A stretch of DNA of 61,538 bases from Desulfobulbaceae bacterium (GTDB lineage: Bacteria; Desulfobacterota; Desulfobulbia; Desulfobulbales; Desulfocapsaceae), in assembly GCA_026988015.1 (NCBI GenBank), contig JALSMA010000018.1:1-61538 (forward strand). The letters run 5' to 3'. The stretch's first letter is position 1. Each line of letters opens with the position of its first letter. Below, piece by piece: positions 1 to 61,538 of the stretch. The translations under genes were made by a program, and so were the position numbers. The notes under the pieces are model-generated. The model worked only from the letters and a program-made list of their open reading frames with translations, had not been told where the DNA came from and did not search any database.

Positions 1-461
1 CTCAAAAAGACTCTTGGATTTGTACAATTGGCCCTTTTGGTAAAAATATTGGCTAAATTTACGGACTGGCTCATGTCAGTAAAATCCATTCAGCTTGTAG
101 CTGGATGACTTATTGAGGAAGCTCTATTTAACTTTTAAATTGCATACTTTCGCAGATGTCTCCCCTCTGGTGCTTACCAAGTGGCATCTTCTCGATGTTT
201 CGTTTATTAATCCTCTTGACCCAGCCCTCCAAAAATCGCCTTTAGCAATGAATTTGATAAAAAATCGCTACCATGCGACTATAGTGCGACAATTTGCCAC
301 GCGGATCTGGTGCCATTTTGTGGTAAGTTTGGGGGAAATTATGTATAAAAAACATAAATATGAATGTGAGTCATTGATTTTTAACCAGCGTTGCTCGCAG
401 GGCAGCAATTGAATATGGCGGTGGTTCACTGGAATACCACAAAGTACAGTCGGAGAGAAAA
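1..461. other. AT-rich leader upstream of the first OmcS-like gene
   Basis: No convincing gene. One plus frame is open from base 1 to a stop near 108 and could be the tail of a gene lying outside the window, but nothing in it is recognisable. An ORF at 113-412 has no good ribosome site and no family features. The last bases before 462 hold a good ribosome site (GGAGAG). I could not identify a promoter with confidence. Confidence 0.5.
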
Positions 462-1649
462 ATGAATCTGCCTGAATTGATACAGGATCGGAGGGACTCT
501 GGCCCGTTTTTACCAGCCGTGGTCCTTGCCCTGTTGTGTAGTGTCCTCTCTGTTGGGCCTGTCCATGCCATGATATCGGGTATCTGTTCCGATTGTCACA
601 CCATGCATAACAGCCAGGATAATGCCCCGATGAACTTTGATAACTCGACCACTCCCAATGAAAACCTGACCCGTGGCAGCTGTTTCGGTTGTCACGCCCA
701 GGGCGGTGGCAGTCCTATTGTGACGGTGGGTAACTCTGTTATTCCCCAGGTAATGCACAGCAGCTCAGTTGCCCTTGCAGCTGGAAATTTTGGTTATATT
801 ACCGGTATGGCAGGAAGTGGGGCGGCAGACAGTAAAGGACACAATATCGATGGTCTGACAGGTGTGGACAGTGTACTCTATGCACCTCCCGGTGGAATTG
901 TTAACGTGGGTGGCCCAAGTCATGTTCTGGGGAATACCGTGAACACCAATACTCTCACCTGTGCTGGAAACAACGGTTGCCATGGGTATCGGCATTATGG
1001 CCCCGGTGGCGACAGTACCTACAGGGTAAAAGGTATCACCGGTTCCCACCATAAGAATGTCGATGGGCAGTTGGATCAGGCTACTGAGCCGGCTAACAGT
1101 TACAGGTTTCTTATGGCAGTAAAGGGCCTGGAAAGTTCAGATTGGCAAGAAAATGCCAGTAGCAGCAATCATAATGAATATTATGCATTGCCTGCCCCGA
1201 TTCAGCTGGGTTGTTCAAGTCCTGCGGTCAAGTGTCACGAAGGTCCCGGCGGATTGACTCAGCCTCCGGATGGTACCATGAGTCAGTTTTGTGCAACCTG
1301 TCATGGTAACTTCCATACCCTTACCACATCTGAATCAGATGGTGTCGGCAGTGTAGCCAACTCGCCCTTCATAAGACACCCGACAGATCTTTCTCTCCCC
1401 GTCACCGGAGAGTATGCGGATTATACAGTTTACAATATAAATGCGCCGGTGGCTCGTCTCACGGTTCCGGCTGTCTCGAGCAGTGTTGTGACGCCGGGAA
1501 GTGATGCTGTTATGTGCCTCTCCTGTCATATGTCACATGCCAGTGATTATCCTGATATGTTGCGCTGGAACTATGACACTATGATTTCAGGCAATGCCGG
1601 AGCAGCGGCAGGAACTGGTTGTTTTGTGTGTCATACCACCAAGGACTGA
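462..1649 (+). CDS. OmcS-like multihaem cytochrome (paralogue A), candidate nanowire subunit
   Basis: 395 residues with a signal peptide ending near residue 36. Haem motifs are CSDCH (42-46), CFGCH (74-78), CAGNNGCH (167-174, CX5CH), CATCH (277-281), CLSCH (352-356) and CFVCH (387-391). An extra CX6CH lies at 251-259, so there are six or seven haems. The order of landmarks matches Geobacter OmcS as I remember it: CxxCHTMHNS at the N-terminus, GHN near 126, RHP near 305, CLSCHxxHAS, and a CxxCH within six residues of the end. In OmcS the second His of CHTMH (His49 here) ligates a haem in the next subunit of the filament. A GGAGAG ribosome site lies 5 bases upstream. Family assignment is strong; filament formation is inferred. 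It differs from OmcS in the CX5CH site and in the CX6CH site, which its two paralogues lack. Confidence 0.87.
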   Translation: MNLPELIQDRRDSGPFLPAVVLALLCSVLSVGPVHAMISGICSDCHTMHNSQDNAPMNFDNSTTPNENLTRGSCFGCHAQGGGSPIVTVGNSVIPQVMHSSSVALAAGNFGYITGMAGSGAADSKGHNIDGLTGVDSVLYAPPGGIVNVGGPSHVLGNTVNTNTLTCAGNNGCHGYRHYGPGGDSTYRVKGITGSHHKNVDGQLDQATEPANSYRFLMAVKGLESSDWQENASSSNHNEYYALPAPIQLGCSSPAVKCHEGPGGLTQPPDGTMSQFCATCHGNFHTLTTSESDGVGSVANSPFIRHPTDLSLPVTGEYADYTVYNINAPVARLTVPAVSSSVVTPGSDAVMCLSCHMSHASDYPDMLRWNYDTMISGNAGAAAGTGCFVCHTTKD

Positions 1650-1832
1650 TGGCGTCTCTGGGGCACTCGCAAGCTACAATGAACTGTTTCATGTAGAAGA
1701 AGCTGTATTGAAGAGATATCGATTAGGTCATAGACCTCAAAGTGGAAGGAGTATCTTGTTTTAATGACCTCATGGAACAGGGTGGGGTATGGAATCTGTA
1801 TGTTTGTATGACTAACTTCAACTAGAGGTTTT

Positions 1833-2774
1833 ATGGGTAACAGATTTGCTTCAGTTCCTTTTGTAACTTTTATTCTGTTCTTTGTGCTGTTTTGCAGCAG
1901 CCCAGGTTATGCGGAGATGGCTGATGGCCAACAGCTGACTTTTGTACACGCTGACGTTAGCGCTACCACAAATATTCATTTCAATAAGTATTACTGTACC
2001 GAATGCCATCTCGAAGCTGAAGGCGGGCAGTATAAAGAGTTGCGCTATGACAATTACACCCAGACTTGTCGTTGCCATAATTATACTCCTGAAACATACA
2101 CGCACCCTGTGGGAATAACCTTGCCCCCGGAGAAAAGAAAAAAGATACCTGCTGATTTTCCACTTGAGGATGGAACCATAACCTGTGGAACCTGTCATAT
2201 TCTGCTGTTGCAGTGCCAGGCGGACAGCAGTGTAAAGAGGTTCAATGGTTCATTTTTACGTGTCAATCCACGTCCGTCACGGACAGCCATCTGTTTCAGA
2301 TGTCATAATGAGGCCAGGTACAGGATGATGGATCCTCACAATCAGATAGATCATGCCGGTAATATAATCAAAGAAAAGTGCCTTTATTGTCATAAAAAAC
2401 TTCCAGATGTCGATCGGGCAACCTTGGATCCTCGTCAGGGGCTTGAGGAACTTGTTGCCCCCATCGGTGAACTCGATGTGCTCTGTTACCGATGTCACTA
2501 CAAACAGGTAAAGCTTCATCCCATAAATGCGAATCACTTGAAGAAACCACCACAGAGAATACTCAACAATATACGAAGGTCTGAGCGGAAGCTTGGAATT
2601 ATAATGCCACTGGATACACAGGGGAAGATAACGTGTGTTACCTGTCATAATCCACACGAACGAGGCGTCATTCAACAAGGTAAAGCGGGTGCAGGAGGAG
2701 CCGATGAAGTAGGACGATTACGAGTGTCAAAGAGTGGAGATAAAATTTGTCTCGCGTGTCATCGTAATAACTAG
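1833..2774 (+). CDS. Seven-haem periplasmic c-type cytochrome
   Basis: 313 residues with a signal peptide ending near residue 28 (GYA). Seven CXXCH motifs are visible: CTECH, CGTCH, CFRCH, CLYCH, CYRCH, CVTCH and CLACH. A further CRCH lacks the spacing for a normal haem. The CVTCHNPH motif near the C-terminus is typical of doubled-CXXCH cytochromes. It lies between the OmcS-like gene and the inner-membrane b/c module, so a periplasmic shuttle or filament-base role is likely but unproven. The ATG at 1833 follows AGAGG. No close named family is recognised. Confidence 0.8.
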   Translation: MGNRFASVPFVTFILFFVLFCSSPGYAEMADGQQLTFVHADVSATTNIHFNKYYCTECHLEAEGGQYKELRYDNYTQTCRCHNYTPETYTHPVGITLPPEKRKKIPADFPLEDGTITCGTCHILLLQCQADSSVKRFNGSFLRVNPRPSRTAICFRCHNEARYRMMDPHNQIDHAGNIIKEKCLYCHKKLPDVDRATLDPRQGLEELVAPIGELDVLCYRCHYKQVKLHPINANHLKKPPQRILNNIRRSERKLGIIMPLDTQGKITCVTCHNPHERGVIQQGKAGAGGADEVGRLRVSKSGDKICLACHRNN

Positions 2775-2892
2775 TGCCTGTCCATAAATGTTTTTTCCCA
2801 ACTCTTGGTTGCTGTGGGAATTTTTCATTCCCTTTGATTTAGGGGAAAACTTATTAATGGATAAACGCTAACTAACAGAAAAGGGGGAGGAA

Positions 2893-3945
2893 ATGTTGTT
2901 GAATTTAATAAAGAGACCACACTGGTCTTTCGGGGCTTTACTTATTGCCCTTTGTTTACTGCCTGGATGGGTGCTCGCTGCAGACATGGGGAATTGTCTG
3001 TTGTGTCATAAGTATCCTGGACTGAGCCGGATTGATAATGACGGCAAGATGAAGTTGATGTTTGTAAATGAGGAAATCTTCAATAAAAGTGTTCACTCAA
3101 AGGTAAAATGTGAGGGATGTCACACCGATATCACCAAGATCCCTCATGAGCCGGCAAAACCAGTTGATTGTCTCACAGTTTGTCACATCATTGAGCCCAC
3201 CAGTGAGCAGAAATTTTCTCACAAGTCTGTCAAGACATTCATAGATGAGTCTGTACATAGTAAAATTGATCAAGAAGGAAAACTGAAAAAGTTCAGTGAA
3301 GATATGCCAACCTGTAAAGATTGTCATGATAATCCGCTTTTCAGGCCACTTGCATTTGTTAAAAAAGTACGTCCCGGTATTGCGGAAGATGCCATGGGCA
3401 GGTGTCGGGTCTGTCATGAAAAAGAAGATTTTATCTTCAGGTTTTATAATCACATCACTACCCGTCTCCATAAAAGTCGTAGTCCTCTCAATGTAGCAGA
3501 GGCCTGTGGTAAGTGTCACGATGACAAGGCACTGGTGAAACGTCACGGACTTACCGTAATGGCCGGTTCTTCCTATGCTGAAACATTCCATGGTAAGGCT
3601 GCAAACCTGCTTTCTGAAACCATTCCAGATTGTCTGGATTGCCATGTTGTAAAAGGAAAATCTGTGCATCAGATGTATGGAAATGATGACCCTCGTTCTT
3701 CTACTCATCCCGAGAACAGGGGAGCAATTTGTAATTCAGTGGATTGTCATCCCAAAGCTTCTGTCAAGTTTGCCAACTATCAGGTCCATCCTGTGTTTAA
3801 TAAGGACCAAAGCCCTGTGGTTTACTGGTTCACAACGTTCTTTTACGTCCTTACTGGAGGAACTCTGCTGCCGCTGATGATTATTCTGTTCCTTGATCTC
3901 TTGCGGCGTTTGTTTCCAAATGCCACTTTTAGAAGGAGGAAATAG
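2893..3945 (+). CDS. Eight-haem c-type cytochrome with C-terminal membrane anchor (CbcA-like)
   Basis: 350 residues. A signal peptide runs to about residue 30 (VLAA). There are six CXXCH motifs (CLLCH, CEGCH, CKDCH, CRVCH, CGKCH, CLDCH), a CX3CH (CLTVCH) and a CX4CH (CNSVDCH). A hydrophobic helix at about 313-337 is followed by Arg-rich residues, placing the haem domain in the periplasm with a C-terminal anchor. A strong GGGGGAGG ribosome site precedes the ATG. The gene ends 5 bases before the cytochrome b gene. This pairing resembles the CbcA/CbcB quinol oxidase modules of Geobacter. Inferred role: moving electrons from menaquinol, through the b subunit, to periplasmic cytochromes. The two non-standard haem motifs are unusual. 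Confidence 0.8.
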   Translation: MLLNLIKRPHWSFGALLIALCLLPGWVLAADMGNCLLCHKYPGLSRIDNDGKMKLMFVNEEIFNKSVHSKVKCEGCHTDITKIPHEPAKPVDCLTVCHIIEPTSEQKFSHKSVKTFIDESVHSKIDQEGKLKKFSEDMPTCKDCHDNPLFRPLAFVKKVRPGIAEDAMGRCRVCHEKEDFIFRFYNHITTRLHKSRSPLNVAEACGKCHDDKALVKRHGLTVMAGSSYAETFHGKAANLLSETIPDCLDCHVVKGKSVHQMYGNDDPRSSTHPENRGAICNSVDCHPKASVKFANYQVHPVFNKDQSPVVYWFTTFFYVLTGGTLLPLMIILFLDLLRRLFPNATFRRRK

Positions 3946-3950
3946 AAATC

Positions 3951-4868
3951 ATGACTAAATATCCTCGTATAAAATTAATAAATGGTGAAAAATATTTTTT
4001 CAGATTTGATATGGATCTCAGGATCCAGCATATTTTTCTTGCGGGCACAGTTGTTATCCTGGTCTTGAGCGGTATGCCGCTTAAGTTCAGTGATGCATCC
4101 TGGGCACCTTATCTTTACGCCATTTTTGGCGGCATTAATTTGGCCCCAACGGTTCACAAGATAACAGGCGCCATCATGCTTCTTCTTTTTGGATACCATC
4201 TTTTCTGGATAGCAAAGGTAGTATACAAAAATCATTATCTGCGTATGAAGAGAGAGGGGACTTACACCACCAAGGGGTTTCTTCTAAGAGTCGTCAAATT
4301 ACCCATGGTTCCAAACTTGAAAGATCTCAAAGATATTATTGATCTTATGAAATATCTGTTCTATTTCACCAATGTCCGTCCCAATGGCGACGAGTACACC
4401 TGGAAAGAAAAGTTTGATTACTGGGCTCCTTTCTGGGGTATGTTTATCATTGGTGCCTCTGGAGTCATCATATGGAAGAAGGAGCTGTTTACCCAGATAA
4501 TTCCTGGAGAGGTTATCAACTTCTTGCTGATTGCTCATAGTGACGAAGCTTTGCTGGCCGGTCTGTTTCTCTTTATCTGGCACTGGTACAATGTCCATTT
4601 TTCCACCTCGGTGTTCCCCATGGGAACAGTATTTCTGACAGGTTACCTGTCAGAGGAGTTAATGTGTGAAGAGCATTATGATTATTATGTGAAAGTGATG
4701 AAAGAAGAAGGTTATGAAAAGGAGATTCTACCACCCCATGGTGGTGGACATGCTCCAAGCTGTTCAGATTATGCTCCAAAAGGTGATGATGGGGCTGCTT
4801 CCTTTGAAAAAATTTCAGAAGCTGAAACTTCAGAACATCTTGCCAAGGAAGGAGGAACAGCAGCATGA
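3951..4868 (+). CDS. Di-haem cytochrome b membrane subunit (CbcB / formate dehydrogenase gamma-like)
   Basis: 305 residues with four predicted membrane helices. Candidate haem b ligands are His27 (QHIF), the His of VHKITG near 69, GYHLF near 83, AHSDEALL near 196 and WHWYNVHF near 211. This is the pattern of cytochrome b561/FDH-gamma quinone-reactive subunits. The cytoplasmic C-terminal tail is charged and contains a His/Gly stretch. It overlaps the next gene by 4 bases (ATGA) and follows the anchored 8-haem cytochrome by 5 bases, so the three are very likely translated together as one complex. Inferred role: menaquinol oxidation feeding the extracellular electron route. Confidence 0.83.
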   Translation: MTKYPRIKLINGEKYFFRFDMDLRIQHIFLAGTVVILVLSGMPLKFSDASWAPYLYAIFGGINLAPTVHKITGAIMLLLFGYHLFWIAKVVYKNHYLRMKREGTYTTKGFLLRVVKLPMVPNLKDLKDIIDLMKYLFYFTNVRPNGDEYTWKEKFDYWAPFWGMFIIGASGVIIWKKELFTQIIPGEVINFLLIAHSDEALLAGLFLFIWHWYNVHFSTSVFPMGTVFLTGYLSEELMCEEHYDYYVKVMKEEGYEKEILPPHGGGHAPSCSDYAPKGDDGAASFEKISEAETSEHLAKEGGTAA

Positions 4869-5830
4869 AAAATTTCCTGACAAAGATATACATACTGGCC
4901 TTCATGGCACTGGTGACGTATTTCGGGGTGATTATCTGGAATCTAACCTTTGCCCATCTGATACATGAATACCATGAAAGACATGCTGGAAATGTTGAGT
5001 ATAGTGAAGAAGATATCGCTCAGCAGGAAAAGGACAAGATGTCTTTTGAACAGGTAATCCTGAAAAGTGAGAAACGGGTCAAAAATTATCTCGGTTATCG
5101 TGTCCTTGAACAGCAGTATATCAAGGGACATTTTCATCATATCGGTTTTGATGTGGGGCCGGACAAATATTCATACTGCAGTTCCTGCCACGGTGATATG
5201 CCCCATGACAACGTAACTAAAGATATGCGTGCCTTTCTGAATATGCATGCTTTTTTCATTGGATGTCAGACTTGTCACTCCAGGCCTGAAGGTGAGATGA
5301 CCACAGGTGTCTATCAGTGGTATGACCGTGAGACCGGTGAAATTGTTTCAAGTCCTGTGAATGATGCATCTCCAGGAACATACAAGGCCAAGATCATTCC
5401 ATTTGTGTTGGAAAATGACGCACTGGTACGGATCGACAGTAAGGAGCGGATCGAGTTTGTCGCGCAGTATCGTCTGAATGAGAAAGACCTTTCAGAGGGG
5501 CAGCGCTCCAAAGCCAAGAAGTTGATCCACAGTGTTGTCAGCAAGAAGCCCGTGATGTGTGAGGAATGCCATTCCAAGGAAAATCCTCTGCTGCCTCTTG
5601 AGAATCTCGGATATTCCAAAAGGCGCGTTGATTCCATAACAAGCACAGAAGTGGTTGGTATGATCAAAAATTATACCAAATTCTATATGCCCCAGATGCT
5701 TCATCCAGGTGTGGCAGATGACGCTGTACAGCAGGAGCAGGTACAACAGGCTACTCCTGTGGTTCCAGTTGCTTCGGAGTCCGCTGCTCCTGATGCCAAA
5801 CATCAGGCTGCTGGTGAGGCGGAGGAGTAA
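4865..5830 (+). CDS. Membrane-anchored three-haem cytochrome c (NapC/NirT-like position)
   Basis: 321 residues. One N-terminal membrane helix (about 8-28) has no clear cleavage site, so the periplasmic domain is tethered. Three CXXCH motifs are present: CSSCHGDMPHD, CQTCHSRPEG and CEECH. An Ala/Gln/Pro-rich tail of about 45 residues ends the protein. Its start overlaps the cytochrome b gene by 4 bases. It probably completes the inner-membrane module with the preceding two genes. It is not a canonical NapC, which has four or five haems; the family is uncertain. Confidence 0.75.
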   Translation: MKNFLTKIYILAFMALVTYFGVIIWNLTFAHLIHEYHERHAGNVEYSEEDIAQQEKDKMSFEQVILKSEKRVKNYLGYRVLEQQYIKGHFHHIGFDVGPDKYSYCSSCHGDMPHDNVTKDMRAFLNMHAFFIGCQTCHSRPEGEMTTGVYQWYDRETGEIVSSPVNDASPGTYKAKIIPFVLENDALVRIDSKERIEFVAQYRLNEKDLSEGQRSKAKKLIHSVVSKKPVMCEECHSKENPLLPLENLGYSKRRVDSITSTEVVGMIKNYTKFYMPQMLHPGVADDAVQQEQVQQATPVVPVASESAAPDAKHQAAGEAEE

Positions 5831-6160
5831 TGTCATAGATCTTAATTCGTGAAGATTTCATGGTCTGATTATTTTTGTAACATGGTGATAATAAAAATAA
5901 ATGATCAGGTGTGTTTGAAAATCTTGAAAAAAGGTCACTTGATAGATGGCTAAGTAAAAACTTTAGATGTGAGGTGCATATTTTTTGTTTGATTTCGGCG
6001 TACCAGGGTACGTCGTAATTGAATAAAAAATGTAGCAACGAAACAGGTGAAGAGTTTTTACGACTCCATCATGTTTGAAAAAATCAGAAGCACCACCTCC
6101 GAATGCTCACGGATTCTGGATAGAGTAAGATAGAGGTTTACTGGAGGCGGCACCAGGAAT
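5831..6160. other. Intergenic region holding a MITE-like repeat
   Basis: 330 bases without a gene. It carries a hairpin-prone repeat (5945-6070) described separately. The remainder is AT-rich and may hold the promoter of the NHL gene, but no clear -35/-10 pair was found. Confidence 0.6.
5945..6070 (+). repeat. MITE-like dispersed repeat, copy 1
   Basis: About 126 bp bounded by imperfect inverted ends: GATGGCTAAGTAAAAACTT at the left, and a right end that reads GATGGAGTCGTAAAAACTC on the other strand. The middle holds a palindrome (GCGTACC AG GGTACG). Related copies are at 13087-13253 and 15874-16001, with fragments near 17950 and 61173. Similarity to copy 3 extends about 15 bases beyond the left end (AAGGTCA...TTGATA). 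Confidence 0.75.
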
Positions 6161-7186
6161 GTGTCGTCTCCTTTTTTGGGACAGTACTCGGATTGCAGGT
6201 ATATGAGAAGAAGTGGGGTTCGCTCAGTTTTGTCAGAGGGAGAAGGTAAGGGCTTGGGGGCTTTTGTCCGGAGAGGGGTGTTTTTGTTATCGGTGCTTTT
6301 CCTAGTGGCTACACCTGCCCAAGGTGTTGAATTTACTTCTGTGACACATCTATTCGATATTGAGCATGATTTCAGCCAGCCCAGTGATGTCGCTGTTGCC
6401 CCGGATGGATCCATTTATGTGGTGGATGGTGTTAATTATGCGATTAAAGTTTTTGATTCAAAGGGTACATTTCAATTTTCCTTTGGCTCACATGGCAGTG
6501 GTCCGGGACAGTTTAATTACCCACTAGGTATGGATATCGATGCTGCTGGAAGGCTGTATGTCGCTGATAGTGGTAACAGCAGGATTCAGATTTTTCTGCC
6601 GGATGGAAGTTTCTTGAATGAGATTCCCATCGCAGTCAGCAATGGGAAAAAATGTGATCCCACCGACGTTGCTGTGGACAGCGCAGGAAGCAAGGCCTTT
6701 GTGGTTGACAATGAAAACCACTGTATTCTGACCTATGACCTGAAAACCCTCCTGCCAGTGAAGGTTGTTGGTAAAGCTGGAATAGAGAGGATGGAGTTTC
6801 GATACCCTTTTCTCATTTCAAAATACAACGACAAGTATCTCTATGTGGTGGATGTTATCAACACAAGGGTGCAGGAGTTGACTGATACCGGCAAGTTTGT
6901 TCGTTTTATCGGTGACTGGGGTGTTGAAAAGGGACAGTTTTTCCGGCCCAAAGGGGTGGCTGTTGATCCATCGGGGCTGGTTTATGTGAGTGACTCCTAT
7001 ATGGGGGTCGTTCAGGTGTTTGAGGAAGGGGTCTTTCATTCTGTCATAGGAGATACCGTAAGAGGAACGGTGTATCGTTATACGACTCCGGTTGGTCTCT
7101 TTGTTGATAAAAATAACCGCTTGTATGTGGTGGAAATGTTTGCTGAGCGAGTCAGTGTTTTCCAGATTAACCGGGATGCGGATTGA
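6161..7186 (+). CDS. Secreted NHL-repeat beta-propeller protein
   Basis: 341 residues from a GTG start; ATG at 6203 is an alternative that would leave a more ordinary signal peptide. A hydrophobic segment near residues 38-55 (FLLSVLFLVATPAQG) indicates export. The rest is a series of NHL repeats of the form PxGVAVDPSGxVYVxDSxxxRVQVF, about six blades. NHL propellers are protein-binding scaffolds, and in cytochrome clusters they accompany multihaem proteins. Two other NHL genes and a YncE-like propeller lie in the other arm. One of these propellers may correspond to the OscD propeller of the Geobacter omcS cluster, but which one cannot be told from sequence alone. Confidence 0.82.
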   Translation: MSSPFLGQYSDCRYMRRSGVRSVLSEGEGKGLGAFVRRGVFLLSVLFLVATPAQGVEFTSVTHLFDIEHDFSQPSDVAVAPDGSIYVVDGVNYAIKVFDSKGTFQFSFGSHGSGPGQFNYPLGMDIDAAGRLYVADSGNSRIQIFLPDGSFLNEIPIAVSNGKKCDPTDVAVDSAGSKAFVVDNENHCILTYDLKTLLPVKVVGKAGIERMEFRYPFLISKYNDKYLYVVDVINTRVQELTDTGKFVRFIGDWGVEKGQFFRPKGVAVDPSGLVYVSDSYMGVVQVFEEGVFHSVIGDTVRGTVYRYTTPVGLFVDKNNRLYVVEMFAERVSVFQINRDAD

Positions 7187-7301
7187 AGTGTTGAACAGCA
7201 ACATTCACAAATCCTTTAAAGATTCAGTAAAATAGAGGCAGCATAACAGTGCTTATCTTCCTGATATTCAGGTTCTAAGAGTTTCAAGCAGGATTGAGTG
7301 T

Positions 7302-9518
7302 ATGATACAGTTTTCCAGGTTATTTTTCTGCAGTACTCTTTTTATTCTGTTGGCTTTGCAGAATAGTTTTGCCGCTGTAAGTGCACCAAGTAATCCCAGT
7401 TCCGCAAAAGAATGTGCCCTCTGTCATTACCGTTGGATTGATACTTTTTTTATTGATGGCCGAGGTTCTGATCTTGTGCCTTACCAGTCCAAGAAGGTGG
7501 TGGCCGAAGCAGAAATATGTTACTCCTGCCACGATGGCAGTGTTGCTGATTCCAGGGCCAGGGTCTATAACGACAGCCATCATCCCATCAACAAGCCACC
7601 CCCGCCGGATATGGAAATTCCGGAAATTTTCCCCCTCGATAAGAATGGTTTCATGCAGTGTGCAACTTGCCATACCGCACATGGGGTGCCAAGTGAAATG
7701 GGAATGGATAAAACCATTTTCATCCGTGCTGCAAATGAAAATTCCGGCATGTGCCGCCTGTGCCACAAGGATAAGGATGGAGGCCCGGCAAATGGCAATC
7801 ATCCTATAGATTCGACTAAGCTGGCATTTTCAGATGAGTTCAGGGAGATGGGTGCCGTTGAAGGTTCTGAAAAGAATCAGGTTATTTGTCAAAGTTGCCA
7901 CAGGGTACATGGAGCACCCAATGATAAGTTCCTGATAGACAGTGCTCAGGAAGGAGGGCATCTCTGCCTTGATTGTCATATTGATAAAGAAGAGTTGCTT
8001 GGTACAGGCCACGATCTACGCTTCAGCGCACCTGATTCCGTTAATTTGAAGGGCAAGACACCTTCGGAGTCTGGTGTTTGCGGTGCCTGTCACCTGGTAC
8101 ATGGTTCCAAAGAGGCTGTGCTGTGGGGGCGAAGGATGCCCGCTGTTTCCAGTGGATACGGGGCTTTTGATCTTTGTCTCAGTTGCCATCAGAAGGATGG
8201 TCTTGCTCGGAAAAAGGTTTTGACTGATTTTTCTCATCCCTATAATGTACCGATGCAGGATAAAGGGATGAATCCTGATCTTCCTGTTTTTGACATAAAG
8301 GGTAAGAGGGTTCCCATGGAGAAGGGGTTACTCTCCTGCCCTACCTGCCACGATCCTCACATGGGAAGAAAAGTGTTGGCCGAGGGAAAACTGGCAGAAG
8401 GAGATAAATTTCTCCGCTTCCCTGTTAAACCTTCTCCGACACTCTGCTCTCAATGTCACCCGGCCGAAAGCAGGGTTGAGCTTACTGACCATGACCTGCT
8501 GGCAGGAGGTGTTAAATCTCTTAATGTCCAGGGACAGAGTCCCGCCGAATCCGGTACCTGTGGCGTTTGTCACCTGATCCACAAGGCGGAGAACGAAAAG
8601 TTGTGGGCCCTTGATAATATCCCTGCCTCCAGGCAGCCAGCAGAAGCAGTCTGCATGGCCTGTCATAATCCAAAGGGTACTGCTGCAACCAAGGTACTGG
8701 GCAAACGATCTCACCCTGTTAATGTAAGACCGGCTTCCAAAGGAATAAAAACGGAGCTGCCACTGTATAATAAAAAAGGCGATAGTGATGTCAGCGGCGC
8801 ATTGACTTGTTTGACCTGCCATAACCCGCATCAGTGGAATCCGGACAAGCCGGTGGTCGAACGTTCTCTGGGTATGGAAGGGGATGGTAGCAACAGTTTC
8901 CTTCGTTTGAAAAGTGCACCGAATTCTGCTCTTTGTTCCAGCTGTCACGCAGACCAGTCCACAGTTGTCATGACGGATCATGATATGACCATCCTGGCTC
9001 CGGATTCAAAAAATCTTCTGGGCCAGAGACCTGTTGAGTCAGGTCCTTGTGGCGCCTGTCACCTGGTACACAATGGGAAAAACAGGGTACGTCTCTGGGC
9101 CCGGAAACTGAGAAAGGGCGACGGAGTCATGGATAAAATGTGCAAGTCCTGCCATAACAGGAAATCCATCGGTTCCGAAAAAGTACCGAAGGTGGATTCT
9201 CATCCCAAAGGTATGCTTATCACCAGTGTTGGCAGAAATGTGAAGGGGAAGGCGAATTACTTTCCACTGTTTCACCGCAGGACCGGTAAGTATGTAACTG
9301 TCGGTGACATTGCCTGTGCCTCCTGTCATGATGTGCATCGCTGGGACCCCAAAGTCAAGGGGCCTGGACCGGGGAAGAATATTGAGGGCCGGACAACCAA
9401 TAGTTTTCTACGAATGCAGACTTACAGTATCATGTGTATTGATTGCCATGGTCTTGATGCACTGTTCAGGTTTAAATATTACCACAACAGCAAGCAGAGA
9501 GGGCCTGTGGGGCAATAG
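7302..9518 (+). CDS. 18-haem c-type cytochrome
   Basis: 738 residues with a signal peptide to about residue 24 (SFA). Eighteen CXXCH motifs are counted from CALCH near residue 38 to CIDCH near 711. The body is internally repetitive: a unit containing (E)SGxCGxCHLxH followed by a LW/WA segment, a CxxCHxxxG haem, an SHP, and a CxTCHxPH haem recurs about three to four times, showing growth by tandem duplication. No anchor or lipobox is seen, so it is periplasmic or secreted. Placed after the NHL gene and before a 16-haem cytochrome, it is a candidate for the periplasmic-to-surface relay. The family is doubled-CXXCH/cytochrome c3-like; a specific name is not assigned. Confidence 0.85.
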   Translation: MIQFSRLFFCSTLFILLALQNSFAAVSAPSNPSSAKECALCHYRWIDTFFIDGRGSDLVPYQSKKVVAEAEICYSCHDGSVADSRARVYNDSHHPINKPPPPDMEIPEIFPLDKNGFMQCATCHTAHGVPSEMGMDKTIFIRAANENSGMCRLCHKDKDGGPANGNHPIDSTKLAFSDEFREMGAVEGSEKNQVICQSCHRVHGAPNDKFLIDSAQEGGHLCLDCHIDKEELLGTGHDLRFSAPDSVNLKGKTPSESGVCGACHLVHGSKEAVLWGRRMPAVSSGYGAFDLCLSCHQKDGLARKKVLTDFSHPYNVPMQDKGMNPDLPVFDIKGKRVPMEKGLLSCPTCHDPHMGRKVLAEGKLAEGDKFLRFPVKPSPTLCSQCHPAESRVELTDHDLLAGGVKSLNVQGQSPAESGTCGVCHLIHKAENEKLWALDNIPASRQPAEAVCMACHNPKGTAATKVLGKRSHPVNVRPASKGIKTELPLYNKKGDSDVSGALTCLTCHNPHQWNPDKPVVERSLGMEGDGSNSFLRLKSAPNSALCSSCHADQSTVVMTDHDMTILAPDSKNLLGQRPVESGPCGACHLVHNGKNRVRLWARKLRKGDGVMDKMCKSCHNRKSIGSEKVPKVDSHPKGMLITSVGRNVKGKANYFPLFHRRTGKYVTVGDIACASCHDVHRWDPKVKGPGPGKNIEGRTTNSFLRMQTYSIMCIDCHGLDALFRFKYYHNSKQRGPVGQ

Positions 9519-9979
9519 AGTTGCCATCTGTTCAAGAAAACTATGCGGTAGTAGGGCTTGATGAAACAGTTTTTTTGAGCTATTGTCCTGAATCTGAAGT
9601 AACCCGGAATCTGAGTTTTTCCAGAATATCCCTTGGCCCTGATTGCTACGTGAATCATAGATCTGTTCCCCAACCATTTAGCTGTTGAACGTAGGGGTAT
9701 TTTTTCTATTTTGGAGTTGTGGCCAAGGGGCTGGAGGAGAAAACCTCTTCCTGCGTGGTCAACAGGTGTTTTGTTCCGGTGGGTGGTGAACTCTATCAAC
9801 GGGTTCAAAAGAGAATAGGATGCGTTGGCAGCGAATGCCCCGAATGGAGGTGAGTTATTTCTTCAAACCTACTTGATCATGAATTTAGTGTTTGTATTCG
9901 AGTGTGTTATCAAGAAAATAATCATGAGCTGTCACGAATTCAGATTTAGAGCAAAAAGAAGAACATCAGAGGAGAAGTT
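9519..9979. other. Intergenic region with second-family repeat
   Basis: 461 bases with no supported gene. It contains a copy of the CCTGAATC-ended repeat (best part 9821-9945). The last 20 bases hold the ribosome site (AGAGGAGAA) of the next gene. Confidence 0.55.
9821..9945. repeat. Second-family dispersed repeat (copy near 9.9 kb)
   Basis: This stretch is closely similar to 44571-44696. Both contain GGCAGCGAA, then CCGAA.GGAGG.GAGT, then ATTTCTTCAA, and both end in a GTCACG.ATTCAG motif. Similar right ends occur at 54081-54094 and 61005-61020. A possible left end (CCTGAATCTGA) lies upstream at 9587. Confidence 0.6.
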
Positions 9980-11755
9980 ATGGAAGTGGAGAGAGGAAGG
10001 GAAAAAAAGTGGATCCGGCGGGATAGCAGGCTCAGGCAATCAATCGGCATGGCGCTGCTTGCGTTGCTGATTGTGCTGGCAGTTCCGGCACTGGGAACAG
10101 CTGCGGCGAAGGGAAAAGCTGCAGTACCCGTGTTGACCATAGTATCCCCGCCAGATGGGGCCTTTGTCACTGAACAGACCCTGTTTCTGTCAGGAATTGT
10201 CAGTGGGGCAAAAGTTGACAGTGTGAAAATTACAGGAAAAGGCGTTAAGGTTGCAAAAGCTGTAGTGCCAGTGAAAAATGGATCTTTTGGAACACTGGTT
10301 ACCTTCAGTACCGGTGCCAACCAGATAACCATTACCGGTGCTGGCCTGACCAGGCAGATAAAGGTTTTTTATACTCCTAAAAAGGCATTTAAAAAAGGGC
10401 AGAAAGTTCCCAAAGGCTTTAAGCGTTTCTATGTACACTCAAAAGCTGGAGAGATGAACTGTAAAGAGTGTCATAGTTTTAGACGTGGTAAATTCAACTT
10501 TGCCCGTATCATACCCGCCCGCAGTAACTGTACCACCGGTGAATGTCACCCTAAGATGGGTAAGGATGCGGCTCATGTCCATGGACCGGTTGGAGCAGGA
10601 ATATGCATATCCTGTCATAATCCCCATGGTTCTTTTCAACCCTTGCAGATGGAGCGTAGTGGGCCGGAGCTCTGTGTTGTCTGCCATGAAGCAAAACAGA
10701 AGGAATTCGATCAGGATGTGGTTCATCCTCCCGTTGAAGAGGGTTGTATTGACTGCCATGATCCCCATCAGTCTCCCATGCGTTTCCAGCTGCGTGGCGA
10801 TGGAAAGCAGGTGAGCAGCCTCTGTTTTAATTGCCATGAAGAGGAGATCTTCACTCAGAAACATCAGCACGGCCCCGTAGCCTCCGGTGACTGCATCGCC
10901 TGTCATAACCCGCACGCCTCTCCCAATGAGAGACTGCTTATTGCACCCCAGGACGGCGGTAAACTCTGTTTTGAGTGCCATGATGGCGTAAAAGATCAGA
11001 TGGACCGGAAAATTATTCATGATCCGGTTGCTGAAGATTGCAACAACTGTCATGATCCGCATAGTTCTGCCACCCGGTTTCAGCTTCATAAGCCCATAGA
11101 TAAGTTATGTGAAAGCTGTCACCGGGAAGTATCTCCCGACATTTATGATGCCATAGACAAGGCAGAGTTTAAGCATGAACCCGTGGCCAAGGGTGAGTGT
11201 ACCAATTGTCATGTACCCCATGGTTCCGAGGTTTCTTCCCTTTTGAAGGGCAAAGGCATCAAGCTCTGTGGCACTTGTCATGAAGAGCTTGGTTATGAAA
11301 TTGCCGAGAGTAAGAATCTCCATGGTCCCGTAAAAACCGGTGCCTGTACCGAGTGCCATAATGTCCATGGCTCAGAATTCAGCCGGCTTCTCGTTCGCTA
11401 TTTTCCCGAGTCGTTTTACAATGATTATAAGCAGGATGATTATGATCTCTGTTTTGGTTGTCACAATAAAGAAGTTGCCAAGACAAGAAATACCGATAAG
11501 CTGACAAACTTTCGTGATGGTGAGTACAATCTTCATTTTTTTCATGTAAACAGAAAAAAAGGAAGAAGTTGTATTGCCTGTCACAATCCCCACGCCAGTG
11601 ACCAGGCTAAGCATATTCGCTATGAAGTGCCCTTCGGCAGATGGTCCTATCCCATTGAATTTACCCCCACTAAGAATGGCGGTGGCTGTCTCGTAGGCTG
11701 CCATGCTCCAAAACAGTATGATCGTATTAAGGCAGTTGGCAAAGCAAGTCGGTAA
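9980..11755 (+). CDS. 16-haem cytochrome with N-terminal Ig-like domain
   Basis: 591 residues. A signal or anchor segment lies at about 23-42. An Ig-like beta domain (about 48-130) begins with VLTIVSPPDG and ends before the first haem. The haem array has 14 CXXCH motifs plus a CX4CH (CTTGECH) and a CX3CH (CLVGCH), giving 16 candidate sites. The repeat unit is HGPVxxGxCxxCHNPH...LCxxCH, characteristic of doubled-CXXCH proteins. The 10-haem protein at 14607-15797 has the same Ig-plus-array architecture, so the two arms of the island carry paralogues. Probably periplasmic or cell-surface. Confidence 0.83.
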   Translation: MEVERGREKKWIRRDSRLRQSIGMALLALLIVLAVPALGTAAAKGKAAVPVLTIVSPPDGAFVTEQTLFLSGIVSGAKVDSVKITGKGVKVAKAVVPVKNGSFGTLVTFSTGANQITITGAGLTRQIKVFYTPKKAFKKGQKVPKGFKRFYVHSKAGEMNCKECHSFRRGKFNFARIIPARSNCTTGECHPKMGKDAAHVHGPVGAGICISCHNPHGSFQPLQMERSGPELCVVCHEAKQKEFDQDVVHPPVEEGCIDCHDPHQSPMRFQLRGDGKQVSSLCFNCHEEEIFTQKHQHGPVASGDCIACHNPHASPNERLLIAPQDGGKLCFECHDGVKDQMDRKIIHDPVAEDCNNCHDPHSSATRFQLHKPIDKLCESCHREVSPDIYDAIDKAEFKHEPVAKGECTNCHVPHGSEVSSLLKGKGIKLCGTCHEELGYEIAESKNLHGPVKTGACTECHNVHGSEFSRLLVRYFPESFYNDYKQDDYDLCFGCHNKEVAKTRNTDKLTNFRDGEYNLHFFHVNRKKGRSCIACHNPHASDQAKHIRYEVPFGRWSYPIEFTPTKNGGGCLVGCHAPKQYDRIKAVGKASR

Positions 11756-11860
11756 AACGTAAAGCTCCCTCTCTTCTACACGAGACAACAATAGCTTGAG
11801 GATGAACACAGGATTGAGAGCGGAGCTGTTGATTTATATATTATTTAATGGAGTATCCTC

Positions 11861-12919
11861 ATGTTAAGGATAAAACAAAACGAGTTTTACCGGAAGAAAC
11901 ACCTTATTGTACTGATCATGTTTTTCGTCTGTTTATTTATCCTGGCTGATAGCAGCCAGGGTAAATCGTTCCCCTTTCGTGTTCTGAAAGTTGGCAATCC
12001 GGTTCCAGATGCCCAGTTCAGCTCCTATCAGGGTGAAGATTCCAAAAGTATCAGTTCTCTTGCCGGGAAACCAATACTCCTTGCCTTCTGGGGTGGAGAT
12101 ATGGCGGCTAAGAAGAAACGGGCTGCCAAGGCCCTGAAAGCACTTCAGGAGCTTGAACCCTATCTAACTGAAAAGGGGGTCGAGGTTCTTGTTGTCAACA
12201 TGCAGAATGACCCACAGGCTGTTATTGATGAGGTCAGTGAAGTGGCCGGCCTTAGCATACCTGTTTATAAAGATGCTTCAGGGACAGTGTACAGCAGCTT
12301 CGGGCTCTATGTCCTGCCCTCTCTACTCTTTGTAAATGCAGAAGGGAACATCAGTGGTGGCATTGGATACAGTAAGGATATTATTGAGAGGCTTCGCGGG
12401 GAAGTTGATATCATGCTTGGTCTTTTAAGTCATGAAGAGCTTGAAGTGCAGCTTAATCCTGTGATGGAAGAGGTCTCTAAAGAGGTAAAACTCTCCCTGC
12501 GTCACCTGAATATGGGAACTGTTCTGAAGAATAAAGGAATGCCAGAAGCTGCCCATCGTGAGTTCCAGGCTGCCTTGGAATTGAATCCGGAGCTCCATGA
12601 GGCCCGGGTGAAACTAGGTTGTCTGTATCTGGAAGAGGGAAGTCTTGATGATGCCATACGCGAGCTTGAAGCAGGACTTGAGGGAGATCCGAAATCCATC
12701 GAGGCAGAAATATGTCTGGCAAGGGTAAGCGCTGAGATGGGTGAGCTTGACGAGGCTGTGATGGATCTGCAGGCGCTTTTGTTTCGCAATGGGCGTAATT
12801 CTGACCTTCACTATACTGTCGGAACCTTCCTGGAACGACAGGGAAAATTTGCTGAGGCAGCAAAGGAATACCGCAAGGCCTTTGAGCTGTTGCAGCGAAA
12901 GACCGAGCTTCACGAATAG
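11861..12919 (+). CDS. TlpA/thioredoxin-fold protein lacking redox cysteines, fused to TPRs
   Basis: 352 residues. An N-terminal hydrophobic segment (about 14-30) exports or anchors the protein. Residues about 45-185 follow the TlpA/ResA pattern (VGNPVPDAQF, then AGKPILLAFWGGD, then a late cis-Pro-like LPSLLFVNAEG). Where a CxxC should follow FW, the sequence is GGDMAAKKK with no cysteine. Residues about 205-345 contain three to four TPR motifs. The reduced thioredoxin fold is therefore unlikely to do disulfide chemistry and more likely binds a partner, for example apo-cytochrome. Last gene of the plus arm. Confidence 0.8.
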   Translation: MLRIKQNEFYRKKHLIVLIMFFVCLFILADSSQGKSFPFRVLKVGNPVPDAQFSSYQGEDSKSISSLAGKPILLAFWGGDMAAKKKRAAKALKALQELEPYLTEKGVEVLVVNMQNDPQAVIDEVSEVAGLSIPVYKDASGTVYSSFGLYVLPSLLFVNAEGNISGGIGYSKDIIERLRGEVDIMLGLLSHEELEVQLNPVMEEVSKEVKLSLRHLNMGTVLKNKGMPEAAHREFQAALELNPELHEARVKLGCLYLEEGSLDDAIRELEAGLEGDPKSIEAEICLARVSAEMGELDEAVMDLQALLFRNGRNSDLHYTVGTFLERQGKFAEAAKEYRKAFELLQRKTELHE

Positions 12920-12937
12920 CAGAGAACAGGTAACAGT

Positions 12938-12974
12938 ACTGCTTCTTCCTCCGGTTGTGGTTGTAAGAAGCAGT
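12938..12974. terminator. Possible bidirectional terminator stem
   Basis: A perfect 10-bp inverted repeat (ACTGCTTCTT ... AAGAAGCAGT) sits about 20 bases after the last plus-arm stop. It lacks a good T-run on either strand, so intrinsic termination is only possible. Confidence 0.35.
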
Positions 12975-13086
12975 ATTCCCACCGAAGAACTGTTCTGCTC
13001 TTTCTATTTGTCTCCCTCCCGGCCTTGCAAATTCAGAACTGTTCCTCGCTCATTATATGACAAGCTCGAAAAACCTAAGATAACCT

Positions 13087-13253
13087 ATGGCTACGTATAA
13101 GTCTCTCGATGCGAGAGGCACATTTTATTTTGTTTAATTTCGGCCTACTAGGGTGCATCGCAATTAAGAAAAAACTGAAGCAATGAAGCAGGTGAAGAGT
13201 GATCAGCGACAATTATAGTTGTCGTTGAACAGAAGAGTTTTTACGACGCCATC
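13087..13253 (+). repeat. MITE-like dispersed repeat, copy 2 (with insertion)
   Basis: Same element as 5945-6070, but about 40 bases longer. The extra stretch, near 13197-13236, contains the stem CGACAA...TTGTCG and is flanked by a repeated GAAGAG. The right end CGACGCCATC is intact. Confidence 0.65.
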
Positions 13254-13327
13254 ATTCATTATATGGAATGCTTGCGCTTGAATTACCGTGGAAGTGATGT
13301 TGTTTGTTTTAGCTTTCTGGCAGCTTG

Positions 13328-14602
13328 TCACAGGTAAAGAGGCTCCGGCAGATAAATACTCTCCTCTTCCTTTTCAGGAGCAGGGGGACTTTGTTCTTTT
13401 TCCGGCTGAGGCTGAATGGTACCCGGTTCATCTTGAGGAGTAAGAAAGAGGGGAAACTTGTATTCAAAATTCACATTCAGAATCTGAACCCGATGGTTAA
13501 AGAGATCGGCAACAATGAGGTTTCCAGCCTTATTAAGGGCCAGTCCTACCGGGTACTGGAACCAGCCCGGGCCTACTCCCATTCCACCAAATTCGTACAT
13601 GTATTTTCCACCGAGATCGAAAATAAGGATGGTATGACGCATATAGTCAACAACATACAACGCTTTTTTGGCTTCATCCACCACCAGTCCTTTGGGGCGA
13701 CTCATCTTCCCGGTGGATCCGCCTTTCTGGCCAAATGAGTAGAGGAGCTCTTCGCTGGCACTGTAAACATATATCTTACTGGTCTGCTCACTGAGGATGT
13801 AAAGATGCCCCTCTGAATCTGTTGCAATGTCGGCGATTTGTACAGGTTGTAACTCGTTATCAACCACAACCTCCCCCTCCTCATCGATTGTTGGGAGCAG
13901 GCCTGCCGGAAGAAAATCCCTCATGTTCAGAGTGGCATTTTCAGGTTCTTCTACATCTTCCATCTTATTGGACATGGTTGTGTCTTCTTGAGTATGGGTG
14001 ACCCCGTCGTCACGAATCATTTCTTCATTAATTTCAACAACCACTTTATCCATTGGCTTGAGCCAGTGGGAAAAGTTTCCTTCGCTGTCAAGAACGAGAA
14101 TACCCTTGGTGTTCAGTCCAACGACATACATATTGCCTGTGATACCCACGACCATTTTTTGAGGGGAGAAAGATTCGGCATCGGGCATGGTGTTAAATAC
14201 AATATCCTTTTCGGGGAAAAATGCCGGGTTAAATGCAGTAATTCTGGGGGGATGATTTTTGGAATTTGATTGGCAGAGGTAGAGCTTACTTGATTTATCT
14301 ATAAAAACACTGCGTGGAGCATCGGCACCTCGCCCCTTTGCAAGAGAAACTGTGGGGAAAAAATTGGAACCGTAGACGATGACTTTTCCTTCGCCACCAA
14401 CAACCACATAGATCTCATCCGTCTCGCGGTCGTAGGTGACTGAGGACGGATAACGCATTTGACCACCCAACTCATCTGTACGTAGAACAGCCAGCACATC
14501 AACACCAACATGCTGCTCCTCTTCAACTATTGCAAAAGCCGGTGTCGCAAGTCCCATTAGAAGACTTATGGCAACTATTGAGAGACAAAAGCGTTTAACC
14601 AT
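13328..14602 (-). CDS. Secreted NHL-repeat propeller protein
   Basis: 424 residues from the ATG at 14602, chosen because it gives a clean signal peptide (MVKRFCLSIVAIS...PAFA) and lies 4 bases past the upstream stop; an upstream TTG start at 14659 is also open. NHL repeats are clear in the C-terminal half (RPKGLVVDEAKKALYVVDY; YPVGLALNKAGNLIVADL). An acidic insertion (about residues 195-250, rich in Glu/Asp) interrupts the propeller. A Pro/Glu-rich tail follows. Last gene of the minus arm, directly after the 10-haem cytochrome. Confidence 0.8.
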   Translation of the reverse strand: MVKRFCLSIVAISLLMGLATPAFAIVEEEQHVGVDVLAVLRTDELGGQMRYPSSVTYDRETDEIYVVVGGEGKVIVYGSNFFPTVSLAKGRGADAPRSVFIDKSSKLYLCQSNSKNHPPRITAFNPAFFPEKDIVFNTMPDAESFSPQKMVVGITGNMYVVGLNTKGILVLDSEGNFSHWLKPMDKVVVEINEEMIRDDGVTHTQEDTTMSNKMEDVEEPENATLNMRDFLPAGLLPTIDEEGEVVVDNELQPVQIADIATDSEGHLYILSEQTSKIYVYSASEELLYSFGQKGGSTGKMSRPKGLVVDEAKKALYVVDYMRHTILIFDLGGKYMYEFGGMGVGPGWFQYPVGLALNKAGNLIVADLFNHRVQILNVNFEYKFPLFLTPQDEPGTIQPQPEKEQSPPAPEKEEESIYLPEPLYL

Positions 14603-14606
14603 ACTG

Positions 14607-15797
14607 TCAGCCATCATTATGACACATGCTGCACACATGGCCTCCGAGAATGTCACCAATTAGCAGGAAACGATAGTTTGATCCATGAGGGTTATGGCAA
14701 CTGGTGCAGGAGAGTTGTCTTCCTGTACGTCGTGGATCATTTTTCCCCTTGAGGGGGTGATTACCGACGGGATGGCCTTTTTCAAATTCAGCCAAGCCTA
14801 AATGGCAACTGACGCAGAGTTCATTGATGGGTTTGTAGAGCTGAAAGCGATTACTGGTGGCATGGGGACTGTGACAGGAGGTACAGCCACCACCCTGAAC
14901 TATGCCATGGGGAAAAAAACCAGGTGAATTTTTACTGGATTTTTTTTTGTCTCTGTGACAACCGAGACAGAGATCCGTCTTTCCGTCTGCCCAGAGCTGA
15001 AATTTATAATCATCTCCGTGGGGGTCGTGGCAAATAGTACAGTCCCCGGTACCAACAGGACCATGTACATGTTGCTGGTCCCGGAATTTGGTCTTGTTGA
15101 TGTGGCATTGGAAGCATGTCTCGTCAACCCTACCGGAGAGCATGGTGATTTTAGTGTTACCATCACCCTTGCGATGACAGCTCATACAGTAAATGTTGGC
15201 GGTGGGGCCATGGAGCCATTTATTTTTACTGTGCAGCTTTCTGTGGCAGGAGAAGCAGGCAGGTGAGTAGTCAGAATTTTTTTTGAGGCGTTCAACGTCG
15301 AGTCCTGCATCGTCAGGAAGTTTTTCACTGTGGCAGGGCGAACATTTTTCGGGGATAATAGCTGTACGGTGAAAGAGAAAGGCCTCTGGTGCTTCAAAAT
15401 TAATGTTGAGCAGGGTTCGTACAGGCTTATAGCGAATTTTGAGTTCCTGGCGTCCAGGGGTAATAACAAAGGTGTTTTTGCCTTTTTTGAGTGGCAGGGT
15501 GTAATGGATATAGGAAACGCCATCTTTTTCATAACGGTACAGGGCGTCGATCACCTGATCCTCGCCTTGGCGGTTCTGGGCAGTGGCAACTCGCAGACTG
15601 GCAAGCTCAGCCTTATCGGTGACTTTCAGGACTAGGGTGGATTGAGGACGTCTTGCCTGGATAATAATTCCCTTCGATGATGTCGGCGTAAGGATGGTGG
15701 CAGCCCAGACGGAGTCTCCACAAAAAAGTGTGAGCAGAAGACAGAAGAGGAGTGGTTTTACAAATACTAAAAATGTAGATGACTGTTTTGATGACAT
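14607..15797 (-). CDS. 10-haem cytochrome with N-terminal Ig-like domain
   Basis: 396 residues with a signal peptide to about residue 32 (SVWA). An all-beta region (about 34-145) precedes ten CXXCH motifs: CSPCH, CFSCH, CMSCH, CFQCH, CTICH, CLGCH, CTSCH, CVSCH, CTSCH and CSMCH. The architecture and the HGPVGTGDCTICHDPHG unit match the 16-haem protein encoded at 9980-11755; it looks like a shorter paralogue. Its stop is 4 bases from the chosen start of the NHL gene, so the two are co-translated. Confidence 0.83.
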   Translation of the reverse strand: MSSKQSSTFLVFVKPLLFCLLLTLFCGDSVWAATILTPTSSKGIIIQARRPQSTLVLKVTDKAELASLRVATAQNRQGEDQVIDALYRYEKDGVSYIHYTLPLKKGKNTFVITPGRQELKIRYKPVRTLLNINFEAPEAFLFHRTAIIPEKCSPCHSEKLPDDAGLDVERLKKNSDYSPACFSCHRKLHSKNKWLHGPTANIYCMSCHRKGDGNTKITMLSGRVDETCFQCHINKTKFRDQQHVHGPVGTGDCTICHDPHGDDYKFQLWADGKTDLCLGCHRDKKKSSKNSPGFFPHGIVQGGGCTSCHSPHATSNRFQLYKPINELCVSCHLGLAEFEKGHPVGNHPLKGKNDPRRTGRQLSCTSCHNPHGSNYRFLLIGDILGGHVCSMCHNDG

Positions 15798-16124
15798 TGG
15801 TTCAAAATTCCTGGAAACATCTTCCGCCCGGGAGGGGAAAGTGTAATTACTGTTGAGTTTATTGTTTGTTTATGATGGCGTTGTAAAAACTTCTCACCTA
15901 CTTCGTTGCTACATTTTATGTTCAATTGCGATGTGTTCTAATACACCGAAATAAAACAAAAAAAGACGCGCATTGCAACTGAAGTTTTTTGCTTAGCCAT
16001 CTATCAATTGACCTTTTTACGAGATTGTCATTTAGGAGAAGCCTGGGGCGACGATAGTTGTATGAGACTGTTTGTTTCTCAGCTTAGTCGTAAAAATGAG
16101 ATAAAACTGTTTAATAGCTGTCCC
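15798..16124. other. Intergenic region with MITE-like copy 3
   Basis: 327 bases with no gene. Nearly half is the inverted MITE-like copy at 15874-16001. No clear promoter was found for the 10-haem gene. Confidence 0.6.
15874..16001 (-). repeat. MITE-like dispersed repeat, copy 3 (inverted)
   Basis: GATGGCGTTGTAAAAACTTCTCACC at the left and AAGTTTTTTGCTTAGCCATC at the right are the two inverted ends. It is about 128 bp and closely matches the reverse complement of 5945-6070, including the TGATAGATGGCTAAG flank. Confidence 0.75.
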
Positions 16125-16670
16125 CTATTTTGTTTTTAACAAGGCTAAACTCTCCTGGAGATCTTTGATACAGGCCTGGACATTGCTATCCTCAATTTTT
16201 CCGTCAATGGCTTCAATAAGAGCATTCATTGCCTTTTTGCTTTTTCTCACTCTGTTACGGGTTTCCATTGTGGTTTTGTTTACTTCCGCAGCAAGATCAG
16301 AGAGGATATCGCCATCCCTAAGTTTAATCAGCTTCGTGAGGTCACCAGCCTGAATGGGCTTTAGGTCCTGCTCAATACGGAAAATAGGACCGGCTATTTT
16401 TTGTGGCAGAAAAAGAGAAAGAACTATTCCACTGACAAGACTTACCATACTACCAGCAACAATTACCGGCAAGAGGAGATCGCTCACCCGTCGTATCTTT
16501 ATGTGGGCGTCAAAAAATGAAGATGTTATTTCATTTCGCGCATAAAAGTAGAGGATCAGCGCTGCCACCAGTGAACTGATAAAGACTGCTCCCAGTATTC
16601 GTTTAAGTAGCCACCGCTGGAAATATTTTTTCACACCCATGTTCAATTTTTTTCTTTTAAAATCGGGCAT
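16125..16670 (-). CDS. Small two-helix membrane protein with HAMP domain
   Basis: 181 residues. Membrane helices lie at about 24-44 and 66-88. A HAMP-like linker (about 89-145) contains the IAGPIFRIEQDL start and GDLTKLIKLRDGD middle typical of the fold, followed by a short helical coil. There is no kinase, methyl-accepting, GGDEF or other output domain, and only about 20 residues separate the helices, so no sensor domain. A GGAGAAAC ribosome site supports the start. Its place between two cytochrome genes suggests a regulatory or scaffold part of the island; the function is unknown. Confidence 0.72.
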   Translation of the reverse strand: MPDFKRKKLNMGVKKYFQRWLLKRILGAVFISSLVAALILYFYARNEITSSFFDAHIKIRRVSDLLLPVIVAGSMVSLVSGIVLSLFLPQKIAGPIFRIEQDLKPIQAGDLTKLIKLRDGDILSDLAAEVNKTTMETRNRVRKSKKAMNALIEAIDGKIEDSNVQACIKDLQESLALLKTK

Positions 16671-16731
16671 TTTGTTTCTCCTGAAAGTTGTTTTTTATAT
16701 ACATGTGTTCATAGTCGGCAGGGAGACGGGC

Positions 16732-17922
16732 TCAGCCGTAACTCTTATGACAACCGATACAGAGCTCCTGTTTTGTGGGACGTCTTATTCGCGCTTCATT
16801 TTGGGATGCGTGGGTATCGTGGCAAGTAATGCAGTGCATTTTACCATCGTCAAACAGGGGATAGTCGTCGGGGAAGATCATTCCCCGCCTGGGGCCAACA
16901 TCAATGGGGTGGCTTGATTCTGTCTGGTAATTTGTGTGACAGGTGAGACAGACTCTGATGTTTGTTTCCCTGGAATTCCGTAAGGCTATATGTGTAGTTG
17001 GAGGATCATTCTCGTTGCCTGTAGACTGGATGGTAATTTGGGGTCGGAGATTATCATCTTTTCCTATACTCATATGGGTCGGAGCGTTGGCCGTAATTGT
17101 TATGAAGTAGAGGTCGTCTACGGCAAGCAGCTTATGGCTCAGTTGAGCCACTTGAGTTTCCAGTATTGCGGGGTCTGGTTGTGGCAGGGGGATTGCTGGC
17201 GTATCAGTGGAAAAGCTCAGTGGTTGTGAAATTGATTTGTTTCCATGAATATCGGTGGAGGCAACAGTGTAGTTATATGTCTTTCCGGGGAGTATGGGGG
17301 AAATACTGATGATGTGACGTTTCTTCAAGTGTACATCCAGATTGCTTTTCTGATTGAATGACCCTATGCCATAGAGTACCTGGCCGTTTGCAGGGCGGTC
17401 TGTTTCCCAGCTGATGATTGCTGAATAGAGGACGCCGCGCTTGATGCCGTGAAACTGAATATTTGAGATTTCAGGCTGGGTTCCGTCATTGGCAAGGGTT
17501 GAGATTTCGCCGATGGGTGGCAGCGGAATTGAGGTGATTCTGGATTTATTGTCTGGCCCCTTTATCTGAACAAACAGCTTCTGGTAGATATTTTTTGAAG
17601 GGAGTAGGAAAAAATGAGTTTTTGCTGGTTCATAATGTTTTTGCAGCCAGGTTATTTTTGATCGTTGCTGTCTTTTGGAGCGCTCTTGCCCGGAGCTGGC
17701 AGAGGGAAGCTCTTCTCCGTCAACATGGCAAGTGAAGCATTTTTTTTCCAGAAATGGTTCATGGATATAGGCATTCATCATCGCCTTGTTATAGGCCTTG
17801 TCATGACAGGAGAGGCATTGATCAGCTCTGTTGTTACCACCGCTTGCAGGAGAACTTGCTAGCAGGGCAACAAGGATCAAAAGAAGAAAAGCTCTATAAC
17901 AGTATTTCATTGTTCTGACCAT
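16732..17922 (-). CDS. Five-haem cytochrome with fibronectin type III domain
   Basis: 396 residues with a signal peptide to about residue 28 (ATG at 17910 is an alternative start). Two haems lie near the N-terminus (CLSCH 36-40, CFTCH 62-66). An FN3-like domain (about 150-240) holds the SWETDRPANGQVLYG and LPGKTYNYTV signatures. Three haems lie at the C-terminus (CLTCH, CITCH, CIGCH). The split haem groups around an adhesion fold suggest a structural or docking cytochrome, perhaps at the surface. Function inferred only. Confidence 0.8.
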   Translation of the reverse strand: MVRTMKYCYRAFLLLILVALLASSPASGGNNRADQCLSCHDKAYNKAMMNAYIHEPFLEKKCFTCHVDGEELPSASSGQERSKRQQRSKITWLQKHYEPAKTHFFLLPSKNIYQKLFVQIKGPDNKSRITSIPLPPIGEISTLANDGTQPEISNIQFHGIKRGVLYSAIISWETDRPANGQVLYGIGSFNQKSNLDVHLKKRHIISISPILPGKTYNYTVASTDIHGNKSISQPLSFSTDTPAIPLPQPDPAILETQVAQLSHKLLAVDDLYFITITANAPTHMSIGKDDNLRPQITIQSTGNENDPPTTHIALRNSRETNIRVCLTCHTNYQTESSHPIDVGPRRGMIFPDDYPLFDDGKMHCITCHDTHASQNEARIRRPTKQELCIGCHKSYG

Positions 17923-17949
17923 GTGTAAAAGGTGGGTAAAATTTTATTT

Positions 17950-17988
17950 GATGGCATCGTAAAAACTCTTCACCTGCTTCGTAGCTAC
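17950..17988 (-). repeat. MITE-like repeat fragment
   Basis: GATGGCATCGTAAAAACTCTTCACCTGCTTCGTAGCTAC-type sequence matches only one end of the repeat at 15874-16001; the rest is missing or decayed. Confidence 0.55.
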
Positions 17989-18061
17989 CAGCCATCGTAT
18001 TCAATGCAAATCACTCAGCAGAGCGTGTTCCGGTATCCGATGAGTCGAGGTACTGACTCTT

Positions 18062-19516
18062 TCATCGGTGTAGAACAGCTATGCCACGTGGTACTGCCCC
18101 CAGTGAAATTCTTCCTGTGAGTTCCTTGCTTACCGGGTCTATTATATCAATGGCTCCAGCTGATTCATTCCCTACATAGAGCCATTTGTTGGTGGCACTG
18201 TAGGCAAATTCCAATGGTGGGCCATCCAGTCTGATAGTTTGTAATACGTTGAGTTGCCCGGGTTTGATAATGGAGATTGTTCGGGAACCCCTGTTTGCAA
18301 CATAAACAGTATTGTCCACAGCAAAGATCCTTGCAGGTGAAAAGTCTACCAGGACTCTTTGCTGTACAACGTTTTTAGACAAATCATAGACCATCACTGA
18401 GTTGCCTCCGGATTCTGCGATATACAAATAGTTGTTTCTGTAAAGCAGTAAACCTTCAGGCTTGTTTCCGGTTGAGATTGATCGAACCTTGTTCATGGTC
18501 TCAGGATCGAGCAGGACAACAGTCTGAGATTTGGAAAGAGTGACCGCAAGAAGCTTCTGCTGCTCCAGATATATGATATAAGATGGCTGATAACCAAGAC
18601 GGGTTCCAAGATCTATTGCACCTGAACGGAGATCAAGGCGAACAATGTTGCCACGTTTACGATCTATGACGAATGCCCAGCGGCTATCAGGACTGGTGGT
18701 GAATTGTAAACCTCTGCCAAGCATGGACAGAGGAAAGTTTGCCTCAACCCGGTTGGCGGCAGGGCCGATTTTCTTGATCCCTATCTCGTTCTCTGTCAGT
18801 GCATAGAGATTAGCTGTTGGAGCAATGGGATCACTTATCAGGTAGCTTGGGCCCCCTGCGACTCCCAGGGAATCACACACAATATTTTTGTCCGTACAGA
18901 TCATAAAGACAGTATTGATGTCGGGGCAGGCTGCATAGGCTACATCAACCAGCATATTTTTCAGCTTCGGGTCCAGGGACAAGGCTGGCTTACCGAGGGT
19001 GCCCCCAGCAAGAGAGGTTCCAATATCCCAGAGGATAAAAAGTGAACGGGAATCCCCTTTGGTAATGTAGAGTGGCCGGTTGATATTCAGTTCGGTTGTG
19101 ACAGGAGAAACTTCTGTTTCTGATCCTGACGGATTACAAAGGGTCGTTATGCGAATCCTGCTGTAATACCCGGTTGTCAGGGCGGATCTGCTAAGAAACA
19201 GCTGGCCCAGAGGCAGCGTTTTGGAGTCAGCTGTAACGGGTAATCGGAGAAGGGGGATCCAGTTATTGGTTTCCGTGAGTATTTCAATGGATTGAATTCT
19301 CATCCTCAACTCAGAACCTTTGGTCTTTTTCAGGTTCAAAAAGAGAGAAAGTTGCCCTCCGCGGTCATTGTCAACCGGAGGGCCATTTCCAAGAAGACCA
19401 GCGTTGGAGGAATAACCAGATCCCGGCGAGCTACATCCTGATAAAAACAGTGGCAGAATACAGACCAGAACCAGAGCAAGCAGGATACGGTAAGCTATAA
19501 GAGACTGGCTTGACAT
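18062..19516 (-). CDS. Outer-membrane lipoprotein with YncE-like beta-propeller
   Basis: 484 residues from the ATG at 19516, chosen because the signal peptide then ends in a lipobox (FLSGC, Cys28; Ser at +2 favours the outer membrane). The open frame extends upstream to 19585. Residues about 45-160 form a DUF4382-like beta domain (QSIEILTETNNWIPLL). About 200-480 is a seven-bladed YVTN/YncE-type propeller with repeats such as PEGLLLYRNNYLYIAESGGNSVMVYD. It follows the 8-haem cytochrome gene. A propeller protein (OscD) is reported in the Geobacter omcS-companion cluster; equivalence here is a hypothesis. Confidence 0.78.
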   Translation of the reverse strand: MSSQSLIAYRILLALVLVCILPLFLSGCSSPGSGYSSNAGLLGNGPPVDNDRGGQLSLFLNLKKTKGSELRMRIQSIEILTETNNWIPLLRLPVTADSKTLPLGQLFLSRSALTTGYYSRIRITTLCNPSGSETEVSPVTTELNINRPLYITKGDSRSLFILWDIGTSLAGGTLGKPALSLDPKLKNMLVDVAYAACPDINTVFMICTDKNIVCDSLGVAGGPSYLISDPIAPTANLYALTENEIGIKKIGPAANRVEANFPLSMLGRGLQFTTSPDSRWAFVIDRKRGNIVRLDLRSGAIDLGTRLGYQPSYIIYLEQQKLLAVTLSKSQTVVLLDPETMNKVRSISTGNKPEGLLLYRNNYLYIAESGGNSVMVYDLSKNVVQQRVLVDFSPARIFAVDNTVYVANRGSRTISIIKPGQLNVLQTIRLDGPPLEFAYSATNKWLYVGNESAGAIDIIDPVSKELTGRISLGAVPRGIAVLHR

Positions 19517-19559
19517 TGTTTGCGTATCTGATGATTGATACTGCCTGCTGTTTCGCGTC

Positions 19560-20855
19560 TTAAAATGCAATGCGAAAGTCTCCATTTGAATCAGCCCGGT
19601 TTGCTACCCCGCCGTGGTAATGACAATTCATACAGGGGATGGGGCCTGGGCCTCCCGGACCCCCCCCACCACCATGGCAGGCGCCACATTGTTTTTGAAC
19701 GTAAGGGGCATCGGTAGCACGGTGGTGGACATATTCCCACTCGTTTGCACCGCCACTGCCATTGGCATCGTCGTCAATATGGCAGTTGAGACAGAGCAAC
19801 CCCCACCCGTTACCATCAAGGCTGGTGATGGCACTGCTCAAGTTAGCGCCGTTGACTCGCCTTCTCAGAAGCATGACATTTTCAGAACCATGGGGTTCAT
19901 GACAGTCAAGGCAGGAGAGAACAAAATTGGTTCCACTGGAAGGGGTGTCATAGGGGGGCTTTGTTGAGACAGAACCATCCATTACCCGAAGACCATGTTT
20001 GTCTCCAGTGCTGCTCCAGTCAATTGTTTTCAGGTCACGGTTGAGACTGGTACTGTAAATAGTATTTGTTGGGGTGTGGCAGCTGGTACAGAAGGCCACA
20101 TAGTCGGGGGTACTGGCGCGGCTGGCAGCGGGATCTGTACTTCCTGCAGGTTCAAGAAGGTTCCCGGAGCAATAGGGAGACTGGTACTTTGTGTTATAGG
20201 TGGTGTCCATTGTCTCCGTGGTCCCCCAGAGGTTGAAATGGTCATCCGGCTTCGAGATGGCAGAGAATGTCGGATCAGCGGCATTGTTCCAGTTTTGCCG
20301 GGCCAGATGGGGGTTATGGCATGCATTACAGGGATTGGAGTAATCCGTGAACCAGCTGAAATTTGCCTTCGAGAACGTCCAGATGTCAAAGAGATTATGG
20401 TAGGAGGTCAAGTTCATGGCCGATAGAATGGTGGTGGGGCCATCGATGGCACAACCGAAACTTCTGCTGTAGTCATTGTTTGAGACACTCTGGGCTGAAG
20501 AGGGAGTGTTGTGGCAGTAAAAGCAGAAATTGTCCGATTCAGCATAGGGATTTGTCTTGACTGCACTGTTGAAATTTTGGGAAAAGAGCTCATACGCAGC
20601 CACGCCTGTGGCTGGAGTAGGTTCACTGCCCTGGATGCTGCCGTGCTGTTCATGGCAGTGGGCGCAATTCCCTTGGGAATATCCAAACCCTGAAGGTGGC
20701 GCATTGCCGATTATTGGGCGCAGTACCCCAAAGGAACTGGATCCGTGAGCGGAATCCAGATATGTTCCAGCAAAGAGACTGGGTGCTGACAGCACAGCAG
20801 CCAGCACGATCAGTGAAGAGAGAATGAATCTCCTGGTCAGTAGTCCCTGAAACAT
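19560..20855 (-). CDS. Eight-haem secreted cytochrome
   Basis: 431 residues from the ATG at 20855, chosen because a signal peptide (MFQGLLTRRFILSS...LFAG) begins there; the frame is open to 21026, inside the upstream OmcS-like gene. The mature protein begins TYLDSAHGSS. Eight CXXCH motifs follow: CAHCH, CFYCH, CNACH, CTSCH, CLDCH, CLNCH, CGACH and CMNCH. A Gly/Pro-rich stretch (GGGGGPGGPGP) lies just before the last haem. It follows OmcS-like paralogue B by 73 bases and may be co-assembled with it. No named family is recognised. Confidence 0.8.
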   Translation of the reverse strand: MFQGLLTRRFILSSLIVLAAVLSAPSLFAGTYLDSAHGSSSFGVLRPIIGNAPPSGFGYSQGNCAHCHEQHGSIQGSEPTPATGVAAYELFSQNFNSAVKTNPYAESDNFCFYCHNTPSSAQSVSNNDYSRSFGCAIDGPTTILSAMNLTSYHNLFDIWTFSKANFSWFTDYSNPCNACHNPHLARQNWNNAADPTFSAISKPDDHFNLWGTTETMDTTYNTKYQSPYCSGNLLEPAGSTDPAASRASTPDYVAFCTSCHTPTNTIYSTSLNRDLKTIDWSSTGDKHGLRVMDGSVSTKPPYDTPSSGTNFVLSCLDCHEPHGSENVMLLRRRVNGANLSSAITSLDGNGWGLLCLNCHIDDDANGSGGANEWEYVHHRATDAPYVQKQCGACHGGGGGPGGPGPIPCMNCHYHGGVANRADSNGDFRIAF

Positions 20856-20928
20856 GGGATGTGTCCTCTTTAGGTAGAGTTGTAAATTCTTTTTCAAGCC
20901 TCTGGGCCCTGGTTGCTGTGCTGCCATG

Positions 20929-21990
20929 TCAGTTTTTACTGGTATGACAGACAGCACAACCGTTATAGCCAGCTGCCGGCCATGCCTTGTAGTTCCAGCG
21001 TAGTGAACCTGCATAAGGGCTTCCATGGGCTCTATGGCAGGAAAGACACATTACCAGGGCATCATTTCCTAGGTTCGTAAATACTCTGGTATTTAAATCT
21101 GTTGTTACATCTGCGGTGGCCACTGGTGAGATAACACTGTAGATATTATTGCCATGCGTAGCCGCATTGTTGTAAAGCTGATATTCGGTGGACGAGATGG
21201 CGTTGGTCATGTCAAAGTCTGTAGGGTGCCGCAGCCAGACACCATTGCCGAGGGTGGTTCCTGGAACAAGGGTTGCCGGACCGTTGTGGAAGTATTCATG
21301 GCACCGCGCACACTGTGCACTGATGGATCCGTCAGCTGTTTCAGTTTCGGAGGTACGGTCGATTCCATAATACTTATTGTGCTTCTGGTCTGTAGGACGG
21401 TACTCATAGTCGGGGTCCCCCATGCCCTGTGTGGTGTTCAGCATCCGGTAACTGGTGGCAAGGCTTGTCCCATCCTGCCAGATCGTATGGTCTTTGTAAT
21501 GATGGCTCCCTTTGACAGCAGAGATCTGCTCACTGAAATTTTGATCACCATGACACCCCATACTGCCTGCGCAGCGAAGTTGGCTGGTAAACGTTCCATC
21601 ATTTCCAGGAGGAATGTTGAGGCTCTGATCCGGCGCTGATATGCCATATACATTGTGTCCTCTCCGGTCTCCAATATTGTTTACCCAGTAGAAGTTACCA
21701 CCGGCAAGGGTGTTGGAGTCCGCCTCTGTGCCTGTTGCTCTGTACTGCGGAGGGGTGGTTGAAAAAACAAAGGGAGTGTCGTTTGCTCCGTCATTTTGTC
21801 CGGTGTGGCACCCTACGCATCCGGTAACCAGCAGTGCCGGGTTGGGGATTCCGCTGTCTGCCACCCAGAGGTTATCCTGAGAGTTGTGCATGGTGTGGCA
21901 GGAGACGCAGGGGCCCGTTACTCCAGCCAGGGAAGAGATTGGCAGAAACAGCAAAAAGCTGAGTGCAGATACTCTGACAATATTTCGCAT
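20929..21990 (-). CDS. OmcS-like multihaem cytochrome (paralogue B), candidate nanowire subunit
   Basis: 353 residues from the ATG at 21990, which starts a normal signal peptide (MRNIVRVSALSFLL...SLAG); the longer frame to 22092 is less likely. Six haem sites: CVSCH (28-32), CVGCH, CAGSMGCH (CX5CH), CARCH, CLSCH and CAVCH at the very end. Landmarks shared with paralogues A and C: CHTMHNSQD, RGHN, a KGSHH after the third site, HNKYYGI, a CARCHEYFHNG site, RHPTDFDM, CLSCHRAHGSPYAGSLRWNY. The second His of CHTMH (His35) corresponds to the inter-subunit haem ligand of OmcS filaments. Located in the middle of the minus arm between an NHL propeller and an 8-haem cytochrome. Confidence 0.87.
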   Translation of the reverse strand: MRNIVRVSALSFLLFLPISSLAGVTGPCVSCHTMHNSQDNLWVADSGIPNPALLVTGCVGCHTGQNDGANDTPFVFSTTPPQYRATGTEADSNTLAGGNFYWVNNIGDRRGHNVYGISAPDQSLNIPPGNDGTFTSQLRCAGSMGCHGDQNFSEQISAVKGSHHYKDHTIWQDGTSLATSYRMLNTTQGMGDPDYEYRPTDQKHNKYYGIDRTSETETADGSISAQCARCHEYFHNGPATLVPGTTLGNGVWLRHPTDFDMTNAISSTEYQLYNNAATHGNNIYSVISPVATADVTTDLNTRVFTNLGNDALVMCLSCHRAHGSPYAGSLRWNYKAWPAAGYNGCAVCHTSKN

Positions 21991-22153
21991 AATCGACCTG
22001 TTCCATGGAGAGATCCTGTGATATCCGGGTTCTCCTTTAAGGGTTAGGTTCCGGGCTTCCACGTTGAATTTCCCGTGACTATAGCTAAACACTTGTTATT
22101 ACGGACAGAGTGAGTATGGGTGTCATTTTACTCATCATTGCAGAGGGCTCCTC

Positions 22154-23047
22154 TTATCTTTTGAATATTTCCACTTTGGCATTTCCTTCATCCACCAGAC
22201 AGAGCTCCCCCCAGGGGTCAAAGCGTATCTCAGTGGGGTAGTAGAGCTGGCCCCGGGTGATACCTTTCTTGAGGAAACGGTACTTGAAAACGCCACTTCT
22301 ATCATAGGCTGCAACACTGCGTCGCTGTCTGTCCAGAACGTACATATAACCTGTCGGGCCAATGGCCAGTGATACTGGAAAAATAACACTTTTTCCGAGT
22401 TCAAAGGTCTTGATCAGCTTGCCGTCGAGGTTGAAACATCTGATTGTCTGTCCTGCCTGATCAAGTGCCCATAGTTTCCCGTCATGAATTTTAAAGTCAA
22501 CAAATCCCCAGGCGCACTCGGAGCAGGAGAAACGAGTGCGGGCTTCAAGTTTCTCGGAGTAGCTGATGATGTCCCCGGTTGCTTTGTTAATAACATAAAG
22601 AATACCTGCATCAGCCTCGATTCTGTCGGGGTAGATAATCTTTCCGTTATACGTGAGGCTGTTGGGAGTGACTTTCTTCTCCTTGAGATCAATATAGCTC
22701 AGAGAGTTGCGTCCTTTCTCGACAATCCAGACACCTTTTGCATCGGTTTTAACCATGTCAAAAGGAATATCGAGGGCCTTACCCGCATTAAAGATATTGA
22801 GCAGCTCACCCTTGCGGTTAAAGGAGAGGAGGCGGTTACGACCACTGTCCACAACATAGTAGAGTCCCTTGTCACCATCTATGTAAAGGGAGGTCGGCAT
22901 CATCATGGCATCATTGACAAGATCCTGCTTCAGGACCCGATCCCATACCCAGGGAGAAGCCGCATGGACCACTTCCACATGGTAACCTGCAAAGAAAGAA
23001 AGGAGTAACAGTAGGCTAAGGGGGGGCAGGCCTGATATGATATTCAT
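22154..23047 (-). CDS. Secreted NHL-repeat propeller protein
   Basis: 297 residues from the ATG at 23047, chosen for its signal peptide (MNIISGLPPLSLLLLLSF...VHA); the frame is open up to 23134. NHL-like repeats span the mature part (PTSLYIDGDKGLYYVVDSGRNRLLSF; FPVSLAIGPTGYMYVLDRQRRSVAAY; YPTEIRFDPWGELCLVDEGN), about five to six blades. It lies between the 16-haem cytochrome and OmcS-like B genes. Likely a periplasmic scaffold for cytochrome assembly. Confidence 0.8.
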   Translation of the reverse strand: MNIISGLPPLSLLLLLSFFAGYHVEVVHAASPWVWDRVLKQDLVNDAMMMPTSLYIDGDKGLYYVVDSGRNRLLSFNRKGELLNIFNAGKALDIPFDMVKTDAKGVWIVEKGRNSLSYIDLKEKKVTPNSLTYNGKIIYPDRIEADAGILYVINKATGDIISYSEKLEARTRFSCSECAWGFVDFKIHDGKLWALDQAGQTIRCFNLDGKLIKTFELGKSVIFPVSLAIGPTGYMYVLDRQRRSVAAYDRSGVFKYRFLKKGITRGQLYYPTEIRFDPWGELCLVDEGNAKVEIFKR

Positions 23048-23099
23048 TTGGTTTCTTACACTCCACTTGTTCTGATCAAGGGTCATCTTGAACATGTTA

Positions 23100-24275
23100 T
23101 TAATAGGCCCTGTGGCACAGTACACACAAGTCACGTTTTCCTTCCTGGACCATGTGATACTTGAATTTAGTCCCCATGGGGTTGTGACAGGTGATACAGG
23201 TTAGCATTTGTCCGGTATGCTTGTCGAGTACATCAGGGCCCACCGGATGGGTGAAGTTCCCCTGGGTCTCGTGGCATTGAACACAGACGGCATTCCCGTC
23301 ACTTTTCAGCATGGAGAGGTTCCTGCTGCCATGGGGTGCATGGCAGTTAGAACATTTATCAACCGGTGGATGTTTGGATATGGTCTTTTTATAGCGACGC
23401 AGAGTTTCGCCATGACAGGAGTAGCAGACCAGTTTTTCCCGGTTTTTCAAAAGAGCCTTGTCATTTCCGGCATGGGGGGAGTGACAGTTGAGGCAACTGT
23501 TACCATCCTGTATCGTAATGTGGCTGTGGTTGGAGAGCATTTCTTTTCCGGTCTTTTCATGGCACTTCAAACAGGTTGCCATGCCAACCTTGGCTTCGCC
23601 CTGGTGACAGGAGGCGCAGTCTTCAACATAAGGCTGGTGAAGGAAGTCCCGCATCAGAGCTTTTCGCTCACTGCCGTGGGGATTATGACAGGAGAGACAA
23701 CCCTTGAGGTCTACAGGGTAGTCCTTGTGGCCATTTGCCAATATGGTTTCATCCTGATGACAGGAGAGACAGAGGGCGTCGGGTTTATCTGAGAGAAGCT
23801 GTAGGTTGTCAGCCTGATGGGGAGTGTGACAGCTGCTGCATTTACCGTCGGCGTAAGGCTTATGGGGTACCTTATACTCTTTATTCAGTTTTGTGTGACA
23901 TGCGTAGCAGTTTTCAGCAAGATCGCTGGGGATCAGACCTTTTTCACTGCTTGCATGGGGGGTATGACAGACACTGCACTGTCCTTTGGAAACGGGATCA
24001 TGGACAACCCCTATGCTAAACTGTTTCCGACTCTCATCATGGCAGGAGTAACAGAGAACAGACTCCTGGTCACGGAGCAGACCCTTGTATCTGGCGACAT
24101 GCGGGTTGTGGCAGAAACTGCACTTGGATTCAAGTACCGGCTGATGAGTGACAGTATCCTTGAACAGTTTTTTGTCATGGCACTCAAAGCAGGAAGCCGC
24201 GTCTACGGCAGCAGGAGCAATGCTCGCAAAGAGAAGGGGCAGCAGAGTTGAAATTGCTGAAAGTAATATCCTCAT
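23100..24275 (-). CDS. 16-haem c-type cytochrome
   Basis: 391 residues with a signal peptide to about residue 26 (VDA). Sixteen CXXCH motifs in under 370 residues give one haem per 23 residues. The repeat unit HxPVxxxxCxxCHxPH...LCxxCH recurs through the protein, so it grew by tandem duplication and is a close relative of the 26-haem lipoprotein next door. The two genes overlap by one base (ATGA-type junction at 24275). There is no lipobox or anchor, so it is probably a soluble periplasmic wire. Confidence 0.85.
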   Translation of the reverse strand: MRILLSAISTLLPLLFASIAPAAVDAASCFECHDKKLFKDTVTHQPVLESKCSFCHNPHVARYKGLLRDQESVLCYSCHDESRKQFSIGVVHDPVSKGQCSVCHTPHASSEKGLIPSDLAENCYACHTKLNKEYKVPHKPYADGKCSSCHTPHQADNLQLLSDKPDALCLSCHQDETILANGHKDYPVDLKGCLSCHNPHGSERKALMRDFLHQPYVEDCASCHQGEAKVGMATCLKCHEKTGKEMLSNHSHITIQDGNSCLNCHSPHAGNDKALLKNREKLVCYSCHGETLRRYKKTISKHPPVDKCSNCHAPHGSRNLSMLKSDGNAVCVQCHETQGNFTHPVGPDVLDKHTGQMLTCITCHNPMGTKFKYHMVQEGKRDLCVLCHRAY

Positions 24276-26269
24276 CAGTTTGACCTCCCTTTATGACAGG
24301 GGCTGCAGTTGCCTTCCTGAAAAGGTGCATGGCCAACCGGGTAGAGCAGGCCTTTATCTGGGCCACCATGAGCGTCATGGCAACTATTACAGGAGTCAGG
24401 ACCCGGTTTAATGCCTTTATGAACTGTGGTGAATTCGGGACCGGTTACGGTATGACACTCTGCGCAGAGCAAGCTGCCTTTTTTGTTAACCATGCCAGGT
24501 TCATTGGAGCCATGGGCCTGGTGACACTTGAGGCAGTTTTTTGCCGCCGGTCTGTGGATCACTCCTTCCCGCCAAAACTGAGCAACGTCTGTATGGCAAC
24601 TGAGGCAGATAACAGGTTGTGCTTTTTTGAGAATAAAGTCATGGGGTGAGCCGTGGGCCGCATGACAGGTGGTGCAGTTTTCATCCACTGCAGGTTTATG
24701 GGGAAAGGTGGCGTTCAGGATAATTGAGTTGACATCACTGTGACAATCCAGACAGAGCTTGCCGGGTTTCTTCTTTATGACATAGGAATAATCAGCAGAA
24801 TGCGGCGAATGACAAATGTTACAGTCCCCATTGGCCACCGGTTCATGGGGTCTGATATTTTCTTCCGACTTCTGGATTGTTTCATGGCAGGGGGCGCAGA
24901 GGCCACCACCAGTGTTCTCTGCCCGGAGAAAGGTTTTTTCCGTGGCTCCATGGAGCTGATGGCAGCCGCTGCAGTTTCCAGTGGCAAATGGTTGGTGCAG
25001 GCTGAACCTGCCGCGTTCATCGGCCTGTTTTTTATGACAGGAGAAGCAGAGCTCTCCCTGGGTGCTCACCAGTAGCCGTGCGCTTTGGGATTGATGGGGC
25101 TGGTGACAGGTATTGCAGCTCTCTCCGGCGGCTGGCTGATGGCTTCCGCCGGATTGCTTGTATACATCTCCGTTGTGGCAGGTGAGGCAGAGGGTTTTGT
25201 TGTCGTGTTTAAGCTGGAATTTACGGGGAGCGGCGTGGCCGTTGTGGCATGAGAGGCATTGCCCGTCCACAACCGGTTTGTGACGACTGATGATTTCAGG
25301 TTCACTCTGGTCCATCATCGGCCCTTTCATCTTCTTTTTCAGCACTTCAGGTTGATGGCAGTCAAGGCAGATCCTATTGGCAGGTTTTGCCAGCAGAACC
25401 CGTTCATCACTGGCATGAACAGAGTGACAGCTGATACACTGTTGATCCAGGTAGGGTTTATGGACACTGTTCTTCTTTGTGGCTGCCATTGGTTTCTTGT
25501 GGCAGTCGAGACAGAGAGTGTTGGTTGGGGCGCTGGTGGTGATTTCTTTTCCATTGACCTGATGACATGAATCGCATTTTCCCAGTTCCATCGGTTGATG
25601 CTGGTTTTTCTTAAGGAGACCGGGGGCATCACTTGCATGCGGAGTATGACACTGCATACAGCCACTTTGTACTGGATAGTTGCTGTGGGACTTTATGAAT
25701 GTATCCCGGTCTGCCTGGTGGCATGAGAGGCACTGTGCATCTGAGGGCATGGTCAGGAGACTGGCGTTGTCAGACTTGTGTGGAGTGTGGCATGTCTGAC
25801 AGCCATCATCCAGTGGCGCGTGAATATACTTTTTCTGAAATGCCGACTGTTCATGACAGCTGAAACAGGTTGCCTCAGGGGTCTTTGTCAGCAGTTTCAG
25901 GTTTGTTGAATTGTGTGGAGAGTGGCAGAGACTGCATTCGCCCCTGGCCACAGGGGCGTGGACAGATTTTTGATCAGCGGCCGGTGCTATTGTTTCATGG
26001 CAGCTGTAGCAGAGATCCGGCTCGGTTTGTCGCAGGAAGAGCCCTCCGATCAGACCATGGGGTAGATGACATTTGTCGCAGCGGTCATTTTTAACGGGTT
26101 CGTGAACAAATCCTTGCTTGAGCCGCTGGCCCATTTCAGGGTGGCAGTCAAGACAGCCCTGGACTGGTCGTTTATTCGACTGGCGATCCTGTACACAGGA
26201 AAAGAGGACGGCACCAATAATAATGATACAAAAAGGGAAGACTCTTTTGTTGAATTTAGTGATTTTCAT
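24275..26269 (-). CDS. 26-haem c-type cytochrome lipoprotein
   Basis: 664 residues. The signal peptide ends in a lipobox (VLFSC, Cys25, Val at +2, compatible with outer-membrane sorting). I count 26 CXXCH motifs from CLDCH near residue 39 to CSPCH near 657. The array is a doubled-CXXCH repeat of about 45-50 residues (HxPVxxGxCxxCHxPH, then a second CxxCH). This is the largest haem count in the window. It overlaps the prolyl isomerase gene by 14 bases and the 16-haem gene by one, so all three are translated together. Candidate outer-membrane electron conduit beside the beta-barrel. Confidence 0.86.
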   Translation of the reverse strand: MKITKFNKRVFPFCIIIIGAVLFSCVQDRQSNKRPVQGCLDCHPEMGQRLKQGFVHEPVKNDRCDKCHLPHGLIGGLFLRQTEPDLCYSCHETIAPAADQKSVHAPVARGECSLCHSPHNSTNLKLLTKTPEATCFSCHEQSAFQKKYIHAPLDDGCQTCHTPHKSDNASLLTMPSDAQCLSCHQADRDTFIKSHSNYPVQSGCMQCHTPHASDAPGLLKKNQHQPMELGKCDSCHQVNGKEITTSAPTNTLCLDCHKKPMAATKKNSVHKPYLDQQCISCHSVHASDERVLLAKPANRICLDCHQPEVLKKKMKGPMMDQSEPEIISRHKPVVDGQCLSCHNGHAAPRKFQLKHDNKTLCLTCHNGDVYKQSGGSHQPAAGESCNTCHQPHQSQSARLLVSTQGELCFSCHKKQADERGRFSLHQPFATGNCSGCHQLHGATEKTFLRAENTGGGLCAPCHETIQKSEENIRPHEPVANGDCNICHSPHSADYSYVIKKKPGKLCLDCHSDVNSIILNATFPHKPAVDENCTTCHAAHGSPHDFILKKAQPVICLSCHTDVAQFWREGVIHRPAAKNCLKCHQAHGSNEPGMVNKKGSLLCAECHTVTGPEFTTVHKGIKPGPDSCNSCHDAHGGPDKGLLYPVGHAPFQEGNCSPCHKGRSN

Positions 26270-27887
26270 CTACCGGCCCCAGCTCTTTTTTGAGATTCTG
26301 CCATACGGAATCATTAACCTTCACCTTGTATTCTTTTTTGAGTTTTTCCAGATAGTCGCTGCGGAGCTTCTGGCTTTTTGCTGTCTGCAAGGTCGTCCTT
26401 ATTGTCTCCCTGACATCGGATAACGGCTGGATCTGAGCAGGCCTGCGCTCTATGAGCTGAACCAGAGTAACATGACCATCAACAGAAAAGACGTCACTCA
26501 CTTCATTGATAGTTAGTTTGTCAAGAACTTCTTTTACGGTTTTGTTAATATGGTCCACTGGCAGATCCCGTATGGGGATATCTTGGCCGGTTCTTTTCTG
26601 GGCCAGGAGCCTGAAGTCTCCACCCAGGGCAACTTCCAGCCATAGAGAGTTCAGGCCATCCTCTGATCCTTCAACAATTACCATGCGGATCACCTCGGGC
26701 CGGCTGAAAAATTTTATATTTGTATTGTAATAGTCTTCAATCTCTTCATCGCTGACGACAACATCTGCTGAAAAAAGCCGTGCTTCAAGGAGTTTTACCA
26801 TCTGGTGCTGACAGTAAAACTGGTAAATTGCTTTAAAAGGGGGCTTGGTCTCGTAACCCCTAGCCACTCCCTCCCATGAAGTTAAGGTCTGATCTATTAT
26901 ACCATTGACGACCTGGTTTTTGAATTGAAAACTTGTGTCTTTGCTGAAACCATTTTTCCTTCTGAACTGGTGGAGCTGCTTGAGTTTTCCCACAACAATC
27001 TTTTCTGATATATTGCCGTGGTTTGTGTAGATCAGAGGCTCATCAGACAGCTCTTCGTCGGGGACGGTGATGTCGAGTTGTTCCAGGCGGTCGGTATCGA
27101 TCTTGACCTGATACTGTTTGCGGAGATTCTTGAGCAGTTCAATGGTGAGCCTAGTTTCTTCTTTTTTCCAGATCTTTTTACGGAGACTTTCCCTGATAGA
27201 TTCCATGTCATCACGGGTCCCCTCCTGTTTATTCTGGAGACGCAGAACCACAAAACCTTCTTTCCAGGGAACAGGTGGGGATAGATCTCCTTTTTCAAGT
27301 TTGTTGAGAATGGGGAGCCAGCCGGGATTTATGGTGACAGGCCTGTACCACTCAATCCTTTTGGCATAGAAGCCACCCTTGGTCTCAGCCATACTTGCAA
27401 ATTCTTCGTCATTGAGTGGCTTGTCACTGAGAGTGTCTGTGAAGTCTGTTGCGGTATCTTCTTTTTTGAAGAAAAAGATATTGAGCTGGTAGAGTGGGGA
27501 GTAGGTGTCAAGGTAGAGTTCCCAGAGGGCGTCATCTGTAACCTTTATTTTCTGATCCACCTCTTCACTTTTGAGTTGCATCAGGGTTCTGGCCTTGAGA
27601 AAGGTACGCGTTTTGTAGCGGTATGCCGGTGCTTCATAGAGTTTCATCTTCTCGGCTTCTTTAAAGAGGAGGTTCCATTCGATAAAGGTATCTGGGGTTT
27701 CGGGAAACTGCATGCCCTCTTCCTCCCAGTTGGCCCACCAGTCTTTGAAATCTTGGGCCGAGTAGTCATTTTCACCGATGGTTACCAGGGTTGGCGTTCC
27801 CCAGGAGAACCAGCCACCCTGGCTGGGTAGTGCAGTGGACAAAATGAGAACAGTGATGCAGTAGATAATCGTTTTTATTCTGGACAT
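26256..27887 (-). CDS. SurA-like parvulin peptidyl-prolyl isomerase/chaperone (OscH-like)
   Basis: 543 residues from the ATG at 27887, giving a signal peptide (MSRIKTIIYCITVLILS...PSQG); an upstream ATG at 27911 is in frame. Residues about 25-130 resemble a SurA N-terminal chaperone region. Two parvulin-like segments follow (about 130-235 and 375-490), the second containing IRDLPVDHINKTVKEVLDKL and VSDVFSVDGHVTLVQL. Both lack an obvious set of parvulin catalytic residues, so chaperone activity may dominate. A prolyl-isomerase chaperone (OscH) is required for OmcS nanowire folding in Geobacter; this gene is the best counterpart. Overlaps both neighbours by a few bases. Confidence 0.75.
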   Translation of the reverse strand: MSRIKTIIYCITVLILSTALPSQGGWFSWGTPTLVTIGENDYSAQDFKDWWANWEEEGMQFPETPDTFIEWNLLFKEAEKMKLYEAPAYRYKTRTFLKARTLMQLKSEEVDQKIKVTDDALWELYLDTYSPLYQLNIFFFKKEDTATDFTDTLSDKPLNDEEFASMAETKGGFYAKRIEWYRPVTINPGWLPILNKLEKGDLSPPVPWKEGFVVLRLQNKQEGTRDDMESIRESLRKKIWKKEETRLTIELLKNLRKQYQVKIDTDRLEQLDITVPDEELSDEPLIYTNHGNISEKIVVGKLKQLHQFRRKNGFSKDTSFQFKNQVVNGIIDQTLTSWEGVARGYETKPPFKAIYQFYCQHQMVKLLEARLFSADVVVSDEEIEDYYNTNIKFFSRPEVIRMVIVEGSEDGLNSLWLEVALGGDFRLLAQKRTGQDIPIRDLPVDHINKTVKEVLDKLTINEVSDVFSVDGHVTLVQLIERRPAQIQPLSDVRETIRTTLQTAKSQKLRSDYLEKLKKEYKVKVNDSVWQNLKKELGPVDENH

Positions 27888-28465
27888 GGGAGCATTCCTT
27901 CGTTGATCCAATCGGTTATAATTTCCTGGGACATGCGGCGGGCCAGGGCTGTAAGAGTTTTGAGTCTGCCTATGTGCATGAATTGTTGATATTCTTCTCC
28001 GCGACGTCTGTGGTAGGTTATCCAGAGGATCTCACCGGTTTTTCCATGATAGAGCAACAGAATGAGGGTGAGCTCAGTGTCCACAAAATTTCCACTGTCT
28101 CTCTGGTACATCTTTTGCACAATTCCTCCAACGAGCAGGTCTGAACGAAGGCGGCCTCCAATCATCTTTAACTGTTCCCGATTTGGAAGCAGGTTCGGGT
28201 ATAAAAGGAGCTGCTGATACATATTTCTGACATCCCCTTCCTGGAGGAGTTGAAATTGGCCGGAAGCGGCCAGTTCAGAATGGAATATCTTTGCGACCAT
28301 ATCCCCGCCCTGAAGATAATTAGATTCGTTCAGGAACGGGAGTATGGCAATTTTACAGGTTCCTTCAGCTGGAAGCGGTGCCAGTATCTTGGTCGCGGGG
28401 ACCTGTTTGCCACAGGCAGTCAGAAGGAGCAGAGTAATCAGCAGGTAGGAAAAAATATTTTTCAT
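27875..28465 (-). CDS. CsgG/TolB-N-like outer-membrane lipoprotein (small)
   Basis: 196 residues. Lipobox LLTAC (Cys18, Gly at +2) indicates an outer-membrane lipoprotein. The start of the mature domain (CKIAILPFLNES, then a MVAKIFHSELAASGQFQLLQEGDV stretch) is the fold pattern of CsgG, LpoB and related alpha/beta lipoproteins. It is shorter than CsgG (about 260), so a membrane-spanning strand region is not evident. It overlaps the isomerase start by 13 bases and follows the next protein by 3 bases. Together with the two genes upstream it may form the channel-like OscEFG-type set. Confidence 0.7.
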   Translation of the reverse strand: MKNIFSYLLITLLLLTACGKQVPATKILAPLPAEGTCKIAILPFLNESNYLQGGDMVAKIFHSELAASGQFQLLQEGDVRNMYQQLLLYPNLLPNREQLKMIGGRLRSDLLVGGIVQKMYQRDSGNFVDTELTLILLLYHGKTGEILWITYHRRRGEEYQQFMHIGRLKTLTALARRMSQEIITDWINEGMLPCPE

Positions 28466-28468
28466 ATC

Positions 28469-29944
28469 CTAGAACTCCTCCACCCATTCTGTTTCAATGC
28501 TGGTTTCAACTTCTTCGATCTCACCTTCCACCACCTCAAAGAGGTCGCGAATACGTTTTTTATATTGATTGCCAAGGATGTCTCTGGCGGTGAGCAGACA
28601 CTGAATTTTATCCCTTGAGTCATTGCTGAGGTCGAGTTCTATGGACGCAGGCAGCTCTGTGCCCTGTGCTAGTTTGAGAAGGCTTCCATCTTCCCTGAAA
28701 AATTTGGCCCACCAGAACATGAGAGGTGTTTCGGTGAAGTAATCAAGGTCAACTCTTATCTGTGCCTCCTCACGAGATATTTCAACGAATATCTCCGGCA
28801 ATTCAGGGAGGTACTGTACCAGGGCCTCGGTAAAGGATTCACGTTCAGCACGGTCCCAGACCCTGAAGGTGATCAGATATTCTCCCGGGTCTGCGGTTGT
28901 ACCGTAGGAGGTTTTGCCATTCCATGTAAGTCCTCGTGGGAGGTTACCGGCTTTTTCGATGAGAACAACGACATCTTCATCTTCATTGGTAACTGATATT
29001 GCCCAGCGGCTGATGGGTTCGGGTTTGAGAAGCTTGGGGATGATGCGCAGGTTTCTGCTGAAAAGTATATCCCCGTTCAATTCAGTTCCCAGCAGCGTCA
29101 GCCGGACACCGGGTTCTTCAGTGTCAATACTGTAGGTACCGATGACACTCTCTTTACTGATACCGGATGGCCAATGGGCAAAAAGATTTACAGTGTAGGT
29201 TCCTGGATTCTGACCAACTTTCCAGGAGGCACTGTACGAGAAATCATCTTCATCACCGCTTAGTGGATAATGCTGGTTGTCTACCTGAATTGAAAGTTCC
29301 GGCATGCTGCCTTGGTCATCGATGGATTTGTGGAGTTTAACTCTGCAGAAGATCTCTTCACCCGGTCGCAGATATTGGGGGGTTATGAAGACGGTGTCTA
29401 TGTTGAGGTTGGTCGCAGACTTCACTGCAGTAGTTTTAGAAATGGGCATGCTGGCAAACAGCTGGTCGAAAAACGGAGCGTACAAATCCTCAAGAGTGTG
29501 TGGATCATTGAGACCTAAGAGGTTGATCTGGTCAGCATAGCTGAGGTTTGCCGTCTGGCTCCAGATAATTTCCGAGTTTTCGGCCCTGCTGAGCTGAAGG
29601 GTGAGGCAGAGAATAGGCAGTTCACCTGTGTTGACCTGGAAGAGGGTTCCCTGAAGGACAAGGTCAGCCTGTAATTCCTTGTGAACAAGCGATGCCTGGT
29701 AGCTTGTCAGCTTGCCAAGTTGTCGAATCCGGTTGCGGACTAGAAAGCGCATGACCTCTTCAGCAGGAATGAGAGTTTTGCCACGATTCGTGAGTTCCAG
29801 GCGCACCCGTTCCGTCACAGGATTGTTTATGCCGTTGCTATCTCGAGTGAGGTCGAGTAGTGGGATGAAGGCAATGGTCTGGGCCCATGCGGTCCCGATG
29901 GACAGCATGATACTGAGCAGCAGGGTCAGGTGCAGTCGGAACAT
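28469..29944 (-). CDS. Periplasmic protein with CsgG/TolB-N-like and Ig-like domains
   Basis: 491 residues from the ATG at 29944 (signal peptide MFRLHLTLLLSIML...AWAQ); the frame is open to 30007. An N-terminal domain (TIAFIPLLDLTRDSNGIN ... LVLQGTLFQVNTGELPILCLTLQL) resembles the TolB-N/CsgG-type fold. The C-terminal two thirds are beta-rich Ig-like repeats, including DPGEYLITFRVWDRAER, seen in periplasmic gliding or secretion proteins. It ends 3 bases before the small lipoprotein start. Candidate periplasmic adaptor of the export channel. No exact family name. Confidence 0.68.
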   Translation of the reverse strand: MFRLHLTLLLSIMLSIGTAWAQTIAFIPLLDLTRDSNGINNPVTERVRLELTNRGKTLIPAEEVMRFLVRNRIRQLGKLTSYQASLVHKELQADLVLQGTLFQVNTGELPILCLTLQLSRAENSEIIWSQTANLSYADQINLLGLNDPHTLEDLYAPFFDQLFASMPISKTTAVKSATNLNIDTVFITPQYLRPGEEIFCRVKLHKSIDDQGSMPELSIQVDNQHYPLSGDEDDFSYSASWKVGQNPGTYTVNLFAHWPSGISKESVIGTYSIDTEEPGVRLTLLGTELNGDILFSRNLRIIPKLLKPEPISRWAISVTNEDEDVVVLIEKAGNLPRGLTWNGKTSYGTTADPGEYLITFRVWDRAERESFTEALVQYLPELPEIFVEISREEAQIRVDLDYFTETPLMFWWAKFFREDGSLLKLAQGTELPASIELDLSNDSRDKIQCLLTARDILGNQYKKRIRDLFEVVEGEIEEVETSIETEWVEEF

Positions 29945-30003
29945 GGTGGATCTGTGCCGTGAGCGGAAGAAAGACCACATGCTATGTGTTAGTACCGGAT
30001 GTA

Positions 30004-30588
30004 TCACTCAACTCCCTTGGGTATGGTTATGAGTATGTTGTCCAGCAGATGTACTGTGATCTGAAAAGCATCCATGGGGTCAAGGCCAAAGAGACGATCG
30101 GTGAGGGAGTAGCCGTTCAAAGTGTCGCTTGCCCGCCACAGGATGAGGGCAGATTCGCCGTCAAGGAGCTGAAGGCTGACAGAAATTTCAGGGTAGCTGA
30201 AGGAGCCCTGCCGATTTTCCCCAATGTTGTTTACTGTACCAAGGATTAAGCCCTGGACATTGAGCCGTTGAGAGAGCTGCTTGACTATGGGGATATCCAG
30301 GGGACTGTTTCTGTCGATTCCCATCTCCTGCAGGGCATTGTCGACAACCCCCTTATCCACCACATCAAAGATTCCTTTTGCCATGATTTGAGTTGCGGTA
30401 ATGTCACGGATACGGTCTGCTGCAAACTCATCCTTGGTATTGTTCTCAAATGGCAGGATGGCAACCCGTGTGATAAAATTCAGGTCAACTCCCTCCCGCA
30501 AAAAGGTCTGGGTTGAGGCATTTTGGCCACAGCCGTAGCTGGAAAGGAGGGTGACGGTCAGTAACAGGAGCAATGGTAGTTTTTTCAT
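30004..30588 (-). CDS. CsgG/TolB-N-like outer-membrane lipoprotein
   Basis: 194 residues. Lipobox SSYGC (Cys20, Gly at +2). The mature part has VAILPFENNTKDEFAADRI followed by a FDVVDKGVVDNAL segment and a GLILGTVNNIGE strand, the hallmark layout of CsgG/LpoB-type proteins. It lies 3 bases after the beta-barrel stop. CsgG itself secretes curli subunits through the outer membrane; whether this shorter protein can form a pore cannot be judged from sequence. Confidence 0.73.
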   Translation of the reverse strand: MKKLPLLLLLTVTLLSSYGCGQNASTQTFLREGVDLNFITRVAILPFENNTKDEFAADRIRDITATQIMAKGIFDVVDKGVVDNALQEMGIDRNSPLDIPIVKQLSQRLNVQGLILGTVNNIGENRQGSFSYPEISVSLQLLDGESALILWRASDTLNGYSLTDRLFGLDPMDAFQITVHLLDNILITIPKGVE

Positions 30589-30591
30589 AAT

Positions 30592-32778
30592 TTAAAACCT
30601 GCTTGTTAATCGGGCATTGATAAGCCAGGTATTTTCCTCCTGGCCGATGATATAACTTGCTATGGATTGCATCGTAAAAAATTCGCTTAAGTTCCAGCTC
30701 CAGTTGGCGTTCACCCCCTGCAGGATGTCATCTTCTATGGAGCTGATTCTGTGTCCTACGGTGAAGTTGGTCTTGGAGGTTCGAACTAATGAGAAATTAC
30801 TGTCAAGGAGAAGGCTCTGGTATCCAGACCAGGCCTCTCCGTATCCCTGGGAAGCATTGGCTTTTATTGAAACCAAGTCTGATGGACGCCAATTTATATT
30901 GAGGGTGGCCCTGCCACCAGATTCCTGGAGGTCTGTGATTTCGTTAAAACCAATACCTTCTGAGCCATGTTCTGCGATAAAGTCAACCAGCAGAGTGGGG
31001 CGCAATCTGGCGGTGAGCGTCCAGCGCAGGGAGAGCCCTTCTGAAGAACGGTCGAGCTCCTTGTTGGTGTTAAAGTTTGTGTTGAGCTCAAAGGTGGTGT
31101 CAAGATTTGGATAGAGAATCGCGGTGACGTTGAGATGGAAGGAATCGTTACTGGTCTGAGTCTTTCCGTCGGTGGTGTTTTCACTTCTGCTGATTCCCAC
31201 AGTAGTGTCAAGGGTGGGAAGGAAAATTGATTGGATATTTAGCGAATAGGAGCGCTGCCCGGTATCGGCAATGTCGCTGTTAGTTGTTGTGGTATCATTT
31301 ACAGTGAGTGAGGGGGCAAAGTATTGGTTGTACCACCACTGGATTCCGGCAGATTGAAAGATACGGGTTCTGTCATTTGAAGTATTGGATTGTGAATCAT
31401 CCCAGACCATGGAGTAGTTCAGGGTTGTTGAGGTGAAAGGAGTGTAGCGAAAGTTCATGTCAATCAAGGTCCTGGTGTAGTCCTGTTGTTCGATGTAACT
31501 GGCTCCTGTGGCACCTGTTCTCTGGTTTCTGTAGGCCTCCATTTCTGTTATCGGTATGGAAAGCGTCGTGGGCCAGGCCGTTGCCACAAGTTTTATGTAG
31601 AGTTTTTGAACAGTTGAGAAGTTTACATTGAATCGGAAGTTGTTCTGGTCATAACTTGTGGCCGGGTTCCTCTGATCGAGTTGCCAGTTTATCCCATCAT
31701 CACTGGAGTAGAGATCCCAGCGTAAGGCGCCTGTCTCATCTATCAGTATGGGGTCGATCTGTCCAGTGTAGACGTAGATTGTGTCCACTTCCTGAACATC
31801 TGTTTTGAGACCGATATTGGCCATTTCATGGAGGTTGATCGAAAAAACAGCACTGTTTCTGTTGCCATCAAGAAGGCCGGGTGCCGCAGGAAGAGCGCCG
31901 CTTGTGGGAACCGGATCCACACCGGCAAAAGCCTGACTGGCCTGGATGTTGATCAGGGCACTGTTGCCGCTGCCGGGAGTGACTGTGAGGTCAGTGGTGC
32001 TTTGGGTCAGCTGTCCGGAGGCGTTGATCGAGAGTCGGTTTTCGAAAAAGGAGTCGCCGTAATCAACACGTCCGAAGTGTTTCAGTTCATCATAGCTTGT
32101 CCCTTCAACCCCATCCTCCCGTATCTGGCTATAGAGGCTGTAGTAGGTCTCAACGGTTTCTGATTCCCATTGGAGTATAAATTCAGACCATTGATTGCTG
32201 GCATTGGTCAGGGGGATCTTTTCGTTGTCCTTGAGCCATTTCTGGCCGAAAATGACACTTACGTCCGGCCAGAATTCGTAGTCCCAGTTTGAAGCCAGGA
32301 TGGTTTCCCAGCTCTGGTCAACCTGGTCAGGCTTGTCAGTGTTACTTGTTTCGTTAATGAGGCCGCTGATTTCGGTTAAAAAAAGATCGTTTTCGATCCG
32401 GAAGCTTCCTGCCGGGGAAACGGTCTTTCTGACAATGTTGCCGGTGGTGACGTTTTTTGAATAGCTGAAATTGGTGTCAAAGGAGATGGCTCGGGTAACC
32501 TGCGGACTCCACTGTATGCCATAGCGCTGGTTAAAGGCATTGGTGGCCTCAGTTTCGCTGGGGGTGACACTGCTGTACTGCCATGACCCATCCAGGGATA
32601 TGACTTCTGCCCTGACGTTGCCAGTGAAGCAAGGCAGGAAGAGACAACAGAGAAGAGCCCGGAGCGCTATGGCCCGTTTTGCAAAAAACGGTGGATGGGC
32701 TACTGTTACTGGCATTTTTTTTGTAATGGCTGTGGCAGCAAGGTTCATCCTTGTTAAGGAGTTGATTATCCTTCTCAT
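30592..32778 (-). CDS. Outer-membrane beta-barrel porin (OscG-like candidate)
   Basis: 728 residues. A signal segment is present near residues 38-57, though the true start could be a later Met (for example 32748, after AACAAGG). The body alternates polar and aromatic residues in short strands separated by Asn/Asp/Thr-rich loops. The protein ends ...LINARLTSRF with a terminal Phe, the classic barrel-assembly signal. Residues about 300-420 form a beta-sandwich-like insert (GINWQLDQ ... KLYIKLVATAW) resembling a discoidin domain. With the lipoproteins and multihaem proteins downstream it fits a porin-cytochrome or filament-export complex. Related barrels occur in omcS-companion clusters. Confidence 0.78.
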   Translation of the reverse strand: MRRIINSLTRMNLAATAITKKMPVTVAHPPFFAKRAIALRALLCCLFLPCFTGNVRAEVISLDGSWQYSSVTPSETEATNAFNQRYGIQWSPQVTRAISFDTNFSYSKNVTTGNIVRKTVSPAGSFRIENDLFLTEISGLINETSNTDKPDQVDQSWETILASNWDYEFWPDVSVIFGQKWLKDNEKIPLTNASNQWSEFILQWESETVETYYSLYSQIREDGVEGTSYDELKHFGRVDYGDSFFENRLSINASGQLTQSTTDLTVTPGSGNSALINIQASQAFAGVDPVPTSGALPAAPGLLDGNRNSAVFSINLHEMANIGLKTDVQEVDTIYVYTGQIDPILIDETGALRWDLYSSDDGINWQLDQRNPATSYDQNNFRFNVNFSTVQKLYIKLVATAWPTTLSIPITEMEAYRNQRTGATGASYIEQQDYTRTLIDMNFRYTPFTSTTLNYSMVWDDSQSNTSNDRTRIFQSAGIQWWYNQYFAPSLTVNDTTTTNSDIADTGQRSYSLNIQSIFLPTLDTTVGISRSENTTDGKTQTSNDSFHLNVTAILYPNLDTTFELNTNFNTNKELDRSSEGLSLRWTLTARLRPTLLVDFIAEHGSEGIGFNEITDLQESGGRATLNINWRPSDLVSIKANASQGYGEAWSGYQSLLLDSNFSLVRTSKTNFTVGHRISSIEDDILQGVNANWSWNLSEFFTMQSIASYIIGQEENTWLINARLTSRF

Positions 32779-32892
32779 TTTTCTACATATATAGGGAAGG
32801 TAGGATAATACAAAACCGGAGGATGGACAAGCAAAGAATCGTCATAAACTTGCAATATCTTAGGCGAATTGTAGTGAATAGTATAAAAAAAA

Positions 32893-32918
32893 CCCCCTGC
32901 TCAAAAATGAGGAGGGGG
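32893..32918 (-). terminator. Intrinsic terminator after OmcS-like paralogue C
   Basis: On the minus strand the stem CCCCCTCCTC / GAGCAGGGGG with an ATTTTT loop is followed by eight T residues (32885-32892). It lies 27 bases past the OmcS-like stop and before the barrel gene, so most transcripts should stop here, leaving OmcS-like C more abundant than its export genes. Confidence 0.85.
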
Positions 32919-32944
32919 TCTGTGCTACGTAAAAAAAGTGATAA

Positions 32945-34063
32945 TTACTTGGTGGTATGGCAAGTAAAGCATGCTCCAGTACCACTTACACCAGCATTTA
33001 CAACGCTGTAATCCCAACGTAACAGGTCATCATTTGGTGTGCCGTGAGCACGATGACAGGAAATACAGGTTACAATGGTGTCGTTTGAGAATGATACTGT
33101 ACTGACAACACCTAGCGTCATGTCAGAGCTAGCAACGGGAGCGGTCACCTGGTAATCATTGTTTACACCGCCATAGCTGTAATACTCTGCGGTGGTGTCA
33201 GCGATGCTGCCCATGTCAAAATCTGTTGGATGGCGAACCCAGGGGCTTGCGAAAACACCAGTTGTCGGGTTGGTCCCGCCCACATTTCCGGCACCGTTAT
33301 GAAAAGAATCGTGACACTGGGCGCAGAGTGAAGAAATTGATTGAGGATCTTCGTCATTTTCAGTGGATCTTGCAATGCCTTTGTACTGATTATGTTCAGT
33401 TGCAGTAGGTGTGAATTCCCAGTCCCAGTCTTCTATTCCAACAATTCCATCAAGGAAACGGTAACTTTTGGCAACAGTGGAGCCGTCGATTGTTGCATCA
33501 TTCGCATGATGCGAACCACTGATTGCGCCAAAGTCATTAGCAATTGTTTTGTCACCATGACATCCGTTTGTTCCGGCACAGGTAAGTTGAGGCAATACAG
33601 CCCCACCTGTATACCCTGGAGGAGTTGTGCCAAGTGTCCCATCTTGGGCTGAAAGACTATCCGTTGCAACATTGTGACCGGTGGAATCTAATGCTGTGCC
33701 GTTTGCTGCGACCCAGTAAAAGTTTCCGCCAGCCAATGTGTTTCCGGATAAGCCATCATTGGTATAGTCCGGGAGGGTGGTGCTGTTGACAAATGGAATG
33801 GTGAAGTTACCAGCAACTCTCTGCTGATTGGTTCCTGTATGACAGGCAACACAACCCTTCACCAGCAAGACCTCATTGGGTGCAGTCTGAGGGGCTCCGG
33901 TAGAATCTACGGCCATCGGAGCACCATCCTGACTGTTATGCATGGTATGACAAACAGCACACTGGCCTTCCACCTTTGCAGAAGCTGAAGCAGCCATCAA
34001 AAGAACACCAAGGCTGACACTGGCTAAAACTCCATACCTGTAGAGTTTTCGGTTAGATTTCAT
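32945..34063 (-). CDS. OmcS-like multihaem cytochrome (paralogue C), candidate nanowire subunit
   Basis: 372 residues with a signal peptide ending ASASA near residue 29 and a strong GGGAGG ribosome site. Six haem sites: CAVCH (35-39), CVACH, CAGTNGCH (CX5CH), CAQCH, CISCH and CFTCH ending four residues before the stop region. Shared landmarks: CHTMHNSQDGAPM, TGHN, SGSHH, CAQCHDSFHNG, RHPTDFDM, CISCHRAHG and LLRWDY. His42, the second His of CHTMH, matches the OmcS inter-subunit ligand. It is first in the minus arm, followed by its own terminator and then the barrel/CsgG-like/isomerase genes, so it is the most likely principal filament subunit. Confidence 0.88.
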   Translation of the reverse strand: MKSNRKLYRYGVLASVSLGVLLMAASASAKVEGQCAVCHTMHNSQDGAPMAVDSTGAPQTAPNEVLLVKGCVACHTGTNQQRVAGNFTIPFVNSTTLPDYTNDGLSGNTLAGGNFYWVAANGTALDSTGHNVATDSLSAQDGTLGTTPPGYTGGAVLPQLTCAGTNGCHGDKTIANDFGAISGSHHANDATIDGSTVAKSYRFLDGIVGIEDWDWEFTPTATEHNQYKGIARSTENDEDPQSISSLCAQCHDSFHNGAGNVGGTNPTTGVFASPWVRHPTDFDMGSIADTTAEYYSYGGVNNDYQVTAPVASSDMTLGVVSTVSFSNDTIVTCISCHRAHGTPNDDLLRWDYSVVNAGVSGTGACFTCHTTK

Positions 34064-34725
34064 TTTTTCCTCCCTTTAAATTTCCGTTCATTGTCTTCCA
34101 GGATTTGTCCTGTTGGCAATATAGTTAATTTCCTTCCCTTTGCTACAACTCTGCACGCCATCATATACCACAAGTTCCGTCCCTGCCACGTCGTGGTGAC
34201 GTGTGTGATTTAGATTTCTCTGTTACTGATAGTATAGGTTGGATTCAAGAAAAGAACAATGTGGCATTTTGTCGCAGAGATCTTGATATTGTTCATCGCC
34301 CCTTGCGCACTGGTTTTTTTTCTGCCGGGACAGCTCGGCCTGCGTAAAAGACTGGGGCAGGTGTGTGGGGTTGTGAGGTTCCATAATATATTTATATGTA
34401 AAGAAAAATAGTAAGGTTTCTCTTTGCAGGTGACTGAGTTGTATTTCACTTGTAATCGTTTTGATTAGCCTTCTTCTCGTCGCAGTGCCTTTTGTGACAG
34501 CTCTTTTTTCTCAAAAAATAAAATTGCTTTTTGAGCAGGGGTAAGTTGTGATATCGTTTCAGGAGAGTTTCGGGAATCTATTACGGTCAGCTGGAAAACA
34601 CAGGTGGCATCACTGGCGAATGCTCATGGGTTCCGGAGTACAAAACAATATTCCTGACCAGGTTAATTCACTAAACCATCAGAGATGAGGAAGTGCAGCT
34701 ACGAGCAACTTCAGGTGTGTAAGGT
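34064..34725. other. Divergent intergenic region between the cytochrome island and HD-GYP gene
   Basis: 662 bases without a supported gene. It must hold the promoter of the minus arm and that of the HD-GYP gene. A short palindrome CACGTC-GTGGT-GACGTG lies near 34186-34203. A stretch near 34608-34640 resembles the second-family repeat (GCGAATGCTCATGGGTTC). No promoter is called. Confidence 0.5.
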
Positions 34726-36000
34726 ATGGAAAAAGATATTCACAAACAACTTATCAAGAGGCTTGTTGCCGGTTGGCTCTGTCTCTCACTGCTCATAGGC
34801 GGCCTGGTTGCATTTGCAGAGTTTGAACGTATTGATCGGAAAGTATTGCAACTGGCTCAGGATGATTCCAGCTTGCTGGTGGCTGCCTATCGGGAGTATT
34901 TTAGGGATCCCGGCAAGGGAAAGGTTAGCGCTCTGCAGGGAATTTCCCGCACCATTGTCGGGCTGAAGAAGTTTGTGATGATTGAATTTTATGATCGTGG
35001 GAAGAATAAGATAACAAAGTACAGTCTCCCTCATATCCAGGATATAACCGACGCTCTGGAACAGGAACAGCACGACTTTCTGATGGGCGAGGAAGTCGAT
35101 TATATGAAAGTCATCCATGGCCGGAATATTTATCTGAAAATTGTTCTACCCATCAGTGCCGACAAGGGAGGAGCAGTAATTGGGTACTTTGAGGGGATTT
35201 ACCATGTTGCAGACAGGGATGTGGCCAGAATCATACGTGGAGTTGTCTGGTCCATCCTCCAGGTAGTTATTGTGATTTTCCTCACCACCTTGATTCTCTA
35301 TCCGGTGATTATTTCACTCAATAGAAATCTGTTAACCCTTTCCAAAGATCTTGCCAAGGCCAATATCGGTATGCTCAAGGTGCTTGGTGGTGCCATTGCC
35401 AAACGGGACAGTGATACCAACGCCCATAACTACAGAGTTACCATCTATGCCATTCGTCTGGCGGAGAAACTCGGCCTACCTGAAAAAGAGATCAGGGCCC
35501 TGGTTAAAGGGGCGTTTCTTCATGATATGGGAAAGATAGCAATCAGTGATACCATCTTACTGAAACCAGCAAAACTTACAGAGGATGAGTTCGCGGTGAT
35601 GCAGACCCATGTTTCTCATGGGGTGGATATTGTGAGGAATTACCAATGGCTGAATGATGCTGTGGCCGTGATTGCCAATCATCACGAAAAATACCGGGGG
35701 GATGGCTATTTGCAAGGGCTCGTCGGGGAGAAAATTCCACGCAATGCCAGGATTTTTGCCATTGTGGATGTCTTTGATGCCCTCACCTCAAAACGACCAT
35801 ACAAGGAGGCCTTTTCCTACGAAAAATCTGTGGCCATTCTCAAGGAATCCCGTGGCAGCCATTTTGACCCCCGGATCCTCGATGTTTTTTTGGGAATAGC
35901 CCCGGAACTCTACGAGCAGGCCCAGTGTTACGACAACGAAAAAGAGGCTGAGTTGAATAAGATCCTGGAGGAACTTGTCAGAAAATATTTTCCTGTCTGA
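34726..36000 (+). CDS. Membrane-bound HD-GYP cyclic di-GMP phosphodiesterase
   Basis: 424 residues. A membrane helix at about 12-30, an extracytoplasmic sensor region (about 31-165) and a second helix (about 168-192) precede the HD-GYP domain (about 215-400). The HD pair is His266-Asp267 in FLHDMGKI, and the second metal site is HHEKYRGDGY near 319-328. The GYP signature reads GYL, a single substitution. HD-GYP proteins hydrolyse cyclic di-GMP. It lies next to a nanowire locus, divergently from OmcS-like C, which makes a regulatory link possible. Confidence 0.83.
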   Translation: MEKDIHKQLIKRLVAGWLCLSLLIGGLVAFAEFERIDRKVLQLAQDDSSLLVAAYREYFRDPGKGKVSALQGISRTIVGLKKFVMIEFYDRGKNKITKYSLPHIQDITDALEQEQHDFLMGEEVDYMKVIHGRNIYLKIVLPISADKGGAVIGYFEGIYHVADRDVARIIRGVVWSILQVVIVIFLTTLILYPVIISLNRNLLTLSKDLAKANIGMLKVLGGAIAKRDSDTNAHNYRVTIYAIRLAEKLGLPEKEIRALVKGAFLHDMGKIAISDTILLKPAKLTEDEFAVMQTHVSHGVDIVRNYQWLNDAVAVIANHHEKYRGDGYLQGLVGEKIPRNARIFAIVDVFDALTSKRPYKEAFSYEKSVAILKESRGSHFDPRILDVFLGIAPELYEQAQCYDNEKEAELNKILEELVRKYFPV

Positions 36001-36034
36001 ACAGGGGCTCTGCTGTCCGTTATCCTGCGTTCTG

Positions 36035-36952
36035 CTATGGGAGCATTAAGTCAGTGCTCAGATACCGTTCTCCAGTGTCAGGCAGTATGGTGACAACGGT
36101 TTTGCCACGGTGTGCCGTGTCGGAGGCGATCTGCAGGGTGGCCCACATGGCGGCACCCGAAGATATTCCAACCAGCAGGCCCTCTTTTGCTGCAAGATGC
36201 CTGGCAGTTTCCAGTGCATTTTCGTTGGTCACGGCAATGATCTGATCAATGAGTTCTGTCTTGAGAATAGATGGAATGAAGCCGGCCCCAATGCCTTGAA
36301 TTTTGTGAGGTCCCGGCTTTCCTCCGGCAAGAACAGGTGAGTCAGCAGGCTCCACTGCAATACCGATAATTGCTGGTTTTTTTTCTTTAAGGTATTCCAT
36401 GACGCCGGTAAAAGTACCTCCGGTTCCCACCCCTGCCACAAAGATGTCCACCTGCCCGCTGCTGGCCTGCCAGATTTCTTCGGCAGTAGTCGTTCTGTGT
36501 ATTGCAGGATTCTCTGGGTTGTCGAACTGTCTGACCATAAAGGCATTTTCGGTATCATCCAGCAACTCTTCTGCTGCCTCTATGGCTCCTTTCATCCCCT
36601 TTGCTGCAGGAGTGAGGACAAGCTGCGCTCCAAGGTGTTTCAACAGGGTCCGTCGCTCTAGGGACATGGACTCCGGCATGGTGAGAACTAGGTGGAGGTT
36701 CTTTGCAGCACAGACGGCAGCCAGGCCAAGTCCGGTGTTTCCTGATGTTGCCTCAATGATGAGTGTGGCATCATTAATTTGCCCTTCTCGTATGCCTGCC
36801 TCAATCATGGCGAGGGCAATGCGATCTTTGACGCTACCCATGGGGTTGCGAGATTCCTGTTTGGCAAGGATGGTTGCGCAGCAGTCATGGCTGATGTTTT
36901 CAAGGGAAATAAGGGGAGTGTTGCCGATGGTGGCAGTTGCAGGACCAGTCAT
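36035..36952 (-). CDS. cysK: Cysteine synthase (O-acetylserine sulfhydrylase)
   Basis: 305 residues, the usual length. GNTPLISLENI, the PLP-binding Lys42 in GSVKDRIA, the substrate loop EATSGNTGLGLA, the PLP-phosphate loop GTGGTFTGV, and HKIQGIGAGFIP are all present. It makes cysteine from O-acetylserine and sulfide in the cytoplasm. The IQGIGAGFIP motif favours CysK over CysM. It overlaps cysE by 4 bases in a TPR-cysE-cysK operon. Confidence 0.93.
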   Translation of the reverse strand: MTGPATATIGNTPLISLENISHDCCATILAKQESRNPMGSVKDRIALAMIEAGIREGQINDATLIIEATSGNTGLGLAAVCAAKNLHLVLTMPESMSLERRTLLKHLGAQLVLTPAAKGMKGAIEAAEELLDDTENAFMVRQFDNPENPAIHRTTTAEEIWQASSGQVDIFVAGVGTGGTFTGVMEYLKEKKPAIIGIAVEPADSPVLAGGKPGPHKIQGIGAGFIPSILKTELIDQIIAVTNENALETARHLAAKEGLLVGISSGAAMWATLQIASDTAHRGKTVVTILPDTGERYLSTDLMLP

Positions 36953-37926
36953 GATGTGCCTCCTTTTCTTCCTGAGTAGAGGAGCTCTGGGCGCTTGAGT
37001 ACCACACGGGTATCAGAAGGTACGGATTCGGTGAGCCAGATGTTACCACCAATTATTGAACGTGCTCCAATGGTTGTTTCTCCACCAAGAATTGTGGTGT
37101 TGGCGTAAATAATGACATCATCTTCAATGCTGGGGTGGCGCTTGACATTTCGCATCAGTTTTCCAGCATCCTTGGGTAGCGAGAGGGCGCCTAAGGTCAC
37201 ACCCTGGTATATCCGTACATTTGAACCGATAACTGTTGTTTCGCCAATGACAACGCCTGTGCCATGGTCAATGAAAAAACCTGGCCCGATGGTTGCCCCG
37301 GGGTGGATGTCGATTCCGGTGACACTGTGGGCATGCTCTGTCATGATACGGGGAAGGGTGGGGACTTTCAGGAGATAAAGTTCATGGGCAATTCGATAAA
37401 TGGCGGTGGCCAGAAGTCCGGGATAGCAGAATATGACCTCATCTGGACTCGCTGTTGCCGGATCTCCTGCCAGGGTTGCCCGGATGTCAGTTGACAGCAG
37501 GGCGGAGATGCCGGGAAGGATTTCTATAAAAGCAATGGCCATGCGCTGACCGCGTTCTTCACAGTTGGTACAGGGAAGGTTTGAGCGTCTACATTCATGG
37601 CGGATGGCCATGATGATTTCCTGGGACAGACGTTCGTAAAGCTCTGTTGTCTCCTTGCCGAGATAATATTCGAGGTTTGAGGCATGGAGTATGGTCTTGG
37701 TGAAGTAGCCAGGAAACAAAATCTGGCGAATTTGATAGATAATGTTGACGATTGCAGTGTGGGATGGTGTGGAAACCGGGCCCACATGGTCGAAACAGTC
37801 TTCTGTCTGCCAGGCTGCAACCAGTGTTTCCACCACAGGAGGCAGTCTGTCGTGGAAAGATTCCTCACGTTCCGGTTTCTGGTCGCAGAGTTCGGGGATA
37901 TGAATACTTTTGGTCGCCATAATCAT
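36949..37926 (-). CDS. cysE: Serine O-acetyltransferase (long form)
   Basis: 325 residues. A long N-terminal helical domain of about 200 residues is followed by left-handed beta-helix hexapeptide repeats with IDHGTGVVIGETTVIG and GGNIWLTES. It acetylates serine to supply CysK. It overlaps cysK and the TPR gene by 4 bases each. The extended N-terminal form is common in anaerobic bacteria and is longer than E. coli CysE (273). Confidence 0.92.
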   Translation of the reverse strand: MIMATKSIHIPELCDQKPEREESFHDRLPPVVETLVAAWQTEDCFDHVGPVSTPSHTAIVNIIYQIRQILFPGYFTKTILHASNLEYYLGKETTELYERLSQEIIMAIRHECRRSNLPCTNCEERGQRMAIAFIEILPGISALLSTDIRATLAGDPATASPDEVIFCYPGLLATAIYRIAHELYLLKVPTLPRIMTEHAHSVTGIDIHPGATIGPGFFIDHGTGVVIGETTVIGSNVRIYQGVTLGALSLPKDAGKLMRNVKRHPSIEDDVIIYANTTILGGETTIGARSIIGGNIWLTESVPSDTRVVLKRPELLYSGRKGGTS

Positions 37927-38564
37927 TCTTCCTGTTTGCCGGGAGCTGCCTGCATCTGTTTTCGTATCTCATCTATGGCCTGTTGCAGAGGCATTCCATT
38001 GTTCAGCTTGACCTGTGGATTGACTATCAGCAGATCTTTCCAGGCGGCAATGGCAGCTTCCGGATTGTTAAGGTCGTAGAGGAGGACGATACCTTTGTTG
38101 AGACGTGAGAGCTCATGGGCGGGATTGATGGAGTGGGCCTTCTCAAATGACTCCAGAGCCTTTTGGGGCTGTTTGTTTCTTCGGTACATAACCCCGAGAT
38201 CGGTGAGAACATCAGGGTTGTCAGGATGCAGCGTGAGCGAATGGGTATAGGCCTTAATGGCTTTTTCCACCTGGCTTGAGTCGTAGTAGAGGTGGCCCAG
38301 CTGGGTCCAGGCTTCGACATTGTCATGGTTTTTGGTGACCTCGGCTTCCAGGTTGGCAATGGCAGCCGAGGTCTGCTGGTCGAGCTCTCCGGTGTTCTGG
38401 TCTACCTGTTGTGGCTGGGCCTGCTGAGTGGGGTGTTCATGGGGCGTTGAGGGGGCAAGTTTGTACACTGCGAAGACAGCTCCTGTAATAAAACCTATAC
38501 CAAATCCAATGAGCAGGGCATATATTAAGGTCTCTTTTTTTACCATATTACTGTTATCTGACAT
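37923..38564 (-). CDS. Membrane-anchored TPR protein
   Basis: 213 residues from the ATG at 38564 (AGGAACAG ribosome site); the frame is open to 38813, but that extension has no signal of coding. A membrane helix (about 11-33) is followed by a Gln/Pro linker and three to four TPR motifs (NVEAWTQLGHLYYDSSQVEKA; NPDVLTDLGVMYRRNKQPQKA), similar to CycH/NrfG-type proteins. It leads the cysEK operon and overlaps cysE by 4 bases. TPR proteins of this shape assist cytochrome maturation in other bacteria, but no link is shown here. Confidence 0.8.
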   Translation of the reverse strand: MSDNSNMVKKETLIYALLIGFGIGFITGAVFAVYKLAPSTPHEHPTQQAQPQQVDQNTGELDQQTSAAIANLEAEVTKNHDNVEAWTQLGHLYYDSSQVEKAIKAYTHSLTLHPDNPDVLTDLGVMYRRNKQPQKALESFEKAHSINPAHELSRLNKGIVLLYDLNNPEAAIAAWKDLLIVNPQVKLNNGMPLQQAIDEIRKQMQAAPGKQEE

Positions 38565-38900
38565 TGGTTCTGTTCCTTTTTTTTCGAGGCTGATTCTGTC
38601 CTGAAATAGTGTAGGCATCAGGGAAAGTATAGGCTGAATAACGTTCTTGTCAAACTGTAACTTTGTGGCAGTTACGGTTACATGTGGGAAATATACCGTA
38701 GAGACAGGCTGTTTGGCAATAGGAAGCTGTTTTTTTCTATTATGGTACCCAGAATCCGTGAATGTTTTGTGTTGATCAGGTAATAAAATGAACAGGCAAG
38801 CAATACATGGCACAGGAAAGGTGGTGCCGGAATAAATGTTTTGTGCTATACAAGTGGGTTTTATTGGTCCGGTACCACCTTCTGTACTGATTTTTGAACC
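38565..38900. other. Intergenic region upstream of TPR-cysE-cysK
   Basis: No gene supported. It holds the sigma-70 promoter at 38626-38653. An inverted repeat (GTAACT...AGTTAC) lies near 38656-38675, just upstream of the -35 box, and could be an operator. Confidence 0.5.
38626..38653 (-). promoter_or_regulatory. Sigma-70 promoter of TPR-cysE-cysK
   Basis: Reading the minus strand, TTGACA (38653-38648), a 16-bp spacer and TATACT (38631-38626) form a near-consensus promoter. Transcription would begin about 55 bases before the TPR start at 38564. Confidence 0.75.
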
Positions 38901-38938
38901 AAAAAAAAAGCGATATCCTGATAAATCAGAATATCGCC
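38901..38938 (-). terminator. Intrinsic terminator after tRNA-Cys
   Basis: The minus strand reads a stem GCGATATTCTGA / TCAGGATATCGC with a TTTA loop, followed by nine T residues. It lies about 10 bases past the tRNA 3' end. Confidence 0.9.
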
Positions 38939-38947
38939 TTACACAGC

Positions 38948-39023
38948 TGGAGGCGGCGAGCGGATTTGAACCGCTGAATCATGGTTTTGCAGACCAGTGC
39001 CTTAGCCGCTTGGCTACGCCGCC
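38948..39023 (-). tRNA. tRNA-Cys (GCA)
   Basis: 76 bases including an encoded CCA. The acceptor stem GGCGGCG pairs with CGCCGCC. The anticodon loop is CTGCAAA, with GCA anticodon. The T loop is GGTTCAAATCC. The discriminator base is U, as expected for tRNA-Cys. It is the only RNA gene found and sits just upstream of the cysteine biosynthesis operon on the same strand. Confidence 0.95.
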
Positions 39024-39087
39024 GAATGTGCCCGGTTGGACATGAGCAACACTTTATACCACAGTTTGTTTTTTTAACAAGGGGAAA

Positions 39088-39831
39088 ATGGCCATGGATA
39101 TTGATTCACTGGTGCGACGAAACAAAGATGATCTGGCAGTGCTGGAGCAACATCTTGGATATCGTTTTACCGATCTGCGCCTGTTACAAAAAGCTCTGAT
39201 TCATTCATCTTTTGCTTTTGAACAGGGGCAGATCGATAAAAATAATGAAATACTGGAATTCTTAGGTGATGCAGTGCTTGACCTTGTCATCGGGCATACC
39301 CTTTGCGGACGTTTTCCGGATATGCGTGAAGGTGAGCTTACCCGTCTCAGGTCATCACTGGTCAATGAAACACATCTTGCCTCCATGGCCAGAGAATTGC
39401 AACTTGGGGAATATCTCTGTCTGGGGAAAGGTGAGGATGCCTCGAATGGGCGCAACAAGTCTTCGATTCTGTCCTGCGCTTACGAGGCAGTCATTGGAGC
39501 AATTTTCGAAGACAGTAACTATATTACCGTTGAAAAAATTGTCTGTCGATTTTTTATGCCGGCCATGGCTGCCAAAAAAGAAGAACTACTGATAGCAGAT
39601 TCCAAGAGCAGGCTTCAGGAAGCCCTGCAGGAAAAGTTTTATGAGGCACCCTCCTACAGGATTGACCTTGAGGAAGGGCCATCACACCAGAAGGTATTTA
39701 CTGTCTCAGTCATGTTTCGTGATGAGGCACTTGGCACCGGTTCCGGAGCATCCAAGAAAGAGGCTGAGCAGCGTGCGGCAGCGGCGACACTTGCCGAGTT
39801 AGAAGATGTGATCACAAAGTTCAGCTCTTGA
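39088..39831 (+). CDS. rnc: Ribonuclease III
   Basis: 247 residues. The catalytic signature EILEFLGDAVLDL starts near residue 54. The second acidic cluster is YEAVIGAIFEDS near 132. A C-terminal double-stranded RNA binding domain (about 170-240) ends with SKKEAEQRAAAATL. It processes rRNA precursors and structured RNAs. It is followed after 7 bases by the radical SAM gene. Confidence 0.94.
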   Translation: MAMDIDSLVRRNKDDLAVLEQHLGYRFTDLRLLQKALIHSSFAFEQGQIDKNNEILEFLGDAVLDLVIGHTLCGRFPDMREGELTRLRSSLVNETHLASMARELQLGEYLCLGKGEDASNGRNKSSILSCAYEAVIGAIFEDSNYITVEKIVCRFFMPAMAAKKEELLIADSKSRLQEALQEKFYEAPSYRIDLEEGPSHQKVFTVSVMFRDEALGTGSGASKKEAEQRAAAATLAELEDVITKFSS

Positions 39832-39838
39832 TTCTGTT

Positions 39839-40846
39839 ATGCCGCTGGTTATCCCCATATTTATTCCGCATCAGGGCTGTCCGCATCACTGTCTCTTCTG
39901 TAACCAGGTCTCAATCAGCGGTAAGGGAGCGGAAAAAAGAGACGATGCTGAGTTGGTGCGTCAAACCATCGAAGAGTGGCTTGGATTTGCACAGGAGCGG
40001 CAGATGGTTCAAGTCGCCTTTTATGGCGGCTCTTTCACATGCCTTCCCGTTTCGCGGCAGCAGAGGTACCTTGCTGCTGTGCAGCCTTTTCTAGACAAGG
40101 GGCGGGTGGCCTCCATCCGTCTGTCTACCCGGCCCGATTGTATGGATGAGGATGTTTGTGACCGTCTCCTAGGCCAGGGGGTGAAGACCGTGGAGCTCGG
40201 GGTGCAGTCTTTTGATGATGCCGTGCTGGCGGCGGCGGAGCGGGGGCACAGTAGTGATGATTCCCTGCGGGCAGCAGCTGTTCTTAAGGCAAAAGGACTG
40301 GAGTTCGGTATCCAGCTTATGCCCGGATTGCCGCTGGAAAGCAGTCGTTCTTTTTTAATAACTCTGGCTCAAACGATCTCCTGCAGGCCCGATTTTGTCA
40401 GGCTCTATCCGACCCTTGTCGTAAACGGTTCCGGGTTGGCTGATGCCTATCGCAGGGGTGAGTATCGTCCCATGAGCATGAGCCGGGCCATTGCTGTATG
40501 CTGTTTTGCCAAAAAGAGACTGGAAGACGCAGGAGTCAAGATTATGCGTATCGGGCTGCAGGCTTCCAGCTCCCTTGAGAGTGAACTTGTGGCCGGGCCG
40601 TATCATCCTGCTTTTGGTGAATGTGTAGCAGCACGGCAATGGTTTCTGCAAGTCCGGCCATTACTCGCAGGTGCTGCCGCAGGAGAGACGGTACACATCA
40701 CTATTTCACATCGGGATATGTCCGCTTTTGTGGGACCTGGACGGCGAAATATCAAACGACTGGAGCAACTTGGACTTGCAAAACAGATGAAGATTACAAC
40801 GGATAAGCGCTTGAAACGAGGCACACTGAATTATGTTATCAATTAA
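39839..40846 (+). CDS. Radical SAM protein of the Elp3-like family
   Basis: 335 residues. The cluster motif is Cys14-x3-Cys18-x2-Cys21 (GCPHHCLFC). FYGGSFTCLP and ELGVQSFDDAVL are shared with Elp3/YhcC-type radical SAM proteins. The acetyltransferase domain of true Elp3 is absent. A role in tRNA modification is plausible for the family but not shown. It overlaps the ABC-F gene by 14 bases. Confidence 0.85.
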   Translation: MPLVIPIFIPHQGCPHHCLFCNQVSISGKGAEKRDDAELVRQTIEEWLGFAQERQMVQVAFYGGSFTCLPVSRQQRYLAAVQPFLDKGRVASIRLSTRPDCMDEDVCDRLLGQGVKTVELGVQSFDDAVLAAAERGHSSDDSLRAAAVLKAKGLEFGIQLMPGLPLESSRSFLITLAQTISCRPDFVRLYPTLVVNGSGLADAYRRGEYRPMSMSRAIAVCCFAKKRLEDAGVKIMRIGLQASSSLESELVAGPYHPAFGECVAARQWFLQVRPLLAGAAAGETVHITISHRDMSAFVGPGRRNIKRLEQLGLAKQMKITTDKRLKRGTLNYVIN

Positions 40847-42806
40847 TCACCTGGATATCCGTTATGGAGAAAAACACCTGTTCAAAGATCTTTCCATACA
40901 GGTCCATGATGGGAAACGAATCGGCCTGTTGGGGGTCAATGGCGCAGGGAAATCGACTCTCCTGAAGATCATGGCAGGAGTTGCTGAGTGTGATGATGGT
41001 GTTGTGAATCGTTCCAAATACTTCTCAGTGGCGTATCTGCCGCAGGAACCGGGGGCCCTGGTCTCGGGGAGGAGTCTGTATCAAGAGGCTGAGTCTGTTT
41101 TTGCAGGACTACTCGAGCTGCAAAAGGAAGTGGATCGAATTAATGAGGGGCTTTCTGAGCTTGACCCTCGTTCTGAAGAGTTTGCGGTGATGCTTGAGAG
41201 GCAGGGGGAGATTCAGCACCGTCTGGAGGGCAGCGGAATTTACACCATGCGTGCCAGAATTGAGAAGATACTCCTTGGGCTCGGGTTTCACAAGGATGAT
41301 ATGGATAGACCTGCGGCCTCATTTTCGGGTGGCTGGGTTATGCGTCTGATGCTTGCCAAAATGCTGCTGGCTGCACCCTCACTTCTTCTTCTTGATGAGC
41401 CGACAAACCATCTGGACCTCACATCTCTCACCTGGGTGGAGGAGTTCCTGCGTTCCTACGAAGGGGCCATGGTGATTATTTCCCATGATAGAACATTTCT
41501 TGACAAGGTGACCAGTACCACCTGGGAGTTGAGTCTGGGAAAACTTTCAGTCTATAAGGGAAACTACTCCTACTATGAAAAGGAGAAGGTGGAGCGTAAG
41601 ACTATTGAAAAAGCAGCTTACGATAATCAGCAGGCCCAGATCAAACAGAGCATGCAGTTTATTCAGCGCTTTCGGGCAAAATCCACCAAGGCCAAGCAGG
41701 TACAGAGTCGGGTAAAGCAACTGGAAAAGATGGAGTTGCTGGAAATTGGTGAAGAAGATCGGCAGATCCATTTCAGCTTTCCACCGGCCCCGCCGTCGGG
41801 TCGTGATGTGCTCACTGTTACGGATCTCTGCAAAAGTTTTGGTGGAAAAGAGGTGCTTGGGAATATGAGTTTTCAGTTTCAGCGTGGTGATAAGGTCGCT
41901 GTAGTTGGAGTAAATGGCGCGGGTAAATCCACTCTGGTGAAGATCATTGCAGGTGATGTCGCTGCAGATTCTGGAGCGGTTACCCTGGGGCACAAGGTGC
42001 AACTCTCCTATTTTGGTCAGCACCAGGCCCAGGAGTTAAGCCCTGCGCTCACCGCACTTGATACCCTGTCTCTTTCTGTGAAAGATATGACCATCACCAG
42101 GATACGCTCTCTGCTCGGTGCATTTCTGTTTCGCGGTGAAGAAGTGGATAAGAAAGTGGCTGTTCTCTCCGGTGGAGAAAAAAGCCGTCTGGCACTGGCA
42201 AAAATGATCGCTTCTCCAGCGAACTGTATGCTTCTTGATGAGCCCACAAACCATCTTGATATCAGCTCGCAGGAAGTGTTGCAGGATGCCATGGCCCAAT
42301 ATGACGGGTTTATTCTGGTTGTTTCCCATAATCGTTATTTTCTCGACAGCTTTGTCAATAAAGTACTTGAAGTAAAGGATGGCAGGGCGACTGTTTATGA
42401 GGGAAACATAAGTGATTATCTGATCAAGATTGCAGCTGATGAGGATGAGCGTCAGGGGCGTGAGCAGGTCAGCAAAACACTGGAAGCCGAATTACAGACC
42501 TCCGGGAAGGGGGGGCGTCTGTCTCGCAAGGAACAGCGCAAGCAGGATGCACGGCAGCGACAGCTCCTGAATAAAAAAGTTGGTCCCTGGAAGAAAAAGT
42601 CCCTGGAGGCGGAAAAAAAGGTGGAAAAACTTGAGGCGCTCCAGCAGAATCTTGAGGGAAAAATGGCTGATCCTGACTTGTACCAGGATCAGGATGTGTG
42701 GCTGAAAGTATCAGCGGAGTATGACGACTGCTGCAGAAGGCTTGAGTGTTGGTATGAGAAGTGGGAAGAGGCTCAGGAAAAGCTTGAAGGCCTGTCCGCT
42801 GAGTAA
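40833..42806 (+). CDS. ABC-F family ATPase (Uup-like)
   Basis: 657 residues with two ATP-binding cassettes and no membrane helices. Walker A is GVNGAGKSTLLK and GVNGAGKSTLVK; signatures are FSGGWVMRL and LSGGEKSRLALAKM; both cassettes have LLLDEPTNHLD or MLLDEPTNHLD. The linker between them is the ABC-F crossover helix region. A charged C-terminal coiled coil (about 520-655) fits Uup. ABC-F proteins act on ribosomes or DNA rather than in transport. Confidence 0.9.
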   Translation: MLSINHLDIRYGEKHLFKDLSIQVHDGKRIGLLGVNGAGKSTLLKIMAGVAECDDGVVNRSKYFSVAYLPQEPGALVSGRSLYQEAESVFAGLLELQKEVDRINEGLSELDPRSEEFAVMLERQGEIQHRLEGSGIYTMRARIEKILLGLGFHKDDMDRPAASFSGGWVMRLMLAKMLLAAPSLLLLDEPTNHLDLTSLTWVEEFLRSYEGAMVIISHDRTFLDKVTSTTWELSLGKLSVYKGNYSYYEKEKVERKTIEKAAYDNQQAQIKQSMQFIQRFRAKSTKAKQVQSRVKQLEKMELLEIGEEDRQIHFSFPPAPPSGRDVLTVTDLCKSFGGKEVLGNMSFQFQRGDKVAVVGVNGAGKSTLVKIIAGDVAADSGAVTLGHKVQLSYFGQHQAQELSPALTALDTLSLSVKDMTITRIRSLLGAFLFRGEEVDKKVAVLSGGEKSRLALAKMIASPANCMLLDEPTNHLDISSQEVLQDAMAQYDGFILVVSHNRYFLDSFVNKVLEVKDGRATVYEGNISDYLIKIAADEDERQGREQVSKTLEAELQTSGKGGRLSRKEQRKQDARQRQLLNKKVGPWKKKSLEAEKKVEKLEALQQNLEGKMADPDLYQDQDVWLKVSAEYDDCCRRLECWYEKWEEAQEKLEGLSAE

Positions 42807-42954
42807 ATGCCTTGGATTATTGTTAACGGTCATGCTATAAATATGGAGGGATAGTCAACATTGTCTTGTGTTTGAGTTCGCGGGCAGTAGTCAGGTCGAA
42901 GAAAGTAAAATGAATGATAATTAGTATAAAATAGTTTAAAATCGGAGAGATCGG

Positions 42955-44463
42955 ATGACCACTGTTCAGGACTTTTTTGATGAAAAAGTCAGATTGCCAT
43001 CACCACCAGCCATAGCCCTGAAGATTCTTGAAGCAGTTCGGGAAGAGGAAAACTCCTTTGATGATCTGGCCCGGATTGTCAGTGCGGATCCATCGTTAAG
43101 TGTTCGTATTCTACGGGTGGCCAACTCCTCTCTCTACGGCCTCAGTCAGCCCGTTGACTCCCTTGCCCAGGCCACCGGAATGATCGGTACGGATGCCCTG
43201 AAGAACATCGCTCTCTCCTTTGTGATTGTTCAAGAGTTTCAAAATGCCCCCCAGGGGAGTTTTAATCTTGAGCATTTCTGGAGACGGGCAGTTACTGCGG
43301 CAGTGGCAGCAGATATGCTTGGAAAGGCAGCAGGATGCAAGGATCAGGATCTTTTTGTTTCCGGTCTGCTGCAGGATATTGGGGTTCTTATTCTATTTCT
43401 TTCTCATCCCGATGGCTATACAACGGTTCTTGATGAAAAACGGGTCAGCGGAACCAGTACCTTCCTGGTGGAGAAAGAGCAGTTTGCCTGTGACCATACG
43501 GAAGTGGGGCATTACCTGCTTAGCTCCTGGAACCTCCCGGATTCCATTGCCCAGCCCCTTCATTATCATCATTCTGCTGATGACGCAGCTGAGGAGTATC
43601 AAACTTCTGCCAGGGTGTTGGATTTTGCTGATAAAATTTCTGCAATGTACCATGGGTTGCGGAGTAATGAAAAATCCCTTGCAGTTCATAAAGGGCTGTC
43701 CCGGCATTGGAAACTGTCCCGTGAAAAAATCAGTGAGTTGATTGACAGTGTCGGGGAAAAATCTCGTGAGATTCTTGATGTCTTCTCCATTGATCCCGGA
43801 AAAATAAAACCATTTTCGCAGATCATGCAGGAAGCCAATGAAGAGCTTGGAGAGTTGAATTTTTCCTATGAGCAGATGGTGCTTGAGTTGAAGCAGGCAA
43901 AGCAGAACGCCGAACAGCTGGCACTCGAGCTGCAAAAAGCCAACAATAATCTTCGGGAGCTAGCTTATCGGGATAGCCTGACCGGGCTTTACAATCATCG
44001 CTACTTCCAGAAAGTCCTTGAGACTGAGTTGGTGAGAGCCAAGCGTTATAACAGTCACGTATCACTGCTCATGGTTGATATAGATTTCTTTAAAAAGGTC
44101 AATGATTTATACGGTCACCTAGTGGGGGATGATGTTCTTGTCGAGGTGAGCAGTATCCTAGTCCGGTTGGTACGAAGCTGCGATGTTGTGGCCCGTTATG
44201 GAGGGGAGGAGTTTGCCATTGTGTTACCCGGAACCGGCACTACCGGTGCTAAAGTGCTGGCCCAACGGTTGAGGAGGGGGGTTGAGCAGAAAAAAGTCGA
44301 GAGTAACGGGCAGGTTATCTCGGTGACCATCAGTATTGGTCTTGCAGCGACTGACATGAGTGAGCATGATCTCAGCAGGGTAGCCCTTATAGAATGCAGT
44401 GATCAGGCGCTCTATATGGCCAAGCACAACGGGAGAAACAGAGTTGAGCTGGCTGTGCTCTGA
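42955..44463 (+). CDS. HDOD-GGDEF diguanylate cyclase
   Basis: 502 residues. An N-terminal HDOD domain (about 8-210, with LPSPPAIALKILEAVR) is followed by a coiled coil (about 285-335) and a GGDEF domain (about 340-500). The active site is GGEEF (416-420), intact. An RxxD inhibitory site (RSCD, 407-410) lies five residues upstream, so product feedback is expected. It makes cyclic di-GMP; the HDOD part probably senses a partner. A GGAGAG ribosome site and a strong terminator bound the gene. Confidence 0.92.
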   Translation: MTTVQDFFDEKVRLPSPPAIALKILEAVREEENSFDDLARIVSADPSLSVRILRVANSSLYGLSQPVDSLAQATGMIGTDALKNIALSFVIVQEFQNAPQGSFNLEHFWRRAVTAAVAADMLGKAAGCKDQDLFVSGLLQDIGVLILFLSHPDGYTTVLDEKRVSGTSTFLVEKEQFACDHTEVGHYLLSSWNLPDSIAQPLHYHHSADDAAEEYQTSARVLDFADKISAMYHGLRSNEKSLAVHKGLSRHWKLSREKISELIDSVGEKSREILDVFSIDPGKIKPFSQIMQEANEELGELNFSYEQMVLELKQAKQNAEQLALELQKANNNLRELAYRDSLTGLYNHRYFQKVLETELVRAKRYNSHVSLLMVDIDFFKKVNDLYGHLVGDDVLVEVSSILVRLVRSCDVVARYGGEEFAIVLPGTGTTGAKVLAQRLRRGVEQKKVESNGQVISVTISIGLAATDMSEHDLSRVALIECSDQALYMAKHNGRNRVELAVL

Positions 44464-44481
44464 GTAGACGTGGAGTTCCCC

Positions 44482-44525
44482 AAAAAAAAAGGCCTTGATC
44501 CTGTACAGGATCAAGGCCTTTTTTT
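44482..44525. terminator. Bidirectional intrinsic terminator
   Basis: An almost perfect palindrome, AAAAAAAAGGCCTTGATCC TGTA GGATCAAGGCCTTTTTTT in form, lies 19 bases after the diguanylate cyclase stop. It has T-runs on both strands and may also serve the sulP gene converging from the right. Confidence 0.92.
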
Positions 44526-44542
44526 GTCCTTCTTTACTCTGT

Positions 44543-44694
44543 TTTGAATCCGCAAACGTTTGATGGTGATACGTGGGCAGCGAACATTCCGAAGGGAGGC
44601 GAGTGATTTCTTCAACCATGCTGATTGTAAGTTTTACACCATCGTTTCAGTATGTTTGAAGAAAAAATACTCGCGAAACCGTCACGGATTCAGG
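44543..44694. repeat. Second-family dispersed repeat (between dgc and sulP)
   Basis: The right end GTCACGGATTCAGG is a clear inverted partner of a weaker left end TTGAATCCGCAAAC. The interior from about 44571 is closely similar to 9821-9945 (GGCAGCGAA...GAGTGATTTCTTCAA). It occupies most of the gap between the terminator and sulP. Confidence 0.6.
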
Positions 44695-44700
44695 TTTGTA

Positions 44701-46860
44701 TCAGGCTGGAATATATTTTACCAGTGGGCAGTTTTTGCATTCAGCCAGAGGGTTTTCGATATCGTTGTGTACTTTGGCGACGATATCTGCAACCGCAGAT
44801 TCTGTGTCTGGATAAAGGTTTTCAACACCGATTCTGTCAATCAGGTGGGTTCGTTCCATGACTGCCATGACCTGTCCTTTGATGCCGCACATGGCAAAGC
44901 CGAGGTTGGCTGCTCGCAGCCGTTCCACTATCATGGCCAAGGCTTCTTCGCCGGATGCATCCATATCGTTGATACCTCTGGCATCAAGGAGAATGTAACG
45001 CAACTCGGGACGCTCGGTTCTGAATTTTGCAACTTGTTCATCAAGGTAGCTGGCGTTTGCAAAAAAGAGAGCGCCATCGAAACGAACCACTGAGATGTGG
45101 CGACAGCCTTTGAGACGATAATGCTCTAAGCTTTTTAGTACCTTATCCTCATGCATGGAGAGCTCGGCGACAACCGGGCGCATGGATTTGTAGAGGAAGA
45201 CGCCCATGGAGAGTGCAAAACCTACCATGATACCTTTATCAAGGTGTGGGGCAAAGTAGAGGGTTACCAGAAAACTGAGGACAGAGATAATTCCGTCGTA
45301 TTTTTGGGCATGCCAGGCATGGACGAATCCTTTTACGTTTACCAGTCCGATGACTGCCATCATGATTACCGCAGCCAGTGTTGCCTGGGGGAGATGATAG
45401 AGCAGTGGAGTGAAAAAGAGCAGGGTGATAACAACCATGACTGAGGTGATAACCGAGGAGATACCGCTGACAGCGCCGGCCTGAAGGTTTACCGCAGAAC
45501 GGGAAAAAGATCCGGAGACAGCATAACTCTGGCCTATGGAGCCGAATATATTAGCAAGCCCCTGTCCGATAAGTTCCTGATTGGCATCAATCTTCTGACC
45601 GGTTTTGGCAGCCATGGCCTTGGCAATGGCAATGGCTTCCATAAAGCCTAGAAGTGAGATGATTATTGCTGTCGGGAGCAGCTTGAAAAAACTTTTAACA
45701 GTGAGTTCTGGAATCTTGAATTCAGGTAACCCTTGTGGAATGTCACCGACAACAGCTCCCCCTCCCATCAGGGTCAGCTCACCGGGGTCAAGGGGAGAAT
45801 TCTTCACTTTGATCCGCCAGGTTGCACCATCGGTTTCCACGCTGCCAGGAATGTTTTGCTTGGGATAAAAGGTGTAGTTGTCACCATCTTTGAGTGCTTC
45901 AAATTTCAAGCCTCTCAATTCTTTACGCAGTAGATGGGCCTCTTCTTTCGCCTGATCCATTAGAACGGTGAGAGTTGCGATTTTAGCCTCAAGCGCTACG
46001 AGTTCAACAGAAGAACCACCATGGCCACTTTCTTTAAGTTCCTGACGCAGCTCATCTGCTGCATTACCGGTGGCAGCACGCTCTTGGCCATAGTCATTAA
46101 TACGGGTTGTGGCTGCATTGAATGCCTGAACTTTCTCTGCAACCCCAAGCTCCTGAATGGCAGCTATGTCAACTTTGGCATCATTCTTGAAGCCGGTGTA
46201 ATAGGAGAGCAGGGTGGTGATAAGTACAGCAATGAGTACTGCCGGGATCTTGGGGTTGATTTTTTTTAAGACCACCATGATGATCACTGCTCCGATTCCA
46301 TAGAGAAGGGTTGGCAAATGGGTGTAGTCCATTGCGGCCTGGGCCACACGAATCATGGTCTCGTAATGATGCGGCGCCTTGTCCACGTAAACCCCGAAAA
46401 ATTTGGAGAACTGGGAAGAGGCTATGATGATAGCTGCGGCATTGGTGAAGCCGTTGATTACCGGATGGGAGAGGAAGTTGACCACCATTCCGAGACGCAG
46501 AACACCGAGTGAAAACTGAAAAATTCCAACAACCATTGCCAGGATGATTGAGTAGGCAATAAATTCAGGAGATCCTGCAGTGGCAAGGGGTTCCAGAGAT
46601 GCAGCTGACATGAGTGATACAACAGCCACCGGGCCGGTTCCCAGCTGACGACTGGATCCAAAAAGTGCCGCTATCATAGGGGGCAAAAAGGCTGCATAAA
46701 GACCATAGTAGGCGGGGAGTCCTGCCAGCTGGGCGTAAGCCATGGACTGTGGAATCAAAACCAGGGCCACCGTGATACCGGCTACCAGATCCAGTTTGAA
46801 TGATTCTCCTCTGTACCCTTTGAACCAGAGTAGAAACGGGAAAATTTTTGTTAGAATCAT
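44701..46860 (-). CDS. SulP-family anion transporter with large insert
   Basis: 719 residues. The N-terminal SulP motif (DLVAGITVALVLIPQSMAYAQLAG) and many membrane helices are present, with a C-terminal STAS domain (about 590-700, ARGINDMDASGEEAL). SulP proteins carry sulfate, bicarbonate or other anions. An unusual insert (about residues 225-369) between membrane segments contains a coiled coil (LVALEAKIATLTVLMDQAKEEAHLLRK in part) and a beta patch; the usual family length is about 560. Substrate is unassigned. Confidence 0.88.
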   Translation of the reverse strand: MILTKIFPFLLWFKGYRGESFKLDLVAGITVALVLIPQSMAYAQLAGLPAYYGLYAAFLPPMIAALFGSSRQLGTGPVAVVSLMSAASLEPLATAGSPEFIAYSIILAMVVGIFQFSLGVLRLGMVVNFLSHPVINGFTNAAAIIIASSQFSKFFGVYVDKAPHHYETMIRVAQAAMDYTHLPTLLYGIGAVIIMVVLKKINPKIPAVLIAVLITTLLSYYTGFKNDAKVDIAAIQELGVAEKVQAFNAATTRINDYGQERAATGNAADELRQELKESGHGGSSVELVALEAKIATLTVLMDQAKEEAHLLRKELRGLKFEALKDGDNYTFYPKQNIPGSVETDGATWRIKVKNSPLDPGELTLMGGGAVVGDIPQGLPEFKIPELTVKSFFKLLPTAIIISLLGFMEAIAIAKAMAAKTGQKIDANQELIGQGLANIFGSIGQSYAVSGSFSRSAVNLQAGAVSGISSVITSVMVVITLLFFTPLLYHLPQATLAAVIMMAVIGLVNVKGFVHAWHAQKYDGIISVLSFLVTLYFAPHLDKGIMVGFALSMGVFLYKSMRPVVAELSMHEDKVLKSLEHYRLKGCRHISVVRFDGALFFANASYLDEQVAKFRTERPELRYILLDARGINDMDASGEEALAMIVERLRAANLGFAMCGIKGQVMAVMERTHLIDRIGVENLYPDTESAVADIVAKVHNDIENPLAECKNCPLVKYIPA

Positions 46861-47512
46861 AGTTAATGAACTCTTTTGTCTGAAGATTGTTGGATGAAAG
46901 TGGGATTATATATAATTAGTGTCTGTCCAGAAATGGCCGTTTTCTCTTTCATCTTCGTTGCTTTAAAAATATTATCCTCGGAATATCAAATGTATACTCG
47001 AGGTAAAATTTCTTCTGCGTCTCGATTTAGAAAAAACACATTTCTGGACGGACACTAACCAACTGAATGGTCATTCAGGTTATTTTCTTGAGCCATTGGT
47101 AGCGCTGCAAAGCCTATTCGTCAAGTTTTTTTTACATTTTTGCAAAAACTGGTTGCTTTTTTATTTTAGAGAGTTTTTCGGAAAAAGTGTTCGCAAAAGC
47201 TTTTTGGGGAGGGTGAGAAAGGTTATACAATGTGGTAGGAGTTTTGCTGGATATGGCAATTCGCTCCGTGCTTGCTAAAAAATACTTGCCTGATGGTCTG
47301 TTTTCAGGGTAGTTTTGCTTAGCTTTTTTACATGCTTATGGCAGAGGGTAACGGGTGAAGGTCAGTTTCTTTACTCTTTATGTGTGGTAACAGCCGATAA
47401 CAAAAAGGAAAGTTTGTTTATAGGTTTTGTGGTACGTTTTGCCAGCCATCCTGGTGAAGCGGATGAAGCTTTTAAGAGTCCATCAAAGGCTGAAAATATA
47501 AAACAGGAACAG
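46861..47512. other. Intergenic region between sulP and iorA
   Basis: About 650 bases. It holds a TATAAT -10 for sulP on the minus strand near 46905-46910, the 143-bp inverted-repeat element, and an AT-rich stretch upstream of iorA. An open frame continues upstream of iorA to 47315, but it is not believed to be translated. Confidence 0.55.
46916..47058. repeat. 143-bp MITE-like element with 20-bp inverted ends
   Basis: The left end TTAGTGTCTGTCCAGAAATG and right end CATTTCTGGACGGACACTAA are inverted partners with one mismatch. There is no transposase. A related sequence, TAGTGCCTGTCCATAAATG, begins at 2773, with a degraded partner near 2855-2873. It lies beside the sulP promoter. Confidence 0.85.
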
Positions 47513-49327
47513 GTGAAAAAAGTGACAGACAGTAAGCAACTCTGGATGTCGGGAAATGAAGCCATTGCCATGGCTGCCTACGAGGCAGGCGTGAAAGTGG
47601 CTTCCGGCTATCCCGGAACCCCATCCACCGAGATCATGGAGAATCTCTCCAGATATGAAGGCGTCTATACAGAATGGGCTCCCAACGAAAAGGTGGGCCT
47701 TGAAGTTGCCATCGGGGCCTCTTTTGCCGGAGTAAGAGCCTTTGCCACCATGAAGCATGTAGGGGTGAATGTGGCTGCAGATCCACTTTTCACCGCATCC
47801 TATACCGGTGTTCGTGGCGGGTTGGTGATTCTCACTGCAGATGATCCTGAGATGCATTCCTCTCAGAATGAGCAGGATAATCGTAACTACGCTTATGCTG
47901 CAAAACTTCCTATGCTGGAGCCATCAGAACCTGCTGAGGCGAAGGAACTTTTAAAGCAGGCCTTTGAACTCTCTGAAAAGTTTGATACTCCAGTATTGTT
48001 TCGCATCACTACCAGGGTTGCTCATGTGAAAGGGGTGCTCAGTAAGGGGGAGATGATGCAGTCTGAAGCTAGCTGCGGCATTGAAAAGGTACCGGCCAAG
48101 ATGGTAATGCTTCCAGGTAATGCCCGTAATCGCAGAAAAGTAGTGGAAGAGCGTATGGCGCTGCTTCGGGAAGTGGCAGAGAGTGATCAGTTTAATGTTA
48201 TTGAAAACGGCGACAATAAACGTGGTTTTATAACCGGCGGTGTTTCCTATCTTTATGTGAAAGAGGCTTTCCCCGAAGCATCGGTTCTGAAACTCGGGAT
48301 GAGCTGGCCTCTTCCTGAACAGAAAATCAGGGAATTTGCGGCCGGTGTTGATGAATTATTTATAGTTGAGGAGCTTGACCCGTTTCTTGAACACCACATC
48401 AAAGGCATGGGGATTGAATGCCACGGAAAGGATCTTATCCCCAACCAGGGTGAACTGAATACCTCCATCGTCCGTACTTCCATTGATCCTGATTCTGCGC
48501 CGGAGCTCTTTGCAGCGGCAGAACTTCCCATGCGGCCACCGAACATGTGTGCCGGGTGTCCCCACCGCGGAGTATTTTTCAATCTCTCCAAAATGAAAGA
48601 CATTTTTGTTTCCGGGGATATCGGTTGTTACACCCTGGGCTTTCTGCCACCCCTGTCAGCCATGGACTCCTGCGTCTGCATGGGCGCATCAGTGACCATT
48701 GCCCATGGTATGGCCAAGGCTCTCGGAGATGAAGGAAAGGGGAAGCTGGTGTCGGTTATCGGTGATTCCACTTTTGTTCATACCGGCATTAACGGACTTA
48801 TCAATTCAGTTTACAACGATTCCAAAACCGTTCTTGTCATCCTTGATAACCGGATTACCGCCATGACCGGACAGCAGAATAATCCTACCACCGGGTGTAA
48901 TATTAAAGGTGAAGCCGCAAATGCCATTAATATAGAAGAGTTGTGCAGGGCCGTCGGGGTCAAGCATGTTGAAGTGGTGAATCCCCATGACATACAGGCC
49001 TGTAAAAAGGCCCTTAAAACAGCCCTTGATCTTGATGAAATGGCAGTGGTTATTTCACGGGCACCCTGTGTACTCCTTCCTGAAATTAAGAATGCGGTAC
49101 ATAATCCTTATCTGACTGCAACTGAAAACTGCGCCGGTTGTATGGCCTGTGTGAAACTTGGCTGCCCTGCCATATCCTGGATCAATATTACCCCGGAAGA
49201 GGCGGTTGCTAAAGGGTACAAAGAAAAGCAGAAAGGTTTTGCGGTGATCAATGAAGTGCAGTGTAATGGCTGTGGGCAGTGCGCCGTACTGTGTAAGTTT
49301 GAAGCAATTAACAGGAAGGGAGAATAA
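47513..49327 (+). CDS. iorA: Indolepyruvate:ferredoxin oxidoreductase alpha subunit
   Basis: 604 residues from a GTG at 47513, which has an AGGAAC ribosome site and matches usual IorA length; the open frame reaches 47315. The N-terminal domain has SGYPGTPSTEI. The thiamine diphosphate site is GDSTFVHTGINGLINSVYN. CAGCPHRG is present in the middle. The C-terminus carries ferredoxin-type clusters (CAGCMACVKLGC; CNGCGQCAVLC). It oxidises aryl pyruvates to acyl-CoA with reduced ferredoxin. Followed by iorB after 2 bases. Confidence 0.93.
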   Translation: MKKVTDSKQLWMSGNEAIAMAAYEAGVKVASGYPGTPSTEIMENLSRYEGVYTEWAPNEKVGLEVAIGASFAGVRAFATMKHVGVNVAADPLFTASYTGVRGGLVILTADDPEMHSSQNEQDNRNYAYAAKLPMLEPSEPAEAKELLKQAFELSEKFDTPVLFRITTRVAHVKGVLSKGEMMQSEASCGIEKVPAKMVMLPGNARNRRKVVEERMALLREVAESDQFNVIENGDNKRGFITGGVSYLYVKEAFPEASVLKLGMSWPLPEQKIREFAAGVDELFIVEELDPFLEHHIKGMGIECHGKDLIPNQGELNTSIVRTSIDPDSAPELFAAAELPMRPPNMCAGCPHRGVFFNLSKMKDIFVSGDIGCYTLGFLPPLSAMDSCVCMGASVTIAHGMAKALGDEGKGKLVSVIGDSTFVHTGINGLINSVYNDSKTVLVILDNRITAMTGQQNNPTTGCNIKGEAANAINIEELCRAVGVKHVEVVNPHDIQACKKALKTALDLDEMAVVISRAPCVLLPEIKNAVHNPYLTATENCAGCMACVKLGCPAISWINITPEEAVAKGYKEKQKGFAVINEVQCNGCGQCAVLCKFEAINRKGE

Positions 49328-49329
49328 CA

Positions 49330-49911
49330 ATGGCTGATACAGGAAATATTCTTTTTTCCGGAGTGGGGGGGCAGGGTATCCTGCTTGCAAGTGAAGTTAC
49401 TGCCCATGCCCTGCTTGCAGCGGGATATGATGCAAAAAAGAGTGAAGTACACGGCATGGCCCAGCGTGGCGGGTCGGTGACGGCTCAGTTGCGTTATGGT
49501 AAAAAGGTGTATTCACCCCTCATTGAGCCGGGGCGTGCTGACATCCTGATCGCTTTTGAAATGATGGAAGCGGCACGTTACCTGCTCTATCTTCATTCAG
49601 AGAGTAAAGTGATTGTCAACACCCAGCAGATTAAACCTCCCAGTGTGGCCATGGGACAGATTCCTTATCCGGCTGGTGTCCTGGATGTAATCACTGAAAA
49701 AGGTGTTCAGGTGGTGACGGTTGATGCCTTTGATATCGCGCGCGATGCCGGTGAAGTAAAAGCTGCCAACGTGGTAATGGTCGGGGCTATGTCTGCTTTT
49801 CTGCCCATGGGGGCCGCAGTGTATGAAGAGATTATCAACACTAGGATTCCCGAACGATTTCGTGAAGTAAACCTGAAGGCATTTGCTGCAGGAAGAAAAA
49901 TCACAGCATAG
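49330..49911 (+). CDS. iorB: Indolepyruvate:ferredoxin oxidoreductase beta subunit
   Basis: 193 residues, normal length. The start NILFSGVGGQGILLASEV and KKSEVHGMAQRGGSV are typical of the 2-oxoacid oxidoreductase gamma/beta family. It partners IorA. The paaK gene follows after 23 bases, so aryl-acetate products could be activated by the same operon. Confidence 0.93.
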   Translation: MADTGNILFSGVGGQGILLASEVTAHALLAAGYDAKKSEVHGMAQRGGSVTAQLRYGKKVYSPLIEPGRADILIAFEMMEAARYLLYLHSESKVIVNTQQIKPPSVAMGQIPYPAGVLDVITEKGVQVVTVDAFDIARDAGEVKAANVVMVGAMSAFLPMGAAVYEEIINTRIPERFREVNLKAFAAGRKITA

Positions 49912-49934
49912 TTACGTAGAGAAGAGAGAAAATT

Positions 49935-51242
49935 ATGACACTTTATTGGGAAGAGGAGATGGAAACCCTGCCTCGGGTGGGGCTGGAATCCATTCAGCTG
50001 AAACGACTTCAGCATCTGGTGGCGCGGGTCTATAAAACCGTTGTCCCCTATCGTGAAAAGATGGATGCCGCGGGTGTGAAACCTTTGGATATCCAGTCTC
50101 TTGCAGATCTTGCGAAACTGCCATTTACCGTTAAAGAGGATCTGCGTGAGAACTATCCCTTTGGACTTTTTACTGTCCCTATGGATCAGGTGGTACGCGT
50201 CCATGCCTCATCGGGTACCACCGGGAAACCGACAGTTGTCGGCTACACTAAAAAGGATATCAGAACCTGGTCTGGTCTCATGGCCCGGGCTCTCACCTGT
50301 GCTGGAGCCACTTCTTCTGATATGGTACATAATGCCTATGGGTATGGACTGTTCACTGGTGGACTTGGAGCGCACTATGGTATCGAGCGCCTTGGCGCAA
50401 CAGTTATTCCGGTTTCTGGTGGCAATACCAAGAGGCAGATTACCATTATGAAGGATTTTCAATCTTCTGTTCTGCTGGCTACTCCATCTTATGCTTTGAA
50501 CCTAGCGGAAACCATGGAGACACTCGGTGTTGACCCGAATGATCTCTCCTTGCGTGTGGGTGTATTTGGAGCTGAGCCCTGGAGTGAGAACATGCGTGAT
50601 GAGGTGGAGCGTAAACTGAATATCAAGGCGGTGGATATATACGGACTGTCTGAAGTAATCGGGCCTGGTGTTGCTATGCAGTGTCTTGAAGGTGAGAAGG
50701 GGATGCATATTTTCGAAGATCATTTTCTGCCTGAGATTATTGACCCTGATACAGGTGAAGTGCTCCCTCCCGGTGAAAGGGGAGAGCTTGTTTTTACAAC
50801 GCTCACCAAAGAGGCCTTTCCTATTATCCGCTACCGCACCAAAGATATTTCGCGACTTCTTTATAATGAGTGTGCCTGCGGCAGGACGCTGGTTCGCATG
50901 GAGAAAGTAACCGGCCGTACCGATGATATGCTTATTATCCGTGGTGTGAATGTCTTTCCATCCCAGATAGAGCATGTGCTCATGGGGACGGAAGGTGTTG
51001 AACCTCATTATCAGATTGTGGTAAATCGTGAAGGTAATATGGACACCATGGCCGTTGAAGTAGAGGTGAGCGAGGATATTTTCTCTGACGAGATCAAGAA
51101 ACTTGAAAATCTCACCAGGCGTATCCAGATGGATATTAAAGACATGCTGGGGGTCACCTGTCGGGTGAAGCTGGTAGAGCCAAAGACCATTCAGCGTAGT
51201 GAAGGCAAAGCTCAGCGGGTAATTGATAATCGACAGTTATAA
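49935..51242 (+). CDS. paaK: Phenylacetate-CoA ligase (copy 1)
   Basis: 435 residues. The ATP/AMP-binding loop [25 protein letters not shown] and the C-terminal hinge [20 protein letters not shown] are complete. It joins phenylacetate or a related aryl acid to CoA. It lies between iorAB and an ACT-domain gene; a second copy at 56734-58032 is clearly related but diverged, so substrates may differ. Confidence 0.92.
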
Positions 51243-51258
51243 AAAAGGAGGAGCTGAA

Positions 51259-51690
51259 ATGCGAGTAGAACAGATTGCAGTATTTTTAGAGAATAAATCA
51301 GGTCGTCTGGCTGAGATCACCGCAACACTGGCAGCAGAAAATATCAATATCCGGGCCCTGTCTGTTGCAGATACTGCTGATTTTGGTATCCTGCGCCTCA
51401 TTGTTGATAATGTGGAGAAGGCCAAAAGTACCTTGAAGTCCAACGGCTTTACAGTTGGCATCACTAATGTTATTGCTGTTGAAGTGGCTGACAGAACCGG
51501 TGGTTTGGCCAAGGTACTGAAGACCATTGAAGAAGAAAGCCTGAATGTGGAATACATGTACGCCTTTGTGAACAAAACTGGAGAAAATGCAGTGTTGATT
51601 TTTCGTTTTGATGACATGGATAAGGCCATTGAAGCCTTGCAGCGTACCGGTTATACCATTCTCAGTGGTAAAGAAATCTGTGCGTTATAG
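51259..51690 (+). CDS. Tandem ACT-domain protein
   Basis: 143 residues from the ATG at 51259, directly after an AAGGAGG ribosome site; the upstream frame to 51223 is not needed. Two ACT domains are seen: [22 protein letters not shown] and [24 protein letters not shown] domains bind amino acids. Such genes regularly accompany paaK and liv genes, suggesting a ligand sensor or regulator of aromatic amino acid use. Confidence 0.85.
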
Positions 51691-51771
51691 GTTCCGGAGT
51701 TTGTCCGGAATACTTTTCTTGGCAGAACCAGAGAGGTCCTGCCGCGATATCATATTTGAACGGGGGAACCG

Positions 51772-52920
51772 ATGAAAAAAATTGCATCAAAACTTCTCAT
51801 GGCCATCATGGCGATCAGTCTTCTGACTGTGCCGGCTTTTGCTGATACCATTAAAGTTGGGGCCATCCTTGCTGTAACCGGTGGTGCATCCTTTCTTGGT
51901 GGGCCTGAGGCACGCAGCCTTGAAATGATAGTCGAGGAGATCAATGCCAAGGGTGGTATCAATGGTAGTAAAATTGAACTGATTATCAAAGATTCGGCAG
52001 CCAGCCCTGAAAAGGCAATATCTTTTGCCAGGCAGCTTATTGAAGAGGATAAAGTACTGGCGATCATTGGCCCCTCCACAAGTGGAGAGACTATGAAAAT
52101 CAAGAATATCTGTCAGCAGGCTAAAACTCCACTGATCTCCTGTGGTGCTGCTGAGGTTATTGTTAATCCTGTTGCTTCCTATGTGTTCAAAACCCCCCAG
52201 AAAGATTCTTTTGCCGTGAAAAAGATCTTCATGGAGATGAACAAAATGGGAATCTCCAAGATTGCTGTGCTTGCCGGTAATACAGGTTTTGGTAAAGCTG
52301 GAAAGGGACAGTTGTTAAAACTTGCTCCCGAGTTTGGTATTGATGTTGTGGAAGTTGAGGTGTATGACAAGAAATCCAATGACCTCTCTGCTGTTGTTGC
52401 TAAAATAAAGTCCAATAAAGACGTGCAGGCAGTGATTAACTGGTCCATTGTTCCAGCCCAGGCTATTGTGGCCAAAAATATGCGTCAGGCTGGCTGGGAT
52501 GTACCCCTCTTCCAGAGTCATGGTTTTGGAAATATCAAATATGTTGAAGCCGCCGGTGCTGCTGCTGAAGGAATTATCTTTCCAGCAGGACGTCTTCTGA
52601 TTGCTGAGAGCCTTCCGGATGACAATCCCCAGAAAGCTCTGCTTATGGCTTACAAAAAGAATTACGAGGCTAGGTATAATGAGCCTGCATCCACTTTTGG
52701 TGGCCATGGCTATGATGCCATTACCATCCTTGCAGCTGCCATTGCTGAGGGTGGAAATGATCGTGCCAAAGTACGGGATGCAATCGAGAACCTGAAGAAC
52801 TTCCCTGGGACCGGTGGAGTTTTCAGCTTTTCAGCAGAAGACCACAATGGCCTTGATATTGATGCATTCCAGATGATGACTGTTAAAGACGGAAAATTTG
52901 TAGCCTATACTGGAAAATAA
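51772..52920 (+). CDS. livJ: Branched-chain/aromatic amino acid ABC transporter substrate-binding protein
   Basis: 382 residues. Signal peptide to residue 24 (VPAFA). The type I periplasmic binding fold begins DTIKVGAILAVTGGASFLGGPEARS and includes IGPSTSGETMKI and TFGGHGYDAITILAAAI. It delivers amino acids or aromatic acids to LivHM. A partial terminator follows, consistent with higher expression of the binding protein than of the permease. Confidence 0.9.
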   Translation: MKKIASKLLMAIMAISLLTVPAFADTIKVGAILAVTGGASFLGGPEARSLEMIVEEINAKGGINGSKIELIIKDSAASPEKAISFARQLIEEDKVLAIIGPSTSGETMKIKNICQQAKTPLISCGAAEVIVNPVASYVFKTPQKDSFAVKKIFMEMNKMGISKIAVLAGNTGFGKAGKGQLLKLAPEFGIDVVEVEVYDKKSNDLSAVVAKIKSNKDVQAVINWSIVPAQAIVAKNMRQAGWDVPLFQSHGFGNIKYVEAAGAAAEGIIFPAGRLLIAESLPDDNPQKALLMAYKKNYEARYNEPASTFGGHGYDAITILAAAIAEGGNDRAKVRDAIENLKNFPGTGGVFSFSAEDHNGLDIDAFQMMTVKDGKFVAYTGK

Positions 52921-52944
52921 TCAACAATACAAAGCTGGATCCGG

Positions 52945-52977
52945 CCGGACTGGAATAGATTTCCCAGTCCGGTTTTC
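52945..52977 (+). terminator. Terminator or attenuator between livJ and livH
   Basis: The stem CCGGACTGG / CCAGTCCGG with a 10-base loop is followed by TTTTCTT, about 25 bases past livJ. The T-run is short, so partial read-through into livHMGF is expected. Confidence 0.7.
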
Positions 52978-53088
52978 TTGTGATCGGTTCCGGTTTTCAT
53001 TTGTAAGTGTTTCATGTCGCGCCAAAGAAAGTGCGGAACATTGACAAATGAAAATCCTTCCTGATCCGCTGAGGCGCCCCATACTCCA

Positions 53089-53979
53089 ATGACCACCGAA
53101 CTTTTTATTCAGTACCTCATGGCGGGTATTACCTATGGCAGTATTTATGCCATTGTTGCCATCGGGTTTAATATTATTTACAACACCACTGGCATCATTA
53201 ATTTTGCTCAGGGTGAGTTTGTCATGTTCGGGGGAATGATTGCCATTTCCCTTCTTCAGTATATGCCTCTGCCACTGGCCATAGCCCTTTCAGTTGCCAT
53301 CACCATGTTGATTGGTGCCCTGATTGAGATCTGTTTTATCCGCTGGCTTAAAGCGCCATCAGTACTGCGGATGATCATTATCACCATCGGTATCTCTATT
53401 ATATCTCGAGAAGTTGCCGTCCATATCTGGGGGGAATCCATACGATCCCTCCCTTACTTTATCGGCAATGAGATTAGCTCCATTCCAGTACTTGGGGCAC
53501 GTATTTCCCCACAGGTATTGTGGGTTATCGCGGTATCTGCTTTGATGGTTGTCTGTCTTGGTATCTTTTTTAAAACAACCTCGGTGGGGCGCGAGATGCG
53601 GGCCTGTGCCTCCAATCGCAAGGCGGCCACACTCTGTGGTATCAATACCCAGAACATGGTGACCCTCTCCTTTGTTTTGAGTGCTGGGATCGGCGCCTTA
53701 GCAGGTTGTGTCATGTCACCAATCACTTATAGTCAGTATGATATGGGAACCGGATTGGCAATTAAGGGATTTACAGTCGCCATTCTTGGAGGCTTGGGCA
53801 GTTCCGGAGGTGCGGTTGCCGCCGGCCTGCTTCTGGGGATCATAGAGGCTTTCTCTGTATCTGTTGTGCCGCTGGCTTTCCAGGATGCAATATCCATTGC
53901 CATCCTGTTGATTATTCTCTTTGTACGGCCTCAGGGCCTGTTTGGTTCCAAAGAGGCTGCCGGCCTGTCGGAATTTTGA
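53089..53979 (+). CDS. livH: LIV-type ABC transporter permease
   Basis: 296 residues with about eight membrane helices. The N-terminal TYGSIYAIVAIGFNIIYNTTGIINFAQGEF and the GGLGSSGGAVAAGLLLGIIEA segment identify LivH. The ribosome site is weak. A second-family repeat separates it from livM, but the order and strand keep it in the operon. Confidence 0.92.
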   Translation: MTTELFIQYLMAGITYGSIYAIVAIGFNIIYNTTGIINFAQGEFVMFGGMIAISLLQYMPLPLAIALSVAITMLIGALIEICFIRWLKAPSVLRMIIITIGISIISREVAVHIWGESIRSLPYFIGNEISSIPVLGARISPQVLWVIAVSALMVVCLGIFFKTTSVGREMRACASNRKAATLCGINTQNMVTLSFVLSAGIGALAGCVMSPITYSQYDMGTGLAIKGFTVAILGGLGSSGGAVAAGLLLGIIEAFSVSVVPLAFQDAISIAILLIILFVRPQGLFGSKEAAGLSEF

Positions 53980-53985
53980 GATTAT

Positions 53986-54094
53986 CCTGAATCCGTGACT
54001 GATTTATTCAAACATACCTGGCTGGCTACGAACCTTATATGTTAATTTCAATATGTTATCACAAAAATAACCACGAAGCCGTCATGGGTTCAGG
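53986..54094. repeat. Second-family repeat between livH and livM
   Basis: 109 bp with inverted ends CCTGAATCCGTGAC and GTCATGGGTTCAGG (12 of 14 matched). The right end supplies the AGGA of the livM ribosome site: the livM ATG lies 3 bases past it. Related right ends are at 44681-44694, 9931-9943 and 61006-61020. Confidence 0.75.
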
Positions 54095-54097
54095 ATT

Positions 54098-55177
54098 ATG
54101 AAAAAGCTGTTATCAGTTCTGCCACTTCTTGGTGTGGTTATAGGGATACATCTCCTGACCAGTGCCACGGACACCATGTATTATTTGACCCAGATGACCA
54201 TGTCCGCCTACTATTCACTGCTCATCATCGGGCTTTGTGTGTTAATGGGCTATGCCGGTCAGATATCCCTCGGTCATGCCGGTTTTTTTGCCATAGGCGG
54301 TTACCTCTCTGCTGCTCTTACCACCAATAATTTGACCTTCCATCAGGATTCGACACTGCTTCGTATTCTTGATGGTACAGGAATGCTGCTCTCAGGGCAT
54401 GATATGTACGGTGAGGTATTTCTGGTGGTGACTCCCTGGGCGGCCTGTATTATTGCAGTAGCAACCGCTGCCCTCATTGCTGTGATTATTGGAATTCCAG
54501 TATTGAAGCTTAAGGGACATTATCTTGCCATGGCAACTCTGGGATTTGGTATAATTATCTATCGGGTGACACTTGCCCTTGAGTATTTTGGTGAGGCTGA
54601 TGGCATCTCAGAGGTACCTCCTTTTGTATTGCTCCCGGGATTGAGTGTCAGTGGAGATTTCAGTGCCCGGGTTCAGAATTATTACATTGCCTGGATTCTT
54701 CTGCTGCTTGGGATGGTACTACTTCTCAACCTTATAGACTCTCGGGTGGGCAGAGCTCTTCGTGGTATTCACGGCTCCGATGAGGCTGCAGATGCCATGG
54801 GGGTAAACACCTCTCGCTTCAAACTGCAGACCTTTGTTCTTTCGGCCGTTTTTGCAGCCGTTGCCGGGGTGTTTCTCACTCACTACAATGGCGGTATAGG
54901 ACCATCAGAGGCCAATGTCATGAAGTCTGTTCGATATGTGGCTATTGTTGCCGTTGGCGGAATGGCCAATCTCTGGGGCGCACTGCTCATGGGAATAATA
55001 CTTAATTTTCTTTCCATGCGCGGAGTATTTGGTTCCTATGATGATGCTGTCTTCGGCCTGATCCTGATTCTGATAATGCTCTTTGCCCCCAATGGGATCT
55101 TGAGCATAAATATCCGGTATCGTCTAAGGCAGCTCTTTAGTCGGGAAAAAGATGGGGAAGAAGGAGGGCAGCGGTAG
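54098..55177 (+). CDS. livM: LIV-type ABC transporter permease
   Basis: 359 residues, about nine membrane helices. GYAGQISLGHAGFFAIGGYLSA and the GRALRGIHGSDEAADAMGVN segment are typical of LivM. It begins immediately after a repeat element, whose end provides its ribosome site. livG starts one base past the livM stop. Confidence 0.93.
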   Translation: MKKLLSVLPLLGVVIGIHLLTSATDTMYYLTQMTMSAYYSLLIIGLCVLMGYAGQISLGHAGFFAIGGYLSAALTTNNLTFHQDSTLLRILDGTGMLLSGHDMYGEVFLVVTPWAACIIAVATAALIAVIIGIPVLKLKGHYLAMATLGFGIIIYRVTLALEYFGEADGISEVPPFVLLPGLSVSGDFSARVQNYYIAWILLLLGMVLLLNLIDSRVGRALRGIHGSDEAADAMGVNTSRFKLQTFVLSAVFAAVAGVFLTHYNGGIGPSEANVMKSVRYVAIVAVGGMANLWGALLMGIILNFLSMRGVFGSYDDAVFGLILILIMLFAPNGILSINIRYRLRQLFSREKDGEEGGQR

Positions 55178-55178
55178 G

Positions 55179-55937
55179 ATGGCACTCTTGGAAGTTAATA
55201 AGTTGAGCAAGCGCTTTGGTGGGCTTCTTGCTGTGAACGATGTGTCTTTTCAAGTGAATTCGGGACAGATCAAGGCTGTTATCGGTCCCAATGGAGCTGG
55301 GAAAACCACCCTCTTTAATATGATTTCGGGTACCTTTCCAGCCACATCAGGTTCGGTTGTTTTTCGGGAACAGGAACTCAAAGGAAAAAAAACGTTCCAG
55401 GTGGCTGAACGAGGAATGGCCAGAACCTTTCAGAACATCAAGATGTTTAGTGGCATGACTGCTCTTGAAAATGTTATGGTTGGCAGGCATGTCCAGTCAA
55501 ATGCGGGATTTCTCTCATCCATGTTCCGCATGCCATGGGTCTGGAAGGAAGAGCGGGATATCCGTGACAAGGCTATGGAGTTCCTGGCTTTGCTGGAAAT
55601 TGAGGAGTTTGCCAATACAGATGCCGGCAGTCTTGCCTTTGGCCAGCAGCGCGCCGTTGAACTTGCTCGTGCCTTAGCCCTTGAACCGCAGCTTCTGCTC
55701 CTTGATGAACCCGCAGCGGGACTGAATATATATGAGACAGCGGAGGTTGGGCGTCTTATAACAAAGATTCGAGATCTTGGTATAACTGTTCTGCTGGTGG
55801 AACATGATATGTCACTGGTTATGGAAATTTCCGATGAAATTGTGGTACTGTGTTTTGGTGAGAAAATTGCTGAGGACAGCCCCCAGAATATTCAACAGAA
55901 TCCTGAAGTGATCAAAATATATCTGGGGGAAGATTGA
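55179..55937 (+). CDS. livG: LIV-type ABC transporter ATPase
   Basis: 252 residues from the ATG at 55179 (GAAGGAGGG ribosome site 8-10 bases upstream). Walker A GPNGAGKTTLFN, Walker B LLLLDEPAAGLN, and the switch His in LLVEHDMSLV are present. The signature region is LAFGQQRAVELARAL. First of two ATPases powering LivHM; livF follows after one base. Confidence 0.93.
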   Translation: MALLEVNKLSKRFGGLLAVNDVSFQVNSGQIKAVIGPNGAGKTTLFNMISGTFPATSGSVVFREQELKGKKTFQVAERGMARTFQNIKMFSGMTALENVMVGRHVQSNAGFLSSMFRMPWVWKEERDIRDKAMEFLALLEIEEFANTDAGSLAFGQQRAVELARALALEPQLLLLDEPAAGLNIYETAEVGRLITKIRDLGITVLLVEHDMSLVMEISDEIVVLCFGEKIAEDSPQNIQQNPEVIKIYLGED

Positions 55938-55938
55938 T

Positions 55939-56661
55939 ATGCTGAAGATACGCAATCTTATCTCAGGATACGACAAGATAAAGGTCTTGAAAAACATTTC
56001 CATGCATGTGGATCCCGGTGAAATTGTTACCATCATAGGGGCTAATGGCGCAGGGAAAACCACCCTGCTTTCCACCATTGCAGGACTGGTCAGAACGGAA
56101 TCGGGGGAGACCTTATTTAAAGATACCAATGTGGTAAAGGTGAAGGCCTCTGATATTCCTGGACTGGGCTGCGTTATGGTGCCAGAAGGCAGGCAGGTTT
56201 TTGCCACTATGAGCGTTGAGGAAAACCTGCTTCTTGGCGGCCATGTGGTTCAAAAGCAGGGCAAGCAGCTGCTGCTGGAACTTCTGGAACATCAATATGA
56301 ACTGTTTCCTATCCTTCGGGATCGGAAAAAACAGCTAGCTGGAACTCTGTCCGGCGGGGAGCAGCAGATGCTGGCCATGGGGCGTGCGCTCATGGCAAAG
56401 CCTTCTCTGCTGATGATGGATGAACCGTCCACCGGCCTTGCCCCGCTTATCGTGAAGGAGATCTTTCAGATAATTGTGAGGCTGCGTGATGAGGGGAACA
56501 CGGTTTTGCTTGTGGAACAGAACGCAAAGGCGGCCCTGGGTATTGCCGACCGGGGATATGTGTTGGAAACCGGCAAGATTATTGTGCAGGGCCCTGCAGG
56601 GGATCTGCTAGCCAATCAGGATGTACAGCGGGCCTATCTGGGTCGAGACAGGGCAGAGTAA
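55939..56661 (+). CDS. livF: LIV-type ABC transporter ATPase
   Basis: 240 residues. Walker A GANGAGKTTL, signature LSGGEQQMLAMGRAL, Walker B LLMMDEPSTGLAP, and LVEQNAKAAL are present. Second ATPase of the Liv system. The second paaK gene begins 72 bases downstream on the same strand. Confidence 0.93.
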   Translation: MLKIRNLISGYDKIKVLKNISMHVDPGEIVTIIGANGAGKTTLLSTIAGLVRTESGETLFKDTNVVKVKASDIPGLGCVMVPEGRQVFATMSVEENLLLGGHVVQKQGKQLLLELLEHQYELFPILRDRKKQLAGTLSGGEQQMLAMGRALMAKPSLLMMDEPSTGLAPLIVKEIFQIIVRLRDEGNTVLLVEQNAKAALGIADRGYVLETGKIIVQGPAGDLLANQDVQRAYLGRDRAE

Positions 56662-56733
56662 TATCAGTTTAATTCCAGGGCCGATCTGTTGGAAGGCACT
56701 GATTGTTTCTAAAATTCAACCTAATTTCTGACT

Positions 56734-58032
56734 ATGTACTGGGAATCTGAAAAAGAATGCATGGATCGTGGCGAGCTTGAACAGCTTCAGTTGGAACGTC
56801 TCCAGTCCACTCTCAACCGGGTTGGGACCCATGTCCCTTTTTATCGGAAGAAGTTTGGTGAGATGAAGCTGGATTATGAGAGTTTCAATTCCCTTGATGA
56901 TATCCGCAGACTTCCCTTCACCACCAAGCAGGACCTGCGTGACAGTTATCCTTACGGTTTGTTTGCTGTCCCGCTGCGGGAAGTGGTTCGGGTTCATTCC
57001 TCATCAGGTACAACCGGTCAGGCAACCGTGGTCGGCTACACCAGAAATGATATCAAAAACTGGTCAAACCTTGTGGCTCGTGTTCTTACCGCAGCCGGTG
57101 TCACTGCCGATGATGTGATCCAGATAGCGTTTGGCTACGGATTGTTCACAGGTGGATTTGGGCTGCACTATGGTGCTGAACGTTTAGGTGCGTCGGTTAT
57201 TCCCATTTCAGCAGGAAATACCAAACGTCAGATTCAGATCATGCAGGATTTTAAAACGACAGCCCTGGTCTGTACCCCGTCGTATGCCCTGAATATTGCG
57301 GATGTGCTTTTCGATATGGGGATAAATCCTGCCGGGTTGTCGCTTAAATTCGGTCTTTTTGGGGCGGAGCCCTGGTCAGAGGCCATGCGCCAGGAGATAA
57401 ACGCTAAACTTGGCATTCGTGCCACAGATAACTATGGGTTGTCAGAGGTTATGGGACCTGGTGTTGCTGGGGAATGCCGTGAGTGTAACGGTCTTCACAT
57501 CAATGAAGACCACTTTCTAGTGGAGATTCTAGACCCGGAAACACTTGATCCCGTCGATCTTGGTGAGGTGGGAGAGCTTGTTATTACAACACTCACCAAA
57601 GAGGCCTTTCCCATGATCCGATACCGGACCCGGGATCTCACCCGTTTTATTCCGGAACCCTGTTCCTGCGGCCGTACTTTCAGGCGCATGCATCGCATTC
57701 TCGGTCGTACCGATGATATGCTGATCATTAAGGGAGTGAATGTTTTTCCCACCCAGATTGAATCTGTGCTTTTCAACATCGATGGAACCGAGCCTCACTA
57801 CCGGATTATCGTGGAAAGGGAGAACCATCAGGATAGAGCCACTGTGTTGGTAGAGGTGAAGGAGTCTCTGTTTTCCGATCAGATGAGCCAGCAGCGCGAG
57901 CTGATTGACATCATCAGAAGGCAGCTTAGTTCTGAGCTTGGTATCGGGGTTGCGGTAAAACTTGTAGAAGAACGAACCCTTGAACGTTTTGAAGGGAAAG
58001 GCCAAAGGGTCATTGATAAGAGAAAAATATGA
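56734..58032 (+). CDS. paaK: Phenylacetate-CoA ligase (copy 2)
   Basis: 432 residues. Same motifs as the first copy: [45 protein letters not shown]. The two copies align along their whole length with many substitutions, so the duplication is old. Lying behind the Liv transporter, it may activate the imported aromatic acid. It overlaps rph by 4 bases (ATGA). Confidence 0.92.
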
Positions 58033-58745
58033 GTCGTTTTGAGGGAAGGAGATATGACAGCCTGCGGGAGCTGTCACTGGAGTGGGATTTTCAACCGGGT
58101 GCTGATGCATCGCTGTTGATCCGTATGGGAGGAACCCATGTCCTCTGTGCAGTGAGTGTTGAAGAGAAGGTGCCACCCTTTTTAAAAGATACCGGCAAGG
58201 GGTGGATAACAGCAGAGTATGGAATGCTGCCGGGTGCCACCAACTCAAGATATCGACGTGAGACAAGTGGCAGATCAGGGAGAACTTATGAGATTCAGCG
58301 TCTTATCGGGCGCAGTCTGCGGATGATGGTTGATCTGTCCACCATCGGTGAACGAACCTTCAGGGTGGATTGTGATGTCTTGAATGCTGATGGTGGTACT
58401 CGTACTGCCTCTATAACCGGCGGCGCACTTGCTCTGCGGCGTGTCTTTGAAAACCTTGTGGCAGCTGGAAACCTTGATACGATGCCTGAAATACTGCCGG
58501 TGGCTGCAATCTCTGTTGGGATAGTAGGCGCTAAGCCCTGCCTCGACCTGGATTACAATGAGGATTCCAATGCTGAGGTGGATGCCAACTTTGTTATGAG
58601 TGGTGATGGAAGATGGATAGAAATCCAGTCCACAGCCGAAGGAAAGCCTTTCAGCTCGGAGTCGTTTCACTCCATGACCACCCTCGCTGAAAAAGGAATT
58701 CAAGAGATTTTCGAACTTTGGAACCAGGATCCGTTACCAGAATAA
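58029..58745 (+). CDS. rph: Ribonuclease PH
   Basis: 238 residues. [35 protein letters not shown] and [17 protein letters not shown] are the standard motifs. It trims tRNA 3' ends phosphorolytically. Translationally coupled to the second paaK by a 4-base overlap. Confidence 0.95.
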
Positions 58746-58786
58746 CATAGTATTCTGCTGGATGGGGACACTGTAAAAAGGAAGCA

Positions 58787-59179
58787 ATGTATATCTGTAT
58801 AGATTTTGACGGAACGGTGGTTGACCATCGTTATCCCTATGTGGGAGATCCTGTACCGCTGGCGGTGGATTGGCTCCTGCGCTGGCAGGAACTTGGGGCA
58901 AGGCTGATTCTGTTCACCATGCGTTCAGATGACAGTGATGGCCATGATCTTCTTGCTGATGCGGTACACTATTTACAGGAAAAGGGTGTTGAATTGTTTG
59001 GGATAAACCATAATCCTGATCAGGACTCCTGGACCGATAGTCCAAAGGCCTATGCTCAGATATATATTGACGATGCTGGATTCGGTTGCCCACTGATTCA
59101 CCCGGCAACATTCAATAAGCCCTGTGTCGACTGGCAGCAGGTGGGGCCAGCGGTTGAGAAAATTCTAATGGAACAGTAA
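58787..59179 (+). CDS. HAD-like hydrolase (small)
   Basis: 130 residues with an AAGGAAG ribosome site. The catalytic motif DFDGTVVDH at residues 5-13 and ILFTMRSDD fit a small HAD protein (BT0820-like). The late acidic motif is YIDDAGFG. Substrate unknown. A conserved-hypothetical rather than a named enzyme. Confidence 0.8.
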   Translation: MYICIDFDGTVVDHRYPYVGDPVPLAVDWLLRWQELGARLILFTMRSDDSDGHDLLADAVHYLQEKGVELFGINHNPDQDSWTDSPKAYAQIYIDDAGFGCPLIHPATFNKPCVDWQQVGPAVEKILMEQ

Positions 59180-59202
59180 AAAAGGACGTTGATGGAGAGG
59201 GC

Positions 59203-59844
59203 ATGGGTTTCAGTTTTCCAGGAGTGACCGATATCGGTCTTTTTGTTACAGCCGGTCTGCTTCTTAATATAACACCAGGTGTAGATCTTCTCTTTATTAC
59301 CAGTCGGAGTGCCGCCCAGGGCAGAAAGGCAGGTGTTGTTGCGGCCCTTGGTATCGGGACCGGTTGTCTGTTCCATGTGCTTGCTGCATCCCTGGGATTG
59401 TCAGTTATTCTGCTTTCGTCAGTACTGGTCTTTAGTATTGTGAAATATCTGGGGGCTGCCTATCTGCTCTATCTTGGTATTACCACCCTGATGTCGCTAC
59501 AAGATCCAGCTCTAAATCCGGTAAGGGTGTATAGTGAACTGGCATCTGCAAAGATTTTCAGGCAGGGAGTCCTTGTCAATGCCCTGAATCCTAAAGTTGC
59601 CCTTTTTTTTATGGCACTTTTGCCACAGTTTGTTTCACCGGAGGCAAGCTCTCCAAACCTGGTATTTCTTTTTCTCGGCCTGCTGTTTACTGTGAATGGA
59701 ACCATCGTAAATATTTTCTTTGCTCTTTTCACCTCTATGACCAGTCGTCACCTGCGCCAGGTAACTCTCTTGCCGAGGATCTTGAAAACACTGGTTGGGG
59801 CACTGTTTGTTACTCTTAGTGTCCGGCTTGCGTTAACACCTTGA
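59203..59844 (+). CDS. LysE/RhtB-family amino acid exporter
   Basis: 213 residues with about six membrane helices. LNITPGVDLLFITSRSAAQGRKAGVVAALGIGTG (in part) and LNPKVALFFMALLPQFV are the family signatures. It exports an amino acid or similar metabolite; the substrate cannot be told. Confidence 0.88.
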   Translation: MGFSFPGVTDIGLFVTAGLLLNITPGVDLLFITSRSAAQGRKAGVVAALGIGTGCLFHVLAASLGLSVILLSSVLVFSIVKYLGAAYLLYLGITTLMSLQDPALNPVRVYSELASAKIFRQGVLVNALNPKVALFFMALLPQFVSPEASSPNLVFLFLGLLFTVNGTIVNIFFALFTSMTSRHLRQVTLLPRILKTLVGALFVTLSVRLALTP

Positions 59845-59886
59845 ATTGTTTTTCACTGGATAAAGGAGTACCTGATAACAGAGGAT

Positions 59887-59917
59887 AAAAAAACCCTTCC
59901 AGAAAATCCTGGAAGGG
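59887..59917 (-). terminator. Intrinsic terminator for the minus-strand small ORF
   Basis: On the minus strand CCCTTCCAG / CTGGAAGGG pair around a 6-base loop and are followed by seven T residues. It lies 70 bases past the stop of the 56-residue ORF and points away from the LysE gene. Confidence 0.85.
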
Positions 59918-59987
59918 CTAGGGGAGGGGAGGAGAAGAAAAAATATATATAAATCGGTATAAACCGAGGGTGGAACGTAAAGACTCA

Positions 59988-60158
59988 TCAGCTCATGGGT
60001 AGCATTCCTTTTGCCTGGAATTTCGTAAGCATTGAGCGTTGTAATTCAAAAATTTCCGCTGTGAGTTTACCGATCCTGCCTGTGTCGGAACTGTTTGTTT
60101 TGAGTAAAAAACGTTTTGCTGCTCGTCTGATTGCAATTTCACGGCGTAAGATTTTCAT
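59988..60158 (-). CDS. Small basic protein, 56 residues, unrecognised
   Basis: The ATG at 60158 follows AAGGACA by 5 bases, and the frame is open for 56 codons to TGA at 59988. The N-terminal half is rich in Arg/Lys (MKILRREIAIRRAAKRF); the remainder looks helical (LTAEIFELQRSMLTKFQ). It has no signal peptide or known motif. A dedicated terminator follows on the same strand, which supports a real transcript. It could be a small regulatory protein or could overlie a small RNA. Confidence 0.55.
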   Translation of the reverse strand: MKILRREIAIRRAAKRFLLKTNSSDTGRIGKLTAEIFELQRSMLTKFQAKGMLPMS

Positions 60159-60393
60159 TATATTGTCCTTGTGATCTAAAATAAAGTGATGTTCAAGTTC
60201 TATCTTAGGTTGAGCAAGAGCCGTGCCAGAAAAAATAAATATGACAAGTTGCTGTGTTTTCGATGTTCTGTTCTGGTGTGGTTTGTCTGGGCCAGGGGAG
60301 GAAAGGGGAAAGTGAATAGAAAGTATCCATTTGTTTTACTGGGTTGTGTAAAAAGTATTCAGCTTGTTGAATCACTGGATTTTGCCAGGGTGA
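60159..60393. other. Short gap between small ORF and ogt
   Basis: No gene supported here; a plus-strand ORF overlapping it has no ribosome site or family features. It should hold the promoter of the 56-residue ORF, but none is clear. Confidence 0.5.
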
Positions 60394-60909
60394 TCAGGAT
60401 ACCAGTGCCATTTTTGAGATGGTATGCCCCTCCAGGCGAAGCAGGAACTTCTTGATACCCAATCCAGCTGCAAATCCAGCCAACTTTCCGGATTTTGCTA
60501 TTATTCTATGGCAGGGAATCACTATGGGAAGAGGATTTGCACCATTTGCACTGCCCACTGCTCGTATTGCTTTGTCTTTTCCCATAATTTTGGCCTGTTC
60601 CTGGTAAGAGTACGTTTTTCCAAATGGTATGGTCAATAGAGTCTTCCATGCCAGTTGCTGAAACTCGGTGCCCTGGAAGGATAGCGGCAGGCTGAACTGT
60701 ATTCTTTCTGCCCCAAAATACTCCTGTAACTGAGAACGGGTGCGGCTGATAATGGTATTGTCACCTTGAGGGAGTGGTCCTGTTTTTTGGAGAACGCTTT
60801 CCCGATTACCAGCAAAGATAATATTTTTCAGGAATTGATGATCAGCGATGATTACAATATTCCCCACTGGTGATAAAAAATTTTGGTAGCAGGTTGTTGT
60901 TATATTCAT
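60394..60909 (-). CDS. ogt: Methylated-DNA-protein cysteine methyltransferase
   Basis: 171 residues. The active-site motif IPCHRII holds the acceptor Cys133; the DNA-binding helix region is KAIRAVGSANGANPLPIV. GFAAGLGIKKFLLRLEG follows. It removes alkyl groups from guanine O6 in DNA. The ATG has no clear ribosome site, so the start is somewhat uncertain. Confidence 0.9.
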   Translation of the reverse strand: MNITTTCYQNFLSPVGNIVIIADHQFLKNIIFAGNRESVLQKTGPLPQGDNTIISRTRSQLQEYFGAERIQFSLPLSFQGTEFQQLAWKTLLTIPFGKTYSYQEQAKIMGKDKAIRAVGSANGANPLPIVIPCHRIIAKSGKLAGFAAGLGIKKFLLRLEGHTISKMALVS

Positions 60910-61172
60910 ACTACACAGGGGCTGGTGGTGGTGTTTTCTTTAACATCTCTGGATGTGCAGGATCAATTTGTGTTTCTTGATGCTATCAAGAAACAGTTGT
61001 GAAGTTGTCACGGGTTCAGGTTTGTGACCATTTGTGTTGCAATTCGGCTCACTAACATATTTAGACCTTTTCGGCAAGTTGTCTGGCAGGGGCTGTTTTT
61101 TGTTTGGATGCTGATTTTAAGTTGTTTATCATCAAACAAATGGTCATCGCGGTCCTGCTGTGGTAAACAGGT

Positions 61173-61250
61173 GGTGGCGTTGTAATAAGCTCTTCATCTG
61201 TTCGTTGTTGCAAAATTTTAATTATAACGGTTTGTCCTAGTAGGCTGATA
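61173..61250 (-). repeat. MITE-like repeat, decayed copy
   Basis: GTGGCGTTGTAATAAGCTCTTCATCTGTTCGTTGTTGC-type sequence follows the left part of the inverted repeat at 15874-16001 with many changes, up to a TAGTAGGCTGATAT remnant. Confidence 0.5.
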
Positions 61251-61399
61251 TGATGGGAGTTGTACTTGCCTCAGAGAGTGACGAGTTTTTTTAAAAAAAC
61301 ATACCTCCCCGTAGTTTATAAAAATCTCAAGTTTCGGACTTAATCGACAGCAGCCATAAAAATATGACAACCACCTAAATTAATTACATATTAACGTGA

Positions 61400-61468
61400 A
61401 AAGCCTCTCGTTTTTTGATATATTGGGTTTTGCGAAAAATCTAATAAAATCAAGAAGGAGAGGCTTAA
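61400..61468 (+). promoter_or_regulatory. Inverted repeat covering the ribosome site of the last gene
   Basis: AAGCCTCTC (near 61404-61412) is perfectly complementary to GAGAGGCTT (near 61458-61466). The latter overlaps the AAGGAGAGG ribosome site of the gene at 61469. Pairing could block initiation, as in a translational switch. The loop is about 45 bases, so the strength is uncertain. Confidence 0.4.
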
Positions 61469-61538
61469 ATGGATCTTACCAAACAATACCAGGAGCAACA
61501 AGAAGCAAAACGACTGCAGAACAGGATTTCTTCCTTCA
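61469..61538 (+). CDS. Start of a gene cut by the window edge
   Basis: The ATG at 61469 has a strong AAGGAGAGG ribosome site. Only 23 codons are visible, polar and Gln/Glu-rich (MDLTKQYQEQQEAKRLQNR), suggesting an N-terminal helix. No family can be assigned. Confidence 0.7.
   Translation, partial: MDLTKQYQEQQEAKRLQNRISSF

Follow-up and report, generated by a model that had tools for sequence, protein, structure and literature searches.

Three OmcS-like frames and a ten-gene cytochrome block

The window analysed here, the whole 61,538-nucleotide stretch of Desulfobulbaceae contig JALSMA010000018.1, carries three open frames, A, B and C, exactly where an earlier note had placed three OmcS-like cytochromes, and several stops interrupt the plus strand across the stretches that B and C occupy. 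B and C are the two ends of a ten-gene block, with a propeller, 16-haem and 26-haem cytochromes, a peptidyl-prolyl isomerase (PPIase), lipoproteins and a putative barrel between them. The block is colinear in genome G038, which we take to be Desulfurivibrio alkaliphilus since the printed primer for DA_402 matches exactly there and in no other of 257 genomes. Percentages in the following list are identities to G038 copies.

462..1649, plus strand: A, OmcS-like multihaem cytochrome, 395 aa; five CxxCH, one CX5CH and one extra CX6CH; second His of CHTMH is His49
960..983, plus strand: CX5CH of A, CAGNNGCH, read from the sequence
1212..1238, plus strand: extra CX6CH of A, CSSPAVKCH, residues 251-259, likewise
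2893..5830, plus strand: three-gene membrane module beside A, comprising a 6-CxxCH cytochrome, a b561-type cytochrome b (PF01292 above cut-off) and a 3-CxxCH cytochrome
20929..21990, minus strand: B, OmcS-like cytochrome, 353 aa from ATG; five CxxCH and a CX5CH; second His of CHTMH is His35
21550..21573, minus strand: CX5CH of B, CAGSMGCH, read from the sequence
22154..23134, minus strand: NHL beta-propeller (PF01436), cluster core; 40 and 47% to two G038 copies
23100..24275, minus strand: 16-haem cytochrome (16 CxxCH), cluster core, OetA or OetB in the published naming; 44 and 47% to two G038 copies
24275..26269, minus strand: 26-haem cytochrome (26 CxxCH), cluster core, N-terminus lipobox-like by eye; 42 and 44% to two G038 copies
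26256..27911, minus strand: PPIC-type peptidyl-prolyl isomerase (PF13145, E 1.5e-25), cluster core
27875..28465, minus strand: lipoprotein or small secreted protein, resembling LpoB/TolB_N at scores below cut-offs
28469..30007, minus strand: 512-aa conserved protein, no Pfam match
30004..30588, minus strand: LpoB-like lipoprotein (PF13036 above cut-off)
30592..32778, minus strand: 728-aa putative outer-membrane barrel, OetI candidate, judged from sequence and position
32945..34063, minus strand: C, OmcS-like cytochrome, 372 aa; five CxxCH and a CX5CH; second His of CHTMH is His42
33557..33580, minus strand: CX5CH of C, CAGTNGCH, read from the sequence
33938..33961, minus strand: C residues 35-42, CAVCHTMH, first haem site plus the His aligned with OmcS His16

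The three frames are paralogues: a search with C finds B (49% identity), A (41%) and, on a different contig, a fourth member (42%), all at E ≤1.1e-40. No more than generic labels reach the cut-offs of Pfam and NCBIfam, namely doubled CXXCH and, for C, cytochrome c7. The putative barrel has no Pfam match at E 0.01 and shares 23 and 25% identity with the positional G038 proteins, and the three-gene module beside A is a candidate for the quinol-to-periplasm step. A base-composition island was sought in the window and none was seen, the GC content being 0.474 over 1-34063 and 0.480 over 34726-61538.

For the ten-gene block there is a published counterpart, an operon of sulfate reducers from seeps. 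The oet core operon consists of a six-bladed propeller, a 16-haem cytochrome, a 26-haem cytochrome and a PPIase (PMC5539420), and the oet cassette of ANME-partner sulfate reducers, studied in four syntrophic clades, comprises OetABI with OmcX, OmcS-like and Apc2a proteins (PMC10553843); the window block likewise combines the propeller/16-haem/26-haem/PPIase core with OmcS-like genes.

The comparison with D. alkaliphilus further places A, B and C in the OmcS-like sister clade described in a 2025 Nature paper (PMC12545173). The G038 frame holding the DA_402 primer contains a CX5CH (CAGAKGCH), CHTMH, HH and RHP, and an extra site where A has one, although this is a CX2CH (CNRCH) in DA_402 and a CX6CH in A. 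DA_402 shares 37% identity with A, 31% with C and 30% with B (214, 142 and 137 bits), and 23-24% with OmcS. All three frames have the CX5CH in common with DA_402 and lie closer to it than to OmcS. Two further CX5CH proteins of G038 end the ten-gene block at another locus of that genome and are probably DA_756 and DA_765, given tag numbers ten genes apart and their map position. B is 45% identical to the G038 protein at the same place. C has no one-to-one partner in that genome, its best match being the B-type protein (43%) and the positional protein reaching 36%. The suggestion of the earlier note that three subunits could give filaments for different conditions finds no support in this analysis; PMC12545173 reports DA_402, DA_756 and DA_765 all as up-regulated under the same sulfide-oxidation/iron-oxide conditions, and the most prominent extracellular OmcS homologue of that organism as up more than 100-fold.

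Kinship with OmcS and predicted fold

The relation to OmcS emerges from the family profile and from structural models. Searched against the PDB, the profile finds OmcS (6EF8) at E 4e-29, aligning profile positions 34-341 with OmcS 8-348, followed by the next chain at 0.0084 and OmcE (7TFS) at 0.02; hhalign gives the family a probability of 99.7% against OmcS. The search thus did not point to a non-filament family, the outcome that the earlier note had named as speaking against its proposal. Direct alignment of A, B and C with OmcS yields 26, 26 and 28% identity and 53, 59 and 55 bits, the corresponding E values of 2e-11 to 2e-13 referring to a comparison among a few sequences only. The relation is nevertheless distant, since neither A nor C, used alone as query, found OmcS in the PDB up to E 1 and an OmcS query of the host genome gave no match at E 1e-8.

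AlphaFold2 models made without OmcS are predicted to adopt the OmcS fold over nearly the full OmcS length for both C (pLDDT 80.0, pTM 0.79) and A (pLDDT 70.8, pTM 0.73). A second-look aligner comparing only 2 and 5 chains superposes the C model on OmcS (6ef8, residues 7-407) with Z 14.4 and 4.2 Å over 265 residues, and the A model (OmcS 8-407) with Z 14.2 and 4.4 Å over 265 residues; OmcE, the next structural match, reaches only Z 3.4 and 2.9, respectively, as weak as its sequence match. In the PDB, the sole match that Foldseek listed for the C model was OmcE (E 5.5); a Foldseek search of viral models had no match under E 0.4. Profile and fold together uphold the kinship that the earlier note had drawn from motifs. 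Its expectation of a non-Geobacter host is also borne out.

The three proteins are not OmcS proper, however. In a quick, midpoint-rooted tree with long branches flagged, from which we dropped rows truncated to under five CxxCH, those above 470 aa and L130 (which duplicates the L113 locus), OmcS and 19 relatives fall on one side of a branch with SH-aLRT 99, and A, B and C lie outside this clade among the CX5CH rows. Where OmcS proper has six canonical CxxCH motifs, the third as CxxCH[DN][PA]H, A, B and C have five and a CX5CH. They share with OmcS of Geobacter sulfurreducens (6EF8, 6NEF) the fold (in the A and C models), the order of haem sites and the equivalent of His16, and differ from it in that the segment leading up to the last haem is far shorter.

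Haem attachment and histidine ligands

The motif order CHTMHNS, CxxCH, GHN, third site, CxxCH, RHP, C[LI]SCHxxH, CxxCH recurs in A, B and C as the earlier note had it, and the second His of CHTMH lies at His49, His35 and His42, as given there. Some of its details need amending or completing: it gave no strand, and B and C lie on the minus strand; the third haem site, whose motif it did not name, is present in all three as CX5CH (CAGxxGCHG) and not as CxxCH; A has the further CX6CH; and the CxxCH said to be followed by x-x-HN does have a later His, with the true spacing CxxCH-x-x-x-H and with HT in place of HN in A. Within the OmcS clade, no more than 11 of 21 rows have this later His.

OmcS has CSSCH at its third site, and the status of the CX5CH bears directly on the number of haems. 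The alternative that it carries no haem (forming, for example, a disulfide), leaving pentahaem proteins with a gap in the chain at haem 3, draws on the departure from canonical CX2CH and on gapless alignments in which the CX5CH His falls on OmcS His147, a distal-type His, and not on His144. Against it, the columns of C162, C168 and H169 are invariant across the 70 homologues; among the 23 homologues without CX5CH, three (L163, L172 and L183) have a single canonical CX2CH at that place, before a conserved HH/RH; hhalign reads the CX5CH as a CxxCH with a three-residue insertion; the 13 conserved His suit six haems better than five; and OmcZ offers a precedent in a 14-residue loop within one haem motif (PMC9473688). 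We therefore regard the pentahaem reading as improbable. One homologue (L025) has two sites at the place of the third haem site. Within the literature collection searched, queries for CX5CH with heme found no paper, and those for CXXXXXCH, CX4CH or CX3CH with heme found none on these proteins by title or abstract start; the motif convention itself is already in print, as PMC12545173 counts CXnCH with n = 2 to 5.

Conservation of the His residues was read from two sets. The unfiltered set holds 70 of 92 similarity matches (32 loci and 38 further full-length proteins; frames above 200 aa with at least three CxxCH), leaving out 20 partial matches and two full-length G038 proteins, the latter also with CHTMH. 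The filtered set holds 87 proteins from the best 80 of 522 loci, scanned with CHTMH and CLSCHRAH patterns and kept only with CxxCHx[ML]Hx[SA], RHP and a suitable ATG, so that the invariance of the His in these motifs is partly by construction in alignments drawing on it. His16 of OmcS serves as the donor of the inter-subunit ligand. Its equivalent is His in 70 of 70 homologues collected by similarity without a CHTMH filter, which bears out the retention claimed earlier. Exactly 12 His columns are kept in 70/70, namely the six proximal ones and His42, 130, 186, 255, 278 and 340 (numbered as in C), with His185 in 69/70 and His224 in 60/70. In the 47 CX5CH proteins of this set, 13 His are kept in 47/47, one above the need of six haems, and the His count hence does not force an inter-subunit bond.

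The OmcS clade also has 12 conserved His (11 in 21/21; His110 in 20/21 with one gap), and invariant His of the CX5CH family occupy the alignment columns of four among the six distal ligands of OmcS. In an alignment drawing on the best 80 of 522 loci, from which two neighbour proteins (L124_om13 and L127_om18) were left out, 10 of the 12 OmcS-clade columns hold His in 91/91 CX5CH rows, whereas OmcS His2 is His in 5/91 and the His144 column in 0/91, with the His147 column at 91/91, a result that depends on the alignment. The CX5CH rows thus lack the OmcS-clade set at the His2 and His144 columns and conserve instead the His185-His186 pair and His255; the ligand scheme is not that of OmcS.

A proposed cytochrome wire and its alternatives

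Our leading reading, which we consider probable, makes A, B and C secreted cytochromes with the OmcS fold that belong to the OmcS-like sister clade and would stack as an electron wire, a plausible filament model. Each subunit would carry a chain of six bis-His haems, with the CX5CH as the attachment of haem 3, and the second His of CHTMH would ligate the fifth haem of the next subunit, giving head-to-tail stacking as in OmcS. At one side the wire may trade electrons with the 26/16-haem porin conduit, and at the other with minerals or cells outside. Haem 505 of OmcS is ligated by the neighbouring subunit (PMC6584659), and OmcE shares the principle of inter-subunit His ligation (PMC9473688). The filament idea is not new: OmcS-like filaments with OetABI were proposed in PMC10553843, and DA_402 was predicted as a filament from an AF2 oligomer in PMC12545173. 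That OmcS filaments carry current in cells is itself disputed (PMC11077965).

The same fold could also serve extracellular monomers or short oligomers that work as terminal reductases or make up a haem-rich matrix; the CHTMH His would then bind a same-chain haem or none. This is a clearly less likely reading that still carries some weight, as the spare invariant His could serve the fifth haem in-chain, the ligand scheme is unlike that of OmcS, and the 16- and 26-haem neighbours contain CxxCHxxH many times over. Such motifs are common in multihaem cytochromes generally, and the CHTMH His alone is accordingly weak evidence for a filament; the near full-length fold match of the A and C models and the filament formed by the AF2 oligomer of the related DA_402 argue for stacking. 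That the three are instead periplasmic electron carriers seems very improbable: by eye they have only a signal-peptide-like N-terminus without a lipobox, but the predicted fold is that of OmcS, and sister-clade OmcS-like proteins are predicted to be extracellular in PMC12545173.

OmcS-like relatives in other bacteria are already known; what is unusual here is the third-haem attachment motif. We tentatively raise the possibility, doubtful at present, that these proteins make OmcS-type wires of a structurally distinct class: a CX5CH loop would bind haem 3 covalently, two of His185, His186 and His255 would stand in for two distal ligands, and an A-type seventh haem would sit on a loop drifting from CX2CH to CX7CH between relatives, as a side haem off the main chain like haem 6 of OmcZ. 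Should OmcS-like stacking of A, B and C hold true, sulfur-cycling bacteria far from Geobacter would make OmcS-type wires beside a 16/26-haem conduit, with consequences for how iron and sulfur cycling are coupled and how electrons are exchanged with methane-oxidising archaea. The exchanged ligands and the conserved CX5CH site offer a natural test of how far the haem chain of a cytochrome wire tolerates rebuilding when fold and stacking ligand are retained.

OmcS-like cytochromes and their fold

A, B and C are OmcS-like, OmcS-fold cytochromes, and their N-termini look signal-peptide-like by eye.

Open reading frames of A, B and C
462-1649, plus strand: A, 395 aa
20929-21990, minus strand: B, 353 aa
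32945-34063, minus strand: C, 372 aa

A fourth paralogue lies on a different contig of the host genome (G000:C61). The earlier note had read the OmcS order of haem motifs in all three proteins and singled out the second His of CHTMH; that residue is indeed present in the sequences, as His49 in A, His35 in B and His42 in C, and the motif order holds once three points are amended: the genes for B and C lie on the minus strand, the third haem site is CX5CH in A, B and C, and the His downstream of the fourth site follows at the spacing CH-x-x-x-H. The last of these is a poor OmcS marker, since only 11/21 OmcS-clade rows keep it.

One-sequence PDB searches with A and C did not reach OmcS, and the kinship that the note proposed emerged from a profile of 31 homologues, which matched Geobacter sulfurreducens OmcS (6ef8) at E 4e-29, with a nitrite reductase as the next chain (E 0.0084) and OmcE at E 0.02. 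Direct alignment gives 26-28% identity to OmcS for A, B and C, and hhalign aligns a 90-row profile (A3) with OmcS over 282 columns at 31% identity and 99.7% probability. With OmcS itself as the query (identical to 6ef8_A at 407/407 residues; E 1e-8), 17 of the 297 genomes sampled from the phylum contain matches: 23 are 44-69% identical across the OmcS length, those read having the third site CxxCH[DN][PA]H, and the weaker ones, CX5CH proteins among them, are mostly 28-33% identical. The same query gave no match in the host genome at E 1e-8.

AlphaFold2 models were built from alignments containing no OmcS, for C from 90 sequences (pLDDT 80.0, pTM 0.79) and for A from 68 (pLDDT 70.8, pTM 0.73). 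A second structural aligner, comparing only the 2 and 5 chains, respectively, that Foldseek put forward, placed C on OmcS 6ef8_A with Z 14.4 (4.2 Å, 265 residues, OmcS 7-407) and A with Z 14.2 (4.4 Å, 265 residues, OmcS 8-407); OmcE came next, at Z 3.4 and 2.9. The Foldseek PDB list for the C model held OmcE at E 5.5 and lacked OmcS. AlphaFold2 was trained on entries that predate 6EF8, which makes memorisation of that structure an unlikely source of the match. The fold evidence covers A and C, with B linked by its identity to C, 49% and 44% in two comparisons. In the available part of PMC12545173, a model of DA_402, an OmcS-like protein of Desulfurivibrio alkaliphilus, scores 14.3 in DALI against OmcS.

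Haem sites and axial ligands

The CX5CH motif is most simply read as a haem site expanded by three residues, as hhalign aligns it; MAFFT aligns it gap-free. Among 70 full-length homologues the third site is CX5CH in 47 and otherwise in 23, three of which (L163, L172, L183) have a lone canonical CX2CH immediately before HH or RH and 20 of which have two sites there, a CX2CH-to-CX6CH one and then CX2CH. A quick, midpoint-rooted tree of 123 rows, with long branches flagged and those three loci not included, contains 91 CX5CH rows; it unites nine split-site proteins in one clade (SH-aLRT 96), whose placement close to the A type is weakly supported (80), and sets OmcS and 19 relatives apart (99). 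Split third sites, giving seven haem motifs in total, also occur in paralogues adjoining a CX5CH gene (L041:11159-12295, L062:11124-12239, L070:11205-12359, L077:8715-9845, L098:10432-11463). A long haem loop has a precedent in a wire, the 14-residue loop of OmcZ, located at the subunit interface (PMC9473688, available part).

The A type has a further haem-like motif, a putative haem site.

Extra site in A
1212-1238: CSSPAVKCH (CX6CH), A residues 251-259, located after the third OmcS-type site and before the fourth

Relatives carry the same insertion as CX7CH (L003, L037, L051), CX4CH (L095, L096, L099) or CX2CH (L110; DA_402, CNRCH; and its neighbour, CNACH), the spacer thus ranging from CX2CH to CX7CH at one place, with L144 also among the loci listed. 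For DA_402, the seventh motif had no paired His in the model and was left out by the authors, as far as the available text of PMC12545173 goes.

The haems of OmcS draw 11 of their 12 axial His from their own subunit; the twelfth, at haem 505, is supplied by a neighbour (PMC6584659, available part). Across OmcS and 20 relatives, 11 His are present in 21/21 rows and His110 in 20/21, the remaining row being gapped; these 12 (six proximal plus His2, 16, 110, 147, 257 and 335) equal the number six bis-His haems require. We take the donor to haem 505 to be His16 of CHTMH. In a joint alignment, OmcS columns 16, 110, 257 and 335 hold His in 91/91 CX5CH proteins, His2 is found in 5/91 versus 20/21 OmcS-clade rows, the His144 column holds no His in CX5CH proteins (0/91), and an adjacent pair, His185-His186 (numbered on C), occurs in 91/91 versus 0/21.

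Because those 91 rows were motif-selected, the count was repeated on the 70 homologues, chosen by similarity. Exactly 12 columns hold His in 70/70, the six proximal ones and His42, 130, 186, 255, 278 and 340; His185 is present in 69/70, His224 in 60/70 and one fourth-site Cys in 68/70. The 47 CX5CH proteins keep 13 His in 47/47, His185 included, one above the six-haem need, so counting His is in itself no proof of an inter-subunit bond. These columns suggest that OmcS His2 and the third-site-adjacent ligand have been replaced by two of the three residues His185, His186 and His255. This comparison was not found in the available parts of PMC10553843, PMC5539420, PMC12545173, PMC6584659 and PMC9473688, and their supplements may report it.

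Gene neighbourhood and spread

B and C adjoin an oet-type conduit and form the two ends of a ten-gene block.

Ten-gene block, in order
B
NHL propeller
16-haem cytochrome
26-haem cytochrome
PPIase
small lipoprotein-like protein
512-aa protein, 28469-30007, no Pfam match
LpoB-like lipoprotein
728-aa putative outer-membrane barrel, 30592-32778, no Pfam match
C

For seep sulfate reducers, the available part of PMC5539420 defines the core genes as those for a six-bladed propeller, the 16-haem and 26-haem cytochromes and a PPIase, with two copies in D. alkaliphilus; in the available part of PMC10553843 the conduit is called OetABI and is accompanied by OmcX and OmcS-like genes, and filaments are proposed. 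The DA_402 primer printed in PMC12545173 has a single match, in one of 257 genomes of the order (G038), which we take as D. alkaliphilus from this sequence. One of its loci shares the ten-gene order with the window and has CX5CH proteins at both ends; at another the eight inner genes are again colinear, and here the B end carries a split-site OmcS-like protein and the C end carries DA_402. The barrel and 512-aa proteins have counterparts in the same place in G038 (23-34%), as does an 8-CxxCH protein just downstream of B (34%), which probably starts near 20855 (MFQGLL...), the listed ORF 19560-21026 overlapping the end of B. A frame with 22-30 CxxCH occurs in 54/80 related loci, many of them clipped by contig ends.

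The genes beside A encode a b561-type cytochrome b, the cytochromes next to it, and 18-haem and 14-haem cytochromes, which could plausibly act as an inner-membrane and periplasmic electron feed. In another genomic setting, CX5CH genes are accompanied by 10-haem plus 14- or 15-haem cytochromes, not the 16/26-haem pair (L038, L039, L044, L052, L057, L089, L096, L098); the window likewise has 14-CxxCH and 10-CxxCH genes (9980-11755, 14607-15797).

With C as the query (E 1e-10), matches were found in 22 of 56 genomes (G000-G055, the host and 55 relatives): the host, 5/19 other genomes of the genus, 0/15 from other genera of the family and 16/21 from other families of the order, a patchy distribution that suggests gain or loss. 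The closest copy in named genomes (88% identical) is in a MAG titled Deltaproteobacteria bacterium. The host genome has DsrA above the family cut-off, two ResB frames in four matched pieces (G000:C24, C1) and five cytochrome-c-assembly (PF01578) matches (C58, C24, C77, C22), so several haem lyases could serve the unusual motifs.

Proposed filament formation

Polymerization of A, B and C into filaments is, with fair though incomplete confidence, the best explanation. Such a claim is already in print for their relatives, and the finding therefore adds to an already known type; the part not found in the published passages considered, and which may stand in supplements to that work, is the ligand comparison, with one expanded haem site, the loss of His2 and new conserved His residues.
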